Assembly: GCA_944322255.1 (NCBI GenBank)
Contig: CALUOK010000017.1
Span: 1-51,292, forward strand
DNA length: 51,292 nt
Direction: 5' to 3'
From: Candidatus Methanomethylophilaceae archaeon
GTDB taxonomy: Archaea; Thermoplasmatota; Thermoplasmata; Methanomassiliicoccales; Methanomethylophilaceae
Each line of letters begins with the position of its first letter. Within the stretch, counting starts at the first letter, position 1. The position numbers were made by a program, and so were the translations under genes. Of the stretch, positions 1 through 51,292 are shown in pieces. The notes beneath the pieces were generated by a model. That model saw only the letters and a program-made list of their open reading frames with translations. It made no database searches and was not told the origin of the DNA.

Positions 1-1254
1 AAGTTCGGCATCTACAAGGACGGCAAGTTCAACGAGCAGCTCTTCCCCTTCGACCCCATCCCCAGGGTCATCTCCAAGGAGGAGTTCGAGTACCTGGAGA
101 AGGGGCTCAGGCAGAGGGTCGACGCCCTCAACCGCTTCCTGGCGGACATCTACGGCGAGAAGCGCATCATCAAGGACGGGGTCGTTCCGGAGGAGTTCGT
201 CTTCACGTCCTCCGGGTTCCTGAAGGAGTGCGACGGCATAGTCCCGCCCAAGGGCATCTACAGCCACATCTCCGGCATCGACCTGGTCCAGGCCAAGGAC
301 GGCACATGGTACGTCCTGGAGGACAACCTCAGGGTCCCCTCCGGCGCGTCGTACCCGCTCATCGCAAGGCAGTTCACCAGGATGGCCAGCCCGGCGACCT
401 TCAAACACTACCCTGTGGAGGACAACAGGGACTACGCCCAGCTCCTCAAGAGGACCATGGACAACGTCAACACAGGCGGCATCAACGTCATCCTCACGCC
501 CGGACGCTACAACGCCGCCTATTTCGAGCACTCGTACCTGGCGGAGCAGACCGGCGCGGTGCTGGTCACCGGCCAGGATCTCACCGTGGAGGACAACGTG
601 GTCTACTACACCGACTACCACGGCGACAAGCAGAGGGTCGGCGCCGTCTACAGGAGGATCTCCGACGACTATCTCGACCCCATGGTCTTCGTGGAGGACT
701 CCGTCATCGGCGTGCCCCACATCATGTCGGCCTACCGCGCCGGCAACGTGGCGCTGATCAACGCCCCCGGCAACGGCATCGCCGACGACAAGGGGATCTA
801 CTACTTCGTGCCCAAGATGATCAAGTACTACCTGGGCGAGGAGCCGATCCTTAACAACGCCCCCACGTACCTCCCGTTCTACGAGGAGGACAGGGAGTAC
901 GTCCTGGAGAACTTCGACAGGCTCGTTATCAAGGACGTGGCCGAGGCCGGAGGATACGGGGTGGTCTTCGGCAGCAAGCTGGATGCCGAGCACAAGGCGG
1001 CGCTGATAGAGCTGATCAAGAAGGAGCCCAGGAGGTTCATCGCCCAGGAGGTCATCGACTTCAAGGACCTGGACATCCTGGAGGGCGACCAGAGGGTGTT
1101 CAGGAAGGCGGACCTGAGGGCGTTCGTCCTCACCGCCGACGAGACCATGGTCTGGAGGAGCGGACTCACCAGGTTCTCCAGGAACCCCGACTCGTTCATA
1201 GTCAACTCGTCCCAGGGAGGCGGGTTCAAGGACACATGGGTCCTTTCGAGGTGA
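1..1254 (+). CDS. Circularly permuted ATP-grasp protein (5' end outside window)
   Basis: The reading frame is open from base 1, so the N-terminus is missing and 417 residues are visible. Near residues 103-115 it carries VLEDNLRVPSG followed by SYPL, the signature of the circularly permuted ATP-grasp family (DUF404/DUF407, CP_ATPgrasp). Members are predicted to join an amine to a carboxylate with ATP, by analogy with glutathionylspermidine synthase. The C-terminal stretch (LTRFSRNPDSFIVNSSQGGG) is also typical. It is the first visible gene of an operon with alpha-E, transglutaminase and M14 genes, a known amidoligase context. The substrate is not evident. An internal ATG at 382 is not a likely start because conserved sequence precedes it. 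Confidence 0.9.
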   Translation, partial: KFGIYKDGKFNEQLFPFDPIPRVISKEEFEYLEKGLRQRVDALNRFLADIYGEKRIIKDGVVPEEFVFTSSGFLKECDGIVPPKGIYSHISGIDLVQAKDGTWYVLEDNLRVPSGASYPLIARQFTRMASPATFKHYPVEDNRDYAQLLKRTMDNVNTGGINVILTPGRYNAAYFEHSYLAEQTGAVLVTGQDLTVEDNVVYYTDYHGDKQRVGAVYRRISDDYLDPMVFVEDSVIGVPHIMSAYRAGNVALINAPGNGIADDKGIYYFVPKMIKYYLGEEPILNNAPTYLPFYEEDREYVLENFDRLVIKDVAEAGGYGVVFGSKLDAEHKAALIELIKKEPRRFIAQEVIDFKDLDILEGDQRVFRKADLRAFVLTADETMVWRSGLTRFSRNPDSFIVNSSQGGGFKDTWVLSR

Positions 1255-1259
1255 CCACG

Positions 1260-1928
1260 ATGAGCAACATCACCACAGAGAAGGCGAACGAGCTGTTCTG
1301 GCTCGGAAGGTACGTGGAGAGGGTGTACACCACCTGCATAGAGTTCTTCAAGGGCTACGACAGGATGATCGACGAGCAGGAGGTCTCCTACCCCGAGTAC
1401 TGCCGCAGGGTCAGCATCCCCAACGTCTACGCCGACAAGGAGGACTTCCTCAGGAGCTACCCCTTCGACGAGTCCAACCCGGACTCCATCATCAGCAACC
1501 TGATCCGCGCCTACGACAACGCCGTCGTGCTCAGGGACGACATCGGTTCCGACACGCTGTCGTACATCCAGCTGGCCATCTACGACATGAGGAAGGCCTC
1601 GCTGGGCGTCGCTCCCCTCATAGGGCTCCAGACGGTCATAGACGACCTCTTCGCGTTCTGGGGATGCCTGGACGACAGGGTCGTCGACTACAGCGAGAGG
1701 AGCATAGTCAAGGCCGCCAGGAGGATCGAGAGGATCGACCTCTACCTGAGGTTCGGCATGCCCGCCGACAAGATCCTCTTCGAGGTACGCAGGCTGGAGA
1801 ACAGGATCGTCAGGACCGGGCTGAGGTACGACCAGGACGCTGTTCCGAGGCTCAGGGAGATGCTCTCCCAGAATCCTGTCCCCTACAGGGACGCCATAGA
1901 GCTCATCGAGTCCATGGTGGACGTCTGA
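1260..1928 (+). CDS. Alpha-E domain protein (DUF403)
   Basis: This 222-residue all-helical protein begins MSNITTEKANELFWLGRYVER, the characteristic opening of the alpha-E family that accompanies circularly permuted ATP-grasp proteins. Its biochemical role is unproven; the family is thought to act as a partner of the ligase. The ATG at 1260 is chosen because GAGGTGA, overlapping the previous stop (1248-1254), is well placed as ribosome site and because the LFWLGRYVER motif follows directly. A start at 1236 would only add residues that overlap the upstream gene. It lies 5 bases after the ATP-grasp stop, so co-transcription is almost certain. Confidence 0.9.
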   Translation: MSNITTEKANELFWLGRYVERVYTTCIEFFKGYDRMIDEQEVSYPEYCRRVSIPNVYADKEDFLRSYPFDESNPDSIISNLIRAYDNAVVLRDDIGSDTLSYIQLAIYDMRKASLGVAPLIGLQTVIDDLFAFWGCLDDRVVDYSERSIVKAARRIERIDLYLRFGMPADKILFEVRRLENRIVRTGLRYDQDAVPRLREMLSQNPVPYRDAIELIESMVDV

Positions 1929-1943
1929 ACGGGGGAGAGCCCT

Positions 1944-2777
1944 ATAACGGAACAGAACAGGACGACGCTGCGGTTCCAGTACCAGCTGTCGATACCCTTC
2001 GACGGGGAGGCCAGCAGGCACTCGTTCACCCTGCGCTGCCTCCCCAGGGACACCCTCAGGCAGACCGTGGTGTCCGAGCAGTTCGCGCTCCTCCCCGACG
2101 TCCCCGTCACCGTCGGCTCCGACGGGTTCGGCAACCGGACCATCGAGGGCACGGTGTCCGAGGCCCACTCGTCGTTCCAGGTGTCGGTGCAGGGCGCGGT
2201 GGAGGTCCCCTCCGGGGAGCCGGATCAGCCGGTCCCGGAGGAGCCGGCGGACGACGGCGACACCATGGTTTTCAGGTACCACACCCCCAGGACCCGTCCC
2301 GGACCCGCGATCGAGGGCCTCCTGGCCTCGGCGCCCGGATGCGACCTCGACGACCTTGCCGCCGCCGTCGACATGATGCACCTCCTGCATTCCAGGTTCA
2401 AGTACCAGAAGGGCATCACCGGTCCTGAGACCACGGCCGAGGAGGCCATGGCGGGCGGGGCCGGCGTGTGCCAGGACTTCGCCCAGATAATGCTCTCGAT
2501 GCTCAGGTGCAGGGGCATACCCTGCAGGTACGTCGTCGGCTTCACGGTCGGCGAGGGCGAGAGCCACGCATGGGTCGAGGTGCTGCACGGAGGCGCGTGG
2601 TACGGTCTCGACCCCACAGGGGACGTCGCGGTGGGCCCCCGGCACATAAAGGTGTCCCACGGAAGGGACTACGACGACTGCCGCATCAACAGAGGGGTGT
2701 TCTTCGGGGCGCACAGCAGGGGCCCGGTGGTCCACGCTTCGGTCACCCCCGATAACCTTCCAGAGGCTCGAATATGA
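1944..2777 (+). CDS. Transglutaminase-like protein with N-terminal beta domain
   Basis: This is a transglutaminase-like cysteine peptidase of the type paired with ATP-grasp/alpha-E genes. The N-terminal part (YQLSIPFDGEASRHSFTLRC) matches the usual beta domain, and the catalytic triad is visible as the Cys of GAGVCQDF, the His of ESHAW and the Asp of GLDPT. The start is odd: the frame is open and family-like from just after the alpha-E stop but has no ATG until well inside the conserved domain. An ATA codon at 1944, 6-7 bases after a GGGGGAG ribosome site, is the best-placed start; GTG at 2064 or 2067 would delete conserved sequence. The stop overlaps the next ATG (ATGA at 2774). Confidence 0.82.
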   Translation: MTEQNRTTLRFQYQLSIPFDGEASRHSFTLRCLPRDTLRQTVVSEQFALLPDVPVTVGSDGFGNRTIEGTVSEAHSSFQVSVQGAVEVPSGEPDQPVPEEPADDGDTMVFRYHTPRTRPGPAIEGLLASAPGCDLDDLAAAVDMMHLLHSRFKYQKGITGPETTAEEAMAGGAGVCQDFAQIMLSMLRCRGIPCRYVVGFTVGEGESHAWVEVLHGGAWYGLDPTGDVAVGPRHIKVSHGRDYDDCRINRGVFFGAHSRGPVVHASVTPDNLPEARI

Positions 2778-3703
2778 TAGAGAAGGTCGTGTCCATACAG
2801 CTCCCGGTGGACGAGGAGCTCAGGGTCGTGAAGAACAGGATCGCCCCGGAGGGGCTGCCGGATGACGCCAAGAGGATCTGCATCGTCACCGGGACCCACG
2901 GAGACGAGCTGGAGGGGCAGCTGGTCTGCTTCGAGCTCGCCAGGTTCCTGAAGGACAACATGCAGCACCTCAAGGGCATAGTGGACATCTACCCGGCCCT
3001 GAACCCGCTGGGCATAGACTCCATCACCAGGGGCATCCCCGGGTTCGACCTGGACATGAACAGGACCTTCCCCGGCAGGAAGGACGGCTCCATGTCCGAG
3101 TACGTGGCCGCCGAGATCTTCAACGACATCGCCGGCGCGGACGTGTGCATCGACATCCACGCCAGCAACATCTTCCTCAGGGAGATTCCCCAGATCAGGA
3201 TCAACGAGCTCACCGCCGAGGAGCTGGTCCCCCTGGCCAGGTACATGAACGTGGACTTCGTGTGGGTGCATTCTGCCGCAACCGTCCTGGAGTCCACCCT
3301 GGCCTACTCGCTCAACGCCGTGGGGACCAAGACCCTGGTGGCGGAGATGGGCGTCGGAATGAGGCTCACCATCGAGTACGGCAACCAGCTCAGCAAGGGC
3401 ATCATCTCGCTCATGGCCCACCTGGGCATGTGGGACGGCCCCATCCCCTACGTCAGGGAGCCCATCGTCTCCGTAGACGGCAAGGTGGAGTACATCAACG
3501 CCGCCAAGGGCGGCATATTCGTGCCCCGCATAGAGCACTGGAGGGACGTGCGCCGGGGCGAGCACCTGGGCGACATCGTCAGCCCCCTCACCGGGGACGT
3601 GCTCGTGAAGATAGAGTCGCCCTGCGACGGGCTGGTGTTCACCCTCAGGGAGTACCCTGTGGTGGACGAGGGCTCGCTGATCGCCAGGATCCTCAAGGTG
3701 TGA
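2774..3703 (+). CDS. M14-family succinylglutamate desuccinylase/aspartoacylase-like deacylase
   Basis: A 309-residue zinc hydrolase of the AstE/AspA branch of the M14 family (COG3608-like). The zinc ligands are visible: His42 and Glu45 in GTHGDELEG and His129 in DIHASN; DMNRTFPG (about 94-101) is the substrate-binding signature. The C-terminal 80 residues form a small beta domain with EHLGDIVSP, resembling a biotinyl-type barrel. The ATG overlaps the transglutaminase stop, so translation is probably coupled. With a ligase and a transglutaminase in the same operon, it most plausibly trims or hydrolyses an amide-linked product; the substrate is unknown. Confidence 0.85.
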   Translation: MIEKVVSIQLPVDEELRVVKNRIAPEGLPDDAKRICIVTGTHGDELEGQLVCFELARFLKDNMQHLKGIVDIYPALNPLGIDSITRGIPGFDLDMNRTFPGRKDGSMSEYVAAEIFNDIAGADVCIDIHASNIFLREIPQIRINELTAEELVPLARYMNVDFVWVHSAATVLESTLAYSLNAVGTKTLVAEMGVGMRLTIEYGNQLSKGIISLMAHLGMWDGPIPYVREPIVSVDGKVEYINAAKGGIFVPRIEHWRDVRRGEHLGDIVSPLTGDVLVKIESPCDGLVFTLREYPVVDEGSLIARILKV

Positions 3704-3707
3704 TATC

Positions 3708-4673
3708 ATGGAGAAGGTCATCATCTACGAGCTGGAGTCCATGTACAGGGACTCCTTCCGCGTCACAGGCTACAGGTTCGGGTCCGGCGAGAAGACCATG
3801 TGCGTCGTCGGCTCCATGAGGGGGAACGAGGTTCAGCAGCTCTACTGCTGCTCCCAGCTGGTGGACAGGCTCAAGACGCTGGAGGCCAAGGGGCTCATCA
3901 ACGAGGGCAGGTCCATCACGGTCATCCCCTGCGTGAACCCCTACTCGATGAACATCGGCAAGAGGTTCTGGCCCACCGACAACTCGGACATCAACAGGAT
4001 GTTCCCCGGGTACGACCTGGGTGAGACCACCCAGAGGATCGCGGACGGGCTGTTCAAGGAGTTGGTCGGATACGAGTATGGGGTCCAGTTCGCCAGCTAC
4101 CACATCTCCGGGCAGTTCACGCCCCACGTGAGGATGATGAGGACCGGGTTCGAGAGCGTGCAGGATGCCAAGGTGTTCGCGCTCCCGTACGTGGTCCTGG
4201 TGGACCCGGTGCCTTTCGACTCCGGCGTGCTGAACTACAACTGGCAGATCTGGGAGACGAAGGCGTTCTCGCTGTACACGCAGGAGACCTCCAGGATCGA
4301 CAGGAGGAGCGCCATGAGGGTGGTGGACAGCGTCACCAGGTTCCTGAACAGGATCGGCGCCATCTCCTACGACGGCAAGGCCGGGTACATACCCGACGTG
4401 ATCGAGGAGAGCCACCTGATCAGCGTCCAGACCTCCGAGGCGGGGATCTTCGAGCCACTGGTGGAGGTGGAGGCCCAGGTCAACGAGGGAGACCTCCTGG
4501 CAAGGGTCATAGACCCCTACGAGGGATGCGTCAGGCAGGAGATACGCGCCAGCTGCGACGGCGTGGTGTTCTTCAGGCACTCCGACCCGCTGGTCTACGC
4601 CGACACCGTGGTGTTCAGGCTGATCCCCATCGGCGAGTTCAGGTTCAGACCGGCCGGACAGGATTCCGAGTGA
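3708..4673 (+). CDS. Second M14-like protein lacking the first zinc ligand
   Basis: This 321-residue paralogue starts 4 bases after the preceding deacylase stop. It keeps the fold signatures DINRMFPG and a His in SYHISGQ, but the HxxE zinc motif reads RGNE (Arg38-Glu41), so the first zinc-binding His is replaced. The Asp of DIHAS is also changed to Ser. It is either a non-hydrolytic partner of the upstream enzyme or uses metal differently. From memory, the same GSMRGNE-type motif occurs in bacterial relatives, which would make the change a subfamily trait rather than decay. The gene is intact and ends the operon. Confidence 0.78.
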   Translation: MEKVIIYELESMYRDSFRVTGYRFGSGEKTMCVVGSMRGNEVQQLYCCSQLVDRLKTLEAKGLINEGRSITVIPCVNPYSMNIGKRFWPTDNSDINRMFPGYDLGETTQRIADGLFKELVGYEYGVQFASYHISGQFTPHVRMMRTGFESVQDAKVFALPYVVLVDPVPFDSGVLNYNWQIWETKAFSLYTQETSRIDRRSAMRVVDSVTRFLNRIGAISYDGKAGYIPDVIEESHLISVQTSEAGIFEPLVEVEAQVNEGDLLARVIDPYEGCVRQEIRASCDGVVFFRHSDPLVYADTVVFRLIPIGEFRFRPAGQDSE

Positions 4674-4763
4674 ACCTGTCCCTTGATCACGGTCGGGGTT
4701 GGGTGCGACATGCGCACAACGCATCCGACCGCATCCCTTCATGGGAGGTCGGATACGGGACGT

Positions 4764-4790
4764 AAAATCTGAAGTCGGACTTCAGATTTT
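4764..4790. terminator. 13-bp perfect inverted repeat followed by T-run
   Basis: The arm AAAATCTGAAGTC (4764-4776) is repeated as its exact reverse complement at 4778-4790 with a single base between, and the right arm runs into TTTTT. It lies 90 bases after the end of the ATP-grasp operon and 233 bases beyond the 3' end of the tRNA on the other strand. It could end transcription from the left, or bind a dimeric regulator. Confidence 0.45.
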
Positions 4791-5022
4791 TCAGATCAGG
4801 TCATTTTCCGTTTGGCCTTAGTGGCGATACTCTCCTCCGAGATGGTCGTGTTCGACGTTTCTGAATCAGCACGATTTCTGTGACGGGTTCCTTGCTCGGA
4901 GAGCAGAGATGAAATCGCCTAAAGCGTAGGATGACAACGAAAGTCGTGAGCAACCCGCTTCGAAGGTCATGGGTTGGCGATATCGAATGCGATGCGCTAT
5001 CGCGACATCTGGATGAAAGACA
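4791..5022. other. Spacer between operon end and tRNA-Ser, no gene seen
   Basis: Together with 4674-4763 this makes a stretch of about 350 bases without a credible gene. Short reading frames on the minus strand run through the tRNA itself and have Arg/Ser-rich, low-quality translations. I see no box C/D motif, attachment-site duplication or mobile-element trace. A small RNA cannot be ruled out by eye. Confidence 0.5.
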
Positions 5023-5111
5023 TGGCGCGGAGAGGGAGATTCGAACTCCCGTGGAGAATGCTCCACCGGTTTTCAAGACCGGCGCCGTGGGCCAGACTTA
5101 GCTATCTCCGC
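5023..5111 (-). tRNA. trnS: tRNA-Ser (anticodon UGA)
   Basis: On the minus strand the acceptor arm GCGGAGA pairs perfectly with TCTCCGC. The anticodon stem CCGGT/ACCGG encloses loop CTTGAAA, giving anticodon TGA. A long variable arm (TGGAG...CTCCA) marks a class II serine tRNA, and the T arm reads GGGAG-TTCGAAT-CTCCC. The discriminator base is G, as expected for serine, and CCA is encoded (5025-5023). No intron is present. Confidence 0.96.
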
Positions 5112-5135
5112 TTGATTCGGAGTAGAGCGATTCCC

Positions 5136-5142
5136 TATAAAA
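5136..5142 (-). promoter_or_regulatory. TATA box of tRNA-Ser
   Basis: TTTTATA on the minus strand, within CCTTTTATAGG, is centred about 27 bases before the first base of the tRNA. This is the spacing of an archaeal TATA box to its transcription start. Confidence 0.75.
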
Positions 5143-5189
5143 GGCTCTGGTATGGCTGACGATCCGCTGGGAATCTCCAGGTCCGAATG

Positions 5190-5197
5190 TTTAATAG
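5190..5197 (+). promoter_or_regulatory. TATA-like box of the TDT transporter gene
   Basis: TTTAATAG lies about 20 bases before the ATG at 5214. Because it falls inside the longer alternative reading frame that begins at 5187, it argues for 5214 as the real start. Confidence 0.5.
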
Positions 5198-5213
5198 TGC
5201 GCTCGTCCCCTCC

Positions 5214-6158
5214 ATGCCACTGGAGTTTAGTTCTCCGGCGGTTGAGTTGATCGAGAAGGTACCTGTCCCTATCTGCGGAGTGGCCCTGGGTGTCATGGGG
5301 GTGGCCAACATCGTCAGGCTGTGGAACCAGCCCGTGGCCTGGATGCCCTGCGCCCTGAGCGTGTTCCTGCTGGTACTGTACGTCTGCAGGTGCATCCGCG
5401 TCCGTGGATCATTCTCCAAGGATGTCGGTTCCCCGGTGACCGCTTGCGTCTTCGGCACGTTCCCGATGACAGTCCTGTTCCTGGCCCTTCACATCTCGTC
5501 CGTTCAGCCTCTGGCACAGGCCGTGTTCGTCATAGGAACCGCTGTCCAGTTGTCGCTCATGGTCTGGATCGCCGCGCGCATACTGCCAGGGAAAACTCTC
5601 GACAGGGTGCACGCCAGCCTCTTCGTCCCATATGTGGGTATAGCCGCCATGGGAGCCTCCGGCTCCACTGTGGGGATGGCCGGGGCGGGGATGTTCGGCG
5701 CCTGCCTGGGTCTTGTCCTGGCTGTGCCGATCCTCGTCGTCGTGCTCTACAGGTATGTCCACCTTCCCGAGATGCCTGATCCGGAGAGGCCGATGTTCTG
5801 CATCCTCGCGGCGCCGTTCGCACTGTGCGCAGTCGGGTTCAACGGGTCCTTCCCGGATGCTCCGGAGACGCTGCGCATAGCCATGTACGCGGTGGCCCTG
5901 ATCCTGTACATCGTGGTCATGACCAGGTTCGTGGGGCTTCTCCGCATGCCCTTCGTCCCAAGCAAGGCGTCCATGGGTTTCCCGATGACCGTCTCCGCCG
6001 TGGCCACCTACGTGACCGCGGGACTGTTCGACGGCGTCGTCCACGATATCCTTCTCGTCGTCTTCGCCGTCCAGGCCGTCATAGCGGTCGCTGTGGTGCT
6101 GTATTTGCTGTTCGGATACGCGAGGTTCCTGTCCATCGATGCCGAACGGAGGACATGA
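5214..6158 (+). CDS. TDT-family transporter (TehA/Mae1-like)
   Basis: A 314-residue integral membrane protein with about ten hydrophobic segments. The first segment, PVPICGVALGVMGVANI, is the hallmark of the tellurite-resistance/dicarboxylate transporter family (TehA, Mae1, SLAC1), whose members carry C4-dicarboxylates or act as anion channels. The substrate cannot be told from sequence. The ATG at 5214 is preferred over 5187 because a TATA-like box (5190-5197) overlaps the longer N-terminus and the conserved domain starts soon after 5214. It stands alone, pointing toward the dat-ddc operon on the other strand. Confidence 0.85.
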   Translation: MPLEFSSPAVELIEKVPVPICGVALGVMGVANIVRLWNQPVAWMPCALSVFLLVLYVCRCIRVRGSFSKDVGSPVTACVFGTFPMTVLFLALHISSVQPLAQAVFVIGTAVQLSLMVWIAARILPGKTLDRVHASLFVPYVGIAAMGASGSTVGMAGAGMFGACLGLVLAVPILVVVLYRYVHLPEMPDPERPMFCILAAPFALCAVGFNGSFPDAPETLRIAMYAVALILYIVVMTRFVGLLRMPFVPSKASMGFPMTVSAVATYVTAGLFDGVVHDILLVVFAVQAVIAVAVVLYLLFGYARFLSIDAERRT

Positions 6159-6206
6159 CGGTTTGATCCGTCGTCGGACGATCCTGGACTGCAACAACGT
6201 GTCGCG

Positions 6207-7670
6207 TCAGAGGGTCCTCTCCACCTCGGCTCCCAGCGTCTTGATCCTGTCGATGATGGAGTCGAGCGTCTCGTGCGTGAGGTTCGGGTTCAGGAGGGTG
6301 AACTTCAGCATCACCCTGCCGTCCTTGACCGTCTGGCCGATGACCGTCCCCTCAGCGAGGAGGAGGCGCCTGACCCTCTTGTTGACCTCGTCGCCGCTCT
6401 TCAGGGCGAAGACGACAGAGGACATCTCGGGCTCAACGGGGGCGATGAAGTCGTCGTCCGAAGAGATCCTTCCGTAGAGGTATGCGGCGTTCTCGACGGC
6501 GGTGTCGATGATCCTCCCGAATCCGTCCTTCCCTCTGGCCTGGAACGCCATGTACACCTTCAGGGCGTCGAAGCGGCGCGTGGTCTGCATGGACTTGCCG
6601 ACCAGGTTGATGTACCCGTCCTCCTCGTCCTCCTCGCGGTTGAGGTAGTCCGCGTGGAGCTCGAAGCACTTCAGGAGTTCCGCGTCCCTGACCAGGATGG
6701 CGGAACAGGAGATGGGCATCAGGAACATCTTGTGGAAATCGATGGTGATGGAGTCGCAGAGCGACAGGGCGGACACCCTGTCACGGTACTTCCCGCTCAT
6801 GATGAGCCCGGAGCCGTATGCGGCGTCGCCGTGGAGGTGCATCCCGTAGCGGTCGCATATCCTCCTCATGCTCACGGCGTCGTCGACGGAGCCGAAGTCG
6901 GTGGTGCCGAAGGTGGCGACCGCACAGAACGGAAGCAGCCCCGACGCCACGTCCTCGTCGAGCATCCTCTCGAACGCCGCTATGTCGACTTTGCACCTGT
7001 CGTCCACGGGGATCTTGCGGACGGCGCCGTAGCCCATGCCGAGGATGTGGCTAGCCTTGTCCATGGAGAAGTGCGAGATCTCGGAGGTGTAGACGCGGAG
7101 CCTTCTGAACTCCGGGGGGAGGCCGTCGGCCTTGACGTCCCAACCGAGCCTCTCACGGCAGAACCAGTCGCGTGCGGCTATGAGGGCTGTGATGTTGGAC
7201 TGGGACCCGCCCGAGGTGAAGCATCCGTCGGAGGTCCCCTCCGGAAGGCCGAACAGACCGGCGAGCCCGTGGACCATGCTCTCCTCCAGTTCCGTGGCGG
7301 CGGGGCCCTGGTCCCAGCTGTCCATGCTGTCGTTGAAGCAGGATATGATCAGCTCCGAGCAGATGGTCTCCGTCAGCGCGGGGGAGTGCAGATGGGGCAT
7401 GTAGTCCACCGACCAGGTGCGCAGGAGGTGCGGGAGGATGACGTCCTCCGTGTCCTTCAGCACGGCCTCGAACCCCCTTCCGTGCTCGGGGAGGAACCCG
7501 AGGCCGCGGACCTCCTCCCTCAGGTCGTTGGGGTCAATCCCCGAGAAGGCGCTCCCGTCGGAGAAGGAGCGGAAGATGGAGGAGAGGGTCTCGCCGATCA
7601 TCTCTTTGAACCTCTCCTGCACGTCCCTGGACTCGGAGAGGAGCAGCGGTTCAGTTGCGGTACTTCTCAT
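6207..7670 (-). CDS. ddc: Group II PLP decarboxylase, probable L-2,4-diaminobutyrate decarboxylase
   Basis: A 487-residue pyridoxal-phosphate enzyme of the glutamate/aromatic amino acid decarboxylase fold. TSGGSQSN (152-159) binds the phosphate, His200 stacks on the ring, Asp282 in HGDAAYG contacts the pyridine nitrogen and Lys314 in DFHKMF forms the aldimine. Alone it could be a tyrosine, glutamate or aspartate decarboxylase. Its 20-bp overlap with a diaminobutyrate-type aminotransferase gene points to decarboxylation of L-2,4-diaminobutyrate to 1,3-diaminopropane. HADYLNREEDEEDG-type sequence around residue 340 also resembles bacterial diaminobutyrate decarboxylases. Confidence 0.78.
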   Translation of the reverse strand: MRSTATEPLLLSESRDVQERFKEMIGETLSSIFRSFSDGSAFSGIDPNDLREEVRGLGFLPEHGRGFEAVLKDTEDVILPHLLRTWSVDYMPHLHSPALTETICSELIISCFNDSMDSWDQGPAATELEESMVHGLAGLFGLPEGTSDGCFTSGGSQSNITALIAARDWFCRERLGWDVKADGLPPEFRRLRVYTSEISHFSMDKASHILGMGYGAVRKIPVDDRCKVDIAAFERMLDEDVASGLLPFCAVATFGTTDFGSVDDAVSMRRICDRYGMHLHGDAAYGSGLIMSGKYRDRVSALSLCDSITIDFHKMFLMPISCSAILVRDAELLKCFELHADYLNREEDEEDGYINLVGKSMQTTRRFDALKVYMAFQARGKDGFGRIIDTAVENAAYLYGRISSDDDFIAPVEPEMSSVVFALKSGDEVNKRVRRLLLAEGTVIGQTVKDGRVMLKFTLLNPNLTHETLDSIIDRIKTLGAEVERTL

Positions 7671-8994
7671 CTGTCTCCCTCACCACTTTCTCGAAGATCG
7701 TCATCGCCGTGTCGATGTCCTCAACGGAGACGTTGAGCGGGCACAGGCACCTCATGACGGAGCCGTTGCGTCCTCCCCTCTCCATGATGAGCCTGTTTTC
7801 GAAGCATCCCCTCTGCACGAGCGAGGCTACCTCGCCGCTGGGCTCGGGCACGCCCATGAGGTCCCTGGGACCGTTGGGGTCGATGAACTCCACGCCGATC
7901 ATGAGTCCCTTCCCGCGGACGTCCCCGATGATGGAGACCTCCTTCTGGAGCCTGAGGATGCGGTCCATCATGATGTCGCCCTTCCTGGTAACCTCCGAGA
8001 GGAACGCGGGGTCGCTGATCCTCTTCATGGAGACGATTCCGGCGGCCATGGCGAGCTGGTTCCCGCGGAAGGTCCCCGCATGGGTGCCGGGGCCCCATTT
8101 GTCCAGGTCCCTGTCGTAGACGACCACGGACATTGGCTGAGACCCGCCCAGGGCCTTCGAGATCAGGATGACATCAGGCACGATGCCGGCGTGTTCGAAG
8201 GCGAAAACTTTCCCTGTACGGCCCATCCCGCACTGGATCTCGTCGAATATCAGGGGGATCCCGAGCTCCCTGGTGATCCTGCGGACGGCCTGCAGGAACT
8301 CCACCGGTGCTGGCACGACCCCTCCCTCACCCTGGATGGGTTCGAGGATGACCGCGGCGGGTTTGGTGACCCCGCTCTCGGGGTCCTTGAGAAGTCTTTC
8401 GAAGTAGTTGATGCAGGCTCTGGTACCGGCCTCCCCTCCGATCCCCATGGGGCAGCGGTAGGAGTAGGGGTAGGGCATGAACTGGACGCCGGGCATGATG
8501 TTGGCGACATGGTTCTTGGCGTTGCAGTTCCCTGTGAGCGCCATGGGTCCGTGCCCCATCCCGTGGTAGCCTCCGGAGAAGGCTATGACGGTGCTCCTGC
8601 CGGTGGCGGTCTTGCACAGCTTTATGGCGGCATCGGTGGCATCGGTGCCGGAGGGGGAGCAGAACTGCACCTTGGCACGGGATGCGAACTCCTCGGGGAG
8701 GATGGAGAACAGCGTGTTCACGAACTCTTCTTTCAGCGGGGTGGGCAGGTCCAGGCCGTGAAGGGGGACGCCGGACCGGATCACGTTGATCATGGCCTCG
8801 TTGACCTCGTCGTCGTTGTGTCCGAGAGCGAGGGTTCCCGCCCCGTTCAGGAAGTCGAGGTATCTATTACCCTCCACATCCTCGATCCATGAGCCCTTGG
8901 CGGCTCCGATGGCTATCGGGAATTTGCGGGGGTAGTTTCTCGCGGAAGATTCATACTCTGCCTGGTGATTGACATAGTACTCGTTCGACTGCAT
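7651..8994 (-). CDS. dat: Class III aminotransferase, probable diaminobutyrate--2-oxoglutarate transaminase
   Basis: A 447-residue class III PLP aminotransferase. The pyridoxal-binding segment is DEIQCGMGRTG (251-261), with the Schiff-base Lys280 in LISKALGG; SGGYHGMG and EPIQGEGG are further family motifs. It would form L-2,4-diaminobutyrate from aspartate semialdehyde and glutamate. A longer frame begins at 9069, but a TATA-like box at 9014-9021 and the usual N-terminus (MQSNEYY) support the ATG at 8994. Its last 20 bases overlap ddc, so the two enzymes are very likely made together. GABA or acetylornithine transaminase are weaker alternatives. Confidence 0.82.
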   Translation of the reverse strand: MQSNEYYVNHQAEYESSARNYPRKFPIAIGAAKGSWIEDVEGNRYLDFLNGAGTLALGHNDDEVNEAMINVIRSGVPLHGLDLPTPLKEEFVNTLFSILPEEFASRAKVQFCSPSGTDATDAAIKLCKTATGRSTVIAFSGGYHGMGHGPMALTGNCNAKNHVANIMPGVQFMPYPYSYRCPMGIGGEAGTRACINYFERLLKDPESGVTKPAAVILEPIQGEGGVVPAPVEFLQAVRRITRELGIPLIFDEIQCGMGRTGKVFAFEHAGIVPDVILISKALGGSQPMSVVVYDRDLDKWGPGTHAGTFRGNQLAMAAGIVSMKRISDPAFLSEVTRKGDIMMDRILRLQKEVSIIGDVRGKGLMIGVEFIDPNGPRDLMGVPEPSGEVASLVQRGCFENRLIMERGGRNGSVMRCLCPLNVSVEDIDTAMTIFEKVVRETDEKYRN

Positions 8995-9013
8995 CAGCGA
9001 GGGGATTTTCCCA

Positions 9014-9021
9014 ATATTAAA
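9014..9021 (-). promoter_or_regulatory. TATA box of the dat-ddc operon
   Basis: TTTAATAT (minus strand), inside a T-rich run, is centred 24 bases before the ATG at 8994. No ribosome site lies between, so the transcript is probably leaderless. Confidence 0.65.
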
Positions 9022-9193
9022 AAAGAATTCGACCGGACACAGCTCCGACGACCTTTGAACATGGCCCAAGTGGGCGTGTCATGGGAGAAGAGTGTCTGAA
9101 GAGGCCATTACACACCTTCGTACCGGTTCGTCGGAACGAACCCGGCTCCGATCCACTGCGGTCCGAGGTATCCCGGCAGATCGGAGGCAGAGT

Positions 9194-10147
9194 TCAGGAG
9201 GCCTCGGCCTCTTCGGTGAGGACCTTGTCGTAGTCGACCGCCGGCGGCCACATCCTGTCGATGTACTTGGTGAGGATGGCGAACCACACCACCTCCACGA
9301 TCAGGGACACCACGCAGGGGAGCACCGCCTCGGGCATTGTCGCGGCGAACAGCCCCATGGTCAGAGAAGCGGACATCCCGCTGTTCTTCCAATAGCTGAA
9401 CGTGACGTAGTTCAGGCTGTTGTCGCGGTTCTTCCTGAGCTTCCTCAACGTGTAGACCATGACGGTCGAGACCAGGAAGATACGGAAGATGCAGGCGACG
9501 ACCAGGCCGATGATGACCATGGGCTCGGAGAACACGAACTCCTGCCTGGATCCGAGGCCGACGAAGACCAGCACGAACATCATCAGGTTGATGAACAGGG
9601 TCTTGGGGGCCTGCTTGAGATGGAGCCTCTTGATCGGTATGGTCAGGACGAAGGGGATGAGGATGAACATCAGGATGTACCTGAGGACCTCGAGGGGGTT
9701 GACCGAGTTGCCGATGAGGGTGTGGGTGATGAACGGCGTGAGCCCTATGGCCACGATGTAGATGACGATCAGCGAGAGCACAGAGAGCTTGGGGTCCGCC
9801 TTCAGGAACAGCGCCGAGGGCACCACGGATATGGCGCAGGGGACGGCGGAGAGCATGACCCAACCGGTCCAGAGGGCCTGGTTGTCGATGAAGAACAGGC
9901 CGGTGAGCAGGGTGAATCCGGTGCAGATGCCGAAGCAGCAGACCAGGTTGAGCACTATCGGCGTCCTGTAGGTGCCGAAGTCGCTGCGGCTGAACTTGAT
10001 GCCGTCCAGCGCCACCGCCATCTGGGCGATGAGGGCCAGCATCATGATGGTGGAGGCGTCGGGGCTCCCGAAGCCGAAGATAAGGGCCAGGACGATGGCC
10101 ACGGCTATCCAGATCTTGATGTCCTCCAGCACGTTCAGCAATGCCAT
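9194..10147 (-). CDS. BASS-family (bile acid:sodium symporter-like) transporter
   Basis: A 317-residue polytopic membrane protein with about nine or ten hydrophobic segments. The internal WKNSGMSASLTMGLFAATMP followed by EAVLPCVV matches the conserved GN(S/A)xxA helix region of the BASS/SBF superfamily, which also includes arsenite (ACR3) and pantoate exchangers. The cargo is undefined. The charged tail EEAEAS is cytoplasmic. A TATA-like box (10169-10175) stands 25 bases before the ATG. It follows the dat gene's upstream region in the same direction but with its own promoter. Confidence 0.82.
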   Translation of the reverse strand: MALLNVLEDIKIWIAVAIVLALIFGFGSPDASTIMMLALIAQMAVALDGIKFSRSDFGTYRTPIVLNLVCCFGICTGFTLLTGLFFIDNQALWTGWVMLSAVPCAISVVPSALFLKADPKLSVLSLIVIYIVAIGLTPFITHTLIGNSVNPLEVLRYILMFILIPFVLTIPIKRLHLKQAPKTLFINLMMFVLVFVGLGSRQEFVFSEPMVIIGLVVACIFRIFLVSTVMVYTLRKLRKNRDNSLNYVTFSYWKNSGMSASLTMGLFAATMPEAVLPCVVSLIVEVVWFAILTKYIDRMWPPAVDYDKVLTEEAEAS

Positions 10148-10168
10148 GAGCCCGCGATTATGGATGCT

Positions 10169-10175
10169 GTATAAA
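10169..10175 (-). promoter_or_regulatory. TATA box of the BASS transporter gene
   Basis: TTTATAC on the minus strand is centred 25 bases before the ATG at 10147, with no ribosome site between them. Confidence 0.6.
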
Positions 10176-10282
10176 CGCCTTCCTGTCTAAGATGATTCAA
10201 GGTAGGAACCTACAATCCGCCATCTGTCGGAGAGATTCCGGGACGAATGTCTAAACGAATCCATCATCGTTGGACGCGGAGC

Positions 10283-12355
10283 TCATCTCCGGGAGAAGAA
10301 CCTCACGACGTCCGTCACGGGGTCATCCGACGGCACGGCACCGATGTCCTTGGCGAACCTGGAGGCGCGGTGGTCCAGGATGACGGCGACACCCCTGTCG
10401 TCCTCCATCCTGATCAGCCTGCCGGTGGCCTGGTTGATCTTCCTGATGGCCGGGACCTGGCTGGTGTACAGCCACCCCTTGCCCTGGCCGTACCTCTGGT
10501 CGTAGCGGTCGCTCATGGCTTTCAGCTCCTTCGACGGCGGAGGGAAGGGGATGCCGACGATGATCGTCATACACAGCTCGTCACCGGGGAAGTCTATGCC
10601 CTCGGCCACGGACCCGCCGAGCACCGAGAAGAACACCCCGTTCCTGCCGCTCTTGAACCTGGCCAGGCTGTCGGCGGTCCTGCGCTGGTTGCCGGACTCC
10701 TCCCAGTACTTGGGGCGTGTGATGTGCCTCTCCAGGTACGGGCGCATCATGCGCATGAAGTTGTACGAGGTGAACATCACGAGCGTGTTCTTGTCGCAGG
10801 CGTCGCACAGGTCGACGATCATCCTCTCCAGGCGGTTCTGCATGCCCGGGTCGGCCTTCATGTCGGCCTGCCTGGTGGTGACGTCCTTCGCGTAGACGAC
10901 CAGCTTGTTCTCCGGCGGGAACGGCGAAGGGTAGGACCTGAACTTGGGGTTGTTGCCCAGCCCCAGGACCCTGGCGTACTGGTCCAGCGGCTTGAGTGTC
11001 CCGGACATGTGCAGGGTGCAGGGGACGGTGTTGAGGAAACGGGATATCTCCGCCGGGTCGATGCAGGTGGCCGACAGGTACTCCCCGTCCTTGTCGGTCT
11101 TGATGGACCTGACGAACCTGTCCGAGCCGGATGAGAACCACGATCTCATCTTCAGGGCCAGGTCCTCGACGTAGGACGTCCTGTTCTCGCCGCTGTCGAT
11201 GAGCTTCTCGGTCCTGGCCTCTCCCAGGTCCAGGGCCCTCTCCACCGCGGACTCCAGGTCGCTGTGGGTCATCCCGAACTTCTGCATCATCCTGTCCTCG
11301 ATGAAGTCGTCCTGGAGCACGAAGTCGTTCTCGTTCAGCCCCAGCTTCTCGGTGGCCGCGGCGCGGATGCAGACCTTGAAGAAGTTCAGGAAGGTGTCCA
11401 GCCTCACGTCCTCCCAGACGGTGGGGTCGCGGTACGTGGGGCACTCGTCGATGGCCGCATCGACCATCTCCCTGTCGATGATGAACGTCTCCGAGCTCCT
11501 GGCGGCGTCCAGGAAGTTGTGGGCCTCGTCAACTATGACCATCATCCCCTTCGGGTCTCCGGCCAGGTCCATGTTGGTCATGAGGCTCTCGCGGATGTCC
11601 GGGTTCAGTATCTGAATATACGGGGCGGCGATGACGTCAACCTTCCTAAGGAGCATCTTCTTGGCCTCGTAGGGGCAGACCCCCAGCTTCTCGCAGAACC
11701 TGTCCAGGTCCTCCGAGGAGGGGATGTTCTCCCTGCAGTACCTCTCGATGTTGTCGATCTCGGTCTTGAGGCGGTCGTAGAACCTGCATCCCCCGGCCTG
11801 GCCCTTGATGCTCTTGTTCCTCTTGTCCTCGCACATCATGGAGAGCACGTTCGATGGGATCTGCTCGAAGCCGTCCGTGCCCCTGAAGAGCGGGCACGAC
11901 TTGTTCCTGCCTGTCAGGGCTATCCCGGACACCGGCCTGATCTTCGATATCGCCCTGAGCTCCTTCATCACCGCGTCGGTCTGGGTGATGGTGCGGACGA
12001 CGTAGACGATCTTCTTCCCGGTGGCCTTGCAGTGCTGGAGCGATGCGGCCAGGGAGACGATGGTCTTCCCCGTGCCGGTCCCGGACTCGATGACCACGTG
12101 CCTTCCGTCGTCGAGGAAGGAGCGTATGTCGGCGATGATGTCCAGCTGGCATCCCCTTGGCTCGTATGGCATGTACGGCGCGTCCCTGTTCTCCGACTGG
12201 ACGACCTTAGGCTCGGGAGCGGCCCTGGACGGCAGGTCGGTTATACTGGACTGGCTGCTGGTGACTAAGCCGTCGGCCGGTCTGCCGCATCTCAGGCAGC
12301 GATTGGATCCAGGCGCCAGCAGGCTCTTGCAACCGGGGCAGAACAGTCCTTGCAT
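10283..12355 (-). CDS. XPD/DinG-type Fe-S DNA helicase with N-terminal zinc ribbon
   Basis: A 690-residue superfamily 2 helicase. Walker A is SGTGTGKT (91-98) and the DEAH box is at 276-279. Four cysteines between them (154, 175, 190, 227) are placed as the ligands of the XPD/DinG 4Fe-4S cluster. The C-terminal half has GSVAEGIDF and QATGRLIR, the last motif of 5'-3' XPD helicases. Ahead of the helicase is a small zinc ribbon (Cys6, Cys9, Cys20, Cys23) joined by a Ser/Pro-rich linker, not part of the minimal archaeal XPD. It probably acts in repair or replication-fork processing. A TATA-like box lies about 25 bases before the ATG. Confidence 0.9.
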   Translation of the reverse strand: MQGLFCPGCKSLLAPGSNRCLRCGRPADGLVTSSQSSITDLPSRAAPEPKVVQSENRDAPYMPYEPRGCQLDIIADIRSFLDDGRHVVIESGTGTGKTIVSLAASLQHCKATGKKIVYVVRTITQTDAVMKELRAISKIRPVSGIALTGRNKSCPLFRGTDGFEQIPSNVLSMMCEDKRNKSIKGQAGGCRFYDRLKTEIDNIERYCRENIPSSEDLDRFCEKLGVCPYEAKKMLLRKVDVIAAPYIQILNPDIRESLMTNMDLAGDPKGMMVIVDEAHNFLDAARSSETFIIDREMVDAAIDECPTYRDPTVWEDVRLDTFLNFFKVCIRAAATEKLGLNENDFVLQDDFIEDRMMQKFGMTHSDLESAVERALDLGEARTEKLIDSGENRTSYVEDLALKMRSWFSSGSDRFVRSIKTDKDGEYLSATCIDPAEISRFLNTVPCTLHMSGTLKPLDQYARVLGLGNNPKFRSYPSPFPPENKLVVYAKDVTTRQADMKADPGMQNRLERMIVDLCDACDKNTLVMFTSYNFMRMMRPYLERHITRPKYWEESGNQRRTADSLARFKSGRNGVFFSVLGGSVAEGIDFPGDELCMTIIVGIPFPPPSKELKAMSDRYDQRYGQGKGWLYTSQVPAIRKINQATGRLIRMEDDRGVAVILDHRASRFAKDIGAVPSDDPVTDVVRFFSRR

Positions 12356-12375
12356 GCCACGGCAATCGGCGAGGG

Positions 12376-12384
12376 GTTCTTAAG
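12376..12384 (-). promoter_or_regulatory. TATA-like box of the XPD-type helicase gene
   Basis: CTTAAGAAC on the minus strand is centred about 25 bases before the ATG at 12355. The interval is GC-rich and has no clear ribosome site. Confidence 0.45.
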
Positions 12385-12550
12385 CGTTGACAGGGGGTGA
12401 CTGAAAACGCCGAAAAACCATTAACGGATGTTGAAACAGCTTGCGGGGAGGGTCCTCTGGAGAATCCGGATGCCGGAGACCACCCTCGAACCAACCTCGA
12501 ACGGACTCCAGCCGAATCCTTCATATCCGCATCAGGGGATTCCGATTCCG

Positions 12551-13093
12551 ATGTGTGCCAAGGTTCTGATCCTGAACGGTTCCCCCAGGAGGGGAGGCAA
12601 CACGGAGATCCTCTGCCAGAGGTTCGCCGAGGGGGCCCGCGACGCGGGTCATGAAGTCGAGACGGTTCGTGTTTGCGACAAGGACATCCGCTACTGCACC
12701 GGATGCGACTCCTGCGTCAAAACCGGCAGATGCGTCTTCAAGGACGACATGGAGGGGATCAGGGACTCGATGATGGCCGCGGACGCCATCGTGTTCGCAT
12801 CGCCCGTGTACTTCTACACCATCACGGCCCAGATCAAGACCCTCATCGACAGGATGGTCCCGTTCTACACCAAGCTCCACGACAAGAGCGTCTACATCAT
12901 AGTGGCCGCCGCAGACCCGGAGGAGTCCATGCTGGAGCTCGCCGTGGACGCGTTCAGGGGCCTCACCCGCGACTGCATGGAGGGGGCCGTGGAGAAGGGC
13001 GTCATCAAGGCCACAGGTGTCTGGGAGAAGGGCGCCGTGGAGGGGACCGAGTTCCCCAAGGCCACCTACCAGATGGGAAGGTCCGTCGAGTGA
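12551..13093 (+). CDS. Iron-sulfur flavoprotein (NADPH-dependent FMN reductase fold)
   Basis: A 180-residue flavodoxin-fold protein. GSPRRGGNT (10-18) is the FMN phosphate loop, ASPVYFYTITAQIK the second flavin-binding segment. Cys49, Cys52, Cys55 and Cys61 form CX2CX2CX5C, the compact 4Fe-4S motif of the Isf family first known from methanogens. It would be a soluble electron carrier or reductase coping with oxidants. The ATG at 12551 is used because the FMN loop follows at once; the frame extends upstream to 12428 but that stretch has no family similarity. Confidence 0.85.
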   Translation: MCAKVLILNGSPRRGGNTEILCQRFAEGARDAGHEVETVRVCDKDIRYCTGCDSCVKTGRCVFKDDMEGIRDSMMAADAIVFASPVYFYTITAQIKTLIDRMVPFYTKLHDKSVYIIVAAADPEESMLELAVDAFRGLTRDCMEGAVEKGVIKATGVWEKGAVEGTEFPKATYQMGRSVE

Positions 13094-13109
13094 CCGGCGG
13101 GACCCGGCT

Positions 13110-13991
13110 TCACTCGATGATCCTGAAGCCGGTCTCGTCCCCTTCCGCGTCGTACGAGACGCCCCTGTCGTCCAGCACCTGGCGGATGGTCCTGACGTGG
13201 ACCCCGTTCCCCACGTTGAGGAACTGGTTCTCCACCACGGCGTTGCCGTCGTACTGGGCGGTGGGATGGAACCCCAGCGGCAGGTGGGCGGTGAACACCT
13301 GCATGGCGTAGATGCGGCCCTCCCTGTCGAATATGGGTCCGCCGGACTGGCCCTTGAGGCCCGGCGTGGAGGTCTCCACGTAGAGCCTGTCGAACTTGCC
13401 GTCGTTGGTGCGACCGTTGTTTATGGTGCGGGTGTGCATCCCCTCGTTGGGGAACACCACGCTGCGGGCGTCGATCTTGGGGATGGTGAAGTTGCGGGTC
13501 TTCTCGTCGAAGTTGGATTTGATGCCCAGGAACGAGTAGCCCATGCGGCAGATGCTGGTCCCCGGTCTGAGATGGTCCGGGTCCTTCATCACCGGGTACT
13601 CCCTCACCCAGCTGGGGTCGAAGGGCTCCAGCTTGCCCACTGCGATGTCGATCTGCCTGTTGACGAAGATCTTGTTCATCCTGACCCCGTCCCATCCCCA
13701 CCAGAAGGAATGGTTGGTGATGTAGGTGGGGTCGGGCTTGACCTCCATCCCCGGGGCTCCGGGGAGGGACCTCCTGGACTCGTTCAGGGACGCGATCTCC
13801 TTCAGCTTGTTCTGGTCGGTCTGGAACTTGACCAGGGAGTCGAACAGATGCCCGGCGGTTATGACCCAGCCATCGCGGTTGATCACGATGAACGTCCCGC
13901 ACTCCGTCTTCACGGTCCCGTCCTGGAGACGGGTCGACACTACGACGGGGCGGGTGAACTCGGCCACCTTCTGGCAGGCATCAGCGAACAT
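13110..13991 (-). CDS. Trypsin-like serine protease (S1/HtrA fold), cytoplasmic
   Basis: A 293-residue chymotrypsin-fold protease with an intact triad: His48 in TAGHLF, Asp115 in QIDIAVGK and Ser216 in GQSGGPIFD. No signal peptide, membrane segment or PDZ domain is visible, unlike DegP/HtrA, so it may work alone in the cytoplasm. The insert between His and Asp is long and rich in Trp and Asn. The ATG at 13991 is chosen because a TATA box (14013-14018) sits 24 bases upstream; the frame reaches 14066, but that would put the promoter inside the gene. It is convergent with the flavoprotein gene. Confidence 0.83.
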   Translation of the reverse strand: MFADACQKVAEFTRPVVVSTRLQDGTVKTECGTFIVINRDGWVITAGHLFDSLVKFQTDQNKLKEIASLNESRRSLPGAPGMEVKPDPTYITNHSFWWGWDGVRMNKIFVNRQIDIAVGKLEPFDPSWVREYPVMKDPDHLRPGTSICRMGYSFLGIKSNFDEKTRNFTIPKIDARSVVFPNEGMHTRTINNGRTNDGKFDRLYVETSTPGLKGQSGGPIFDREGRIYAMQVFTAHLPLGFHPTAQYDGNAVVENQFLNVGNGVHVRTIRQVLDDRGVSYDAEGDETGFRIIE

Positions 13992-14012
13992 GGTCAGGAC
14001 AACGGGCACGGT

Positions 14013-14018
14013 GTATAA
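14013..14018 (-). promoter_or_regulatory. TATA box of the serine protease gene
   Basis: TTATAC on the minus strand lies 24 bases before the ATG at 13991 and within the intergenic gap after the DUF6506-like gene, which supports the shorter start. Confidence 0.55.
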
Positions 14019-14031
14019 CGTTGTTGTGCCA

Positions 14032-14319
14032 TCATTGCGAGGGGAACGCCCTGGCGTAGGCCCCATCCATCTCCGGCAGGTGCACGATGTACCCCACCGG
14101 GATCCTCATGCCCACCGCGTCCATGACCCTCCTGGCACTTTCCTCGCCGAAGGCTCCGCACAGCTCTATGCACCCCACGCCCTCGGATTCGAGACGTACG
14201 GCTTCTGAGCAGGCCTCGTCGACGTCGCGGACGCCGATGAAGGAGCTGTCACCGTCCCTCACGACGGTCCTTTCGATGTCCGGCAGGCCGGGGCAGATGA
14301 AGATGAATGCGAACCTCAT
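14032..14319 (-). CDS. Small DUF6506-like protein
   Basis: A 95-residue protein that begins MRFAFIFICPG and contains GVGCIELCGAFGEE and IPVGYIVH. This pattern matches the DUF6506 family as I remember it, a small alpha/beta protein of unknown function. A strong ribosome site, GGAGGG (14323-14328), sits 3-4 bases before the ATG, one of the clearer leadered genes here. It ends only 41 bases before the protease start. Confidence 0.65.
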   Translation of the reverse strand: MRFAFIFICPGLPDIERTVVRDGDSSFIGVRDVDEACSEAVRLESEGVGCIELCGAFGEESARRVMDAVGMRIPVGYIVHLPEMDGAYARAFPSQ

Positions 14320-14409
14320 GGTCCCTCCTACGAGTACAGAGATTTACTGCTTCCGACGGTCCGACCATTGGACTAAAATACGCGCGCTATAATGCTGTTG
14401 TCGGTCGCG

Positions 14410-14847
14410 ATGATTTCGAAGGAGACCCAGTACAGGATATACGCCGGCACCCGCAAGGACGATTACACCGGGTGGGAGAAGGTGGATGTCGACCCGGACG
14501 AGGCGGAGGACATAGACTTCTGGTCCCTGAACCTCGGCAACGGGTACTTCCTGGACAGGGTGACCAAGAGGGTCAAGGGCCTCCTCGTGACCAAGAAGGT
14601 GAAGTTCAACAGCATCCGCAGGGACCGCACCATCGAGGATCCCGACGGGGAGTACAGGGACATGGACCTCAACATACTCTTCGATGTGGAGATCAAGGTG
14701 TCCAACGACGCCATCAAGTTCGACGGCAAGAACAACTCCTTCATCCTGCTGTCCAGGGAGCCCATCGACTGGGACGCGTTCTCCGAGGGGGTTCCGACCT
14801 TCGAGGACCCGGAGAACGAGAAGAACTACGCCAGCTTCTACTCCTGA
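14410..14847 (+). CDS. Hypothetical protein, 145 residues
   Basis: I do not recognise this protein. It is hydrophilic, has no signal or membrane segment and alternates predicted beta strands (YRIYAGTR, GLLVTKKVKFNSI, FILLSREP) with acidic loops. An in-frame ATG also occurs at 14392; TAAAATA at about 14374-14380 favours 14410 by spacing. It ends 67 bases before the helicase gene, which has its own TATA-like box. Codon use is like that of its neighbours, so it is probably a true gene. Confidence 0.6.
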   Translation: MISKETQYRIYAGTRKDDYTGWEKVDVDPDEAEDIDFWSLNLGNGYFLDRVTKRVKGLLVTKKVKFNSIRRDRTIEDPDGEYRDMDLNILFDVEIKVSNDAIKFDGKNNSFILLSREPIDWDAFSEGVPTFEDPENEKNYASFYS

Positions 14848-14885
14848 GGTCTAAGGTTTATTGTGCGTCGCCAACTGCAATCCGG

Positions 14886-14890
14886 TTATA
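14886..14890 (+). promoter_or_regulatory. TATA-like box of the Upf1-like helicase gene
   Basis: TTATA stands 25-29 bases before the ATG at 14915 and inside a longer TTG-initiated frame (14861), so it favours the ATG. Confidence 0.4.
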
Positions 14891-14914
14891 GCCGGGTCCG
14901 GGGATGGCTTCCCC

Positions 14915-17059
14915 ATGGACGGCGCAGACCTCTCAGCCGCACTCGTTGAATCAGCCAACGAGGTCTACCAGTATATCACCGACATGCAGTTCGCCACCGA
15001 CCCACCCTTAGGCATGTCGGTCTCTGATGTCATCAGCTACGTGGTCGGGGAGGGCTACGCCGTCCTGCATCTCGAAGGTCAGGTTCCGGACACCTGCGGC
15101 CTCATGCTCATGGTCGGGGACAGGGTGCTACAGGACTCCGACGCCGGATTCGACCGCTACGACGAGGTGTCGAGGACCATCGTGGTCCGTCCCGGTGCGG
15201 ATGTACTGGAGGACATGGCCGAGAAATCCCCGAAGGTCCGCCTGATCTCCGACATGAGGTTCCTCATATCCACAGTCGGGGAGTTCTACAGGAGGTACGG
15301 CGGGTTCCTGACGATGCCGCTCTCAGATCCGGTCGCCTCGGCGCCTGTGTATCCCGAGGGGTCGGAGCCCAGTCGGGGTCAGAGGGATGCCGTCGCCAAC
15401 GTGCTGACCCACCGCACCTCTTACGTCTGGGGCGCACCGGGGACCGGGAAGACGCAGTTCGTCCTCGCGGCGTGCATACGCGCTTGCATGGCCGCAGGGA
15501 GGAAGGTGGCGGTCTTCGCGCCCACGAACAACTCCGTCGAGCAGGTGCTGAGGGGCGTGATGAAGGCGGTGCCACCGGACGACCCCATGTGGGAGGGTAC
15601 GATCCGTCTCGGAGTCCCCACAAAGTCGTTCTTCAGGGATCATCCTGAGATGTGCGAGGACAGGCAGGCCCAGAGGCGCATCGCCGAGTGCGAGAGGGTG
15701 CTCGACTGCCTGGAGGAGGTCCTCTACGAGAGGAACTGCGACGATCTTCTCCACGACTTCGAGAGTCTGCGCTCCGCCGCCTTCTCCGCTGAAGAGGACC
15801 CTGAAGGGAACGTGATGCTCCGCGACCATGCGGACCTGAGGGGTTCCTTCCAGGACATGCTCCCGTTCCTCGCCATGAGACCTGCAACCAGAGACCTGGC
15901 CCTGGAAGCATCGAGGAGGGATTTCCGGTCGGTGATCGGGGATCTGTTCGATGCGGTCTACAGACGCCAGCGTCCGGCCGCGGACATCGAGGAGTACGAG
16001 GGCTGGTCCGACGCCGACCTCATGTCGGCGATGATGGAGACGGAGTCGGAGATGAAGGCCCTCATGTCGAGGACGACAGGCGTCAGGCTGGAGAAGGCGG
16101 TCCTGATAGCGGCCACGCCGCACCAGTTCATCTCCAGGTTCCGTCCGAAGGGTTCGGAGGAGGACGGGCGTCCGGAGCTGGACGTGGACCACATATTCCT
16201 CGACGAGGCTGGGTACTGCGGTCTGATGCAGTCCGCGTCCCTGTTCACCAACGGCGTCCCCGTGACATTCCTGGGGGACCACATGCAGCTGCCTCCTGTC
16301 TCCCAGCTGGACGACGAGGTCCTGAGGTCGGCCGCGGAGAGGGGAGGGAGGCTGAAGCTGGGATTCCTGTGGAACATGTCCTCCCTCCATTGCGAGACGC
16401 TCATCACCGAAGGGCCCGGCGTCCTCTCGGCCATCTATCTGTCGGACGGAGAGCCCGTGCTGAGGTCGACGCCGAGATCGGACCTGACGGAGTCGCACCG
16501 CTTCGGAAGGAACCTGGCCAGGGTGCTGGACAGTCTTGTCTACATGAACGGGCTGAGCGGCTCTCTCGACGGGGGAGACCTGGAGATCGTGTGCATCGAT
16601 GCCGTGTGCACATCCCGGGAGGGCAGGGATAACAGGGCCGAGGCGGAGGCTGTGAGGGAGTTCCTTCGCCGGGAGAAGCCCGATCCCGGGGACGTGGCGG
16701 TGCTGACACCGTACAGCGTCCAGCTCTCGGTCATAAAGAGGATGGTCGGCAGGAGGTACAGGGACAGCGTGATGACCGTCCACGGATCCCAGGGAAGGGA
16801 GTGGGACGCCGTGGTCCTCAGTGTGGCAGACAACGGCATCGAGTCCCGCGAGGTTCCCCTCAGGTTCACGAGCTCCCAGACCCCGATCGGAAAGAAGGTG
16901 ATCAACACGGCCGTCTCGCGTGCGAAGAGGAGGCTGGTGATCGTCTGCGACAGGGACTTCTGGATGTCCAGACAGGACGAGCTGATAGGTGGGATCCTCC
17001 GGGAGATGCGCCCGGAGGATGTTGAGGTTTTCAATCGTCGATGCCCAGATGCCTCATGA
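14915..17059 (+). CDS. Superfamily 1 helicase, Upf1/DNA2-like
   Basis: A 714-residue SF1B helicase. Walker A GAPGTGKT is at 173-180 and the DEAG box (motif II) at about 430-433. GDHMQLPPV (motif III), VHGSQGREWDAVVLS (motif V) and NTAVSRAKRRLVIV (motif VI) complete the set. The first 170 residues are a less conserved region that may bind RNA or DNA. It probably unwinds RNA or DNA 5'-3'; a nuclease domain is not visible. The ATG at 14915 is preferred to TTG at 14861 because of the TATA-like box at 14886. Its last 29 bases overlap the convergent coiled-coil gene. Confidence 0.87.
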   Translation: MDGADLSAALVESANEVYQYITDMQFATDPPLGMSVSDVISYVVGEGYAVLHLEGQVPDTCGLMLMVGDRVLQDSDAGFDRYDEVSRTIVVRPGADVLEDMAEKSPKVRLISDMRFLISTVGEFYRRYGGFLTMPLSDPVASAPVYPEGSEPSRGQRDAVANVLTHRTSYVWGAPGTGKTQFVLAACIRACMAAGRKVAVFAPTNNSVEQVLRGVMKAVPPDDPMWEGTIRLGVPTKSFFRDHPEMCEDRQAQRRIAECERVLDCLEEVLYERNCDDLLHDFESLRSAAFSAEEDPEGNVMLRDHADLRGSFQDMLPFLAMRPATRDLALEASRRDFRSVIGDLFDAVYRRQRPAADIEEYEGWSDADLMSAMMETESEMKALMSRTTGVRLEKAVLIAATPHQFISRFRPKGSEEDGRPELDVDHIFLDEAGYCGLMQSASLFTNGVPVTFLGDHMQLPPVSQLDDEVLRSAAERGGRLKLGFLWNMSSLHCETLITEGPGVLSAIYLSDGEPVLRSTPRSDLTESHRFGRNLARVLDSLVYMNGLSGSLDGGDLEIVCIDAVCTSREGRDNRAEAEAVREFLRREKPDPGDVAVLTPYSVQLSVIKRMVGRRYRDSVMTVHGSQGREWDAVVLSVADNGIESREVPLRFTSSQTPIGKKVINTAVSRAKRRLVIVCDRDFWMSRQDELIGGILREMRPEDVEVFNRRCPDAS

Positions 17060-17624
17060 TGGCGGTCACGGCGTTGCGGATGTTGTCGATGTCGGACCTC
17101 ATGGCGCGGGTCTCGGACTCCAGCTCCTGGAGCCTGTCGATTATGTCGGAGAGGTCTACGGGTTCAGGTTCTGTGTCCTTCCCCTGCTCGGCCTTGATCT
17201 CCTTCACGGCTTCGACCAGGGAGTCCCGGCGGGACCTGAGGGAGGAGGCCATCATGGACAGCTTCTGCTTCTCCTCCTCGTCGCCGTTCATGTCGGCCCT
17301 GAGCATCTTGATCTCGATGCCCATGAGCTCGTCGGTTACGGACTCTATCTCGCTGGTCAGCTCGTCCACGTCCGCCGCCGGTCTCGTCTCCGCCTCGCGG
17401 CTGCGCTGGGAGGTGGCGGCTGCCATGAGGGAGTCCTCGATCTCCCTCTTCCTGCGGATCAGCGCGCCCATCTTCGACTCCAGTCCGATGACCTCCTCGG
17501 CCTTCCTGGCCGCGTCGACCGGGTCCACGGGCATGATCTCGCGGAGCCTCTGGAGCTCGGCGCCCATCCTCTTGGTCTCGAACTCGATGAACTCGAGCTC
17601 CCTCTCGAACCTGTCGCTTATCAA
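17031..17624 (-). CDS. Coiled-coil protein, 197 residues
   Basis: An unrecognised, highly charged, mostly helical protein with heptad-like stretches throughout (EFIEFETKRMGAELQRLREI, DIIDRLQELESETRAMRSDI). The start is best set at TTG 17624, two bases after the stop of the upstream gene, with GAGGG just before it; an ATG at 17825 would run through that gene in another frame. The layout implies coupled translation with the 187-residue protein ahead of it. The two may form a complex. It converges on the helicase gene. Confidence 0.65.
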   Translation of the reverse strand: MISDRFERELEFIEFETKRMGAELQRLREIMPVDPVDAARKAEEVIGLESKMGALIRRKREIEDSLMAAATSQRSREAETRPAADVDELTSEIESVTDELMGIEIKMLRADMNGDEEEKQKLSMMASSLRSRRDSLVEAVKEIKAEQGKDTEPEPVDLSDIIDRLQELESETRAMRSDIDNIRNAVTAIMRHLGIDD

Positions 17625-17626
17625 GG

Positions 17627-18190
17627 TCAGTCCCTCTTCTTCTTTTTCTTCTTCTTGCCGTCCTTGCCCTTGTCCTTGGACTCGGAGGCGAGAGCCTTGA
17701 AGGTGTCGTAGAGGTAGTCGTCGTAGAATATCAGCTCGCCCAGGGCCTCGAGGGCGTACGGGTCGTCCAGCAGGAACTTGACCATCTTCTTGGACTTGAG
17801 GGCGGCCTCGCCGATGTCGTAGCACATGGCCTCAACGACCTCGTCGCAGTACTCGGCGCGGATCTCGTCGGCCTCCAGCTCGTTCTCCAGGTCGTCGGCG
17901 GAGAGTCCCGACACGTACTGGTCGTATTTCACGGGGCATTCGACGACGTTCTCCTGGTCAAGGTCGAGACCTTCGAGGAGCGAGTCGTCGTCGGTCATGT
18001 CCGCCAGGACGGTGATGTAGGCGGTGGTGTCGGCCTTCAGGTAGTCGATGAGCTCCTGCATCTCGGCTATCCTGTCCTCCCTCTTGAGACGCTTTATGCG
18101 CTTCTCGAGGTCGTCGATCTCCGACTTCTTCCTGTCGATGGCCCTGCTTATGACGGCGATGGCCTGGTCGATGGTGTACTCCTCTTCCAT
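17627..18190 (-). CDS. Coiled-coil protein with lysine-rich tail, 187 residues
   Basis: Not recognised. The first 55 residues form a strong coiled coil (AISRAIDRKKSEIDDLEKRI), the middle is acidic and helical, and the last 15 residues are almost all Lys, ending KKKKKKKRD. Such a tail could bind nucleic acid or an acidic surface. It is the first of a two-gene unit with the coiled-coil gene at 17031-17624. Just upstream of the ATG is TATTCTCAACAGATTATAATG, where TTATAATG at about 18213-18220 could be a promoter element. Confidence 0.7.
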   Translation of the reverse strand: MEEEYTIDQAIAVISRAIDRKKSEIDDLEKRIKRLKREDRIAEMQELIDYLKADTTAYITVLADMTDDDSLLEGLDLDQENVVECPVKYDQYVSGLSADDLENELEADEIRAEYCDEVVEAMCYDIGEAALKSKKMVKFLLDDPYALEALGELIFYDDYLYDTFKALASESKDKGKDGKKKKKKKRD

Positions 18191-18283
18191 GACGGCTGGT
18201 ATATTCTCAACAGATTATAATGATTGAACCGGACCATTCGTAAGATACGGGGTTTCAGCCGGTCACAGAACCTGTATCCAACT

Positions 18284-18291
18284 CTTTAAAG
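18284..18291 (+). promoter_or_regulatory. TATA-like box of the first Sel1 gene
   Basis: CTTTAAAG lies about 31 bases before the ATG at 18319. No ribosome site is evident in the interval, so the leader would be only a few bases. Confidence 0.5.
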
Positions 18292-18318
18292 GATTGAGGG
18301 ATATCGCATCCAGATACG

Positions 18319-19275
18319 ATGTCCACGGCGGATCTTTCCACAGAGGAGCTCCAAGCCCGCTGCTCCAGGGGCGAGGCCGACGCTCTCTACGAGCTCGGCA
18401 GGAGGTACTACGAGGGCGACGGGGTTCCCCAGGACTTCGGCAGGGCCGCTCCCCTCATGAAGGCCGCCGCACAGGCCGGCGATGCCGCCGCGCAGTACAC
18501 CTTCGGGTACATGTGCTGCTTCGGGATCGGCGTCCCTGAGGACAAGATAGCCGCCATCAAATGGTACAGGCAGTCCGCGGACCATGGGTACACCGAGGCC
18601 CAGTACGGTCTGGGCTACATGTGCGACACCGGCCAGGGGATCAGGGTCAACAAGATGGAGGCCGCCAAGTGGTACCTTCTCGCTGCCGACAAGGGCCATG
18701 CCGGGGCACAGTGCAACCTGGGGAACCTGTACTTCAACGGTGCCGGCGTCCGTCTCGACAAGGCCGAGGCCGTCAGGCTCTACCATCTCGCGGCAGAACA
18801 GGGGAACACGGACGCCCTGTTCAACCTCGGCAGGATCTACGAGTCAGGGGACGGAGTGGAGAGGAACGACGAGGTCGCCCTGGAGTTCTACCGCGAGGGT
18901 GCCATGACGGGAGACGCCAATGCCATGTACATCATGGGGATGAGGTACCTCAGCGGGAACGGCGTCCGTAAGGACGAGCGCCACGCCGCGAAGCTCATCA
19001 CCGCCTCAGCCCGGAAGGGCAACGACGACGCGGTGTTCGTCCTGGGCACAATGTACTGCAGTGGAATAGGTGTCGACCGCGATCCGGCCATGGCTGCCAG
19101 GCTTTTCACAGCGGGCATGCGCAGATGGAACGAGCACGCCATCTACCGTCTCGGGCTCCTGTACATAAAAGGCGAGGGGGTCCCGCAGGACGAGCGCCGC
19201 GGTGTGGGTTTGGTAAAGCTGGCCGCGGAGATGGGCGAGCAGGATGCTGTTTCCATGCTCGCGGCCAGGGGATGA
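18319..19275 (+). CDS. Sel1-like repeat protein, 318 residues
   Basis: The whole protein is a run of about eight 36-residue Sel1-like repeats (AxxxLGxxYxxGxGVxxDxxxAxxxxxxAA), for example AQYGLGYMCDTGQGIRVNKM and AQCNLGNLYFNGAGVRLDKA. Such alpha/alpha solenoids are protein-binding scaffolds. No signal peptide or catalytic domain is present, so it should be cytoplasmic. It is convergent with, and 1 base from, the next Sel1 gene. Three Sel1 genes lie within 2.6 kb, probably by duplication. Confidence 0.88.
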   Translation: MSTADLSTEELQARCSRGEADALYELGRRYYEGDGVPQDFGRAAPLMKAAAQAGDAAAQYTFGYMCCFGIGVPEDKIAAIKWYRQSADHGYTEAQYGLGYMCDTGQGIRVNKMEAAKWYLLAADKGHAGAQCNLGNLYFNGAGVRLDKAEAVRLYHLAAEQGNTDALFNLGRIYESGDGVERNDEVALEFYREGAMTGDANAMYIMGMRYLSGNGVRKDERHAAKLITASARKGNDDAVFVLGTMYCSGIGVDRDPAMAARLFTAGMRRWNEHAIYRLGLLYIKGEGVPQDERRGVGLVKLAAEMGEQDAVSMLAARG

Positions 19276-19276
19276 A

Positions 19277-19936
19277 TCACCACTTGTGGTCGTGGGGGAT
19301 GAACTGCAGCTTGGCTCCGCAGAACGGGCAGCTGTAGAGGACAGCGTCCATGCCGTCCTTGTCCTCGCCCAGGAGGGCGGGCCCCTGCATGGTCTCGGTG
19401 AAAACGATGTTCTGCTCCAGAAGCTCGTCCAGCATCCTCTTGCAGCATGCGGCCTCGACGTCCACGTCGGAGACCATGAGCTTGAGGAGGGGCCTGGCGC
19501 GCAGGTTCCTGTTCCTCTCCTCGGTGAGCACCCTGTCGATCCTGTCGGCGTCGTACTCGGCTCCGGGGTATCCCATGGATGCGGCGTAGGCCAGCATCCT
19601 GACTGCCTTCTGCATGTCCAGGGGGACGCCGATGCCCTTCTCGTACATCAGTCCCAGGTGGTACAGCGCGCCGGGATCAAGGTTGTCCGCGGCGTCGCTC
19701 AGGAGCTGCACCGCGCGGGGTATGTCGGGTTCGGTACCCTCTCCGGAGGCGAGCATGATCCCAAGCTCCCTCTTGGCGGGGACCACGTTCTGGGCGGCGG
19801 CCCTGGACATCCACTCGAACGCCTTGGCGGCGTCCTTGGGTTCCTCGTTCCCGTAGAGGTAGATCAGACCGAGCTGGTACTGGGCTTCCGAGTCGCCTTC
19901 CTCGGCGGCCTTCCTGAGAGCTTCCGAAGTTGCCAT
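19277..19936 (-). CDS. Sel1-repeat protein with C-terminal CPFCG motif, 219 residues
   Basis: Residues 1-130 hold three to four Sel1 repeats (AQYQLGLIYLYGNEEPKDAA, ALYHLGLMYEKGIGVPLDMQ). The rest is a different helical region with paired Cys (AACCKRML) and a final CPFCGAKLQFIPHDHKW, where two Cys and two His could bind zinc. This C-terminus sets it apart from its two neighbours. The sequence GCTTAAACC on the minus strand at about 19961-19969 is a TATA-like box placed about 29 bases before the ATG. Confidence 0.82.
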   Translation of the reverse strand: MATSEALRKAAEEGDSEAQYQLGLIYLYGNEEPKDAAKAFEWMSRAAAQNVVPAKRELGIMLASGEGTEPDIPRAVQLLSDAADNLDPGALYHLGLMYEKGIGVPLDMQKAVRMLAYAASMGYPGAEYDADRIDRVLTEERNRNLRARPLLKLMVSDVDVEAACCKRMLDELLEQNIVFTETMQGPALLGEDKDGMDAVLYSCPFCGAKLQFIPHDHKW

Positions 19937-19981
19937 TGTATCGGGACGTGAACATCCACCGGGTTTAAGCCGGTATCGGAC

Positions 19982-20899
19982 TCATCCGAGGACGGAGCCG
20001 ATGGATGCGAGCATCTCCGCGGCCTCCTCGATGCCGTTGTCCCCGGCCATCCTCAGCCACTTCCTGGCCTCCTCGTCGTCACGGGGCGTGCCGATGCCCT
20101 TCATGTAGCAGTACCCCACCATCTGCATGGCGGTGGGGACCCCTTCCATGGCCGCCTTCAGGAACCATTCGAAGGACTCCTCCGCACGGGTAGGGTCGGA
20201 CTCGGACAGCAGGTACCCGAGGCGCTCCATGGCGAAGGCGTCCCCCTGCTCGGCGCCCATGCGATACCATCTTTCCGCTTCATGAGGATCGACGGGCGTG
20301 CCGTTGCCGAACTCGCAGCAAATACCGGCCTGGAACATGGCGTTGACGTTTCCCGCCTTCGCGGCGGTGCAGTACATCCTGTAGGCCTTCCTCTCGTCCT
20401 TGGCCACCCCCAGCCCCTCCTGGAAGAGGTACGCCAGGGACGTCCTGGCCTCCTGGTTCCCCTGGTTGGCGGCCATCCTGAACAGCCTGGCGGCCTCGGC
20501 GTAGTCCTGGGAGACGGAGACGCCGTCCATGTAGGCGAGGCCGGCGTACAGCTGGGCGTCGGGGATGCCGCCCCTTGCCGCCTCGATCGCGTAGCCTGCG
20601 GCCTTCTCGCTGTCTATCCCGCAGTAGTCCCCCTGCATGAACAGCCTGACCATCAGCGCCATGGCCTCGGTCTGCCCGGCGGCCACGGCCTTCTCCAGCA
20701 GGTCGTATCCGACGTCCTCGTTCTGCTCCACGTCCCATCCGAAGAGATAGGCCATGGCGAGCGCGTAGAGCCCGTCGGGGTCGTTGCGGTCCGCGAGGCC
20801 TTTGACCTCGTCAATGCTGAGCTCCACCTGTCCGTCGGGTCCGTGGAAGACGAAACCCCTCTCATCTGCCATGGATTCGGGAATCCCGTATCCAATCAT
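19982..20899 (-). CDS. Sel1-like repeat protein, 305 residues
   Basis: Five to six Sel1 repeats follow a 35-residue unique N-terminus; examples are AQLYAGLAYMDGVSVSQDYA and ARTSLAYLFQEGLGVAKDER. It is the last gene of a run in the same direction: kinase/GNAT fusion, YgiQ, zinc peptidase, ACT protein, then this one, with gaps of 12 bases or overlaps. The ATG at 20899 follows the ACT stop by 11 bases; an ATG ten codons later is possible. As a scaffold it may serve the other island proteins rather than its operon partners. Confidence 0.85.
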   Translation of the reverse strand: MIGYGIPESMADERGFVFHGPDGQVELSIDEVKGLADRNDPDGLYALAMAYLFGWDVEQNEDVGYDLLEKAVAAGQTEAMALMVRLFMQGDYCGIDSEKAAGYAIEAARGGIPDAQLYAGLAYMDGVSVSQDYAEAARLFRMAANQGNQEARTSLAYLFQEGLGVAKDERKAYRMYCTAAKAGNVNAMFQAGICCEFGNGTPVDPHEAERWYRMGAEQGDAFAMERLGYLLSESDPTRAEESFEWFLKAAMEGVPTAMQMVGYCYMKGIGTPRDDEEARKWLRMAGDNGIEEAAEMLASIGSVLG

Positions 20900-20910
20900 A
20901 ACCTGTGCGG

Positions 20911-21303
20911 TCAGTCCTCGATGGATCGCAGCTCTGCGTCGTCCACTTCGAACCCGGAGCCGCGCAGGGCATCCGCAGCGTCGGACAGATCCCGGGATCT
21001 CACCAGGATGTAGTCCGTGTCGAAGGTGGAGACGGCGAACACGGGGATCTTCTCAGCAGCCAGTGCCGAAGCTATCGTGGCAAGCACCCCGACCAAGGAG
21101 AAGTCAAGTTGGCCGACGATCCTGAACGCCCTCCAGCCGTCCTCGCGAGAAACGGTGTTGCTGGGAACGGCAGTGGTCGGGCAGACAAGGGAGCGCTCGC
21201 CGTCTGTGCAACCGGTGAACAAGAACTCCCCCTCGAGGTCGACCCCAGAGTAGTCGGCGACCTTGCAGACGGTGAACTCCTGCTCCAGAACCTCGATCCT
21301 CAT
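20911..21303 (-). CDS. ACT-domain (CASTOR-like) protein
   Basis: A 130-residue protein with the pattern of the tandem ACT/CASTOR-type family (DUF2241): EFTVCKVAD near the start, then GWRAFRIVGQLDFSLVGVLA and IPVFAVSTFDTDYILVR. These small proteins bind amino acids and act as sensors. No enzyme or DNA-binding part is attached. A GAGGCGAGAGG ribosome site overlaps the gap after the peptidase gene. Its ligand and target are unknown. Confidence 0.8.
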   Translation of the reverse strand: MRIEVLEQEFTVCKVADYSGVDLEGEFLFTGCTDGERSLVCPTTAVPSNTVSREDGWRAFRIVGQLDFSLVGVLATIASALAAEKIPVFAVSTFDTDYILVRSRDLSDAADALRGSGFEVDDAELRSIED

Positions 21304-21312
21304 CCTCTCGCC

Positions 21313-21981
21313 TCACATGCTCCCGAGCTTCCTAAGGATGGACTCCGCCTCTCTCCATCTCGGGTGGAGGCGCTCCCAGGACCTGAACTGCGAATCGTGC
21401 ACACGCTTCGAGGGGCGGTAGCCCTGCCTGAGGTGGAGGCACTCGTGGTAGACCACGTAGTCCCTGACGAAGTCCGGTATGTCGTCGGAGTCCAGCCTGG
21501 ATGATATCCCGACGACCCTGAACATGGTGCTGCAGAAGCCCACACGGCGGACGTTGTCGCGTACCGTCCATGAGATGTACGAGTTGGAGACGTCGCCGTC
21601 CTCCAGGAGCCCGCAGTCCAACAGCCTCTGCACCGAGTCGTGGAGGTAGGCGGTCTCCCCGCATCCGGTGCGGGCCAGGTTGCGGCTGCGCCTGATGTAG
21701 GTGGGGCGGTGGTCCACGATGAACGAGTCCGAGCGGACGTGGTCCAGATAGGAAGGCGGCTCGGAGCACCTCTGCCCCCTGGCCCTGCGGCAGACCATGT
21801 CGCAGAAGTCGAACAGCACCTGGTCCGGCGCCCCCTGGAGGTAGTCAGACACGTGCATCTCAATGCCTGATCCGTAGACCTTCCAGCTGTAGCCGAACTC
21901 CTTGCGGGCCACGAAGTCTCCCGCGGCCTCCCTGAAGTACGGGCGGCAGGCCGCCAGGGCGGATTCAGGGATTGCGGCCAT
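21313..21981 (-). CDS. Predicted zinc metallopeptidase (HExxH)
   Basis: A 222-residue protein whose C-terminal half contains YHECLHLRQGYRPSKRVHDSQF. The HECLH motif with a third His 13 residues on is the zinc site of SprT/YgjP-like gluzincins, here inside a domain for which I cannot name a precise family. The N-terminal half has several Cys (FCDMVCRRARGQRC) that might form a metal site. No signal peptide is seen. Its ATG lies 17 bases inside the preceding ygiQ gene, so translation is probably coupled. Confidence 0.7.
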   Translation of the reverse strand: MAAIPESALAACRPYFREAAGDFVARKEFGYSWKVYGSGIEMHVSDYLQGAPDQVLFDFCDMVCRRARGQRCSEPPSYLDHVRSDSFIVDHRPTYIRRSRNLARTGCGETAYLHDSVQRLLDCGLLEDGDVSNSYISWTVRDNVRRVGFCSTMFRVVGISSRLDSDDIPDFVRDYVVYHECLHLRQGYRPSKRVHDSQFRSWERLHPRWREAESILRKLGSM

Positions 21982-23665
21982 CCCCGCCCCTCCCCGTGAC
22001 GATCTCCTTCTGCCTCTGCCTCTTCTGGATGGACCTCTCCACCCTGACGTCCCTGCCCCTGATGTCCTTGGATGTGCGGAACATCGCCGTGGAGTAGGAG
22101 GACGGTGTGGGTGTGAACACCTGGACCTGCTCCGGACGTATGCGCAGAATGTTCCTGCAGTACGATGACAGCTCCCTCATGTCCTCCTCGGTGCATCCGG
22201 GGTGGGCGGCCATGAAGTAGTACGTCAGGTACTCGTCGCGTCCGCATCTCGCCACAGACTGGGCGAACATCCCCCTGAACTCCTCGAGGGTCCGCCTGCC
22301 CGGCTTGCCCATGAGCCTGAGGACGTTGTCAGAGATATGCTCAGGTGCCACTTTCATCTGCCCCGAGACGTGGTCGGCGACGATGAGGTCCAGGTACTCC
22401 TGCCCGTGGGCCCTGTCGGCCACTATCATGTCGTAGCGTATCCCGGAGTTGACGAAGACGTGCCTGACCCCGTCGATGGAGGATATCCTGCGGAGCAGGT
22501 CCATCTGGCGGGAGTGGTCGATGGGGAGCCTCGGACAGGACTTGGAACCGAGGCAGCGCCTGTCGGTGCATCTGCCCTTGGTCTCCTTGATCCGGCACTC
22601 GATGCCGTACATGTTGGCGGTGGGCCCGCCCACGTCCTGGATGACCCCGTTGAAGCCCGGTCTCGAGGCTATCCTCTCCGCCTCCGACACGATGGACTCC
22701 TCCGACCTTGAGACCACGGTGGTGCCCTGGTGGATCGCGATCGAGCAGAACGAACAGTCCCCGTAGCATCCGCGGTGGGTGGTGATGGAGTTCCTGACGG
22801 TGTCCATGGCCCGGACCTTCCCGTCCCTTGCGTAGTAGGGGTGGACGGCGTCCTCGAAGTCGGACCCGTACAGCGAGTCGAGCTCCGGTGTGGTGAGGGG
22901 ACGCTGGGGGCGGTTGTGGACCAGGTACCTGTCGCCGTGCCTCTGGACCATGCCGTGTGCGGTGACGGGGTCGCTGTTCTCCCTGAAGATCCTGAAGGCG
23001 CGCATGAACGCGTCGCGGTCGTCGCGGCACTCCTCGAAAGACGGCATCTCCAGGTACCCGTCGGGTATTCCGGAGGATGCGTGGCAGACTCCGCGCACTT
23101 CCCTCCAGTCGCTTCCCTCACGGATGCGCCGGGCGACCTCGAGCGTGGCGAGCTCCGCCATCCCGTAGATCACGCCGTCGGCCTTGGCGTCGAAGAGCAC
23201 CGACCTCCTGACGGAGTCCGACCAGAAGTCGTAGTGTGCCACCCTCCTCAGGCTGGCCTCGATGCCTGCCAGGAATATGGGACGCCCCTTCGCGTGCTTC
23301 TTGATGAGGTTCGTGTACGCGATGGTGGCCCTGTCCGGGCGTCTGTCGTTGACGCCGCCCGGGGTGAAGTCGTCCTCCTTGCGGAACTTCCTGGTGGGGG
23401 TGTAGTTGGCCACCATGGAGTCCACGCAACCGGCGGACACCGACCAGAAGAGCTCGGGCTGGCCCAGCCTGGAGATGTCGTCGCCCGAGGACACGTCGGG
23501 CTGGGCGATGATGCCCACCCTGAGGCCCCTGTCCATCAGCCAGTGCCCTATGAGGGCGGTCCCGTTGTAGGCGTTGTCCGTATAGGTGTCGCCGGAGACC
23601 AGTACGACGTCCAGTCCGTCCCATCCGCGTTCGCGGACCTCCTCGGGGGTGGTCGGTACGAACAT
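21965..23665 (-). CDS. ygiQ: YgiQ-family radical SAM protein
   Basis: A 566-residue member of the YgiQ (UPF0313) family. It opens FVPTTPEEVRERGWDGLDVV like its bacterial relatives. The radical SAM cluster motif is the CxxxCxxC of CYGDCSFC near residue 308. The family reaction is unproven. Conserved GIEASLRRVAHYDFWSDSVR and QDVGGPTANMYG support the call strongly. The Lys/Arg-rich tail is longer than the core. It begins 6 bases after the kinase/GNAT stop. Confidence 0.92.
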   Translation of the reverse strand: MFVPTTPEEVRERGWDGLDVVLVSGDTYTDNAYNGTALIGHWLMDRGLRVGIIAQPDVSSGDDISRLGQPELFWSVSAGCVDSMVANYTPTRKFRKEDDFTPGGVNDRRPDRATIAYTNLIKKHAKGRPIFLAGIEASLRRVAHYDFWSDSVRRSVLFDAKADGVIYGMAELATLEVARRIREGSDWREVRGVCHASSGIPDGYLEMPSFEECRDDRDAFMRAFRIFRENSDPVTAHGMVQRHGDRYLVHNRPQRPLTTPELDSLYGSDFEDAVHPYYARDGKVRAMDTVRNSITTHRGCYGDCSFCSIAIHQGTTVVSRSEESIVSEAERIASRPGFNGVIQDVGGPTANMYGIECRIKETKGRCTDRRCLGSKSCPRLPIDHSRQMDLLRRISSIDGVRHVFVNSGIRYDMIVADRAHGQEYLDLIVADHVSGQMKVAPEHISDNVLRLMGKPGRRTLEEFRGMFAQSVARCGRDEYLTYYFMAAHPGCTEEDMRELSSYCRNILRIRPEQVQVFTPTPSSYSTAMFRTSKDIRGRDVRVERSIQKRQRQKEIVTGRGGDGRNP

Positions 23666-23671
23666 GTCAGC

Positions 23672-25018
23672 TCAGACTTTCATCTCCATGATGAAGTCGT
23701 TCATCACGAAGCCGTCGCCGATGGGCTTGTCCTGGGTGTCCACGATCTCGAAGCCCTCGTGCTTGTAGACCTCGACGGAGTTGGTGTTCTCCCTGTTGAC
23801 GGTGAGGTAGACGGCGCGGAGGCCCAGCGCCCTGGCGACCTCTCTGAGGTGGTCGAATACGGCGGAGGTCCTGCCCTGGTGCCTGAAATCCTTGAGTATG
23901 TAGATCTTGGAGAGGAACAGGCGGTCGCCCTCGGGGACGTACGCGGCGTACCCGACGGTCCTGGAACCCTCCCTCATCATGAGGTAGGTGTACCCGCCAT
24001 CCATGACCTGCTCCCTGATTGCATCGTAGCTCTGGAACTTCTCCAGCATGTACTCCACCTGGGCGTCGGGGACGATGCCCTTGAACGCCTCCCTCCAGAC
24101 GGTGGATGCCACATCTGCGAGCGTCCTGAAGTCGGAGTCGGTGGTCGCCGGGATCAGGGACGGGCCCCTCCTTCCGGCGTCGACCTCGGCGATGTAGTCC
24201 CTCAGGCCGGCCTCGAAGTTGACCCCGTACCTGATGTCGACCTTCGCGTCGTAGGTCCTGATGATGCTGCCGACGGTGAAGTTGACCGCCGCGGCCACGG
24301 CGTCCCTGAGGGAGAGCCCGGACTCCCTGGCACCCACGAAGGCGGAGCTGAACACGTCCCCGGTGCCGTGGTAGTATCCCGGGATCTCGGAGCGCATGAC
24401 CTCCCCGGTCTCGCCGGTGGAGTAGTCCATGTAGACTGCTCCGACCTTGCCGGCCTCGTAGCTTATGCCGGTGAGCACGATCTCCCTGACGCCGAAGGCC
24501 CTGGCCTGCTCCAGGACTGATGCGATGTACTCGCGGGTGTAGGGGCCGTCCCTGTACTCCAGGCCGAGCATGAAGCAGAGCTCGGTGAGGTTGGGCATGA
24601 TGACGTCAGCCATCTCGCAGAGCTGGCGCATGCCGGCGGGGAAGTCGGGCCCGAAGACGGAGTAGAGTCTGCCCTTGTCTGCCATGACAGGGTCCACGTA
24701 GATGGTGGTGCCCTCGTGGGAGAGGTCCCTGAAGAGCCTCTTGACGATGTCGATCTGCTCGAAGGATCCGAGGAACCCGGTGTAGAAGGCGTCGAACTTT
24801 ATGTCCAGGGTCTGCCAGTGCTCGTCGATGGGCACCATGTCCTCTGTGAGGTCGCGGTAGGTGAACCCGGTGAAACCACCGGTGTGGGTGGAGAGCACGG
24901 CGGTGGGTAGGCCGGAGCACTCTATGCCAACGGACGAGATGATAGGAATGGCGACGGTGAGCGAGCACCTGCCGACGCAAGATATGTCATGGATTGCCAG
25001 GATCCTTTCCTGATGCAT
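23672..25018 (-). CDS. Pyridoxal/pyridoxamine kinase fused to a GNAT acetyltransferase
   Basis: A 448-residue two-domain protein. Residues 1-285 are a PdxY/PdxK-type kinase: the N-terminus (ILAIHDISCVGRCSLTVAIP), FYTGFLGS, YVDPVMAD and HGTGDVFSSA (ATP/catalytic Asp loop) are all present. Residues 295-448 are a GNAT domain ending LTVNRENTNSVEVYKHEGFE; its acetyl-CoA loop RHQGRTSA departs from the usual RxxGxG/A. The kinase would make pyridoxal phosphate; what the GNAT modifies is unknown. A TATA box (25043-25050) precedes the ATG, and four more genes follow closely. Confidence 0.87.
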   Translation of the reverse strand: MHQERILAIHDISCVGRCSLTVAIPIISSVGIECSGLPTAVLSTHTGGFTGFTYRDLTEDMVPIDEHWQTLDIKFDAFYTGFLGSFEQIDIVKRLFRDLSHEGTTIYVDPVMADKGRLYSVFGPDFPAGMRQLCEMADVIMPNLTELCFMLGLEYRDGPYTREYIASVLEQARAFGVREIVLTGISYEAGKVGAVYMDYSTGETGEVMRSEIPGYYHGTGDVFSSAFVGARESGLSLRDAVAAAVNFTVGSIIRTYDAKVDIRYGVNFEAGLRDYIAEVDAGRRGPSLIPATTDSDFRTLADVASTVWREAFKGIVPDAQVEYMLEKFQSYDAIREQVMDGGYTYLMMREGSRTVGYAAYVPEGDRLFLSKIYILKDFRHQGRTSAVFDHLREVARALGLRAVYLTVNRENTNSVEVYKHEGFEIVDTQDKPIGDGFVMNDFIMEMKV

Positions 25019-25042
25019 GCGCCCGCGAACACGCTTCGGATT

Positions 25043-25050
25043 GATATATC
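25043..25050 (-). promoter_or_regulatory. TATA box of the kinase/GNAT-ygiQ operon
   Basis: GATATATC on the minus strand is centred 28 bases before the ATG at 25018 and is the only promoter-like site found for the five-gene run. Confidence 0.6.
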
Positions 25051-25075
25051 CGCGCCTGCAACCCTTCCTTCCTGA

Positions 25076-25753
25076 TCAGGCCCACACTTCGGGGCCCTTC
25101 CCCGAGCCTATCTCGAAGTGGAGCTTGGCGATGCCCAGGTCCACCTGGGAGTAGGCGCCCCCGAAGCTCTTCGCCTCGACCTTGCCGTCCCTGCGCAGGG
25201 TGAACCTGTACCCCTGCCTGTTCATGGCGGACGGCGCCAGCATCACCGACTCCATCCCCATGTCGAACCATTCGGCAGGCTCCCCGTTGACAAGGGCCAG
25301 CTCCTCCACGGGCTTGCTCCTGTGCGCCGTGCCGTCGTCCACGCCGTGCCCGAGGGTGATGACGGACACGACCCTCACACCGTCGGGTACGTCGCAGGCC
25401 AGCCTCCTCCTGCTGTATGTCAGCCCGACCCAGCAGGTCCTCAGCCCCAGGTTCTGGGCCTCCAGGACGATCCTCTCGCCCCAGTACCCTCCGCGCTCGT
25501 CCAGGCCCTCCCTGTCGGATCCCATGACCACGACGTAGTTCCTGACGCCGGAGAACTTCGCCAGTCTGGACTTCGTCCCGGCGAACGCATCCGGGGAATC
25601 GAGGACCAGGGCGCATTTGAGGTGTCCCTCGGCGTTGCACACGTCCACGATCCTCTCCATCTCGCGCCTCTCGTGCTCGCTCAGCGGCTTATCGTCGTAT
25701 CTCCTCACGGAGTGGCGGCTCCTCACGGCCTCCATCAGAACATCCCCGTCCAT
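25076..25753 (-). CDS. Nitroreductase-family protein
   Basis: A 225-residue FMN-dependent nitroreductase-like protein. The opening MEAVRSRHSVRRYDDKPLSE is the family's FMN-binding RxSxRxF/Y stretch, and LEAQNLGLRTCWVGL and LGHG are also typical. It may reduce flavins, quinones or nitro compounds. The ATG at 25753 follows a GAGGTGG ribosome site. The frame goes on upstream to 25927, but that part is unlike the family. A TATATA sequence at about 25810-25815 suggests a leader of some 30 bases. Confidence 0.82.
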   Translation of the reverse strand: MDGDVLMEAVRSRHSVRRYDDKPLSEHERREMERIVDVCNAEGHLKCALVLDSPDAFAGTKSRLAKFSGVRNYVVVMGSDREGLDERGGYWGERIVLEAQNLGLRTCWVGLTYSRRRLACDVPDGVRVVSVITLGHGVDDGTAHRSKPVEELALVNGEPAEWFDMGMESVMLAPSAMNRQGYRFTLRRDGKVEAKSFGGAYSQVDLGIAKLHFEIGSGKGPEVWA

Positions 25754-25927
25754 GGTTCCACCTCTTCCGGGCAAACGTCCCGGACCGAGGCACCCTCGCT
25801 CTGGAACCCATATATAACAGGTGCTCGGAAGCTTCGAAGGGGCTCGAAGCAAATCCGGGTCTGGCAGGCAGCTGTTGGCTACTGACCGGGAATCCTTCGT
25901 GAGAATCGTGCCTTCGGTGCGAACCAT

Positions 25928-25935
25928 AATTATAG
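25928..25935 (+). promoter_or_regulatory. TATA box of the MscS gene
   Basis: AATTATAG is centred 24 bases before the ATG at 25955; no ribosome site follows it. Confidence 0.65.
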
Positions 25936-25954
25936 TACCAAGCCTGCATAAAAC

Positions 25955-27559
25955 ATGAATTCCAGCAAGATGGCAATCATCGCCCTCGCGGTTGTGGCTG
26001 CCCTGCTCCTAGCGCCCGTCTGCGCCGAGCACTCCGACGCCGCCACCTCCGAGGACATCAGCCTCACCCTGCCGGACCCGGCGTCCGACGTGGTGGAGGT
26101 CACCGTCGGCAACGGCGGCAGCCAGTCGTTCAAGATCTTCGTCTACAACGAGTCGTCGCAGTATCTCCGCATGACCGCCTCCGGGTCATCGTCCTCGGAG
26201 CATGTGGACGTCACCACGAAGGTGTCCGGGGACTACCTGCTTCCCACCGGGGCCTCCGACACCGGGCACATCCTGTCCGTCGACGTGACCGTCTCTGTGG
26301 ACAGGTACGACGACAGCCCTACAGAGGCCGGTGAGGTCGTGCTCACGTTCGTGGACATGGCCGGCGAGGACGTCTTCGAGATCTCCGTGCCCATAGACAT
26401 CACGGTGGACTCGTACTACTACTCCGCCGACGGGAACAACAAGTTCCTCGGCGTCATCCCCAACACCCTGGACGGTGCGCTAGGGTCGGAGTGGTTCACC
26501 GCCGTGGTCACCCTCATCGCCTGGGTGCTGATCTCCTACATCGCCTGTAGGATCGTCATCCCGCTCTTCGCCAGGATCTTCACCCACAACAGCTCCGAGG
26601 AGGAGGGCCGCAAGGTCAGGAAGAACCTCACAAGCCTCATCGTCGCCCTGATAGCGGTCCTCGCGCTGAACCAGTGCCTCACCATACTCGGGGCCGGCCC
26701 GGAGCTGAGGGACGGCTTCGGCGTGCTCTCCAGCGCCCTGTACATCATAATCGGCGCCATGATGGCCTGGACCGTCTACGTGTTCATCATTTCCGCGTTC
26801 TTGAGGGGCGCGGAGAAGGGCACCGACTCGTCTGTCGACTCGTCGCTCCTCCCGCTGTTCAAGATGATCGGGAAGATCGTCATCGCCGTCTGCGCGGCCG
26901 CGGCAGTGCTGGCCCTGTTCGGAGTCGACCTGACGGGAATCCTGCTCAGCGCCGGTGTGATCACACTGGGTATCACCCTGGGGGCGCAGAACATCCTCAA
27001 CCAGTTCTTCTCCGGTATCGTCCTGCTCTCCACCAGGCCCTTCAAGAGGGGCGACTTCGTGCAGATCAACGGAGTCGTGTACATAGTCAGGAAGGTCAAG
27101 CTCATGTTCACCGAGTTCGACAACTGGGACAAGGACCAGGTCGTCACGATCCCGAACAACATCGTCTCCGGCGGCACCATCGTGAACATGACCCGCGAGG
27201 ACGACGAGGCCAGGACATACGTGTACATGACCGTGGCCTACGGCAGCGACCTGAAGAGGGCCCAGGAGCTCATGGTGCAGGCCGCCATGGAGCACCCGCA
27301 CGTGATCAAGGATGGAACCCGCAGCGGACCGTCCACCAGGCTCACCAACTTCCTGTCCTCGTCCATCGAGCTCAGGCTGGCGGCCTATGTGGACGACTTC
27401 GACAGCAGCGGCACCTACGCCGGCCAGCTGAGGGAGAGGATCCTGCAGCTGTTCGACGAGAACGGAATCGAGATCCCGTTCAACAAGATGGACATCGTCA
27501 TCCAGACCGAATGCGACGGCAGGAAGAGGGACGACGACACCACACCGGACGGCCAGTGA
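25955..27559 (+). CDS. MscS-family mechanosensitive channel with exported N-terminal domain
   Basis: A 534-residue channel. Residues 1-31 are a signal peptide ending CAEHSDAA. About 130 residues of beta-rich, acidic domain follow, outside the membrane. Three or four transmembrane helices (from about 178) lead to the MscS pore helix, DLTGILLSAGVITLGITLGA, and the beta domain GDFVQINGVVYIVRKVKLMF. The soluble vestibule ends in an acidic tail. It would release solutes on osmotic shock. The exported domain is not part of standard MscS. Confidence 0.9.
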   Translation: MNSSKMAIIALAVVAALLLAPVCAEHSDAATSEDISLTLPDPASDVVEVTVGNGGSQSFKIFVYNESSQYLRMTASGSSSSEHVDVTTKVSGDYLLPTGASDTGHILSVDVTVSVDRYDDSPTEAGEVVLTFVDMAGEDVFEISVPIDITVDSYYYSADGNNKFLGVIPNTLDGALGSEWFTAVVTLIAWVLISYIACRIVIPLFARIFTHNSSEEEGRKVRKNLTSLIVALIAVLALNQCLTILGAGPELRDGFGVLSSALYIIIGAMMAWTVYVFIISAFLRGAEKGTDSSVDSSLLPLFKMIGKIVIAVCAAAAVLALFGVDLTGILLSAGVITLGITLGAQNILNQFFSGIVLLSTRPFKRGDFVQINGVVYIVRKVKLMFTEFDNWDKDQVVTIPNNIVSGGTIVNMTREDDEARTYVYMTVAYGSDLKRAQELMVQAAMEHPHVIKDGTRSGPSTRLTNFLSSSIELRLAAYVDDFDSSGTYAGQLRERILQLFDENGIEIPFNKMDIVIQTECDGRKRDDDTTPDGQ

Positions 27560-27595
27560 GGCCGATGGTCGGGGGAGACCCCGGCCTCAAACAAC

Positions 27596-29053
27596 TCAAA
27601 ACTCCTTTCCCACTTCAGCCTTCCCGTCCTCTCCGTACAGCTCGCGTATCCTGTCCAGGTCGGAGAGGTCGATCCTCATCTCGGGTCTCGGGTCGATGCT
27701 GTCCATGAACGAGGCTGCGAACAGCGGATAGTGCTCCACATCCTTCTCGTCGACGAACACGTTCCTCGTCTCGAACATTATCCCCCCGGTCCCGTAATCC
27801 CTCATGACCCGGTTCAGTGACCTGCAATCGCGGTTCTCGCCAGACTTCACCTCCACGCAGCAGACCCTCCCTCTGACGACGGTTACGAAGTCCACCTCCG
27901 CACGGGGGTTGTCCCTGCTGAAGTACATGAGCTCGCGCCCCTGGGCGGAGAATGCCTGTGCGACGGCGTTCTCCGCTATGGCCCCCAGGTTGGCGTCCGT
28001 GTTCCCTCCGAACACCTCCTGGAACACGGATTTGTCGTAGAACGACAGAAGGAACCCCGTGTCCATCAGGTACAGCTTGAACTTATCGGTCTGCATCCTC
28101 TCCTCCAGCGGGGCACGGGGCTCTGAGACGTTGTTGCATGTCAGGGTTATCCCGGCCATGGACAGCCAGTTCAGGGCAGGGGCGAAGTACCTGAACCCGG
28201 TGTTCTTGCTGCCCTCTTTTATCGGCGGATCATCGCTCTCCCCTTCGACCGCACCTCCGCCCTTCACCTTGGAGTACATGAACTTCTTGTTCTTCATGGA
28301 GAGCATACGGGGTATCGACTGCATGCACGGTCCCGCCAGCGCCTTGGCGGTCCCTTCGGCGAATGATGCGATGTCGTCCGAATATCCTTCACGAAGCTCC
28401 CTGAACACCTCGTCGAGTCCGTTCAGCATCCTGCTGTCCACGAACGAACCGAGGGCCTCCGGCATCCCGCCGACGACCAGATAGGTGTTGAACAGTTCGG
28501 AGAACGTCTTGTAGATGAACTCGTCGATGGGCTCCATGCGGGAGATGCTTCCTCTGACATCCTCTATCACTCTCTGAGGCATGTCCAGCGCCCATAGGAA
28601 CTCCTCGAAGTCCATCGGATGCATGTCGACTCTCTGGAGATAGCCGGTGGGGTGGAGTCCGACATCCTTCATCCTGATGCCCATAAGCGATCCTGAGGCG
28701 ATGACCTTGTAGCGTCCGTCCTTGGCCAGTGGTTTCAGGGCCGTCCTGGCCTGCGGACAGTTCTGGATCTCGTCAAGGAAGATCAGGGTCTCATAGGGGA
28801 CGAAGTCGAAGTCCCTGAACTTCGCGCTCATCCTCATGATTATGTGATCGACATCGAGCTCTCCCTTGAAGATGTCCATGGCATCCGGGTTGTCCTTGAA
28901 GTTGATCTCCAGGAAGTGTTCGCCGTAGACCCGTTTCCCGAACTCCTCTATCGAGAACGTCTTTCCAACCTGGCGGGGGCCTTTGATCAGCAAGACCTTC
29001 TTCTGATTGGAACTGTTCCATCTTTCGATGACTTCTGTGATCTTACGGCGCAT
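27596..29053 (-). CDS. AAA_14/DUF4143 ATPase
   Basis: A 485-residue protein of the archaeal/bacterial AAA-DUF4143 family. Walker A is GPRQVGKT (25-32), Walker B LIFLDEIQNCP, and the C-terminus has AEVDFVTVVRGRVCCVEVKSG, a PD-(D/E)xK-like nuclease core. The function of the family is not settled; members often occur in many copies and are variably present. The ATG at 29053 is 24 bases from a TATA-like sequence that overlaps the first of four repeated sites, so repression there would shut the gene. Confidence 0.9.
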   Translation of the reverse strand: MRRKITEVIERWNSSNQKKVLLIKGPRQVGKTFSIEEFGKRVYGEHFLEINFKDNPDAMDIFKGELDVDHIIMRMSAKFRDFDFVPYETLIFLDEIQNCPQARTALKPLAKDGRYKVIASGSLMGIRMKDVGLHPTGYLQRVDMHPMDFEEFLWALDMPQRVIEDVRGSISRMEPIDEFIYKTFSELFNTYLVVGGMPEALGSFVDSRMLNGLDEVFRELREGYSDDIASFAEGTAKALAGPCMQSIPRMLSMKNKKFMYSKVKGGGAVEGESDDPPIKEGSKNTGFRYFAPALNWLSMAGITLTCNNVSEPRAPLEERMQTDKFKLYLMDTGFLLSFYDKSVFQEVFGGNTDANLGAIAENAVAQAFSAQGRELMYFSRDNPRAEVDFVTVVRGRVCCVEVKSGENRDCRSLNRVMRDYGTGGIMFETRNVFVDEKDVEHYPLFAASFMDSIDPRPEMRIDLSDLDRIRELYGEDGKAEVGKEF

Positions 29054-29072
29054 ATGGTCACATGGTCGAACC

Positions 29073-29082
29073 GATTTATCAG
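29073..29082 (-). promoter_or_regulatory. TATA-like box of the DUF4143 gene, overlapping an operator site
   Basis: CTGATAAATC on the minus strand is centred about 24 bases before the ATG at 29053. It shares bases with the first 17-bp repeat (29076-29092). Confidence 0.55.
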
Positions 29083-29188
29083 ATTTTCTGAGTATCTTGA
29101 GGACAACTTATCAGATTTTCTGAGATTATCATAAGCATAGTATCAGATTTTCTGAGTTCTTAGAGAATCGAGTATCAGATTTTCGGAA
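29076..29188. repeat. Four 17-bp operator-like repeats at exact 32-bp spacing
   Basis: Copies start at 29076, 29108, 29140 and 29172. The unit is (T/G)TATCAGATTTTCTGAG; copies 1 and 2 are identical, copy 3 differs in the first base and copy 4 has CGGAA at its end. Within each, TCAGA and TCTGA are inverted arms around TTT. The 15-bp spacers differ from one another. Thirty-two bases is about three helical turns, so bound dimers would face the same side. A diverged copy is at 29242-29260 beside the TetR promoter. Confidence 0.85.
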
Positions 29189-29192
29189 AAAC

Positions 29193-29204
29193 TCTGAATT
29201 CAGA
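29193..29204. promoter_or_regulatory. 12-bp perfect palindrome in the TetR upstream region
   Basis: TCTGAATTCAGA is fully self-complementary and shares TCTGA/TCAGA half-sites with the adjacent repeats but with different spacing. It may be a further site for the same regulator. Confidence 0.45.
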
Positions 29205-29262
29205 ATTTGCAGTAATCGGCCCCAGCGTCCACACCGATTAAGTATCACAATTCGGAAAACGT

Positions 29263-29269
29263 CTTTAAG
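29263..29269 (+). promoter_or_regulatory. TATA-like box of the TetR gene
   Basis: CTTTAAG is centred 24 bases before the GTG at 29290. The diverged repeat at 29242-29260 directly abuts it. Confidence 0.5.
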
Positions 29270-29289
29270 TCACAGTCGCATTCAGTACC

Positions 29290-29904
29290 GTGTCCAGGAA
29301 ATCGTACACCCGGGAGGAGCGCGAGGCCATACGTGCCAGCATGCTCCGTCGCGCATCAGAGGTGTTCTCGTCGAAGGGGCTAAGGGACACCAGTCTGGAG
29401 GACGTGTACGTGCCGGAGGGCATATCCAAGACATTCTTCTACACGTTCTTCCCCTCGAAGATCGCGCTCATCACCGAGGTTTTCCGCACACAGTCCGTAG
29501 AGATCCTGGAAGCCGTGCGCAGCAGCGTGTGGGAGTACGGGTCCATGAACGGCATGAGAGAGGTGTTCGGGGAGGTCGTGGAAGGCAGATGGTACATCGC
29601 ATCCATCGACGACCAGGTCTACCTGAAGGCCATCATGAGCGACGAGGAGTTCAACGGTTTCAAGAACGACCGCATAGTCCTGTTCGCCGAGATCCTGAAC
29701 ATCCTCGGGGTCCCTGTCAGCAGACTCGACCCCCGCGTGTTCTACAATATGCTCATGTCGGTGGTCTGGACCGGCATGTCAGATTCGGGTTCCGTCCCCT
29801 TCCTCTACGGGGAGGTCTCCAAGGTGTCGACTGACATCCTGCTGGACCATCTGGTGGAATACGTCGGAGGGCTCAGGGTCGATTCGGGAAAGGACACGTT
29901 CTGA
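29290..29904 (+). CDS. TetR-family transcriptional regulator
   Basis: A 204-residue regulator starting at GTG. The N-terminal helix-turn-helix reads VFSSKGLRDTSLEDVYVPEG followed by ISKTFFYTFFPSK, the TetR pattern. The C-terminal helices would bind an inducer, not identifiable here. It is divergent from the DUF4143 ATPase across a region with repeated palindromic sites, so it probably controls that gene and itself. It is followed 6 bases later by an ankyrin gene, so it may also govern the start of the repeat-protein island. Confidence 0.87.
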   Translation: MSRKSYTREEREAIRASMLRRASEVFSSKGLRDTSLEDVYVPEGISKTFFYTFFPSKIALITEVFRTQSVEILEAVRSSVWEYGSMNGMREVFGEVVEGRWYIASIDDQVYLKAIMSDEEFNGFKNDRIVLFAEILNILGVPVSRLDPRVFYNMLMSVVWTGMSDSGSVPFLYGEVSKVSTDILLDHLVEYVGGLRVDSGKDTF

Positions 29905-29910
29905 GAAGGG

Positions 29911-31137
29911 ATGGAAATGGACAGGGAAAGGATCAGGCAGGTGGAGACCGACTTCTTTCAGGGCAGAATCGACCAGGCGGTGGAATCAGCGTTGGACATC
30001 ATCGCCTCGATGGACATGGACGATGACGACGACGCCCAGGCGGCATCGGACCTCATCATCAGGGCCGTGAGCTCGGAGAAGGCGATAGAGTTCATAGACG
30101 GGCTCAGGAACATCGGATTCGATTTCGGCATCAGGTTCCCCGACGGGGAGACGATGACCACGCTCTACGCCGCTAGAGGTCGGAGCGACCCCGAGGTCCT
30201 GGCCGCCTACGCCGAATCGGGCGCTGACCTGTTCTCGTGCAACCGCAACGGTTCCAACGCGCTCCATCTCCTGGCGTCCCTTGAGAAGTCCGCATGGGCA
30301 AAGGAACGCGAGACGGACATGGCCGCAGTCGCCAAGCTGCCCGATGACGTGTCGGGTTGGATGACATGCAACGCGTTCGGAGCCACCCCGTTTCACCTGG
30401 CGGTCATGAACGGGCACACGGAGCTCCTGTTGGCTCTTCTCGATTCCTCCGCCGATGCGAACATGACCGGGGCCGAGGTCCGCCAGGGATACGGCCACGC
30501 CATAGACTTCGACGGAGTCACCGCCCTCGACGTCGCGTGCCTCATCGGAGACGACGTCGCCGCGGGCATACTCATGGACCACGGTGCGGACCCCTCCATC
30601 ACGGACAACCACGGCCGCGTGGCGGCCCACTACGCCGTGTCTCCCCCTCCAGTCAGCGTCTGCCGGGAATGGGATTCGATCCCGGGGATGGAGGCCGTAG
30701 TCGGAAGGAAGAAGGCCATACTCTCCAGGGTCGGGGGCGTCGACTCCGTGGACGACACCGGCTCAACTCCGCTCATGATCACACTGACATCCTACAGGTA
30801 CCAGAACTGCGGGCTCTCCGAGGCGCTGATCGGCCTGGGTGCGGATCCCGGCATCGCCCGCAACGACGGGACAACACCGCTGATGGCCGCCGCCTCCAAC
30901 GGGCACACCGACGCGGTCAAGGCCCTTGTGGCCGCCGGAGCGGACCTGGACGCATGCGACCGCAACGGACGGACCGCCCTGCACCACGCCATATCCTGGA
31001 GGGACGAGAAGTCCGCCAGGCTCCTGGTGAAGAAGGGGGCCCGGTTCGACATCCCCGACAGGGACGGGAAGACCGCGGGGGAGATGGCCGCGTCCGCCGG
31101 GATGGAGTCGGTCATGGAGCTGATGGTCCGAGGCTGA
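29911..31137 (+). CDS. Ankyrin-repeat protein, 408 residues
   Basis: The first 80 residues are helical and acidic; ankyrin repeats follow to the end, for example NAFGATPFHLAVMNGHTELL and NDGTTPLMAAASNGHTDAVK. About eight repeats can be counted, the middle ones irregular. No signal or catalytic domain is seen. ATG codons occur at 29911 and 29917; GAGAAGGGA before the second would favour 29917. It lies 6 bases after TetR and 4 before the next gene, so the set is probably co-transcribed. Confidence 0.85.
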   Translation: MEMDRERIRQVETDFFQGRIDQAVESALDIIASMDMDDDDDAQAASDLIIRAVSSEKAIEFIDGLRNIGFDFGIRFPDGETMTTLYAARGRSDPEVLAAYAESGADLFSCNRNGSNALHLLASLEKSAWAKERETDMAAVAKLPDDVSGWMTCNAFGATPFHLAVMNGHTELLLALLDSSADANMTGAEVRQGYGHAIDFDGVTALDVACLIGDDVAAGILMDHGADPSITDNHGRVAAHYAVSPPPVSVCREWDSIPGMEAVVGRKKAILSRVGGVDSVDDTGSTPLMITLTSYRYQNCGLSEALIGLGADPGIARNDGTTPLMAAASNGHTDAVKALVAAGADLDACDRNGRTALHHAISWRDEKSARLLVKKGARFDIPDRDGKTAGEMAASAGMESVMELMVRG

Positions 31138-31141
31138 TAAC

Positions 31142-31600
31142 ATGGGTTTCCTCGACAACGGCAACGGATCGAAACCCGCGATAGACGGCTCCGTAGCGTA
31201 TCTCATGCTGGTGGCCGGGGACTTCCCGGGTGCCTGGGCCCTGCTGTCCGATGCGGACCTCTCGGCCACATCCGACGTCATCTACAACAAGGCGCTCTGC
31301 CTGAGGGCCGCGGGACGCAGCCAGGAGGCCCTGGAGCTCGCGTCTCTGGCTTTCCGCCGTCTCACCGAGGGGGTCCCCCAGAAGACCCTCGACCCGGTGA
31401 CCTCGGCCCTCGTCGCCTCCATGTTCGGCCCGGTCCCGATGGGTCCGGCCGTCCAGAGGGCGAACCCCACCTACGCCGGCATCCTGGCCAGGTGGCTGTA
31501 CTGCCTCTGCCTTTCAGACTGCGGGGAGCTGGAGGAGCTCTCCCGCGCCTCCGCGCCGCTGGAGCGGCTCGGGATCAAACCTGTTCCAGAGAAGGAGTGA
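31142..31600 (+). CDS. Small TPR-like protein, 152 residues
   Basis: Not a named family. Residues 20-70 read like a tetratricopeptide pair (YLMLVAGDFPGAWALL, IYNKALCLRAAGRSQEALEL) and residues 110-140 like another helix pair with Cys (RWLYCLCLSDCGELEELSRA). It sits between two ankyrin genes, 4 bases from each, so it is probably part of their complex or a chaperone for them. Confidence 0.65.
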   Translation: MGFLDNGNGSKPAIDGSVAYLMLVAGDFPGAWALLSDADLSATSDVIYNKALCLRAAGRSQEALELASLAFRRLTEGVPQKTLDPVTSALVASMFGPVPMGPAVQRANPTYAGILARWLYCLCLSDCGELEELSRASAPLERLGIKPVPEKE

Positions 31601-31604
31601 GGAT

Positions 31605-32591
31605 ATGTCTCAGATGGACAACATGTTTATCGACGCGTGCAAAAACGGACAGAAGGGTGTGGCCCAGACCCTCCTGGCGAAGGGGGACGTGGACGTCAAC
31701 AAGCGGGACGCCATGGGTTACACCGCCCTCCACTACGCCTGCCAGAAGGGGGCCCGCGACCTGGTCTCCCTGCTTCTTGGGAAGGGCGCGGACGCCTGCG
31801 CCTGCTCCAACGACAGCGTCACCCCCCTGCACATGTGCGCCCGCAACGGCAACAAGGACATCATACGTATGCTCGTCGAGGCCGGTGCCGATCTCAACGC
31901 CACGGACCGCAACGGCAGGACCCCGCTGATGGGCATGGCCTCGGAGGGGAAGGTCGACGCCGCGAAGATCCTCCTGGAGATGGGTGCGGACCCGTCGGTG
32001 GCAGACAACGACGGCCACACCGTCATGGACATCGCGACGTCCAAGGGCCTGAAGGGGCTCGTGACCTCCCTCAGCTCCTCGGACGGCGCCGCCGACAAGA
32101 GGGACTCCGTTGGCAACACCCCGCTCCACCAGGCGTGCTGGAACACCCAGGGTGAGGTGGTCCGCGTCCTGATCGAGAACGGTGCGGACGTCAACGCCCT
32201 CAACGACGACGGAGAGAGCGCGATATTCCTGGCCGTCCACAGAGGGGCCCTGAACATCGTTGAGATGCTCCTTGCCGCGGGTGCGGACGCCGACGCAACC
32301 CTCAACTCCGGCGACCGCCCCATGCACATCGCCGCGGCTGACGGCAACCAGTACATAGGCAGGGCGCTGATCGCTGTGGGAGCCGACGTCGATCCCAAGA
32401 ACGGCGCTGGGTCCACTCCTCTGATAGTGGCCGCCCGCAACGGGCGCAACGACTTCGTCTCCCTTCTCCTGGAGAGCGGGGCCTACCCCGATGCCGCGGA
32501 CAACGACGGCCGCACCGCAATGCACTACGCGTCCGAGGCGGGGTACACGGAGATCGTGGAGATGCTCCTCATGGCCGGAGCCAAGGGGTGA
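31605..32591 (+). CDS. Ankyrin-repeat protein, 328 residues
   Basis: An almost pure ankyrin solenoid of nine to ten 33-residue repeats with close fit to consensus, such as DAMGYTALHYACQKGARDLV and NDDGESAIFLAVHRGALNIV. It lacks any N-terminal extension. The regular repeats, compared with the degenerate ones of its neighbours, suggest recent expansion. It is the last gene of the TetR-led run and converges on the third ankyrin gene, 9 bases away. Confidence 0.9.
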   Translation: MSQMDNMFIDACKNGQKGVAQTLLAKGDVDVNKRDAMGYTALHYACQKGARDLVSLLLGKGADACACSNDSVTPLHMCARNGNKDIIRMLVEAGADLNATDRNGRTPLMGMASEGKVDAAKILLEMGADPSVADNDGHTVMDIATSKGLKGLVTSLSSSDGAADKRDSVGNTPLHQACWNTQGEVVRVLIENGADVNALNDDGESAIFLAVHRGALNIVEMLLAAGADADATLNSGDRPMHIAAADGNQYIGRALIAVGADVDPKNGAGSTPLIVAARNGRNDFVSLLLESGAYPDAADNDGRTAMHYASEAGYTEIVEMLLMAGAKG

Positions 32592-32600
32592 GCCCCGGCG

Positions 32601-34055
32601 TCACATCCAGTCCAGAATGAACGCCAGGACCCCGCGGCTGTCCGACGCGGCTGCGAGCTCCGCCGCGTCCCTTCCGTCGGAACCCCGTACGGAAAGGTCG
32701 GGCTCGCAGAAGTCGAAGATCGTCCTGATCAGGTCCAGCCCGCCGTCCCTTCCCAGGGACGCCGCGTGCATCACCGCTGTCATCCCGCTGCCGTCGACGG
32801 CATCGCAGTCAGCTCCCATCTCCATCAGCGTGCACACTATGTCCTCGGAGTCACGTCCCTCGACAGAGCAGGCACGGATGAGCGGCGTACGGCCCTCGCC
32901 GTCGCGGGACTCAATGTCAACACCCAGGGACACCAGGGTCTCGAACGTCAGTGTCCGGACGGATCTCCCGTTCGATGTGCCCCCCAGACGGTCGTTCCCG
33001 GCGACGAAGCAGAGTGCCGATCCCTCACGATCACCTACGGGGAGGTCGACGGAGCCCTGTGCTTCCACGACCCTTCTGAGCATCCCGATGTAGGTGTCCG
33101 AATCCCTCGGGTTACCGCCTGTTCCGACCAATGATGACAGGGACATGATGAGGTGGTACAGCGCGGTGTGGCCGCTGTCCCCTTCGGTGACGGTGGCGTC
33201 GGCACCCCCGTCCAGGAGGGCGAAGGCCGATTCCGAGGCCATCCTGCGGCAGGCTATCATCAGCGGCGTCCTGCCCCTGTACTCCCCTTCACGGTCGCAG
33301 AGGGCGTCCGGATCGGCTCCGGAGCCGATGATCGCCCTGACCGCCGCAGGGTCGTTCATGATCACAGCCTGGGACAGGTCCATGCCCCCGGATTCGACCG
33401 AGGTGTCGCCTGCGAGGAACGCGGAGGTGATCTTGATCCTGTTCTCCACTGCGAAGTCGACGGCCTTTTTCCCGATCTTGGTCTCCGCTTCCGGGTCCAG
33501 ACCGCATCCTATCAGCCACTCGGCCATCCTGCGGCACATCCTGTCCTCCCTCTCGAACAGCTCCGGGTCGTTCTCGAAGTGGAAGTCGTACCTGGAGGCG
33601 GAGCTGCACACCAGATGGAGCGCGTTCATCCCCGAGCTTTCCAGCAGTGCGTCGCAGCGGATGCGCCTCTGTCCTATCACGGCGATCATGGGGCAGTTGT
33701 GCAGGTCCGCGGCGATGTGGTAGAAGCACCTTCCGCTCTCGTCCCTGCGGGACGGGGGGCAGCGTGCGGCCAGGAGGATGTCGGTGCATTCGGCCATCTT
33801 GGAAACCCTGTCCTTCCAGTTCTGCACGGCAAGGATGTGCAGCGGCGTCCGCCCGTACTCGTCGGTGGCGCCGGCGCGGAAACCCCTCGACAGCAGGAGC
33901 TCCAGCACCTCGGGGTCAACGTGCTGCGCGGCGATGTGAACAGCAGTGATCCCGTGAGAACCGGTGTCGGAGGGATCCAGGGAGGCCGCCGCTGCAAGGG
34001 CCTTCTCCCTCGAGCCGCCGTAGCCGTAGGCCGATTCGAGGTCGTCCAGGCTCAT
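32601..34055 (-). CDS. Ankyrin-repeat protein, 484 residues
   Basis: Ankyrin repeats are spread along the whole length with irregular inserts: GITAVHIAAQHVDPEVLELL, EYGRTPLHILAVQNWKDRVS, GMTAVMHAASLGRDGGLDLI. It starts MSLDDLESAYGYGG at 34055, overlapping the stop of the DUF1266 gene (ATGA), rather than at an upstream ATG (34514) that would run through that gene. The overlap implies coupled synthesis of an ankyrin protein and a DUF1266 protein, a pairing known in bacteria. Confidence 0.85.
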   Translation of the reverse strand: MSLDDLESAYGYGGSREKALAAAASLDPSDTGSHGITAVHIAAQHVDPEVLELLLSRGFRAGATDEYGRTPLHILAVQNWKDRVSKMAECTDILLAARCPPSRRDESGRCFYHIAADLHNCPMIAVIGQRRIRCDALLESSGMNALHLVCSSASRYDFHFENDPELFEREDRMCRRMAEWLIGCGLDPEAETKIGKKAVDFAVENRIKITSAFLAGDTSVESGGMDLSQAVIMNDPAAVRAIIGSGADPDALCDREGEYRGRTPLMIACRRMASESAFALLDGGADATVTEGDSGHTALYHLIMSLSSLVGTGGNPRDSDTYIGMLRRVVEAQGSVDLPVGDREGSALCFVAGNDRLGGTSNGRSVRTLTFETLVSLGVDIESRDGEGRTPLIRACSVEGRDSEDIVCTLMEMGADCDAVDGSGMTAVMHAASLGRDGGLDLIRTIFDFCEPDLSVRGSDGRDAAELAAASDSRGVLAFILDWM

Positions 34056-35110
34056 GCTCTCCCGCTCGCCCAGGGGAAGTCCTTCCACTCGCCCTCGGTG
34101 AGGAGGTGCTCCACGGCGAACATCAGGCCGGCCATGTTCTCGAAGCAGGCCTCCGGACCGTAGGGGCACTTCCAGAACATGCTGCCGAAGATGTACGACT
34201 GGGCGTAGGGGACCCATCCGTCGAAGGCCTCCATGCAGCCGTCCGCAATCTGGTCGAGGATGCTCCATGCCTCGTCCTCGGAGAGGTACCCGAGGAAGTA
34301 TCCCCAGCGGGTTACGTTCGCCGCCCTTCCGAGATCCCAGCCCAGCAGCATGGCCGGGTCTACGCTGCCTGCGTACGCCTGGGCGAACGCGAACCTGGCG
34401 TCGGAGACAGCGACGTCCTCCTCGTCCATGTCCTCGGTGTGCAGGTCCTCCGCCGTGCCGGATCCGGATATGACCTCGAGGGCGTTGACGTAGTCTGCTG
34501 TGTGTCCTCCACACATGAGGTACTTGAGAACGTCGACCAGTTCCTCCCTGCTCTCCACGCCCCAGTAGTCGCGAAGGATCGCGTACACGACATCCCTGCT
34601 GTCCTGGTCCCTTGGCTCCACGTCGAGCCCGTCGAGAAGGTGGTCGTTAAGAGTGGATATGATGCCTGTGAGGAGGACCTCGAACCTCCTCATCCGAGCT
34701 GGATCCGCGGGAGCCGGCTGGGGTTCCCCGAGTTCAGAGATGGATGATATGGCCTCGACGATGTCCCCGTAGCCGAACTCCGAGGGGTCCTTGTCCCCGA
34801 GGATCCTCTCCGTGAGGCTGTCTCCTCCGTCTACTCCAAGGACCTGGCTCATCTCGTCGTCGCTGTATCCCAGCTGCTCCATGGCTATCCTGGCCTGCTC
34901 GGCGGGATCCACGTAGCCGCCGTCGGCCGCGGCACCCATCATCTGCCTGATCATCTCGATCTGCAGCTGCATGTTCTTGTCCAGCTGTTCGCAGAACTGC
35001 TCGGCCATGGCGGGGTCCGAGGCGTACATCTGGCGGTACATGTTCTTCTGCGTCTCCACCTGGGCCTTGATCATGTCGATCTGCATCTGGACGGGGTCCA
35101 TGTCTGTCAT
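34052..35110 (-). CDS. DUF1266-domain protein, 352 residues
   Basis: The C-terminal 110 residues carry the DUF1266 pattern: LGWDLGRAANVTRWGYFLGY, SEDEAWSILDQI and YAQSYIFGSMFWKCPYGPEA. The N-terminal 60 residues are Met/Gln-rich and helical, and the middle is an unassigned helical region. DUF1266 has no proven activity; it occurs in bacteria beside Sel1, ankyrin and immunity-type genes. The ATG at 35110 has a TATA box 24 bases upstream and the gene is divergent from the 1248-residue protein. Confidence 0.8.
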   Translation of the reverse strand: MTDMDPVQMQIDMIKAQVETQKNMYRQMYASDPAMAEQFCEQLDKNMQLQIEMIRQMMGAAADGGYVDPAEQARIAMEQLGYSDDEMSQVLGVDGGDSLTERILGDKDPSEFGYGDIVEAISSISELGEPQPAPADPARMRRFEVLLTGIISTLNDHLLDGLDVEPRDQDSRDVVYAILRDYWGVESREELVDVLKYLMCGGHTADYVNALEVISGSGTAEDLHTEDMDEEDVAVSDARFAFAQAYAGSVDPAMLLGWDLGRAANVTRWGYFLGYLSEDEAWSILDQIADGCMEAFDGWVPYAQSYIFGSMFWKCPYGPEACFENMAGLMFAVEHLLTEGEWKDFPWASGRA

Positions 35111-35133
35111 GATTCATGGATGGCCTAACAGCC

Positions 35134-35139
35134 ATATAA
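35134..35139 (-). promoter_or_regulatory. TATA box of the DUF1266-ankyrin operon
   Basis: TTATAT (minus strand), within TATTATATGG, is centred 26 bases before the ATG at 35110. Confidence 0.6.
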
Positions 35140-35177
35140 TACTTACATACCTTATTGAATGATTCGTCTTTATTCAA

Positions 35178-35191
35178 AACCACATGTGGTT
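35178..35191. promoter_or_regulatory. 14-bp perfect palindrome between divergent genes
   Basis: AACCACATGTGGTT is fully self-complementary and is flanked by TTCA and GAA, which lengthen the symmetry. It lies between the promoters of the DUF1266 and 1248-residue genes in an AT-rich 232-bp gap and could be an operator for both. Confidence 0.55.
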
Positions 35192-35342
35192 GAAACTCGG
35201 AGATGTACAAACCAAAACAGTGATGATTTGCCATCTGGGCATCAGAATATACCTCCTAATGTGCGAGTATGCATGAATTAATGATAAAGACTAATCGAAA
35301 CTAAACGTATTTATCTGTTGCAGGTGATGTCGAACCGATCCC

Positions 35343-38300
35343 ATGGACGCAGACGACCGCCGCCTCCTGTACAGAACCGAATACGACCTCCTGACCCTCG
35401 AGAGGAGACAGAGCCTGCTGGAAAGGGTCGGGGAGGAGAACGGGATGGCCCTCCTGGGCTTCCGCAGGTTCGAGAGATGGGGTGTCTACACCTACACGGC
35501 GATGTACTCCCGTGATGGCGAGGTGTATCTGTTCGTGCCCGGGGACGAGGTCACCCTGGGATGGAGCGGGGAGTACGGCGAGATCGACCCCACAACCAGG
35601 TCGAACATCCGCATGGACCTGGAGGAGAGGGGCTGCAGGGACCCGGAGGAGATAATCCGCAGGCTCATGACGCCGGAGAGGAGGGTCAGGATCCCACCGA
35701 TGCTGGTCCAGATGTCCGCGGCCCCCTTCGAGGGTACCTATGCAAAGGCCGTGGAGGCCATGGGCGATTCGTTACCGACATCCGACGAATGGGAGTACCT
35801 CTGCGGCGGCGGACTCAACACCCTGTTCCGGTGGGGCGACAGGTTCGACTTCAGCATGGGGCTCGACCACTACACCGACAGTCCCGACGGCCCTTGTCCC
35901 CTGAGGGAGCCCAACTTCTTCGGCCTGCTGATAGCCACAGACCCCTTCCTGGCGGAGGCCGTCCGTGCGGACGAGCCCACGTTCAGGGGCGGGGACATGG
36001 GAGGACACATCCTCACAGGGTACAGGCCGGTCATAGGCTACCTGTCCTGCTCCCCGCACTTCAAACCGATCAACAAGGGGCCGGACGGGAAGGAGCCGAC
36101 CCGTTTCCTGTGCAGGAGGGTGGTGCGTCTCGACACCCTGGAACAGCTCCCGGTGGAGCAGGACGAGGAAGCGCCCGGACCGGTCGCATGCGAGGAGGCG
36201 GAGCCCGGACCGGAGACGGTGTTCAGCGACAGCCGCCCGTTCCCGAAGGACTACGTGTTCTGCGCATCCATCGTCGACGAACCGGATGTCCCGGACTCCT
36301 TCACAGTCAGGGCCCAGAACCTGTTCAGGGGACTAATATACTGGATCCCGGCGGGCGAGTGGACCTACGCCGAGATTGCCGAGCAGCTCCGGTCCAGGGC
36401 GGACCGCATCGCCTCCATACAGGATGATATCGGGTTCCATATGACCCCCGCGGTCATCGAATCGGTGAGGGGGACCTTCGATGACATCCTGCGGTTCTAC
36501 GGGATCTCCATCGATTCCGACTCCTTCCTCGACGACCCGGTCTGGCATGTGGGTGAGCAGGTGCAGGAGGACGACCGCAACGGCGATCTCCTGGCGCAGT
36601 GCGACGTTTGGCACGAGTCGGGTCAGCACGAGAGGATCGTGCAGGCCATCGAGTCGCTTCCGGAGTCCAGACTGACCCCGGCCATCGTCAGCGTCCTGGC
36701 CCGGGCCTACAACAACCTCGGCGGCCCGGACGACCTGGCGCCCTGCCGCAGGGCGTTGGGACTCCTGGAATCCGTCCGTGACAGCCTGGGAGACGACGCC
36801 TTGTGGAACTACCGCATGGCATACTCCTACTGGATGATGGACCGGGAGCCCGACGCCGTCCCGTATCTTCAGAGGGCCGTGGAGCTGGACCCGGAGGACG
36901 GTGATTTCGCGGAGCTCCTGGAGCTGTGTGTCGATTCGCTGGACCTGCCCTCCTTCCGCAGATGCTTCAGGGAGCGCGCCGGTGCTGCATGGGCCAGGTT
37001 CCTCGAGGCGACGCCCGACATACTGAGGCTGTTGGAGCATCCCGACAGGGAGTCCGTATCCGAGGAGGTGGTGGGCACCGTGGAGGGGATCGTAAGTCGG
37101 GTCCTGGACGGCGTCGCCTTCGAGATCGGCTACAACGACGGCTCCCCCGAACTGGTCCTGAGCCCCGAGGCGGACCGTGTGAGGCTGTTCGAGATCCATG
37201 AGTTTGTAAGACGTGCTCCACTCGAGGTCACATCCATCTGGACCATCCGCGAGGGCCACGTCCTCAGAGGCGAGTACCAGCTGCGCCATGACGGCGTCTC
37301 CGTGGACGCGTCTGACATCGACGTGCTGGTGGAGAGACACGGGGAGCGCGTGGCACTGACGCTCCACTGTCCCAAGCTGGCCGGACTCATGTCGCAAGAC
37401 GAGGACAGGGTCTGGTGGATGGTGTCAAGCATAATGGAGCACACCCTGGGCGAGACTGTGTGCATGACCATCCTGGACGGCATAGAGGTGGTGCCGGAAC
37501 CGCTCGTCGGCGAGGTCGTGAGGCTCTCGAATCTTGGGGCAGTCCTCATGGACATGGGGTTCAACATGTCGATTGACGCGGAGGGAGTCCTCTCGGATAC
37601 GATCGTGTACAGCCTCAACCCGTTCAGTGACCCGGAAGCCGACTGGAGGCTCGACGTGCACTCCGGTTCCTCCAGGTGCGCGCCACTTGTCAACGGCTAT
37701 CTTCACATGGAGCACGGTGCCATGGACGTCCTGCACAGGGACGGGGCGGTGGCCGGGTTCCTGGCGTACCCGCTCGACTCCTTCGACTGCGACGACCGCG
37801 CCGCGAGGATCATGGCGTTCCGCGAACAGGTCGAGTCCGCCATCCTCGAAGACGTCGGAAGGGATGCGGTGGAGTTCATCGGAGGGGCCACGGGCCTGTA
37901 CCGCGGATATGTGGACCTCATCGCCTGGGACATCGGTGCGGTGATCGAATCGGCGAAGAGGTTCTTCAGGGACTCCGAGGTCCAATGGGCCGGGTTCCAC
38001 ACCTTCCGCAGGGGTCCCGCATCGGTGATGCTGGCGGACAGGAGGGATTTCGTACCCTCGGAGTCGTCCATCCTCACCCGGGAGGACGTCGACAGGTTCG
38101 GATCCTACCTGGGGGAGGTCGACGGCAGCTTCGGAGCGATGCTGAAGGACCTGATCGACACACTCAACAGGGGGCTGAGCGAGGGCAGGTTCGACCGCAG
38201 GCAGGTCGAGGCCGACCTGGAGGTCGCGCTCTGGTACTCCTACGCCTGCCTGAACATGGGGGACTACGTCCACTACTGGCAGGCCGCGCAGTGGATGCCG

Positions 38301-39089
38301 TCATCCGAAGGGTCGGCCTCCGGTTGCGGGACCTGGTTCTACCGCTACTCGTGCGCCCTGATGTACTGCGGGAGGCTGGAGGAGGCCAGGGACTACGCGG
38401 AGCGGGGAGTCCTCGAGGAGCCGTCCTATCCCTGGATTTGGCTGCAGGCGGCGAAGCTCAGGGCCCACTTCGGCGACGTCGGCGGTGCCATGGAGGCCAT
38501 CGACAGGGGGCTGGAGATCGTCCCCGGGGACTATGAGTTCACTGTCCTGAGGGACGAGGTGGAGGCGGGTCTGGACCTGGACAGCTTCGAGTTCCACTGG
38601 ATCGATCCGGGGGCGGACGCGGTGCTCCAGAGCGGGGAGGACCCGGAAGCCGTGGCGAAGCGCCTGACCATAGACTGCATCCTTGCGGATCCGGAGGGCG
38701 CCGAGCGTTTCAGGACCTTGTTCGAACCCATCGAGGGCACATGGCGGGAGGACTCGCCCTACTGCTCCTTCGAGACCATGTCCGGCGAGGTGCGCGTCGA
38801 TGTGGTCTTCAGGACGAACCTGGCGGCCGTGTCTAAGTTCGACGCCTCCTGGATGTCTGAACTGAGGACGAGGATCTCATCCGGGAACTGGAACAGCCTG
38901 CCCCAGATGATGCGCAGGAGGGATCCGCTGTTCAGGGGACAGGGCACGCTGAAGATGGTGACCGTCGGCGGGGACAGGGAGGTCACGCTCATCTTCGGAC
39001 TCCCTAACGGGAGGACGGTCGACGTCGTTCTGGATGAACGTTTGGATCCGAGAAATGGATCCGACGGGCCGGGCGTCAGACCAACCTGA
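35343..39089 (+). CDS. Giant multidomain protein: FGE-like N-terminus, TPR and DUF4261-associated C-terminus
   Basis: A 1248-residue soluble protein. Residues 120-265 resemble the FGE/SUMF1 fold (LPTSDEWEYLCGGG then FRWGD at 144-166), but no formylglycine-type Cys pair can be assigned. Residues 425-530 are TPR-like. Residues 560-700 and 750-890 are two alpha/beta regions (VAFEIGYNDGSPELVLSPEA; GAVAGFLAYPLDSF, FIGGATGLYRGY), seen in bacterial TPR proteins. Residues 900-1235 match the first 330 residues of the DUF4261 gene at 41373. The ATG has TATTTATC about 28 bases upstream. I cannot assign a function. Confidence 0.75.
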   Translation: MDADDRRLLYRTEYDLLTLERRQSLLERVGEENGMALLGFRRFERWGVYTYTAMYSRDGEVYLFVPGDEVTLGWSGEYGEIDPTTRSNIRMDLEERGCRDPEEIIRRLMTPERRVRIPPMLVQMSAAPFEGTYAKAVEAMGDSLPTSDEWEYLCGGGLNTLFRWGDRFDFSMGLDHYTDSPDGPCPLREPNFFGLLIATDPFLAEAVRADEPTFRGGDMGGHILTGYRPVIGYLSCSPHFKPINKGPDGKEPTRFLCRRVVRLDTLEQLPVEQDEEAPGPVACEEAEPGPETVFSDSRPFPKDYVFCASIVDEPDVPDSFTVRAQNLFRGLIYWIPAGEWTYAEIAEQLRSRADRIASIQDDIGFHMTPAVIESVRGTFDDILRFYGISIDSDSFLDDPVWHVGEQVQEDDRNGDLLAQCDVWHESGQHERIVQAIESLPESRLTPAIVSVLARAYNNLGGPDDLAPCRRALGLLESVRDSLGDDALWNYRMAYSYWMMDREPDAVPYLQRAVELDPEDGDFAELLELCVDSLDLPSFRRCFRERAGAAWARFLEATPDILRLLEHPDRESVSEEVVGTVEGIVSRVLDGVAFEIGYNDGSPELVLSPEADRVRLFEIHEFVRRAPLEVTSIWTIREGHVLRGEYQLRHDGVSVDASDIDVLVERHGERVALTLHCPKLAGLMSQDEDRVWWMVSSIMEHTLGETVCMTILDGIEVVPEPLVGEVVRLSNLGAVLMDMGFNMSIDAEGVLSDTIVYSLNPFSDPEADWRLDVHSGSSRCAPLVNGYLHMEHGAMDVLHRDGAVAGFLAYPLDSFDCDDRAARIMAFREQVESAILEDVGRDAVEFIGGATGLYRGYVDLIAWDIGAVIESAKRFFRDSEVQWAGFHTFRRGPASVMLADRRDFVPSESSILTREDVDRFGSYLGEVDGSFGAMLKDLIDTLNRGLSEGRFDRRQVEADLEVALWYSYACLNMGDYVHYWQAAQWMPSSEGSASGCGTWFYRYSCALMYCGRLEEARDYAERGVLEEPSYPWIWLQAAKLRAHFGDVGGAMEAIDRGLEIVPGDYEFTVLRDEVEAGLDLDSFEFHWIDPGADAVLQSGEDPEAVAKRLTIDCILADPEGAERFRTLFEPIEGTWREDSPYCSFETMSGEVRVDVVFRTNLAAVSKFDASWMSELRTRISSGNWNSLPQMMRRRDPLFRGQGTLKMVTVGGDREVTLIFGLPNGRTVDVVLDERLDPRNGSDGPGVRPT

Positions 39090-39609
39090 TCCTCTGATTG
39101 GGGGCGTTCGGCGAATTGGGGTCGGTGAATTCCACCGCTCCGAATGCGATGAGGATCCTGATGACCCTCCTGAGAGATGATGGAGGGGATTTGTATCCCA
39201 TGCTCTGCGCAACTTCCCTGACGCTCATCTCCCCGTTGCATTCCAGGAGGTGTCTCAGGTTCTCGGCTATCATCTCATCGGACATCCTGTCGGACAGATT
39301 GAGCTGTGGTGAGGGGCTCTTCGGAAGGAAGTTGCGGTTCACAGGGAGGATGACCTTCATGTAAGTGCGTCCCTCGTCGGTCTCGAAGATCGGCGGCTCC
39401 GAGTTGTTGTGCCTCATCGCCTCCACCATCAGGGGCACCCCTGGGTTCCTTCCCTTCACCAGGTCCAGGTCCTTGAGGAACTCCCCTATGCGACGGTTCC
39501 TGTTGGTTTCCGCCACAAGTGTCCTTCTTCTGAGATCCTCATCGGTGATGCTCGGATCCGGTCCTGGGAAACTGAGTACTGTGACTCTTACTTTGACTCT
39601 TATTGTGAC
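39076..39609 (-). pseudogene. 5'-truncated remnant of an AlbA_2/HATPase_c_4-type ATP-binding protein
   Basis: The frame is open from 39609 to 39076 but lacks a proper start. Its translation, LSFPGPDPSITDEDLRRR then NRNRRIGEFLKDLDL, is the C-terminal part of the RecG-related HATPase_c_4 domain, preceded in the family by 250 residues and an AlbA_2 DNA-binding domain that are absent here. A winged-helix tail (SVREVAQSMGYKSPPSSLRR) is intact. A GTG at 39516 could start a 146-residue product. It overlaps the stop of the 1248-residue gene by 14 bases. Confidence 0.75.
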
Positions 39610-39611
39610 TC
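39582..39611. repeat. 12-bp tandem repeat at the broken end of the remnant
   Basis: TGACTCTTACTT (39582), TGACTCTTATTG (39594) and the partial TGACTCATGC (39606) follow with a strict 12-base period. The repeat marks the point where similarity of the remnant gene to its family stops. Confidence 0.7.
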
Positions 39612-39705
39612 ATGCATTCGCTCCAGCATCAACTCCTCTCTGACCGTTCGGATTCGATTCACCCCGTGCCAGCATAGAAATACGGAGTCGACGTTGGATG
39701 GAAGC

Positions 39706-40623
39706 ATGGACACCTCCGACATCCATCTCGAGAGCGCGCTCGAGGAGTACAACCAGAAGGTAAACGAGCTTGAGTCAGCCGGCGTGGAATCGGAGGAGCT
39801 TCTCGAAGCGTACGTCAACCGCGGCTGCGTGCTGCATATGATGGAGTACCGCACCTCGGCCATGGAGGACCTGGAGTCCGCCTCCGACCTCCTGGAGGCG
39901 CTGGAGAGGCAGGGCTACGAGGCAGATCCCGGGACGTTCGTGCGCATACACTCCACCATGGCCGGAATCCTGTTCGACCAGGACGCCGACTGCACCGGGG
40001 AGTACGAGCTGGTCTCCAAGCGCCTGGACGACCTGGACCAGCACTCGCGCCACTTCGACCGCCGCAGCATCGTGCGCCTGTGCACCGACGCGTCCAAGAA
40101 CCTCATAGACTCAGAGGCGTCCGACATGGCCATCCCGTTTCTGGAGAAGGGGCTGTCGCTCGTGCAGGGGCACCCCGACGCCTGGTCCCAGAACCGCACC
40201 GTGGAGCTCACCGACCTCAACGCCGAGGCCCTAACAGACCTGGGGGACACCCAGGAGGCGGTGGAGTGCTATGCCAGGTCCATCGATCTGGGCATGGACC
40301 TAATGGACCGCGGTCAGCTGGAGGACCCGGAGGAGCTGGTCATGGCCTTCGTGATGAAGGCCGAGGCGGAGGCGGACATGGACATGACCGACATGTACAT
40401 CAGGGACATGGAGGCGGCGATCACCATTTTGGAGCACATGCTGGAGTTCAATCGCGTCCCGGACCCGGAGGTTCTTGTCCATCTCCATCACGACGTCGCA
40501 GGGGCGCTCATGAAGAGCGGCAACATCCAGGAGGCCGAGAAGCACCTGATGAGGGCCATGAGGATCGGCGTGCAGGGCGCGGGGGACTACATCAACGTCC
40601 ACGGTCCGCAGGGCCGCCAGTGA
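39706..40623 (+). CDS. TPR-like helical protein, 305 residues
   Basis: An acidic, fully helical protein with degenerate tetratricopeptide repeats (LEAYVNRGCVLHMMEYRTSA, LNAEALTDLGDTQEAVECYA, VAGALMKSGNIQEAEKHLMR). The ATG at 39706 is 26 bases after AGAAATA; the frame extends to 39409 through the remnant gene and that part is not used. Likely a scaffold. No partner can be named; it is followed by a separately promoted hypothetical gene. Confidence 0.75.
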   Translation: MDTSDIHLESALEEYNQKVNELESAGVESEELLEAYVNRGCVLHMMEYRTSAMEDLESASDLLEALERQGYEADPGTFVRIHSTMAGILFDQDADCTGEYELVSKRLDDLDQHSRHFDRRSIVRLCTDASKNLIDSEASDMAIPFLEKGLSLVQGHPDAWSQNRTVELTDLNAEALTDLGDTQEAVECYARSIDLGMDLMDRGQLEDPEELVMAFVMKAEAEADMDMTDMYIRDMEAAITILEHMLEFNRVPDPEVLVHLHHDVAGALMKSGNIQEAEKHLMRAMRIGVQGAGDYINVHGPQGRQ

Positions 40624-40644
40624 GGCTCCGGGGCGGGTGAACCA

Positions 40645-40650
40645 TTTATC
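40645..40650 (+). promoter_or_regulatory. TATA-like box of the 213-residue gene
   Basis: TTTATC is centred about 26 bases before the ATG at 40673 and favours that start over one at 40637. Confidence 0.5.
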
Positions 40651-40672
40651 GGCGGTCGTCCATCCTATCTGC

Positions 40673-41314
40673 ATGGGATACCGCCTCTTCGCCGGACCGC
40701 TCGCCATGTACTACGCCGGGGACTACCCGTCCGCACCGGAACAGCCCCCGTTCGACCGCGACCAGCTTCTGGCGGCGGTGAGGCAGTGGCAGTCAGCAGT
40801 CGCATCGCACGTCCCCGGATACAGGTCCTGGGAGGAGGGGTACGGGTTGCCGTACCTGACCGCCAACCTGAGCATGGAGATGTTCGGCGCCCTGGTGCTG
40901 AAGGTGTGCTGCCACCTGACAGGCGAGGATATGCCCGCAACCATACCCGGCGGGTGGTTGTTCTACGAGGATGGCACAGTCGACCGCGCCATGAGCTCCG
41001 GAGCGAAGGTGCCATCGATGCTGATGGCCGAGGTCTGGGTCCCCAGCGACGAGACCTTCATGGGACCATGCACCGGTCCCGCCGGGAACGAGGTCAACGT
41101 CTCCACCACCGGAACCCTCAGGCGGGACCTTGCGGCCATCAACGCCTCCATCTGGAGGTCGGGGAACGAGGAGATCGCCTCATGGTCGGAGTCCGTCCCG
41201 GCCATTGGAGACACCATGGACGCCGAGGCCCTGGCCCGTTTCACCTTCTCCGTCTTCTGCAGGATCCTGGCAGCCGCCGAGTCCTGCGGGTCCCCGATAA
41301 TAGTCGGACACTGA
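40673..41314 (+). CDS. Hypothetical protein, 213 residues
   Basis: I do not recognise this protein. It starts MGYRLFAGPLAMYYAGDYPS and is compact, with several Trp and Cys and no signal or membrane segment. The middle contains GWLFYEDGTVDRAMSSGAKV and a GPCTGPAGNEVNVST loop. It lies between the TPR-like gene and the DUF4261 gene in the same direction, each with its own promoter-like site, so it may belong to the same functional set. Confidence 0.6.
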   Translation: MGYRLFAGPLAMYYAGDYPSAPEQPPFDRDQLLAAVRQWQSAVASHVPGYRSWEEGYGLPYLTANLSMEMFGALVLKVCCHLTGEDMPATIPGGWLFYEDGTVDRAMSSGAKVPSMLMAEVWVPSDETFMGPCTGPAGNEVNVSTTGTLRRDLAAINASIWRSGNEEIASWSESVPAIGDTMDAEALARFTFSVFCRILAAAESCGSPIIVGH

Positions 41315-41372
41315 CCCTCGCCGATTCTGGACGGGGGACAGGTTAACATCGGATGACGTTTTCCGGGTGGTC

Positions 41373-43154
41373 ATGGTGTTCGAGGATTCCGGAAAGCAGG
41401 TCGATTCGCTCCTAGGCGAGGAGCAGGTGGAGGTCATCAGGTCCTTCATGGATGAAAACACCACGAACTGCGGGGCCATGCTCGAGTACATCGGGGGCTT
41501 CATCGCCAAGGGGATCTCCGAGGGCAGGTTCACCGAACGCCAGGCCCATCACGACCTGGGCATAGCCCTCTGGGTCGCCTACGCCTGCAACAACATGGAC
41601 GACTACGAGCACTACTACACCGCGGCCGAATGGCTCTCCCGCGTGGAGGACCTGGCCTCCGGCTGCGGGGTATGGTACTACAGGTACGCCAACGCCCTGA
41701 TGTACTGCGGCAAGCCCTCCCGCGCCCTGGAGTACTGCGAGAGGGGCATAAGGGAGGATCCGGACTACCCGTGGACCTGGCTCACCCTCGGCAGGCTCAG
41801 GTCCCACTTCGGCGACAGGCGCGGCGCGGAGGAGGCAGTCTCGAAGGGCCTCGACCTCGTCCCCGGGGACCACGAGTTCCTGACCCTCCGCGACGACATA
41901 GCCAGGGGAGCCACCATCGAGGAGATGGAGATGCACTACATCGACCCCGGCTCCGACGCCGACCTGAGGGGTCTGGATCAGGACGACCCCGAGTACGCCC
42001 TGAAGAGGCTGGCGATAGACGGAATCGTCTGCGACAGGCCCGCCCTGGAGAAGATGAAGTCGGCTCTGGGGATCTCGGGGTGGTCGGCCGACCATCCGTA
42101 CTGCACGTTCCTCATGGACCGTGGATCCGGTTCGGTGATGGTCACGCTGATGATGAGCGAGGCCCAGATCTCCAAGCGCGACCCCGAGGGAATCGCCCGC
42201 ATCCTGGACAGCCTCGACCATCTCGACTCCGAGGCCAGTGAGAGCCTGCAGCAGTCCTCCGGATTGTCCGACCGCACCCTCTACGGTTTGAGCATCGGCC
42301 CGTTCATGAACGTGAAGCTCTCCTACACCAGACCCGGCTCGGAGGAGGTGGAGACCGTCGACTTCGACAGCGACCTGGACATGGTCGAGAGGACATCCGG
42401 CGGACCGTTCGCCGCCATCGTCCTGTTCTCGTCCGACGAATGGGACCCGGAGATCGTGGTCTCCGGCCTCAGGTCCGAATGGGGGATAGACCTCGGCGAC
42501 GCGGAGATCGGCGGGGACACGATGATCGCCACAGTCGGAGGGGACATCGTGGCCGTCAGCCTGATCCGCAGCCGCGTCCCCGGGGAGGAGGCGGAGGAGA
42601 ACGCGTCCAACAACTACCTCTGGCCCGGAGCGGTCGATGCGGCGAGGTCCCACAGGGCCCATCTTGTGGTGGCATTGGTGAACCACGGCGGGGACCCCCT
42701 CGACTGCGGGCTCACCTTCACCAAGCTCCTGACGTCCTGCGCCAGGCTCCCCAACGCGGTCGGCGTCTACCACTGCGGAACGGTGTTCGAGCCTTCGGCA
42801 TACGTCGACAGCGCCCAGGCGATGAAGAACGGGGAGTTGCCGCTGGAGGACATGGTGTGGTTCGGCATGTACCGCACCTCGGAGGGCATCAACGCCTACA
42901 CCGTGGGAATGACCTTCTACGGCAGGGACGAGATGGAGGTCATCGCGGCGAAGGACCAGCCTGTCAGGGTCGCCGCGTTCCTGTACGACGTCGCCTACCA
43001 TGTACTATATAACGGCACTTGTCTCAGGGACGGGGACACAATCGGATTCTCCGAGGACCAGGTTCTGACGGTCCGCAAAAGCCCCGGCGTCTCCGTCGAC
43101 GGACAGACACTGAAGATCGAGTATCCTGATTCCGACGGAAACGGTCCCGAATGA
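41373..43154 (+). CDS. TPR plus DUF4261 protein, 593 residues
   Basis: Residues 1-330 form a helical TPR-like unit that is a clear paralogue of the C-terminus of the 1248-residue protein: both have LASGCGVWYYRYANALMYCG-type sequence, YPW(T/I)WL, VPGD(H/Y)EF and IDPG(S/A)DA. Residues 350-590 are DUF4261: NNYLWPGAVDAARSHRAHLV, NAVGVYHCGTVFEP and GDTIGFSEDQ match the family. DUF4261 occurs in bacterial immunity-type and secretion-associated loci; its activity is unknown. The ATG at 41373 is used with TTAACA 27 bases before it. Confidence 0.83.
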   Translation: MVFEDSGKQVDSLLGEEQVEVIRSFMDENTTNCGAMLEYIGGFIAKGISEGRFTERQAHHDLGIALWVAYACNNMDDYEHYYTAAEWLSRVEDLASGCGVWYYRYANALMYCGKPSRALEYCERGIREDPDYPWTWLTLGRLRSHFGDRRGAEEAVSKGLDLVPGDHEFLTLRDDIARGATIEEMEMHYIDPGSDADLRGLDQDDPEYALKRLAIDGIVCDRPALEKMKSALGISGWSADHPYCTFLMDRGSGSVMVTLMMSEAQISKRDPEGIARILDSLDHLDSEASESLQQSSGLSDRTLYGLSIGPFMNVKLSYTRPGSEEVETVDFDSDLDMVERTSGGPFAAIVLFSSDEWDPEIVVSGLRSEWGIDLGDAEIGGDTMIATVGGDIVAVSLIRSRVPGEEAEENASNNYLWPGAVDAARSHRAHLVVALVNHGGDPLDCGLTFTKLLTSCARLPNAVGVYHCGTVFEPSAYVDSAQAMKNGELPLEDMVWFGMYRTSEGINAYTVGMTFYGRDEMEVIAAKDQPVRVAAFLYDVAYHVLYNGTCLRDGDTIGFSEDQVLTVRKSPGVSVDGQTLKIEYPDSDGNGPE

Positions 43155-43205
43155 AGGCGGCGGTACCTCTAAAGTCGACTTATATATTCGACGAATGACG
43201 ATATG

Positions 43206-43214
43206 TTTTATTAA
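43206..43214 (+). promoter_or_regulatory. TATA box of the exported repeat-protein gene
   Basis: TTTTATTAA stands about 29 bases before the ATG at 43239 but only 8 bases before an ATG at 43218, so the later ATG is preferred. Confidence 0.5.
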
Positions 43215-43238
43215 CGGATGTCGGGATTCCATCAACCC

Positions 43239-44738
43239 ATGACATCAGTCAAAGCAGCCGCAGCCATAGCCGTGGTCGCCGTGATCGTCATCGCAGTAGG
43301 TGCGTACGCCTTACTGAACAATAGCGGCGGCAACGGCTCCGACTCTCCTGTAGATGCCATAGGGACAGACGTGCAGGTGAACGACTACTACACGCTGTCT
43401 TCAGTTTACTCTTCAGGACAGGCCTATCTGGGAGCAGACAACACAACCACATACCAGGTCTCCGCAGTCGATGGAGACCAGCTCACCGTCACAGTCAAGC
43501 CGAGCAACGGGACGGAATATAACGAGACCATGACCAAGGACGAGTACCTGGACGATGTCAGCGTGATCAGCCAGGACTACATCGGTCAGTACCAGAGGAA
43601 CGAGACCATAAGCACCGGCCTCGGAAACGTCGAGTGCATGATCTACTTCGACGAGCAGCCTGTGGGCAACAACACCATCGTCTATACATACGACTGGATA
43701 GGGGTCGGTAGCAACGTGATCTACAAGACAGAGATCACCGTCTCCTCCGGAACCACCAACGAGACGTTCACCACCACCCTCGCCGGTACCAATATGATCG
43801 ACAAGGGTGTCTCGGGCGACGGCAGCTACATCCCCGACAAGCCCGCATCCTCCGGCGACGGACTCAGGACTGACATCGTCGAGGGCGACTATATCCAGTA
43901 CATCAAGTACGATGACGACGACCGCGACATGGAGACGTACACCGTGGTCAGGGTCGATGGGGACAGGATTCTCGTCAGGGAGAACGGAGATGACGACGTG
44001 GAGTACATGTCCAAGGCCGACTTCCTCAAGCTTGTCAAGTACGACGGTTCAGGACGCCAGATCGGCACCGAGACCATCGACACCCAGTTCGGTACAAAGA
44101 ACTGCACCGTGTACACGTACCGCATATTCGACGACCTCATCGACGTCGACGATGGTGCTGTCGTCTGGGTCTCCGACGACGACCAGACCATCTACAAGCT
44201 GGAGAGCCTGGATGACTACTACGACCATGACGACTGGGACGACAGGTTCGACAGGGAGTCCTACTACCTTGCCGGTACCTCGCTGATGAACGCCAGTGCG
44301 GGGGGAGGCTCCGATCCGACACCCTCTCCCTCTGACAACAGATTCGGCATCGAGGTCAATGTGGGTGACTACTACATCATCAACGACGATGACGATCGCG
44401 ACACCGAGAGGTACGAAGTGATCGCCATCGACGGCAACCGTGTCACCGTCATGGAGGATGATGGAAGGTACGACAAGGAGATCGAGAGGATGTCCATCAA
44501 CGAGTTCCTCGGCAAGATCATGATCACCTCCGAGCAACTCGAATCCAGGTACGACCCCACCGGTGACACCAACACAGTCAACGGCATCACCTGTCAGGTC
44601 TATCAGGAGCGCCACGATGACGACCGCGAGAGAATCAGCGTCCAGCAGATCGGCGGTTCCAACTACATCGTCTGGGAGAAGCAGGAGGAGTGGGACGACA
44701 GGGAGACCCTGATCGAGTACCACATCGCCTCTCTTTGA
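43239..44738 (+). CDS. Membrane-anchored acidic protein with three homologous repeats
   Basis: A 499-residue protein starting MTSVKAAAAIAVVAVIVIAV, a signal anchor at residues 4-26, so the rest lies outside the cell. Three domains of 125-145 residues follow (about 44-187, 212-350 and 372-499). Each opens like V(N/G)DYY(x)n and goes on with Y-V-(x)-V-DGD-(x)-V. The second and third have Asp clusters (YDDDDRDMET, NDDDDRDTER) that could bind Ca2+. Many Asn-x-Thr/Ser sites suggest N-glycosylation. The family is not recognised; it may be a surface adhesin or cell-wall component. Confidence 0.72.
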   Translation: MTSVKAAAAIAVVAVIVIAVGAYALLNNSGGNGSDSPVDAIGTDVQVNDYYTLSSVYSSGQAYLGADNTTTYQVSAVDGDQLTVTVKPSNGTEYNETMTKDEYLDDVSVISQDYIGQYQRNETISTGLGNVECMIYFDEQPVGNNTIVYTYDWIGVGSNVIYKTEITVSSGTTNETFTTTLAGTNMIDKGVSGDGSYIPDKPASSGDGLRTDIVEGDYIQYIKYDDDDRDMETYTVVRVDGDRILVRENGDDDVEYMSKADFLKLVKYDGSGRQIGTETIDTQFGTKNCTVYTYRIFDDLIDVDDGAVVWVSDDDQTIYKLESLDDYYDHDDWDDRFDRESYYLAGTSLMNASAGGGSDPTPSPSDNRFGIEVNVGDYYIINDDDDRDTERYEVIAIDGNRVTVMEDDGRYDKEIERMSINEFLGKIMITSEQLESRYDPTGDTNTVNGITCQVYQERHDDDRERISVQQIGGSNYIVWEKQEEWDDRETLIEYHIASL

Positions 44739-44827
44739 ACCCCCTTACGTCCCTTCGGGGACGGCCCCACCATTTCTCCGAAACGACTCTGGAAACGCCA
44801 TTATAACCGGAGCGCGGATACCGTACC

Positions 44828-46087
44828 ATGTTCTGCAGATTCTGCGGCCGCGAACTGGATGACGACTCGTCGTTCTGTCCCGGATGCGGGCAGCCTGTCA
44901 ATCCCACGGAACGTCGTCCTCCGGGCCGTTCAGGACGCGACCTCGGCCGCAGCGGCGTCATAGGGTTCCTGGCCATCATCGGTCTTGCCGTTGTGGCTGT
45001 GGCTCTCGTGTTCGCCATGGGTGCCCTGTCCTTCGAAGACGACGACTCCATGAGGATCAGCGACGATGTCACGGTCTCCGGTGCCCTCGCCGACGGCACG
45101 GTGACAGTCACAGACCTCGGATACGGCATCGAGTTCTACTACAACGACTTCGAATCCGGACAGTGGTCCTACATCTGGCGCATCCGTGGTGACGACGGGG
45201 CCGTGCAGGATTGGAACACCTACAGCCCGAGACTCCTACTCGACAAGGACGACATCAGACCCGGACACTACGATTTCGGAGTGGCGTCAACCGGCAGTTC
45301 GGCAGAGGGAGGATTCACCCTTTACGGAACGGTCGAAGACACCTTCGAATGGAGATACGGCGGTACCCTACATTCGATCTCCGTGTCATACGAGTACTCT
45401 GAGTTCGAGTCTGCCTCTGACAACATCATCTTCCAGACCCGCGGTTCCCCTGAGGCGAGGATCGACAGGCTCACTGCACCGAGCGACACCGTCTCCCAGC
45501 TGGAGAGCAGCCTCAGGTCGGAGTATCTGAGAGTCAACGGCGCCGATGCACCGGTCGACGGCCAGGACTACGCGGACTTCATTCTGGCGTTCGTCCAGGT
45601 CTGCTTCGACTACGAGCTGGATGCGGATCTGTACGGTTACGAGGAGTACTGGGCTTTCCCCATAGAGACCTTGTACCTCCGCTGCGGCGACTGCGAGGAC
45701 ACGGCCATCCTGTGCGCCGCGCTTTACGGTGCCGCCGGGTTCGACGCAGGGGTCTTCCTGGTGCCGGGGCACGCCTTCACTGCAATCTCACTGGATTCCT
45801 ACGACGAGCCCCCGTTCTGGGGCCAGTCTGTCGGATACCACATCTTCACATACACCTATGATGGAAAGTCGTATCTGGGCTGCGAGACCACGTTCGACGA
45901 ACACGTCCCTGTCGGGGTCATATCCAGGGACTACACCGTTTCCGAGGACGGGACGTTCCTCTATCAGGGCGAACCGGGGACATCCCAGGACGGACTGTAC
46001 CTGGTCGGGGATGGATCCGACACCAGGGGCAAGATGTTTTCAATGCAGAACCGGTTGGGAGGTCAAGGAGTCATGATAGCTGAATGA
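44828..46087 (+). CDS. Zinc-ribbon, membrane-anchored transglutaminase-like protein
   Basis: A 419-residue protein of three parts. Residues 1-22 are a zinc ribbon (Cys3, Cys6, Cys17, Cys20). Residues 43-66 form a transmembrane helix, so the ribbon is inside and the rest outside. After a beta-rich region of 160 residues comes a transglutaminase-like domain with Cys289 in CGDCEDTAIL and His315 in PGHAFTA; the third residue is not certain. It may cleave or cross-link peptides at the cell surface. It follows the exported repeat protein by 89 bases, and that protein is a candidate substrate. Confidence 0.82.
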   Translation: MFCRFCGRELDDDSSFCPGCGQPVNPTERRPPGRSGRDLGRSGVIGFLAIIGLAVVAVALVFAMGALSFEDDDSMRISDDVTVSGALADGTVTVTDLGYGIEFYYNDFESGQWSYIWRIRGDDGAVQDWNTYSPRLLLDKDDIRPGHYDFGVASTGSSAEGGFTLYGTVEDTFEWRYGGTLHSISVSYEYSEFESASDNIIFQTRGSPEARIDRLTAPSDTVSQLESSLRSEYLRVNGADAPVDGQDYADFILAFVQVCFDYELDADLYGYEEYWAFPIETLYLRCGDCEDTAILCAALYGAAGFDAGVFLVPGHAFTAISLDSYDEPPFWGQSVGYHIFTYTYDGKSYLGCETTFDEHVPVGVISRDYTVSEDGTFLYQGEPGTSQDGLYLVGDGSDTRGKMFSMQNRLGGQGVMIAE

Positions 46088-46141
46088 CAACTATTTACAA
46101 TGAAAGTAGATTAAGTCATCAGCTTTACTAATAAAGATACC

Positions 46142-46534
46142 ATGAAACAGACCATCACCAGAGCCGAACTGGCCCTGAAGTTCAGGCAGGGTATCGAGAG
46201 GAAGGAGGCGGAGAAGCAGGCGTTCCTCCTCAAAGCGTTCGAGTACCCGGAGAAGGGTGCCATCTATTCCGAGATAGTCGACTACCTGGAGTACGAGATC
46301 AGGTACTACACTGTTGGAGCGGCGTACTACGAGGACAGGATAGACAGCCTCGACTCAGAGGAGAACGACAACCTTCTGTACCTCACCAGGCTCAGCGAGC
46401 CCTCCCCCCGCGCCTACGCCCAGTACCTGAGGGAGATCGACCCCTCAGCCAGGGCCGATGAGAAGATCACGCATTCCTGCCTGAAGGAACTCAAGTCCGC
46501 TATTGCGAAGGTCATGGAGAGCGGCATGGTATGA
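46142..46534 (+). CDS. Hypothetical helical protein, 130 residues
   Basis: Not recognised. It is entirely helical, with Lys/Glu-rich and Tyr-rich stretches (YLEYEIRYYTVGAAYYEDRI), and has no membrane segment. An AT-rich leader with CTTTACTAATAAAG before the ATG may hold the promoter. The stop overlaps the next start (ATGA at 46531), so it is almost certainly expressed with the 254-residue protein. Confidence 0.65.
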   Translation: MKQTITRAELALKFRQGIERKEAEKQAFLLKAFEYPEKGAIYSEIVDYLEYEIRYYTVGAAYYEDRIDSLDSEENDNLLYLTRLSEPSPRAYAQYLREIDPSARADEKITHSCLKELKSAIAKVMESGMV

Positions 46535-47295
46535 TCTACGACCGCGAGGACATCGAGATTCTCAAGCGCGTCATGATGCGCAAGGGCGTCGAGACCGCCG
46601 CAATCTCTGCCAATCCCAACCTGTCCGAGGCCCAGCGCATGATGGTCTCTGACGAGCTGGTTCGCGACATAGCGAGATGCCAGCTGATGATCTGCATCGG
46701 GAACAACGACTTCTCCGACATCGTCAGGCAGCTGGAGGGCTTCGACGAGGACCTCTCCGCTCTTCCGCCGTCGATATACTCCGCGTACATGGAGGCCATG
46801 ACCCCCACCGAGAGGGAGGACGAGGGCCAGTACATATGGATGCTGGCCGCCCTGATGTCCAACACCTACCTGCTGCGCAAGGGGCTGGAGCTGACCCACG
46901 CCCTGTCCACAGCCGAGCACGTCCTGAAGCCCTCCGAGGTCCGTCTGACCATCGCTATCCGCGATGAAATGCGCGAGATCGTCGGCAGGTGCGAGGCCCT
47001 GGAGGGGGAAGCAATCGGCCCGCTGCAGTACGCCAGGGCGGTTGCCGACGAGTGCTCCCTTCTGCTGCGCATAGACTCCGGGAAGGAGGCCGGCAGCCGC
47101 GAGATCTCCGATGTCATGCACCGCGTCTCCATCGTCGACGGCGAGGAGTTCGAACGCACCTTCGCCATGGACATCGGCCCCATACACATGGAGTTCGTGT
47201 CCATGCTTGTGGAACCCCGCGGCCATTACCTGTCCATCCTATGCGCCAGATGCATCCTGAACTCGTTCATGGAGCGAGGCCGTCCGCTTTTATAA
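46531..47295 (+). CDS. Hypothetical helical protein, 254 residues
   Basis: Not recognised. Helical throughout, with conserved-looking segments LSEAQRMMVSDELVRDIARC and MCIGNN-like QLMICIGNNDFSDIVRQLEG; no signal, membrane segment or catalytic motif is seen. It is the only gene in the window that ends in TAA. It starts inside the previous gene by ATGA. The following coiled-coil gene begins 26 bases later with its own TATA-like sequence (CTTTTATAAG at about 47287-47296, sharing the stop). Confidence 0.65.
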   Translation: MIYDREDIEILKRVMMRKGVETAAISANPNLSEAQRMMVSDELVRDIARCQLMICIGNNDFSDIVRQLEGFDEDLSALPPSIYSAYMEAMTPTEREDEGQYIWMLAALMSNTYLLRKGLELTHALSTAEHVLKPSEVRLTIAIRDEMREIVGRCEALEGEAIGPLQYARAVADECSLLLRIDSGKEAGSREISDVMHRVSIVDGEEFERTFAMDIGPIHMEFVSMLVEPRGHYLSILCARCILNSFMERGRPLL

Positions 47296-47320
47296 GAACT
47301 GGAATGACCATCACTCCCTC

Positions 47321-48640
47321 ATGTGGGATGCAGACCTCGTTTCGAGGGTAAGGGACAGGAAACTGAACGAGATCATGATCTTCGCCTCCATGGCCAAGAT
47401 CGACAGTCAGAACATCGACGGTTACATAGACATCATTGTCAGCCTGGGCGACGACATCGACGCCTGCGACACACTTCTGGACACCGACGGCGAGACCGAG
47501 ATCGCCCTGGAGGCCATCGACGCGCCGGAGTACCTGGACAGGCTCTCCCCCGGGGAGAGGTCCGACGAGGACGCCTTCAATGCCATGAAGGTCAGCCCGT
47601 ACTGCGAGGAGGCCGTGCCCGAGGACATCGAGGACTACGTCAGGCAGCTTATCAGCGACGCCGTCCAGTCCCTGAAGGACGACGACGGGAGCAGGGACGC
47701 CCTGGATGCTTTGAAGCAGGAGCTGGCCATGGTCAGGAACAGGAACGAGGAGCTCTCCAAGGACCTGGACTTCCGCATGACCGAGAACGCCTCCCTCTCC
47801 GACGAGCTCAAGTCCGTCCAGTCCGAGAGGGACGAGCTCCAGGCCCAGGTCGACAGCCTGAAGGCAAAGATCGGAGAGATGGAATCCTCGCTCTCGCAGC
47901 TAGACGCCATGTCCGAGGACCTTTCAAAGGCCAATGAGCAGGTGGCCGTCCTCACAGGGGAGGTGGGGAGGCTCCAGGACGAGCTCTCCAAGCGCGACTC
48001 CGAGATCGCCGCCGTTGAGACGGAGATGGACGCTGCCGTCGAGGAGAACACCGAGCTCAGCAGCGAGGTGGAGGCCCTGAAGGACGAGATTGCGGAGGCC
48101 GAGGTTGAGGAGATCGCCGAGGAGATCCTGGAGGAGGCCGCAACCGAGGAGCCCGCAGCAGCCGTAGAGGAACCCCCTGAGGTCCCGGAGCCGGAACCGC
48201 AGGTCGCCGAGGAAGCGACGGTTCCCGCTGAGGAGTCCGCTCACGATGAGAGTCCGGCGGTGGACAGGATCCTCACCGACGCGCAGAGGGACATAGTGGA
48301 GGCAGCCAAAAGGATGAAGGACTCCAAGATGGACGAGTTCATCGACCTGTCGCTGGCCGGGAAGGTGGACGAGAACGTCTGCGACAACATCATCAGCTTC
48401 CTGAAGGTGGACGTCAGCATCTGCGACGCGCTCCTGGGCATGGATTACACCGACATGGACAGCATCCTGAACGGTTTCAGGACGATACTCTCCATCATCG
48501 ACGACGCCCCCGAGCCTCACAGCCAGTCGGTCTACACCAACTCCCTGACCCCCGAGCAGTCCGTCGTGGAGTACGGCTACAACAAGGTCATCGAGCACAT
48601 CCAGGATGTCATGCTCCGCAGGTACGCGAACCTGCTCTGA
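47321..48640 (+). CDS. Coiled-coil protein flanked by two copies of one helical domain
   Basis: A 439-residue protein. Residues 14-60 (NEIMIFASMAKIDSQNIDGY then IDIIVSLGDDIDACDTLL) and 335-380 (MDEFIDLSLAGKVDENVCDN then IISFLKVDVSICDALL) are copies of one helical unit. Between them are a coiled coil at about 120-255 (LKQELAMVRNRNEELSKDLD) and a Glu/Pro/Ala-rich linker at 265-310. This is a dumbbell that could dimerise or join partners. It is cytoplasmic. The family is unknown. Confidence 0.68.
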   Translation: MWDADLVSRVRDRKLNEIMIFASMAKIDSQNIDGYIDIIVSLGDDIDACDTLLDTDGETEIALEAIDAPEYLDRLSPGERSDEDAFNAMKVSPYCEEAVPEDIEDYVRQLISDAVQSLKDDDGSRDALDALKQELAMVRNRNEELSKDLDFRMTENASLSDELKSVQSERDELQAQVDSLKAKIGEMESSLSQLDAMSEDLSKANEQVAVLTGEVGRLQDELSKRDSEIAAVETEMDAAVEENTELSSEVEALKDEIAEAEVEEIAEEILEEAATEEPAAAVEEPPEVPEPEPQVAEEATVPAEESAHDESPAVDRILTDAQRDIVEAAKRMKDSKMDEFIDLSLAGKVDENVCDNIISFLKVDVSICDALLGMDYTDMDSILNGFRTILSIIDDAPEPHSQSVYTNSLTPEQSVVEYGYNKVIEHIQDVMLRRYANLL

Positions 48641-49279
48641 TCAGATGAAACCCAGAACATCCCCGGGCGTCTCCGCGAAAGGAATGTTGTTGTCGCGGCA
48701 GACCTCGGGGGTGAAACCGTATCCGAACGTCACCGCCAGGAACCTCGTACCGCTATCGCGCGCCCCGACAAGGTCGTTGGCGGTGTCGCCGACCATCAGC
48801 GTGTTCTCCGGAACCGTTCCCGCTGCGTAGACGCATCTGTCGATGAGGGCCGATTTGCTCAGTGTTCCGAAGCCGTCGGCGCCGCAGACGTCTACGAAGA
48901 GGTCGGCTAGGCCCCAGTGGACCACGAGCTGCTTAGCGTACTCGTCCAGCTTCATGGTGGCCACACCCAAGGCGATCCCGCGGTTGTGTATCTCGCGGAG
49001 CACATCCTCCATGCCGGGGAAGAGCTCTGCATGAAGGTACCCCTCGCGTCCGTAGTGGTCGCGGAAGATCCCAGCAGCCTTCAGGGCGTCGTCCATGTCG
49101 AGGCCGTAGATGCGGGCCATGTTGTCGATCAGGGATCCTCCCATGTTCATGTATAGGGATTCCAGCGGAGGCTCGGGGACGCCGAGCTGATGGGCCACCT
49201 CTATGAAGGATGCGATAATGCCCGGCGAGGTGTCGGCGAGCGTGCCGTCCATGTCGAATACCACGAGCTCCGTGACCAT
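48641..49279 (-). CDS. HAD-superfamily phosphatase (phosphoglycolate phosphatase-like)
   Basis: A 212-residue HAD hydrolase. Motif I is FDMDGTLADT near the start, motif II the T of VATMKL, motif III the Lys of TLSKS and motif IV VGDTANDLVGA. An alpha-helical cap (residues 15-90) places it with the Gph/PGMB-like phosphatases. The substrate may be phosphoglycolate or another small phosphate ester. The ATG at 49279 has a TATA-like TATCTAAT 24 bases upstream; the longer frame to 49522 overlaps the divergent gene. It is convergent with the coiled-coil gene. Confidence 0.86.
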   Translation of the reverse strand: MVTELVVFDMDGTLADTSPGIIASFIEVAHQLGVPEPPLESLYMNMGGSLIDNMARIYGLDMDDALKAAGIFRDHYGREGYLHAELFPGMEDVLREIHNRGIALGVATMKLDEYAKQLVVHWGLADLFVDVCGADGFGTLSKSALIDRCVYAAGTVPENTLMVGDTANDLVGARDSGTRFLAVTFGYGFTPEVCRDNNIPFAETPGDVLGFI

Positions 49280-49298
49280 GCATCCGGGATGTGGGCGG

Positions 49299-49306
49299 AT
49301 TAGATA
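49299..49306 (-). promoter_or_regulatory. TATA-like box of the HAD phosphatase gene
   Basis: TATCTAAT on the minus strand is centred 24 bases before the ATG at 49279, in a 73-bp divergent gap. Confidence 0.45.
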
Positions 49307-49352
49307 ATCATGGCGACGGGCATAGCAAATACGACAACTGGGATTCGCAGGC

Positions 49353-49820
49353 ATGAGAGAGGTCTCCTGCGACATCGGCGAACCCCAGATACTCTTCGAC
49401 GATGCGGTCTGCCGCATGTTCGAGGATCCGGACGGGGAGTACGAGGTCCTGGACAGGAACATGAACAACGACCCCTTCGAACCGGACATAGTGGTCATGG
49501 ATTCGGACGAATGGGTGTTCACGGTTCTGTGCTATTACATCGAGGACTATCCGTCGGACGGATTCGTGGAGATCTACCCTAAGACCTTCGGCATGCGCAA
49601 GTGGGTGCGGGACGATTCCGATAGGCCGGCCTTCCTTGCGCTCGGTGTAGGCGGCACTCCGGAGAACCCGGAGGAGCTCTACTTCGCCCGTTTCTACAAC
49701 TTCGGAGACAGTCTCCTGAACCTCGACGACCTGAAGCCGTTCAGGATCAACTGGATGCGCCCGGCCTTCTTCGACAAGGTCGTGCGCGAGGATTTCGAGA
49801 GGATCTTCAGCCCGCGCTGA
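49353..49820 (+). CDS. Hypothetical acidic protein, 155 residues
   Basis: Not recognised. It is strongly acidic, with Asp/Trp/Phe-rich segments (VMDSDEWVFTVLCYYIEDYP, LYFARFYNFGDSLLNLDDLK) that suggest a compact alpha/beta fold like immunity proteins of the SUKH/Imm type in character, but I cannot match a family. It is divergent from the HAD gene and is the last convincing gene before the AT-rich gap. Confidence 0.6.
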   Translation: MREVSCDIGEPQILFDDAVCRMFEDPDGEYEVLDRNMNNDPFEPDIVVMDSDEWVFTVLCYYIEDYPSDGFVEIYPKTFGMRKWVRDDSDRPAFLALGVGGTPENPEELYFARFYNFGDSLLNLDDLKPFRINWMRPAFFDKVVREDFERIFSPR

Positions 49821-50562
49821 TTAATCAGTTGTATCTTAACTAATATCTCTGATAAAGCTATCAACTTTATTAATTCTAATCGAACAGTTTTGCTTTAGGT
49901 TCCTCAGAAATAATCCCTATTCTGAGGGTGCTCTTCGAAATGGGAGTTAATCGCAATATTATCCATGATTTTCACATACATGTAATAAATTAAACTGATT
50001 ACTATATTCTATTGATTTTTATTAAGTAGTTGCTCTCTATCGTCGAATCTCTAAGAAGAGCATTATAAATTAAGTCGGTAGCTTTATTTCATTGATTAAT
50101 TTTGAATTATCCTGCATGCACCAAATTTCCTTCAGATTTGGGGCAATTCTATCGAAATTTCGCTTTCTGTAAACATTTTGAAAAGTTTCCGAGCAGATTC
50201 GTTTTTTCGTTGGTTTTCAGGCACTTCTCTGTCCACGACGGTCTCCCGAATATCAACTTAATGAGGCTGGAAATGGGATGAAAACCCATGCAAAACAGGT
50301 ATTTCGTAGCAGGTTTCGTGACAGGTCGAAGAAAGTAGTGAAACGTGGTCAAAAGATCGGAATATCAATAGATTCCAGTTTGCACGCAGTTCTTGCAAAA
50401 TATTCACAACAGATAGATATCCAACTAAAAATAAAGCTGACATCTTAAACAGATTTATTAATTCGTGACAATTCAAACACATCAATATTTCAGTCATCAA
50501 ACAGGATTCTGCTCTATATCTTAGGCAGACAGATATTAATACCTACTATCAATCGCATCTTC
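49821..50562. other. AT-rich gap of about 740 bases without a convincing gene
   Basis: Base composition falls abruptly from the GC-rich flanks to mostly A and T. Two short minus-strand frames (50149-50352, 67 codons; 50258-50500, 80 codons) overlap each other, lack ribosome sites and have no family resemblance. No tRNA, CRISPR or transposon end is seen. The final 30 bases hold the promoter of the next gene. Confidence 0.6.
50533..50541 (+). promoter_or_regulatory. TATA box of the acyltransferase-like gene
   Basis: ATATTAATA is centred 26 bases before the ATG at 50563. Confidence 0.55.
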
Positions 50563-51282
50563 ATGGAGATTCCGCGCAGCATCTGCCGTGAAGATGCTCT
50601 CGCACCCGAGAACACCATGGTCCTCAGATTCATCCTGATCCTGGCCATATTCATCTTCCATGCTGGGATCCACATGGGTTTCGTCACCCCGGACCTCGGA
50701 CACGTCTGCGTCTCGGTGTTCTTCTTCCTCTCCGGGTACGGACTGGAGTACAGCCTCGACAACAAGCCCGGATATGCAGGGAGCTTCCTGCATCGCAGGG
50801 TCCTCGGGCTGATGATCCAATATTGGATGATCATGACCGCGCTGGCGCTATCTGTGTTCCTCATCCATCAGTCATGGAATCAGTTCCTGTTCGAGTTCAC
50901 AGACACCTTCGGCGTTCCGCTGTGGTACATCACCGAGCTCGTGGCCTTCTACATCGTGTTCTACATCTCCACATGCATCACCGATCGTCGCAAGGCCCTG
51001 GTCTTCCAGACCGCGGGCACCCTGTTCGTGATGTTCGTGCTCTGGTACCATTTCAACGACGACCTCTACTACAGGTCCAGCATGTGCTTCGTGCTGGGCG
51101 CCGCTTGGTATCTCTTCAGGGATTCGATAGGCAGGGTCATCAGAGGCTGGGTGCCTGCGCTCGTTCTCCTTGTCATGATTCCCCTGCTTCTCCAGAACGG
51201 CCGTTCCCCCTGGGTCTGTTCCAAGTACAGACTTCGTGAACAGCGAGAATACAGCGAAATGAAAGAAGATAAAGATGACTGA
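50563..51282 (+). CDS. Acyltransferase-3-like membrane protein, probably truncated
   Basis: A 239-residue membrane protein with about six hydrophobic segments. FHAGIHMGF near residue 33 and VFFFLSGYGLEYSL followed by FLHRR fit the acyltransferase-3 family, which O-acetylates surface sugars. Family members usually have ten helices and 330 or more residues. After residue 210 the hydrophobic pattern breaks off and a charged, Lys/Glu-rich tail (REQREYSEMKEDKDD) follows, with A-rich bases unlike the rest. A frameshift, an insertion junction or a true deletion would explain this. Confidence 0.7.
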   Translation: MEIPRSICREDALAPENTMVLRFILILAIFIFHAGIHMGFVTPDLGHVCVSVFFFLSGYGLEYSLDNKPGYAGSFLHRRVLGLMIQYWMIMTALALSVFLIHQSWNQFLFEFTDTFGVPLWYITELVAFYIVFYISTCITDRRKALVFQTAGTLFVMFVLWYHFNDDLYYRSSMCFVLGAAWYLFRDSIGRVIRGWVPALVLLVMIPLLLQNGRSPWVCSKYRLREQREYSEMKEDKDD

Positions 51283-51292
51283 ATGAAGGACA

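Follow-up and report, generated by a model that had tools for sequence, protein, structure and literature searches.

A repeat-protein island of a gut-type methanogen with its closest relatives in immunity arrays of gut bacteria and a candidate TetR operator

What would repeat-protein genes resembling bacterial immunity arrays do in a methanogenic archaeon, when most archaea have been described as generally devoid of polymorphic toxin/immunity systems, apart from a few methanoarchaeal and haloarchaeal exceptions (PMC3482391)? The question is raised by positions 29290-49820 of contig CALUOK010000017.1 from a Candidatus Methanomethylophilaceae archaeon (the whole stretch analysed, 51,292 nucleotides, is referred to as the window), which an earlier note had read as one such island without visible toxins.

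From the Pfam matches, an island can be deduced comprising a leading TetR gene, three ankyrin proteins, a DUF1266 protein, a TPR protein with DUF4261 and a modular TPR protein of 1248 aa. The TetR-family regulator (204 aa, 29290-29904, plus strand; TetR_N, 1.9e-5) heads a first operon, continuing on the same strand and with gaps of only 4-6 bp with ankyrin protein B (408 aa, 29911-31137; Ank_2, E 1e-50), the small TPR-like protein C (152 aa, 31142-31600; marginal TPR match) and ankyrin protein D (328 aa, 31605-32591; Ank_2, E 4e-81). On the minus strand, the third ankyrin gene, E (484 aa, 32601-34055; Ank_2, E 1e-29), and the DUF1266 gene F (352 aa, 34052-35110; 1.2e-30) share an ATGA overlap of 4 nt at 34052-34055, and their spacing is identical in the sister species G014 and G023. 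The giant gene G follows on the plus strand (35343-39089), and further downstream lies J (595 aa, 41367-43154, plus strand), a TPR module with DUF4261 at the C-terminus (2e-18). Thus, the three ankyrin proteins, the DUF1266 and DUF4261 proteins, the TetR gene leading the first run and the ATGA coupling, all noticed earlier, are borne out.

The protein previously called a giant FGE-like protein is indeed giant but mainly modular TPR, as the match to the FGE/sulfatase-modifying factor family PF03781 stays below the Pfam cut-off (16.5 versus 23.3 bits; E 0.041 for whole G and 0.007 for the N-terminal 300 aa) and is seen in three of five homologues. G consists of the weakly FGE-like head (1-300), a TPR module (416-905) and a second one shared with J (906-1240), while its orthologue in G014 carries an additional DUF4241. 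AlphaFold models (mean pLDDT 79 for J and 66 for G 1-905, the head being poorly predicted) matched only TPR folds in a structure search of the PDB, so that no fold could be assigned to DUF4261 or the G domains; a PDB sequence search with DUF1266 gave no match, and the literature searched reports no function for either DUF1266 or DUF4261. Between G and J are encoded the TPR protein H (305 aa, 39706-40623, plus strand) and protein I (225 aa, 40637-41314, plus strand), the latter having a distant relative in a Subdoligranulum immunity array and in the locus of G147. The several TPR-like proteins claimed are found in G, H and J and marginally in C, but H is not island-specific, being a genus-core gene that a search of 25 genus members recovered from 21.

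Of the span described as one island, 43218-49820 is a different layer. The core extends from 29290 to 39089 and further includes I and J (40637-43154), and the island grew next to the genus-core gene H. The accessory layer K-Q, delimited by Pfam and sister-species comparison, encodes a membrane protein, a zinc-ribbon/transglutaminase-like protein, an overlapping pair of 130 and 254 aa, a coiled-coil protein, a HAD phosphatase on the minus strand and an orphan of 155 aa; no immunity homology was found in it. Sel1 genes are located nearby at 18319-20899.

A common control of the core is suggested by its promoters. Simple searches for perfect palindromes revealed no shared element, and it was the comparison of tetR upstream regions that uncovered a split inverted repeat, TAAGTAT-N15-GTCTTTA at 29239-29267, ending 22 bp upstream of tetR and perfect in G014 (TTAAAGAC-N15-GTCTTTAA). 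Similar operator-like repeats lie on both sides of the divergent DUF1266/giant promoter, TAAAGAC-N15-GTATGTA on the minus strand at 35144-35172, 33 bp upstream of F, and TAAAGAC-N15-GTATTTA on the plus strand at 35285-35313, 29 bp upstream of G. In eight genomes, exact matches to the consensus TAAAGAC-N15-GTNTNTA occur at the tetR and F|G promoters only, the repeat being derived in part from the same promoters on which its specificity was assessed. As the exact repeat matches nowhere else in these genomes, the stretch 29290-39089 acts like a single TetR regulon, its three promoters (tetR-B-C-D, F-E and G) sharing one candidate operator. On these sites, a TetR repressor would overlap the TATA-like region located 22-33 bp ahead of the start codons until a stress or ligand signal released it. 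TetR homologues are encoded at the same locus in G014, G015, G023 and G020. In addition, a paralogue sharing 51% identity with the window TetR and preceded by the same operator-like repeat heads an Imm68/Imm33/SUFU locus in G147 and G014.

The gene order is kept as a block in sister species, and dN is below dS in all 14 island genes compared, indicative of purifying selection. Taken together with the specific repeat, these features show the island to be more than a chance assembly and confirm the claim of a repeat-protein island. It occupies a fixed site beside the genus-core TPR gene within one Methanomethylophilaceae genus, and genome comparison shows bacterial-type protein families accreted there in one subclade. 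The presence/absence check across relatives gave a patchy, subclade-restricted distribution, as the immunity idea predicts; DUF4261 occurs in six of 390 genomes of the phylum, and even close relatives differ at species level by gain, loss and fusion of genes. The tree of the TPR module of J and G requires at least two label changes between bacteria and archaea. A single recent mobile insertion was rejected as an explanation, since within its subclade the block is stably inherited by vertical descent and stands next to core genes in a rearranged order.

On plasmid NZ_OY725934 of Bacteroides finegoldii, a TetR gene and a giant Imm5 protein of 1685 aa head an array of two ankyrin genes, two DUF1266 genes, a SUKH-like gene just under the cut-off and PoNi, with the homologue of D sitting between an E-like ankyrin and DUF1266. 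D shares full-length identities of 51% with the Bacteroides protein and of 49% with one from Fusobacterium vincentii, homologues of E adjoin the D homologue in both, and C has a weak profile match to a gene of 161-162 aa preceding the two ankyrin genes in both genera. In Fusobacterium, however, this fixed-order C-Ank-Ank trio stands alone among metabolic neighbours with no immunity genes beside it, which would suit a self-standing scaffold or stress complex of Ank-Ank-DUF1266(-C), spread across phyla and riding mobile arrays while not neutralising toxins itself; a scaffold complex had been offered as an alternative in the earlier note, too. The E-F coupling conserved in G014 and G023 fits such a complex, and the fusions of B with C (in frame, species G020, L035:13746-15464) and of N with O in one species suggest physical partners. 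D evolves slowly as well, with a conservation of 82% compared to 73-88% in housekeeping genes. Arguing against a mere scaffold, which we regard as unlikely, the Bacteroides copies are embedded in an array together with Imm5 and PoNi, the Imm68/Imm33/SUFU proteins would likewise be under the archaeal TetR/operator family, and DUF1266 adjoins the immunity gene tdi1 in a TetR-DUF1266-Tdi1 operon of G029, a member of the related archaeal family f6 of the same order.

Links to immunity are also evident for the TPR module of J and G: gut Bacillota, Bacteroidales and Deferribacterales carry it in fusion with SUFU, DUF7832 and Imm33. In sister archaea, it is found with Imm68-Imm33-DUF4261-SUFU-DUF7832-DUF4253 in one protein of 1852 aa, 80% identical at the DNA level over 2.8 kb to the gene of a 2065-aa Subdoligranulum plasmid protein. 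Bacterial homologues of J are 40-50% identical, several being single genes amid housekeeping neighbours.

When the window genes were searched with HMMs of immunity families, as the earlier note had proposed, no Imm, SUKH or SUFU model matched at E < 1. Recognised immunity families are found in the sister loci, while the window has only ankyrins, DUF1266 and DUF4261, although an Imm-Ank class exists. The absence of visible toxins held, since no island gene contains a toxin domain and RHS repeats, the only toxin family surveyed genome-wide (with Methanosarcina acetivorans as positive control), were not detected in this genome; RHS toxins are missing from 40 of the 41 genomes searched. Hence, the likeness to bacterial immunity arrays stands by homology, neighbourhood and regulation but not by immunity models matching the window genes, and the idea is partly supported, through homology to array proteins and their domain fusions. 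Counted against it are the missing Imm, SUKH and SUFU matches, the TPR-only structure matches, the lone Fusobacterium trio, the single-gene J homologues and the housekeeping-level conservation of D, unlike fast-evolving immunity genes.

FGE-like and TPR proteins are found in some conflict systems. This, the patchy distribution and PADLOC candidate ankyrin models matching B and E could be taken as signs of an anti-phage defence island; we consider that very improbable, as the PADLOC matches reflect generic ankyrin similarity only, the core is devoid of a defence effector (nuclease, NTPase or TIR) and every relative with named domains points to toxin immunity. 'Eukaryote-like' repeats have been counted in Methanomassiliicoccales, with ANK, TPR and Sel1 listed as adhesion-type factors (PMC7883539), and repeat proteins for adhesion or partner interaction would agree with this listing and with the Sel1 genes near the island. 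Against such a role, to which we give hardly any credence, reading the sequences by eye reveals no obvious hydrophobic stretch at the N-termini of the core proteins, whose relatives are immunity-array proteins.

We therefore favour, as fairly probable from the sequence comparisons, that the core with I and J is an inducible, horizontally acquired relative or variant of bacterial polyimmunity arrays. Cytoplasmic ankyrin, TPR, DUF1266 and DUF4261 proteins would bind and block toxins from neighbouring gut bacteria or, alternatively, help other proteins survive delivered toxins. By analogy with what has been proposed for polyimmunity proteins, the multi-module G might be a multi-valent binder, and the island, like orphan or acquired immunity arrays, might have retained no cognate toxin gene. 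A bolder proposal, doubtful though worth stating, would see in the TetR-controlled C/Ank/Ank/DUF1266 set a so far unrecognised defence module, inducible and made of several proteins, that Fusobacteria, Bacteroides and methanogenic archaea have in common; its complex would sense or shield against many contact-delivered toxins, and gut methanogens would join bacterial toxin warfare with cross-domain arms.

For the favoured polyimmunity reading, the closest relatives of this switchable block in toxin-survival arrays of gut bacteria suggest that immunity arrays are passed on from bacteria to archaea, which may have to be protected from toxins just as gut bacteria are. In a genus of gut methanogens, immunity-array genes stand under a seemingly dedicated archaeal operator, and in a sister species such genes reach 92% DNA identity with a plasmid of a Firmicute. 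If functional, they would imply that bacterial toxins act on archaea or that archaea meet the same toxins, and would offer a testable gene set with its regulator. Moreover, DUF1266, DUF4261, DUF4241 and the TPR module would become tied to immunity.

Among known systems, Tdi1 is a T6SS immunity protein described in the context of acquired interbacterial defence genes (PMC10470768, PMC12247911); the window has no Tdi1, and the likeness consists only of the gene order in G029. The Subdoligranulum variabile plasmid OY725843, whose DNA is as much as 92% identical to that of a sister archaeon's second locus, differs from the window in being a one-strand operon with SUKH, Imm51 and DUF1963 and no close orthologue of D or E, but shares with the archaea an FGE-like protein, DUF4261, DUF4241, a TPR-module giant and a relative of gene I. 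The Bacteroides finegoldii array differs by its recognised immunity domains, its plasmid location and a TetR only 22% identical, and resembles the window in its orthologue-like D ankyrin, E-like ankyrin, DUF1266, head TetR and multi-domain giant. Polyimmunity loci are runs of immunity genes in the same orientation, with small gaps and no intervening toxin genes, in several cases near an XerC/D-type recombinase (Zhang et al. 2012, PMC3482391). The window is unlike them in using both strands, in its archaeal host, in its dedicated TetR with a shared operator-like repeat, and in having neither recognised Imm, SUKH or SUFU domains nor, among the Pfam-scanned island genes, a recombinase of this optional type. 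It is like them in its giant multi-domain proteins, its toxin-free array, its variable content and the gut setting, and its relatives draw on the same pool of Imm33, Imm68, SUFU, SUKH and ankyrin domains.

The window covers its contig end to end within a genome of 1.88 Mb (31 contigs, 96% complete), and the archaeal host is borne out, since the named relatives carrying the same locus are Methanomethylophilaceae MAGs (Methanomassiliicoccales, Thermoplasmatota), UBA71 among them. The gene list drawn up in the earlier note is upheld by Pfam, albeit with corrections. A head-to-tail run is headed by tetR (start 29290), followed by the ankyrin gene B (29911), the small TPR-like gene C (31142) and the ankyrin gene D (31605). 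On the opposite strand, the ankyrin gene E and the DUF1266 gene F overlap each other by 4 nt, and divergent from F lies the giant gene G (1248 aa), with the TPR gene H, the orphan I and the TPR-DUF4261 gene J next in order; beyond J begins a different gene layer, K to Q. The FGE match of G is below the Pfam cut-off; its motif pattern (LPTSDEWEYLCGGG, WGD, RGGD) is kept across five homologues, so that an FGE-like nature is no more than plausible. Between G and H, a 146-aa ORF (39076-39516, minus strand) with sub-threshold RecG-C/Fic-like C-terminal domain matches is probably a gene remnant. In the outer layer, a zinc-ribbon, membrane and transglutaminase-like protein (44828-46087) is present in no sister locus. 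The 254-aa and 439-aa proteins encoded side by side at 46531-48640, a single protein in species G020, both seem to contain the same repeated helical domain, arranged about a coiled coil.

Blocks in the same order are found in the sister species G014, G015, G023 and G020, and partial blocks in the relatives G004, G021 and UBA71. Among the genus members whose site was read, those without the island (G007, G018, G024, G013, G012, G005 and others) have the kinase-GNAT gene (23672), the XPD-type helicase gene (10283), gene 9194 and H lying close to one another; of the 25 genus genomes, 21 have H. On a tree of the two anchor genes, the J/N/O layer is consistent with a single gain in a subclade of nine species, one of which, G008, has a contig end at the site; the tetR-B-C-D-E-F-G set occurs in a four-species clade plus G020, and was therefore either gained once with losses or acquired there by a second transfer. 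In the phylum, DUF4261 and Imm33 occur in 6 and 4 of 390 genomes, respectively. Between the window and G014, dN/dS is below 1 (about 0.1 to 0.55) for every gene with a finite estimate, and the one gene with saturated dS shows pN < pS. The E gene of G015 is broken into two frames (locus L057, 3349-4845) and possibly decaying. Three Sel1-like repeat genes (18319-20899) adjoin the anchor genes, and Sel1-like paralogues sit between anchor genes in other species.

Upstream of tetR, 22-24 bp ahead of the start codon, the repeat TTAAAGAC-N13-15-GTCTTTAA, with varying arms, is common to four island species and two second loci (further TetR-led Imm68/Imm33/SUFU loci of relatives), and the variant TAAAGAC-N15-GTNTNTA stands at both sides of the F-G intergenic region. 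The site in G020 lies 25 bp ahead of a tetR recovered by tblastn, not by gene calling. The top ten motif scores among 101 intergenic regions all belong to tetR or F-G regions, and in a search of eight genomes with at most one mismatch, exact matches were found only at these regions of the window genome, G014, G015 or G020 and none in the island-less controls G007, G018 and G024, a specificity test which is not fully independent, because some of the tested promoters had served to define the motif and the species have a common ancestry. When up to three mismatches are tolerated, the window alone gives 9 matches versus 9.06 by chance, the exact ones being the two F-G sites. We infer that TetR binds these operator-like repeats. 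A palindrome, TCAGATTTTCTGA, is also present upstream of tetR in four copies at an exact 32-bp spacing (29079-29187; 0.06 expected by chance), placed between tetR and a DUF4143 AAA ATPase gene (27596-29053) which is in no sister locus; this repeat was not found in the 123 other loci compared.

Homologues of J in Bacillota, Bacteroidales, Deferribacterales and Sutterella show 37-55% identity over the TPR module, and the tree of this module (27 rows) requires at least two changes between bacteria and archaea, with the archaeal J-type and G-type groups apart and Bacillota beside each. Bacterial fusions join the module to SUFU, DUF7832 and Imm33, and in sister archaea it forms immunity-type giants: SUFU+DUF7832+Imm33 in G023, adjoining DUF4241; DUF4261+DUF7832+DUF4253 in G014, whose island giant has DUF4241 at its end; and, in UBA71, an 1852-aa protein with Imm68, Imm33, DUF4261, SUFU, DUF7832 and DUF4253. 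The second locus of UBA71 shows 67-92% DNA identity to a Subdoligranulum variabile plasmid, with proteins up to 95% identical; the polyimmunity array shared by the archaeon and the plasmid lies at L116 (13725-19283) and L117 in UBA71 and at L128 on the plasmid (OY725843). As DNA identity reaches 92%, recent interdomain transfer is suggested. Contamination of the UBA71 contig would in principle be possible, but this contig is 243 kb long, and the same locus is found at 75% in the complete genome of G014. The plasmid array further contains SUKH domains, Imm51, DUF4241 and DUF1963, together with an FGE-like protein and a gene related to I.

The earlier suspicion of a resemblance to bacterial immunity arrays was a good one, since homology and regulation link every core gene to such arrays, C only weakly. 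Classification as a polyimmunity locus was rejected because the window has no immunity domain recognised by Pfam; we call the island a TetR-controlled archaeal variant derived from this kind of locus. The main rival to a function in immunity would be a conserved ankyrin/DUF1266 complex that travels with immunity arrays. In Fusobacterium vincentii, a trio of C-like, E-like and D-like genes lies amid metabolic genes with no immunity neighbours at its locus, the D-like protein being 49% identical to D. In the genome G029, an archaeon of another family (f6; locus L038, 9662-12442), the order is TetR, DUF1266 and a GAD-like/Tdi1 T6SS immunity protein, with 28% identity between its TetR and that of the window; a weakly scoring operator-like ATAAGAAC-N15-GTTTTTAT is seen 23 bp ahead of this tetR. 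On balance, we lean towards island proteins that neutralise toxins. The ankyrin-DUF1266 set has a bacterial counterpart of its own on a Bacteroides finegoldii plasmid, where D finds a D-like ankyrin of 51% full-length identity (most other ankyrin pairings, 24-32%). Gene order there runs from TetR and the Imm5 giant through three small genes to the E-like and then the D-like ankyrin, followed by two DUF1266 genes, a SUKH-like gene scoring marginally under the cut-off, PoNi and Imm5/YezG.
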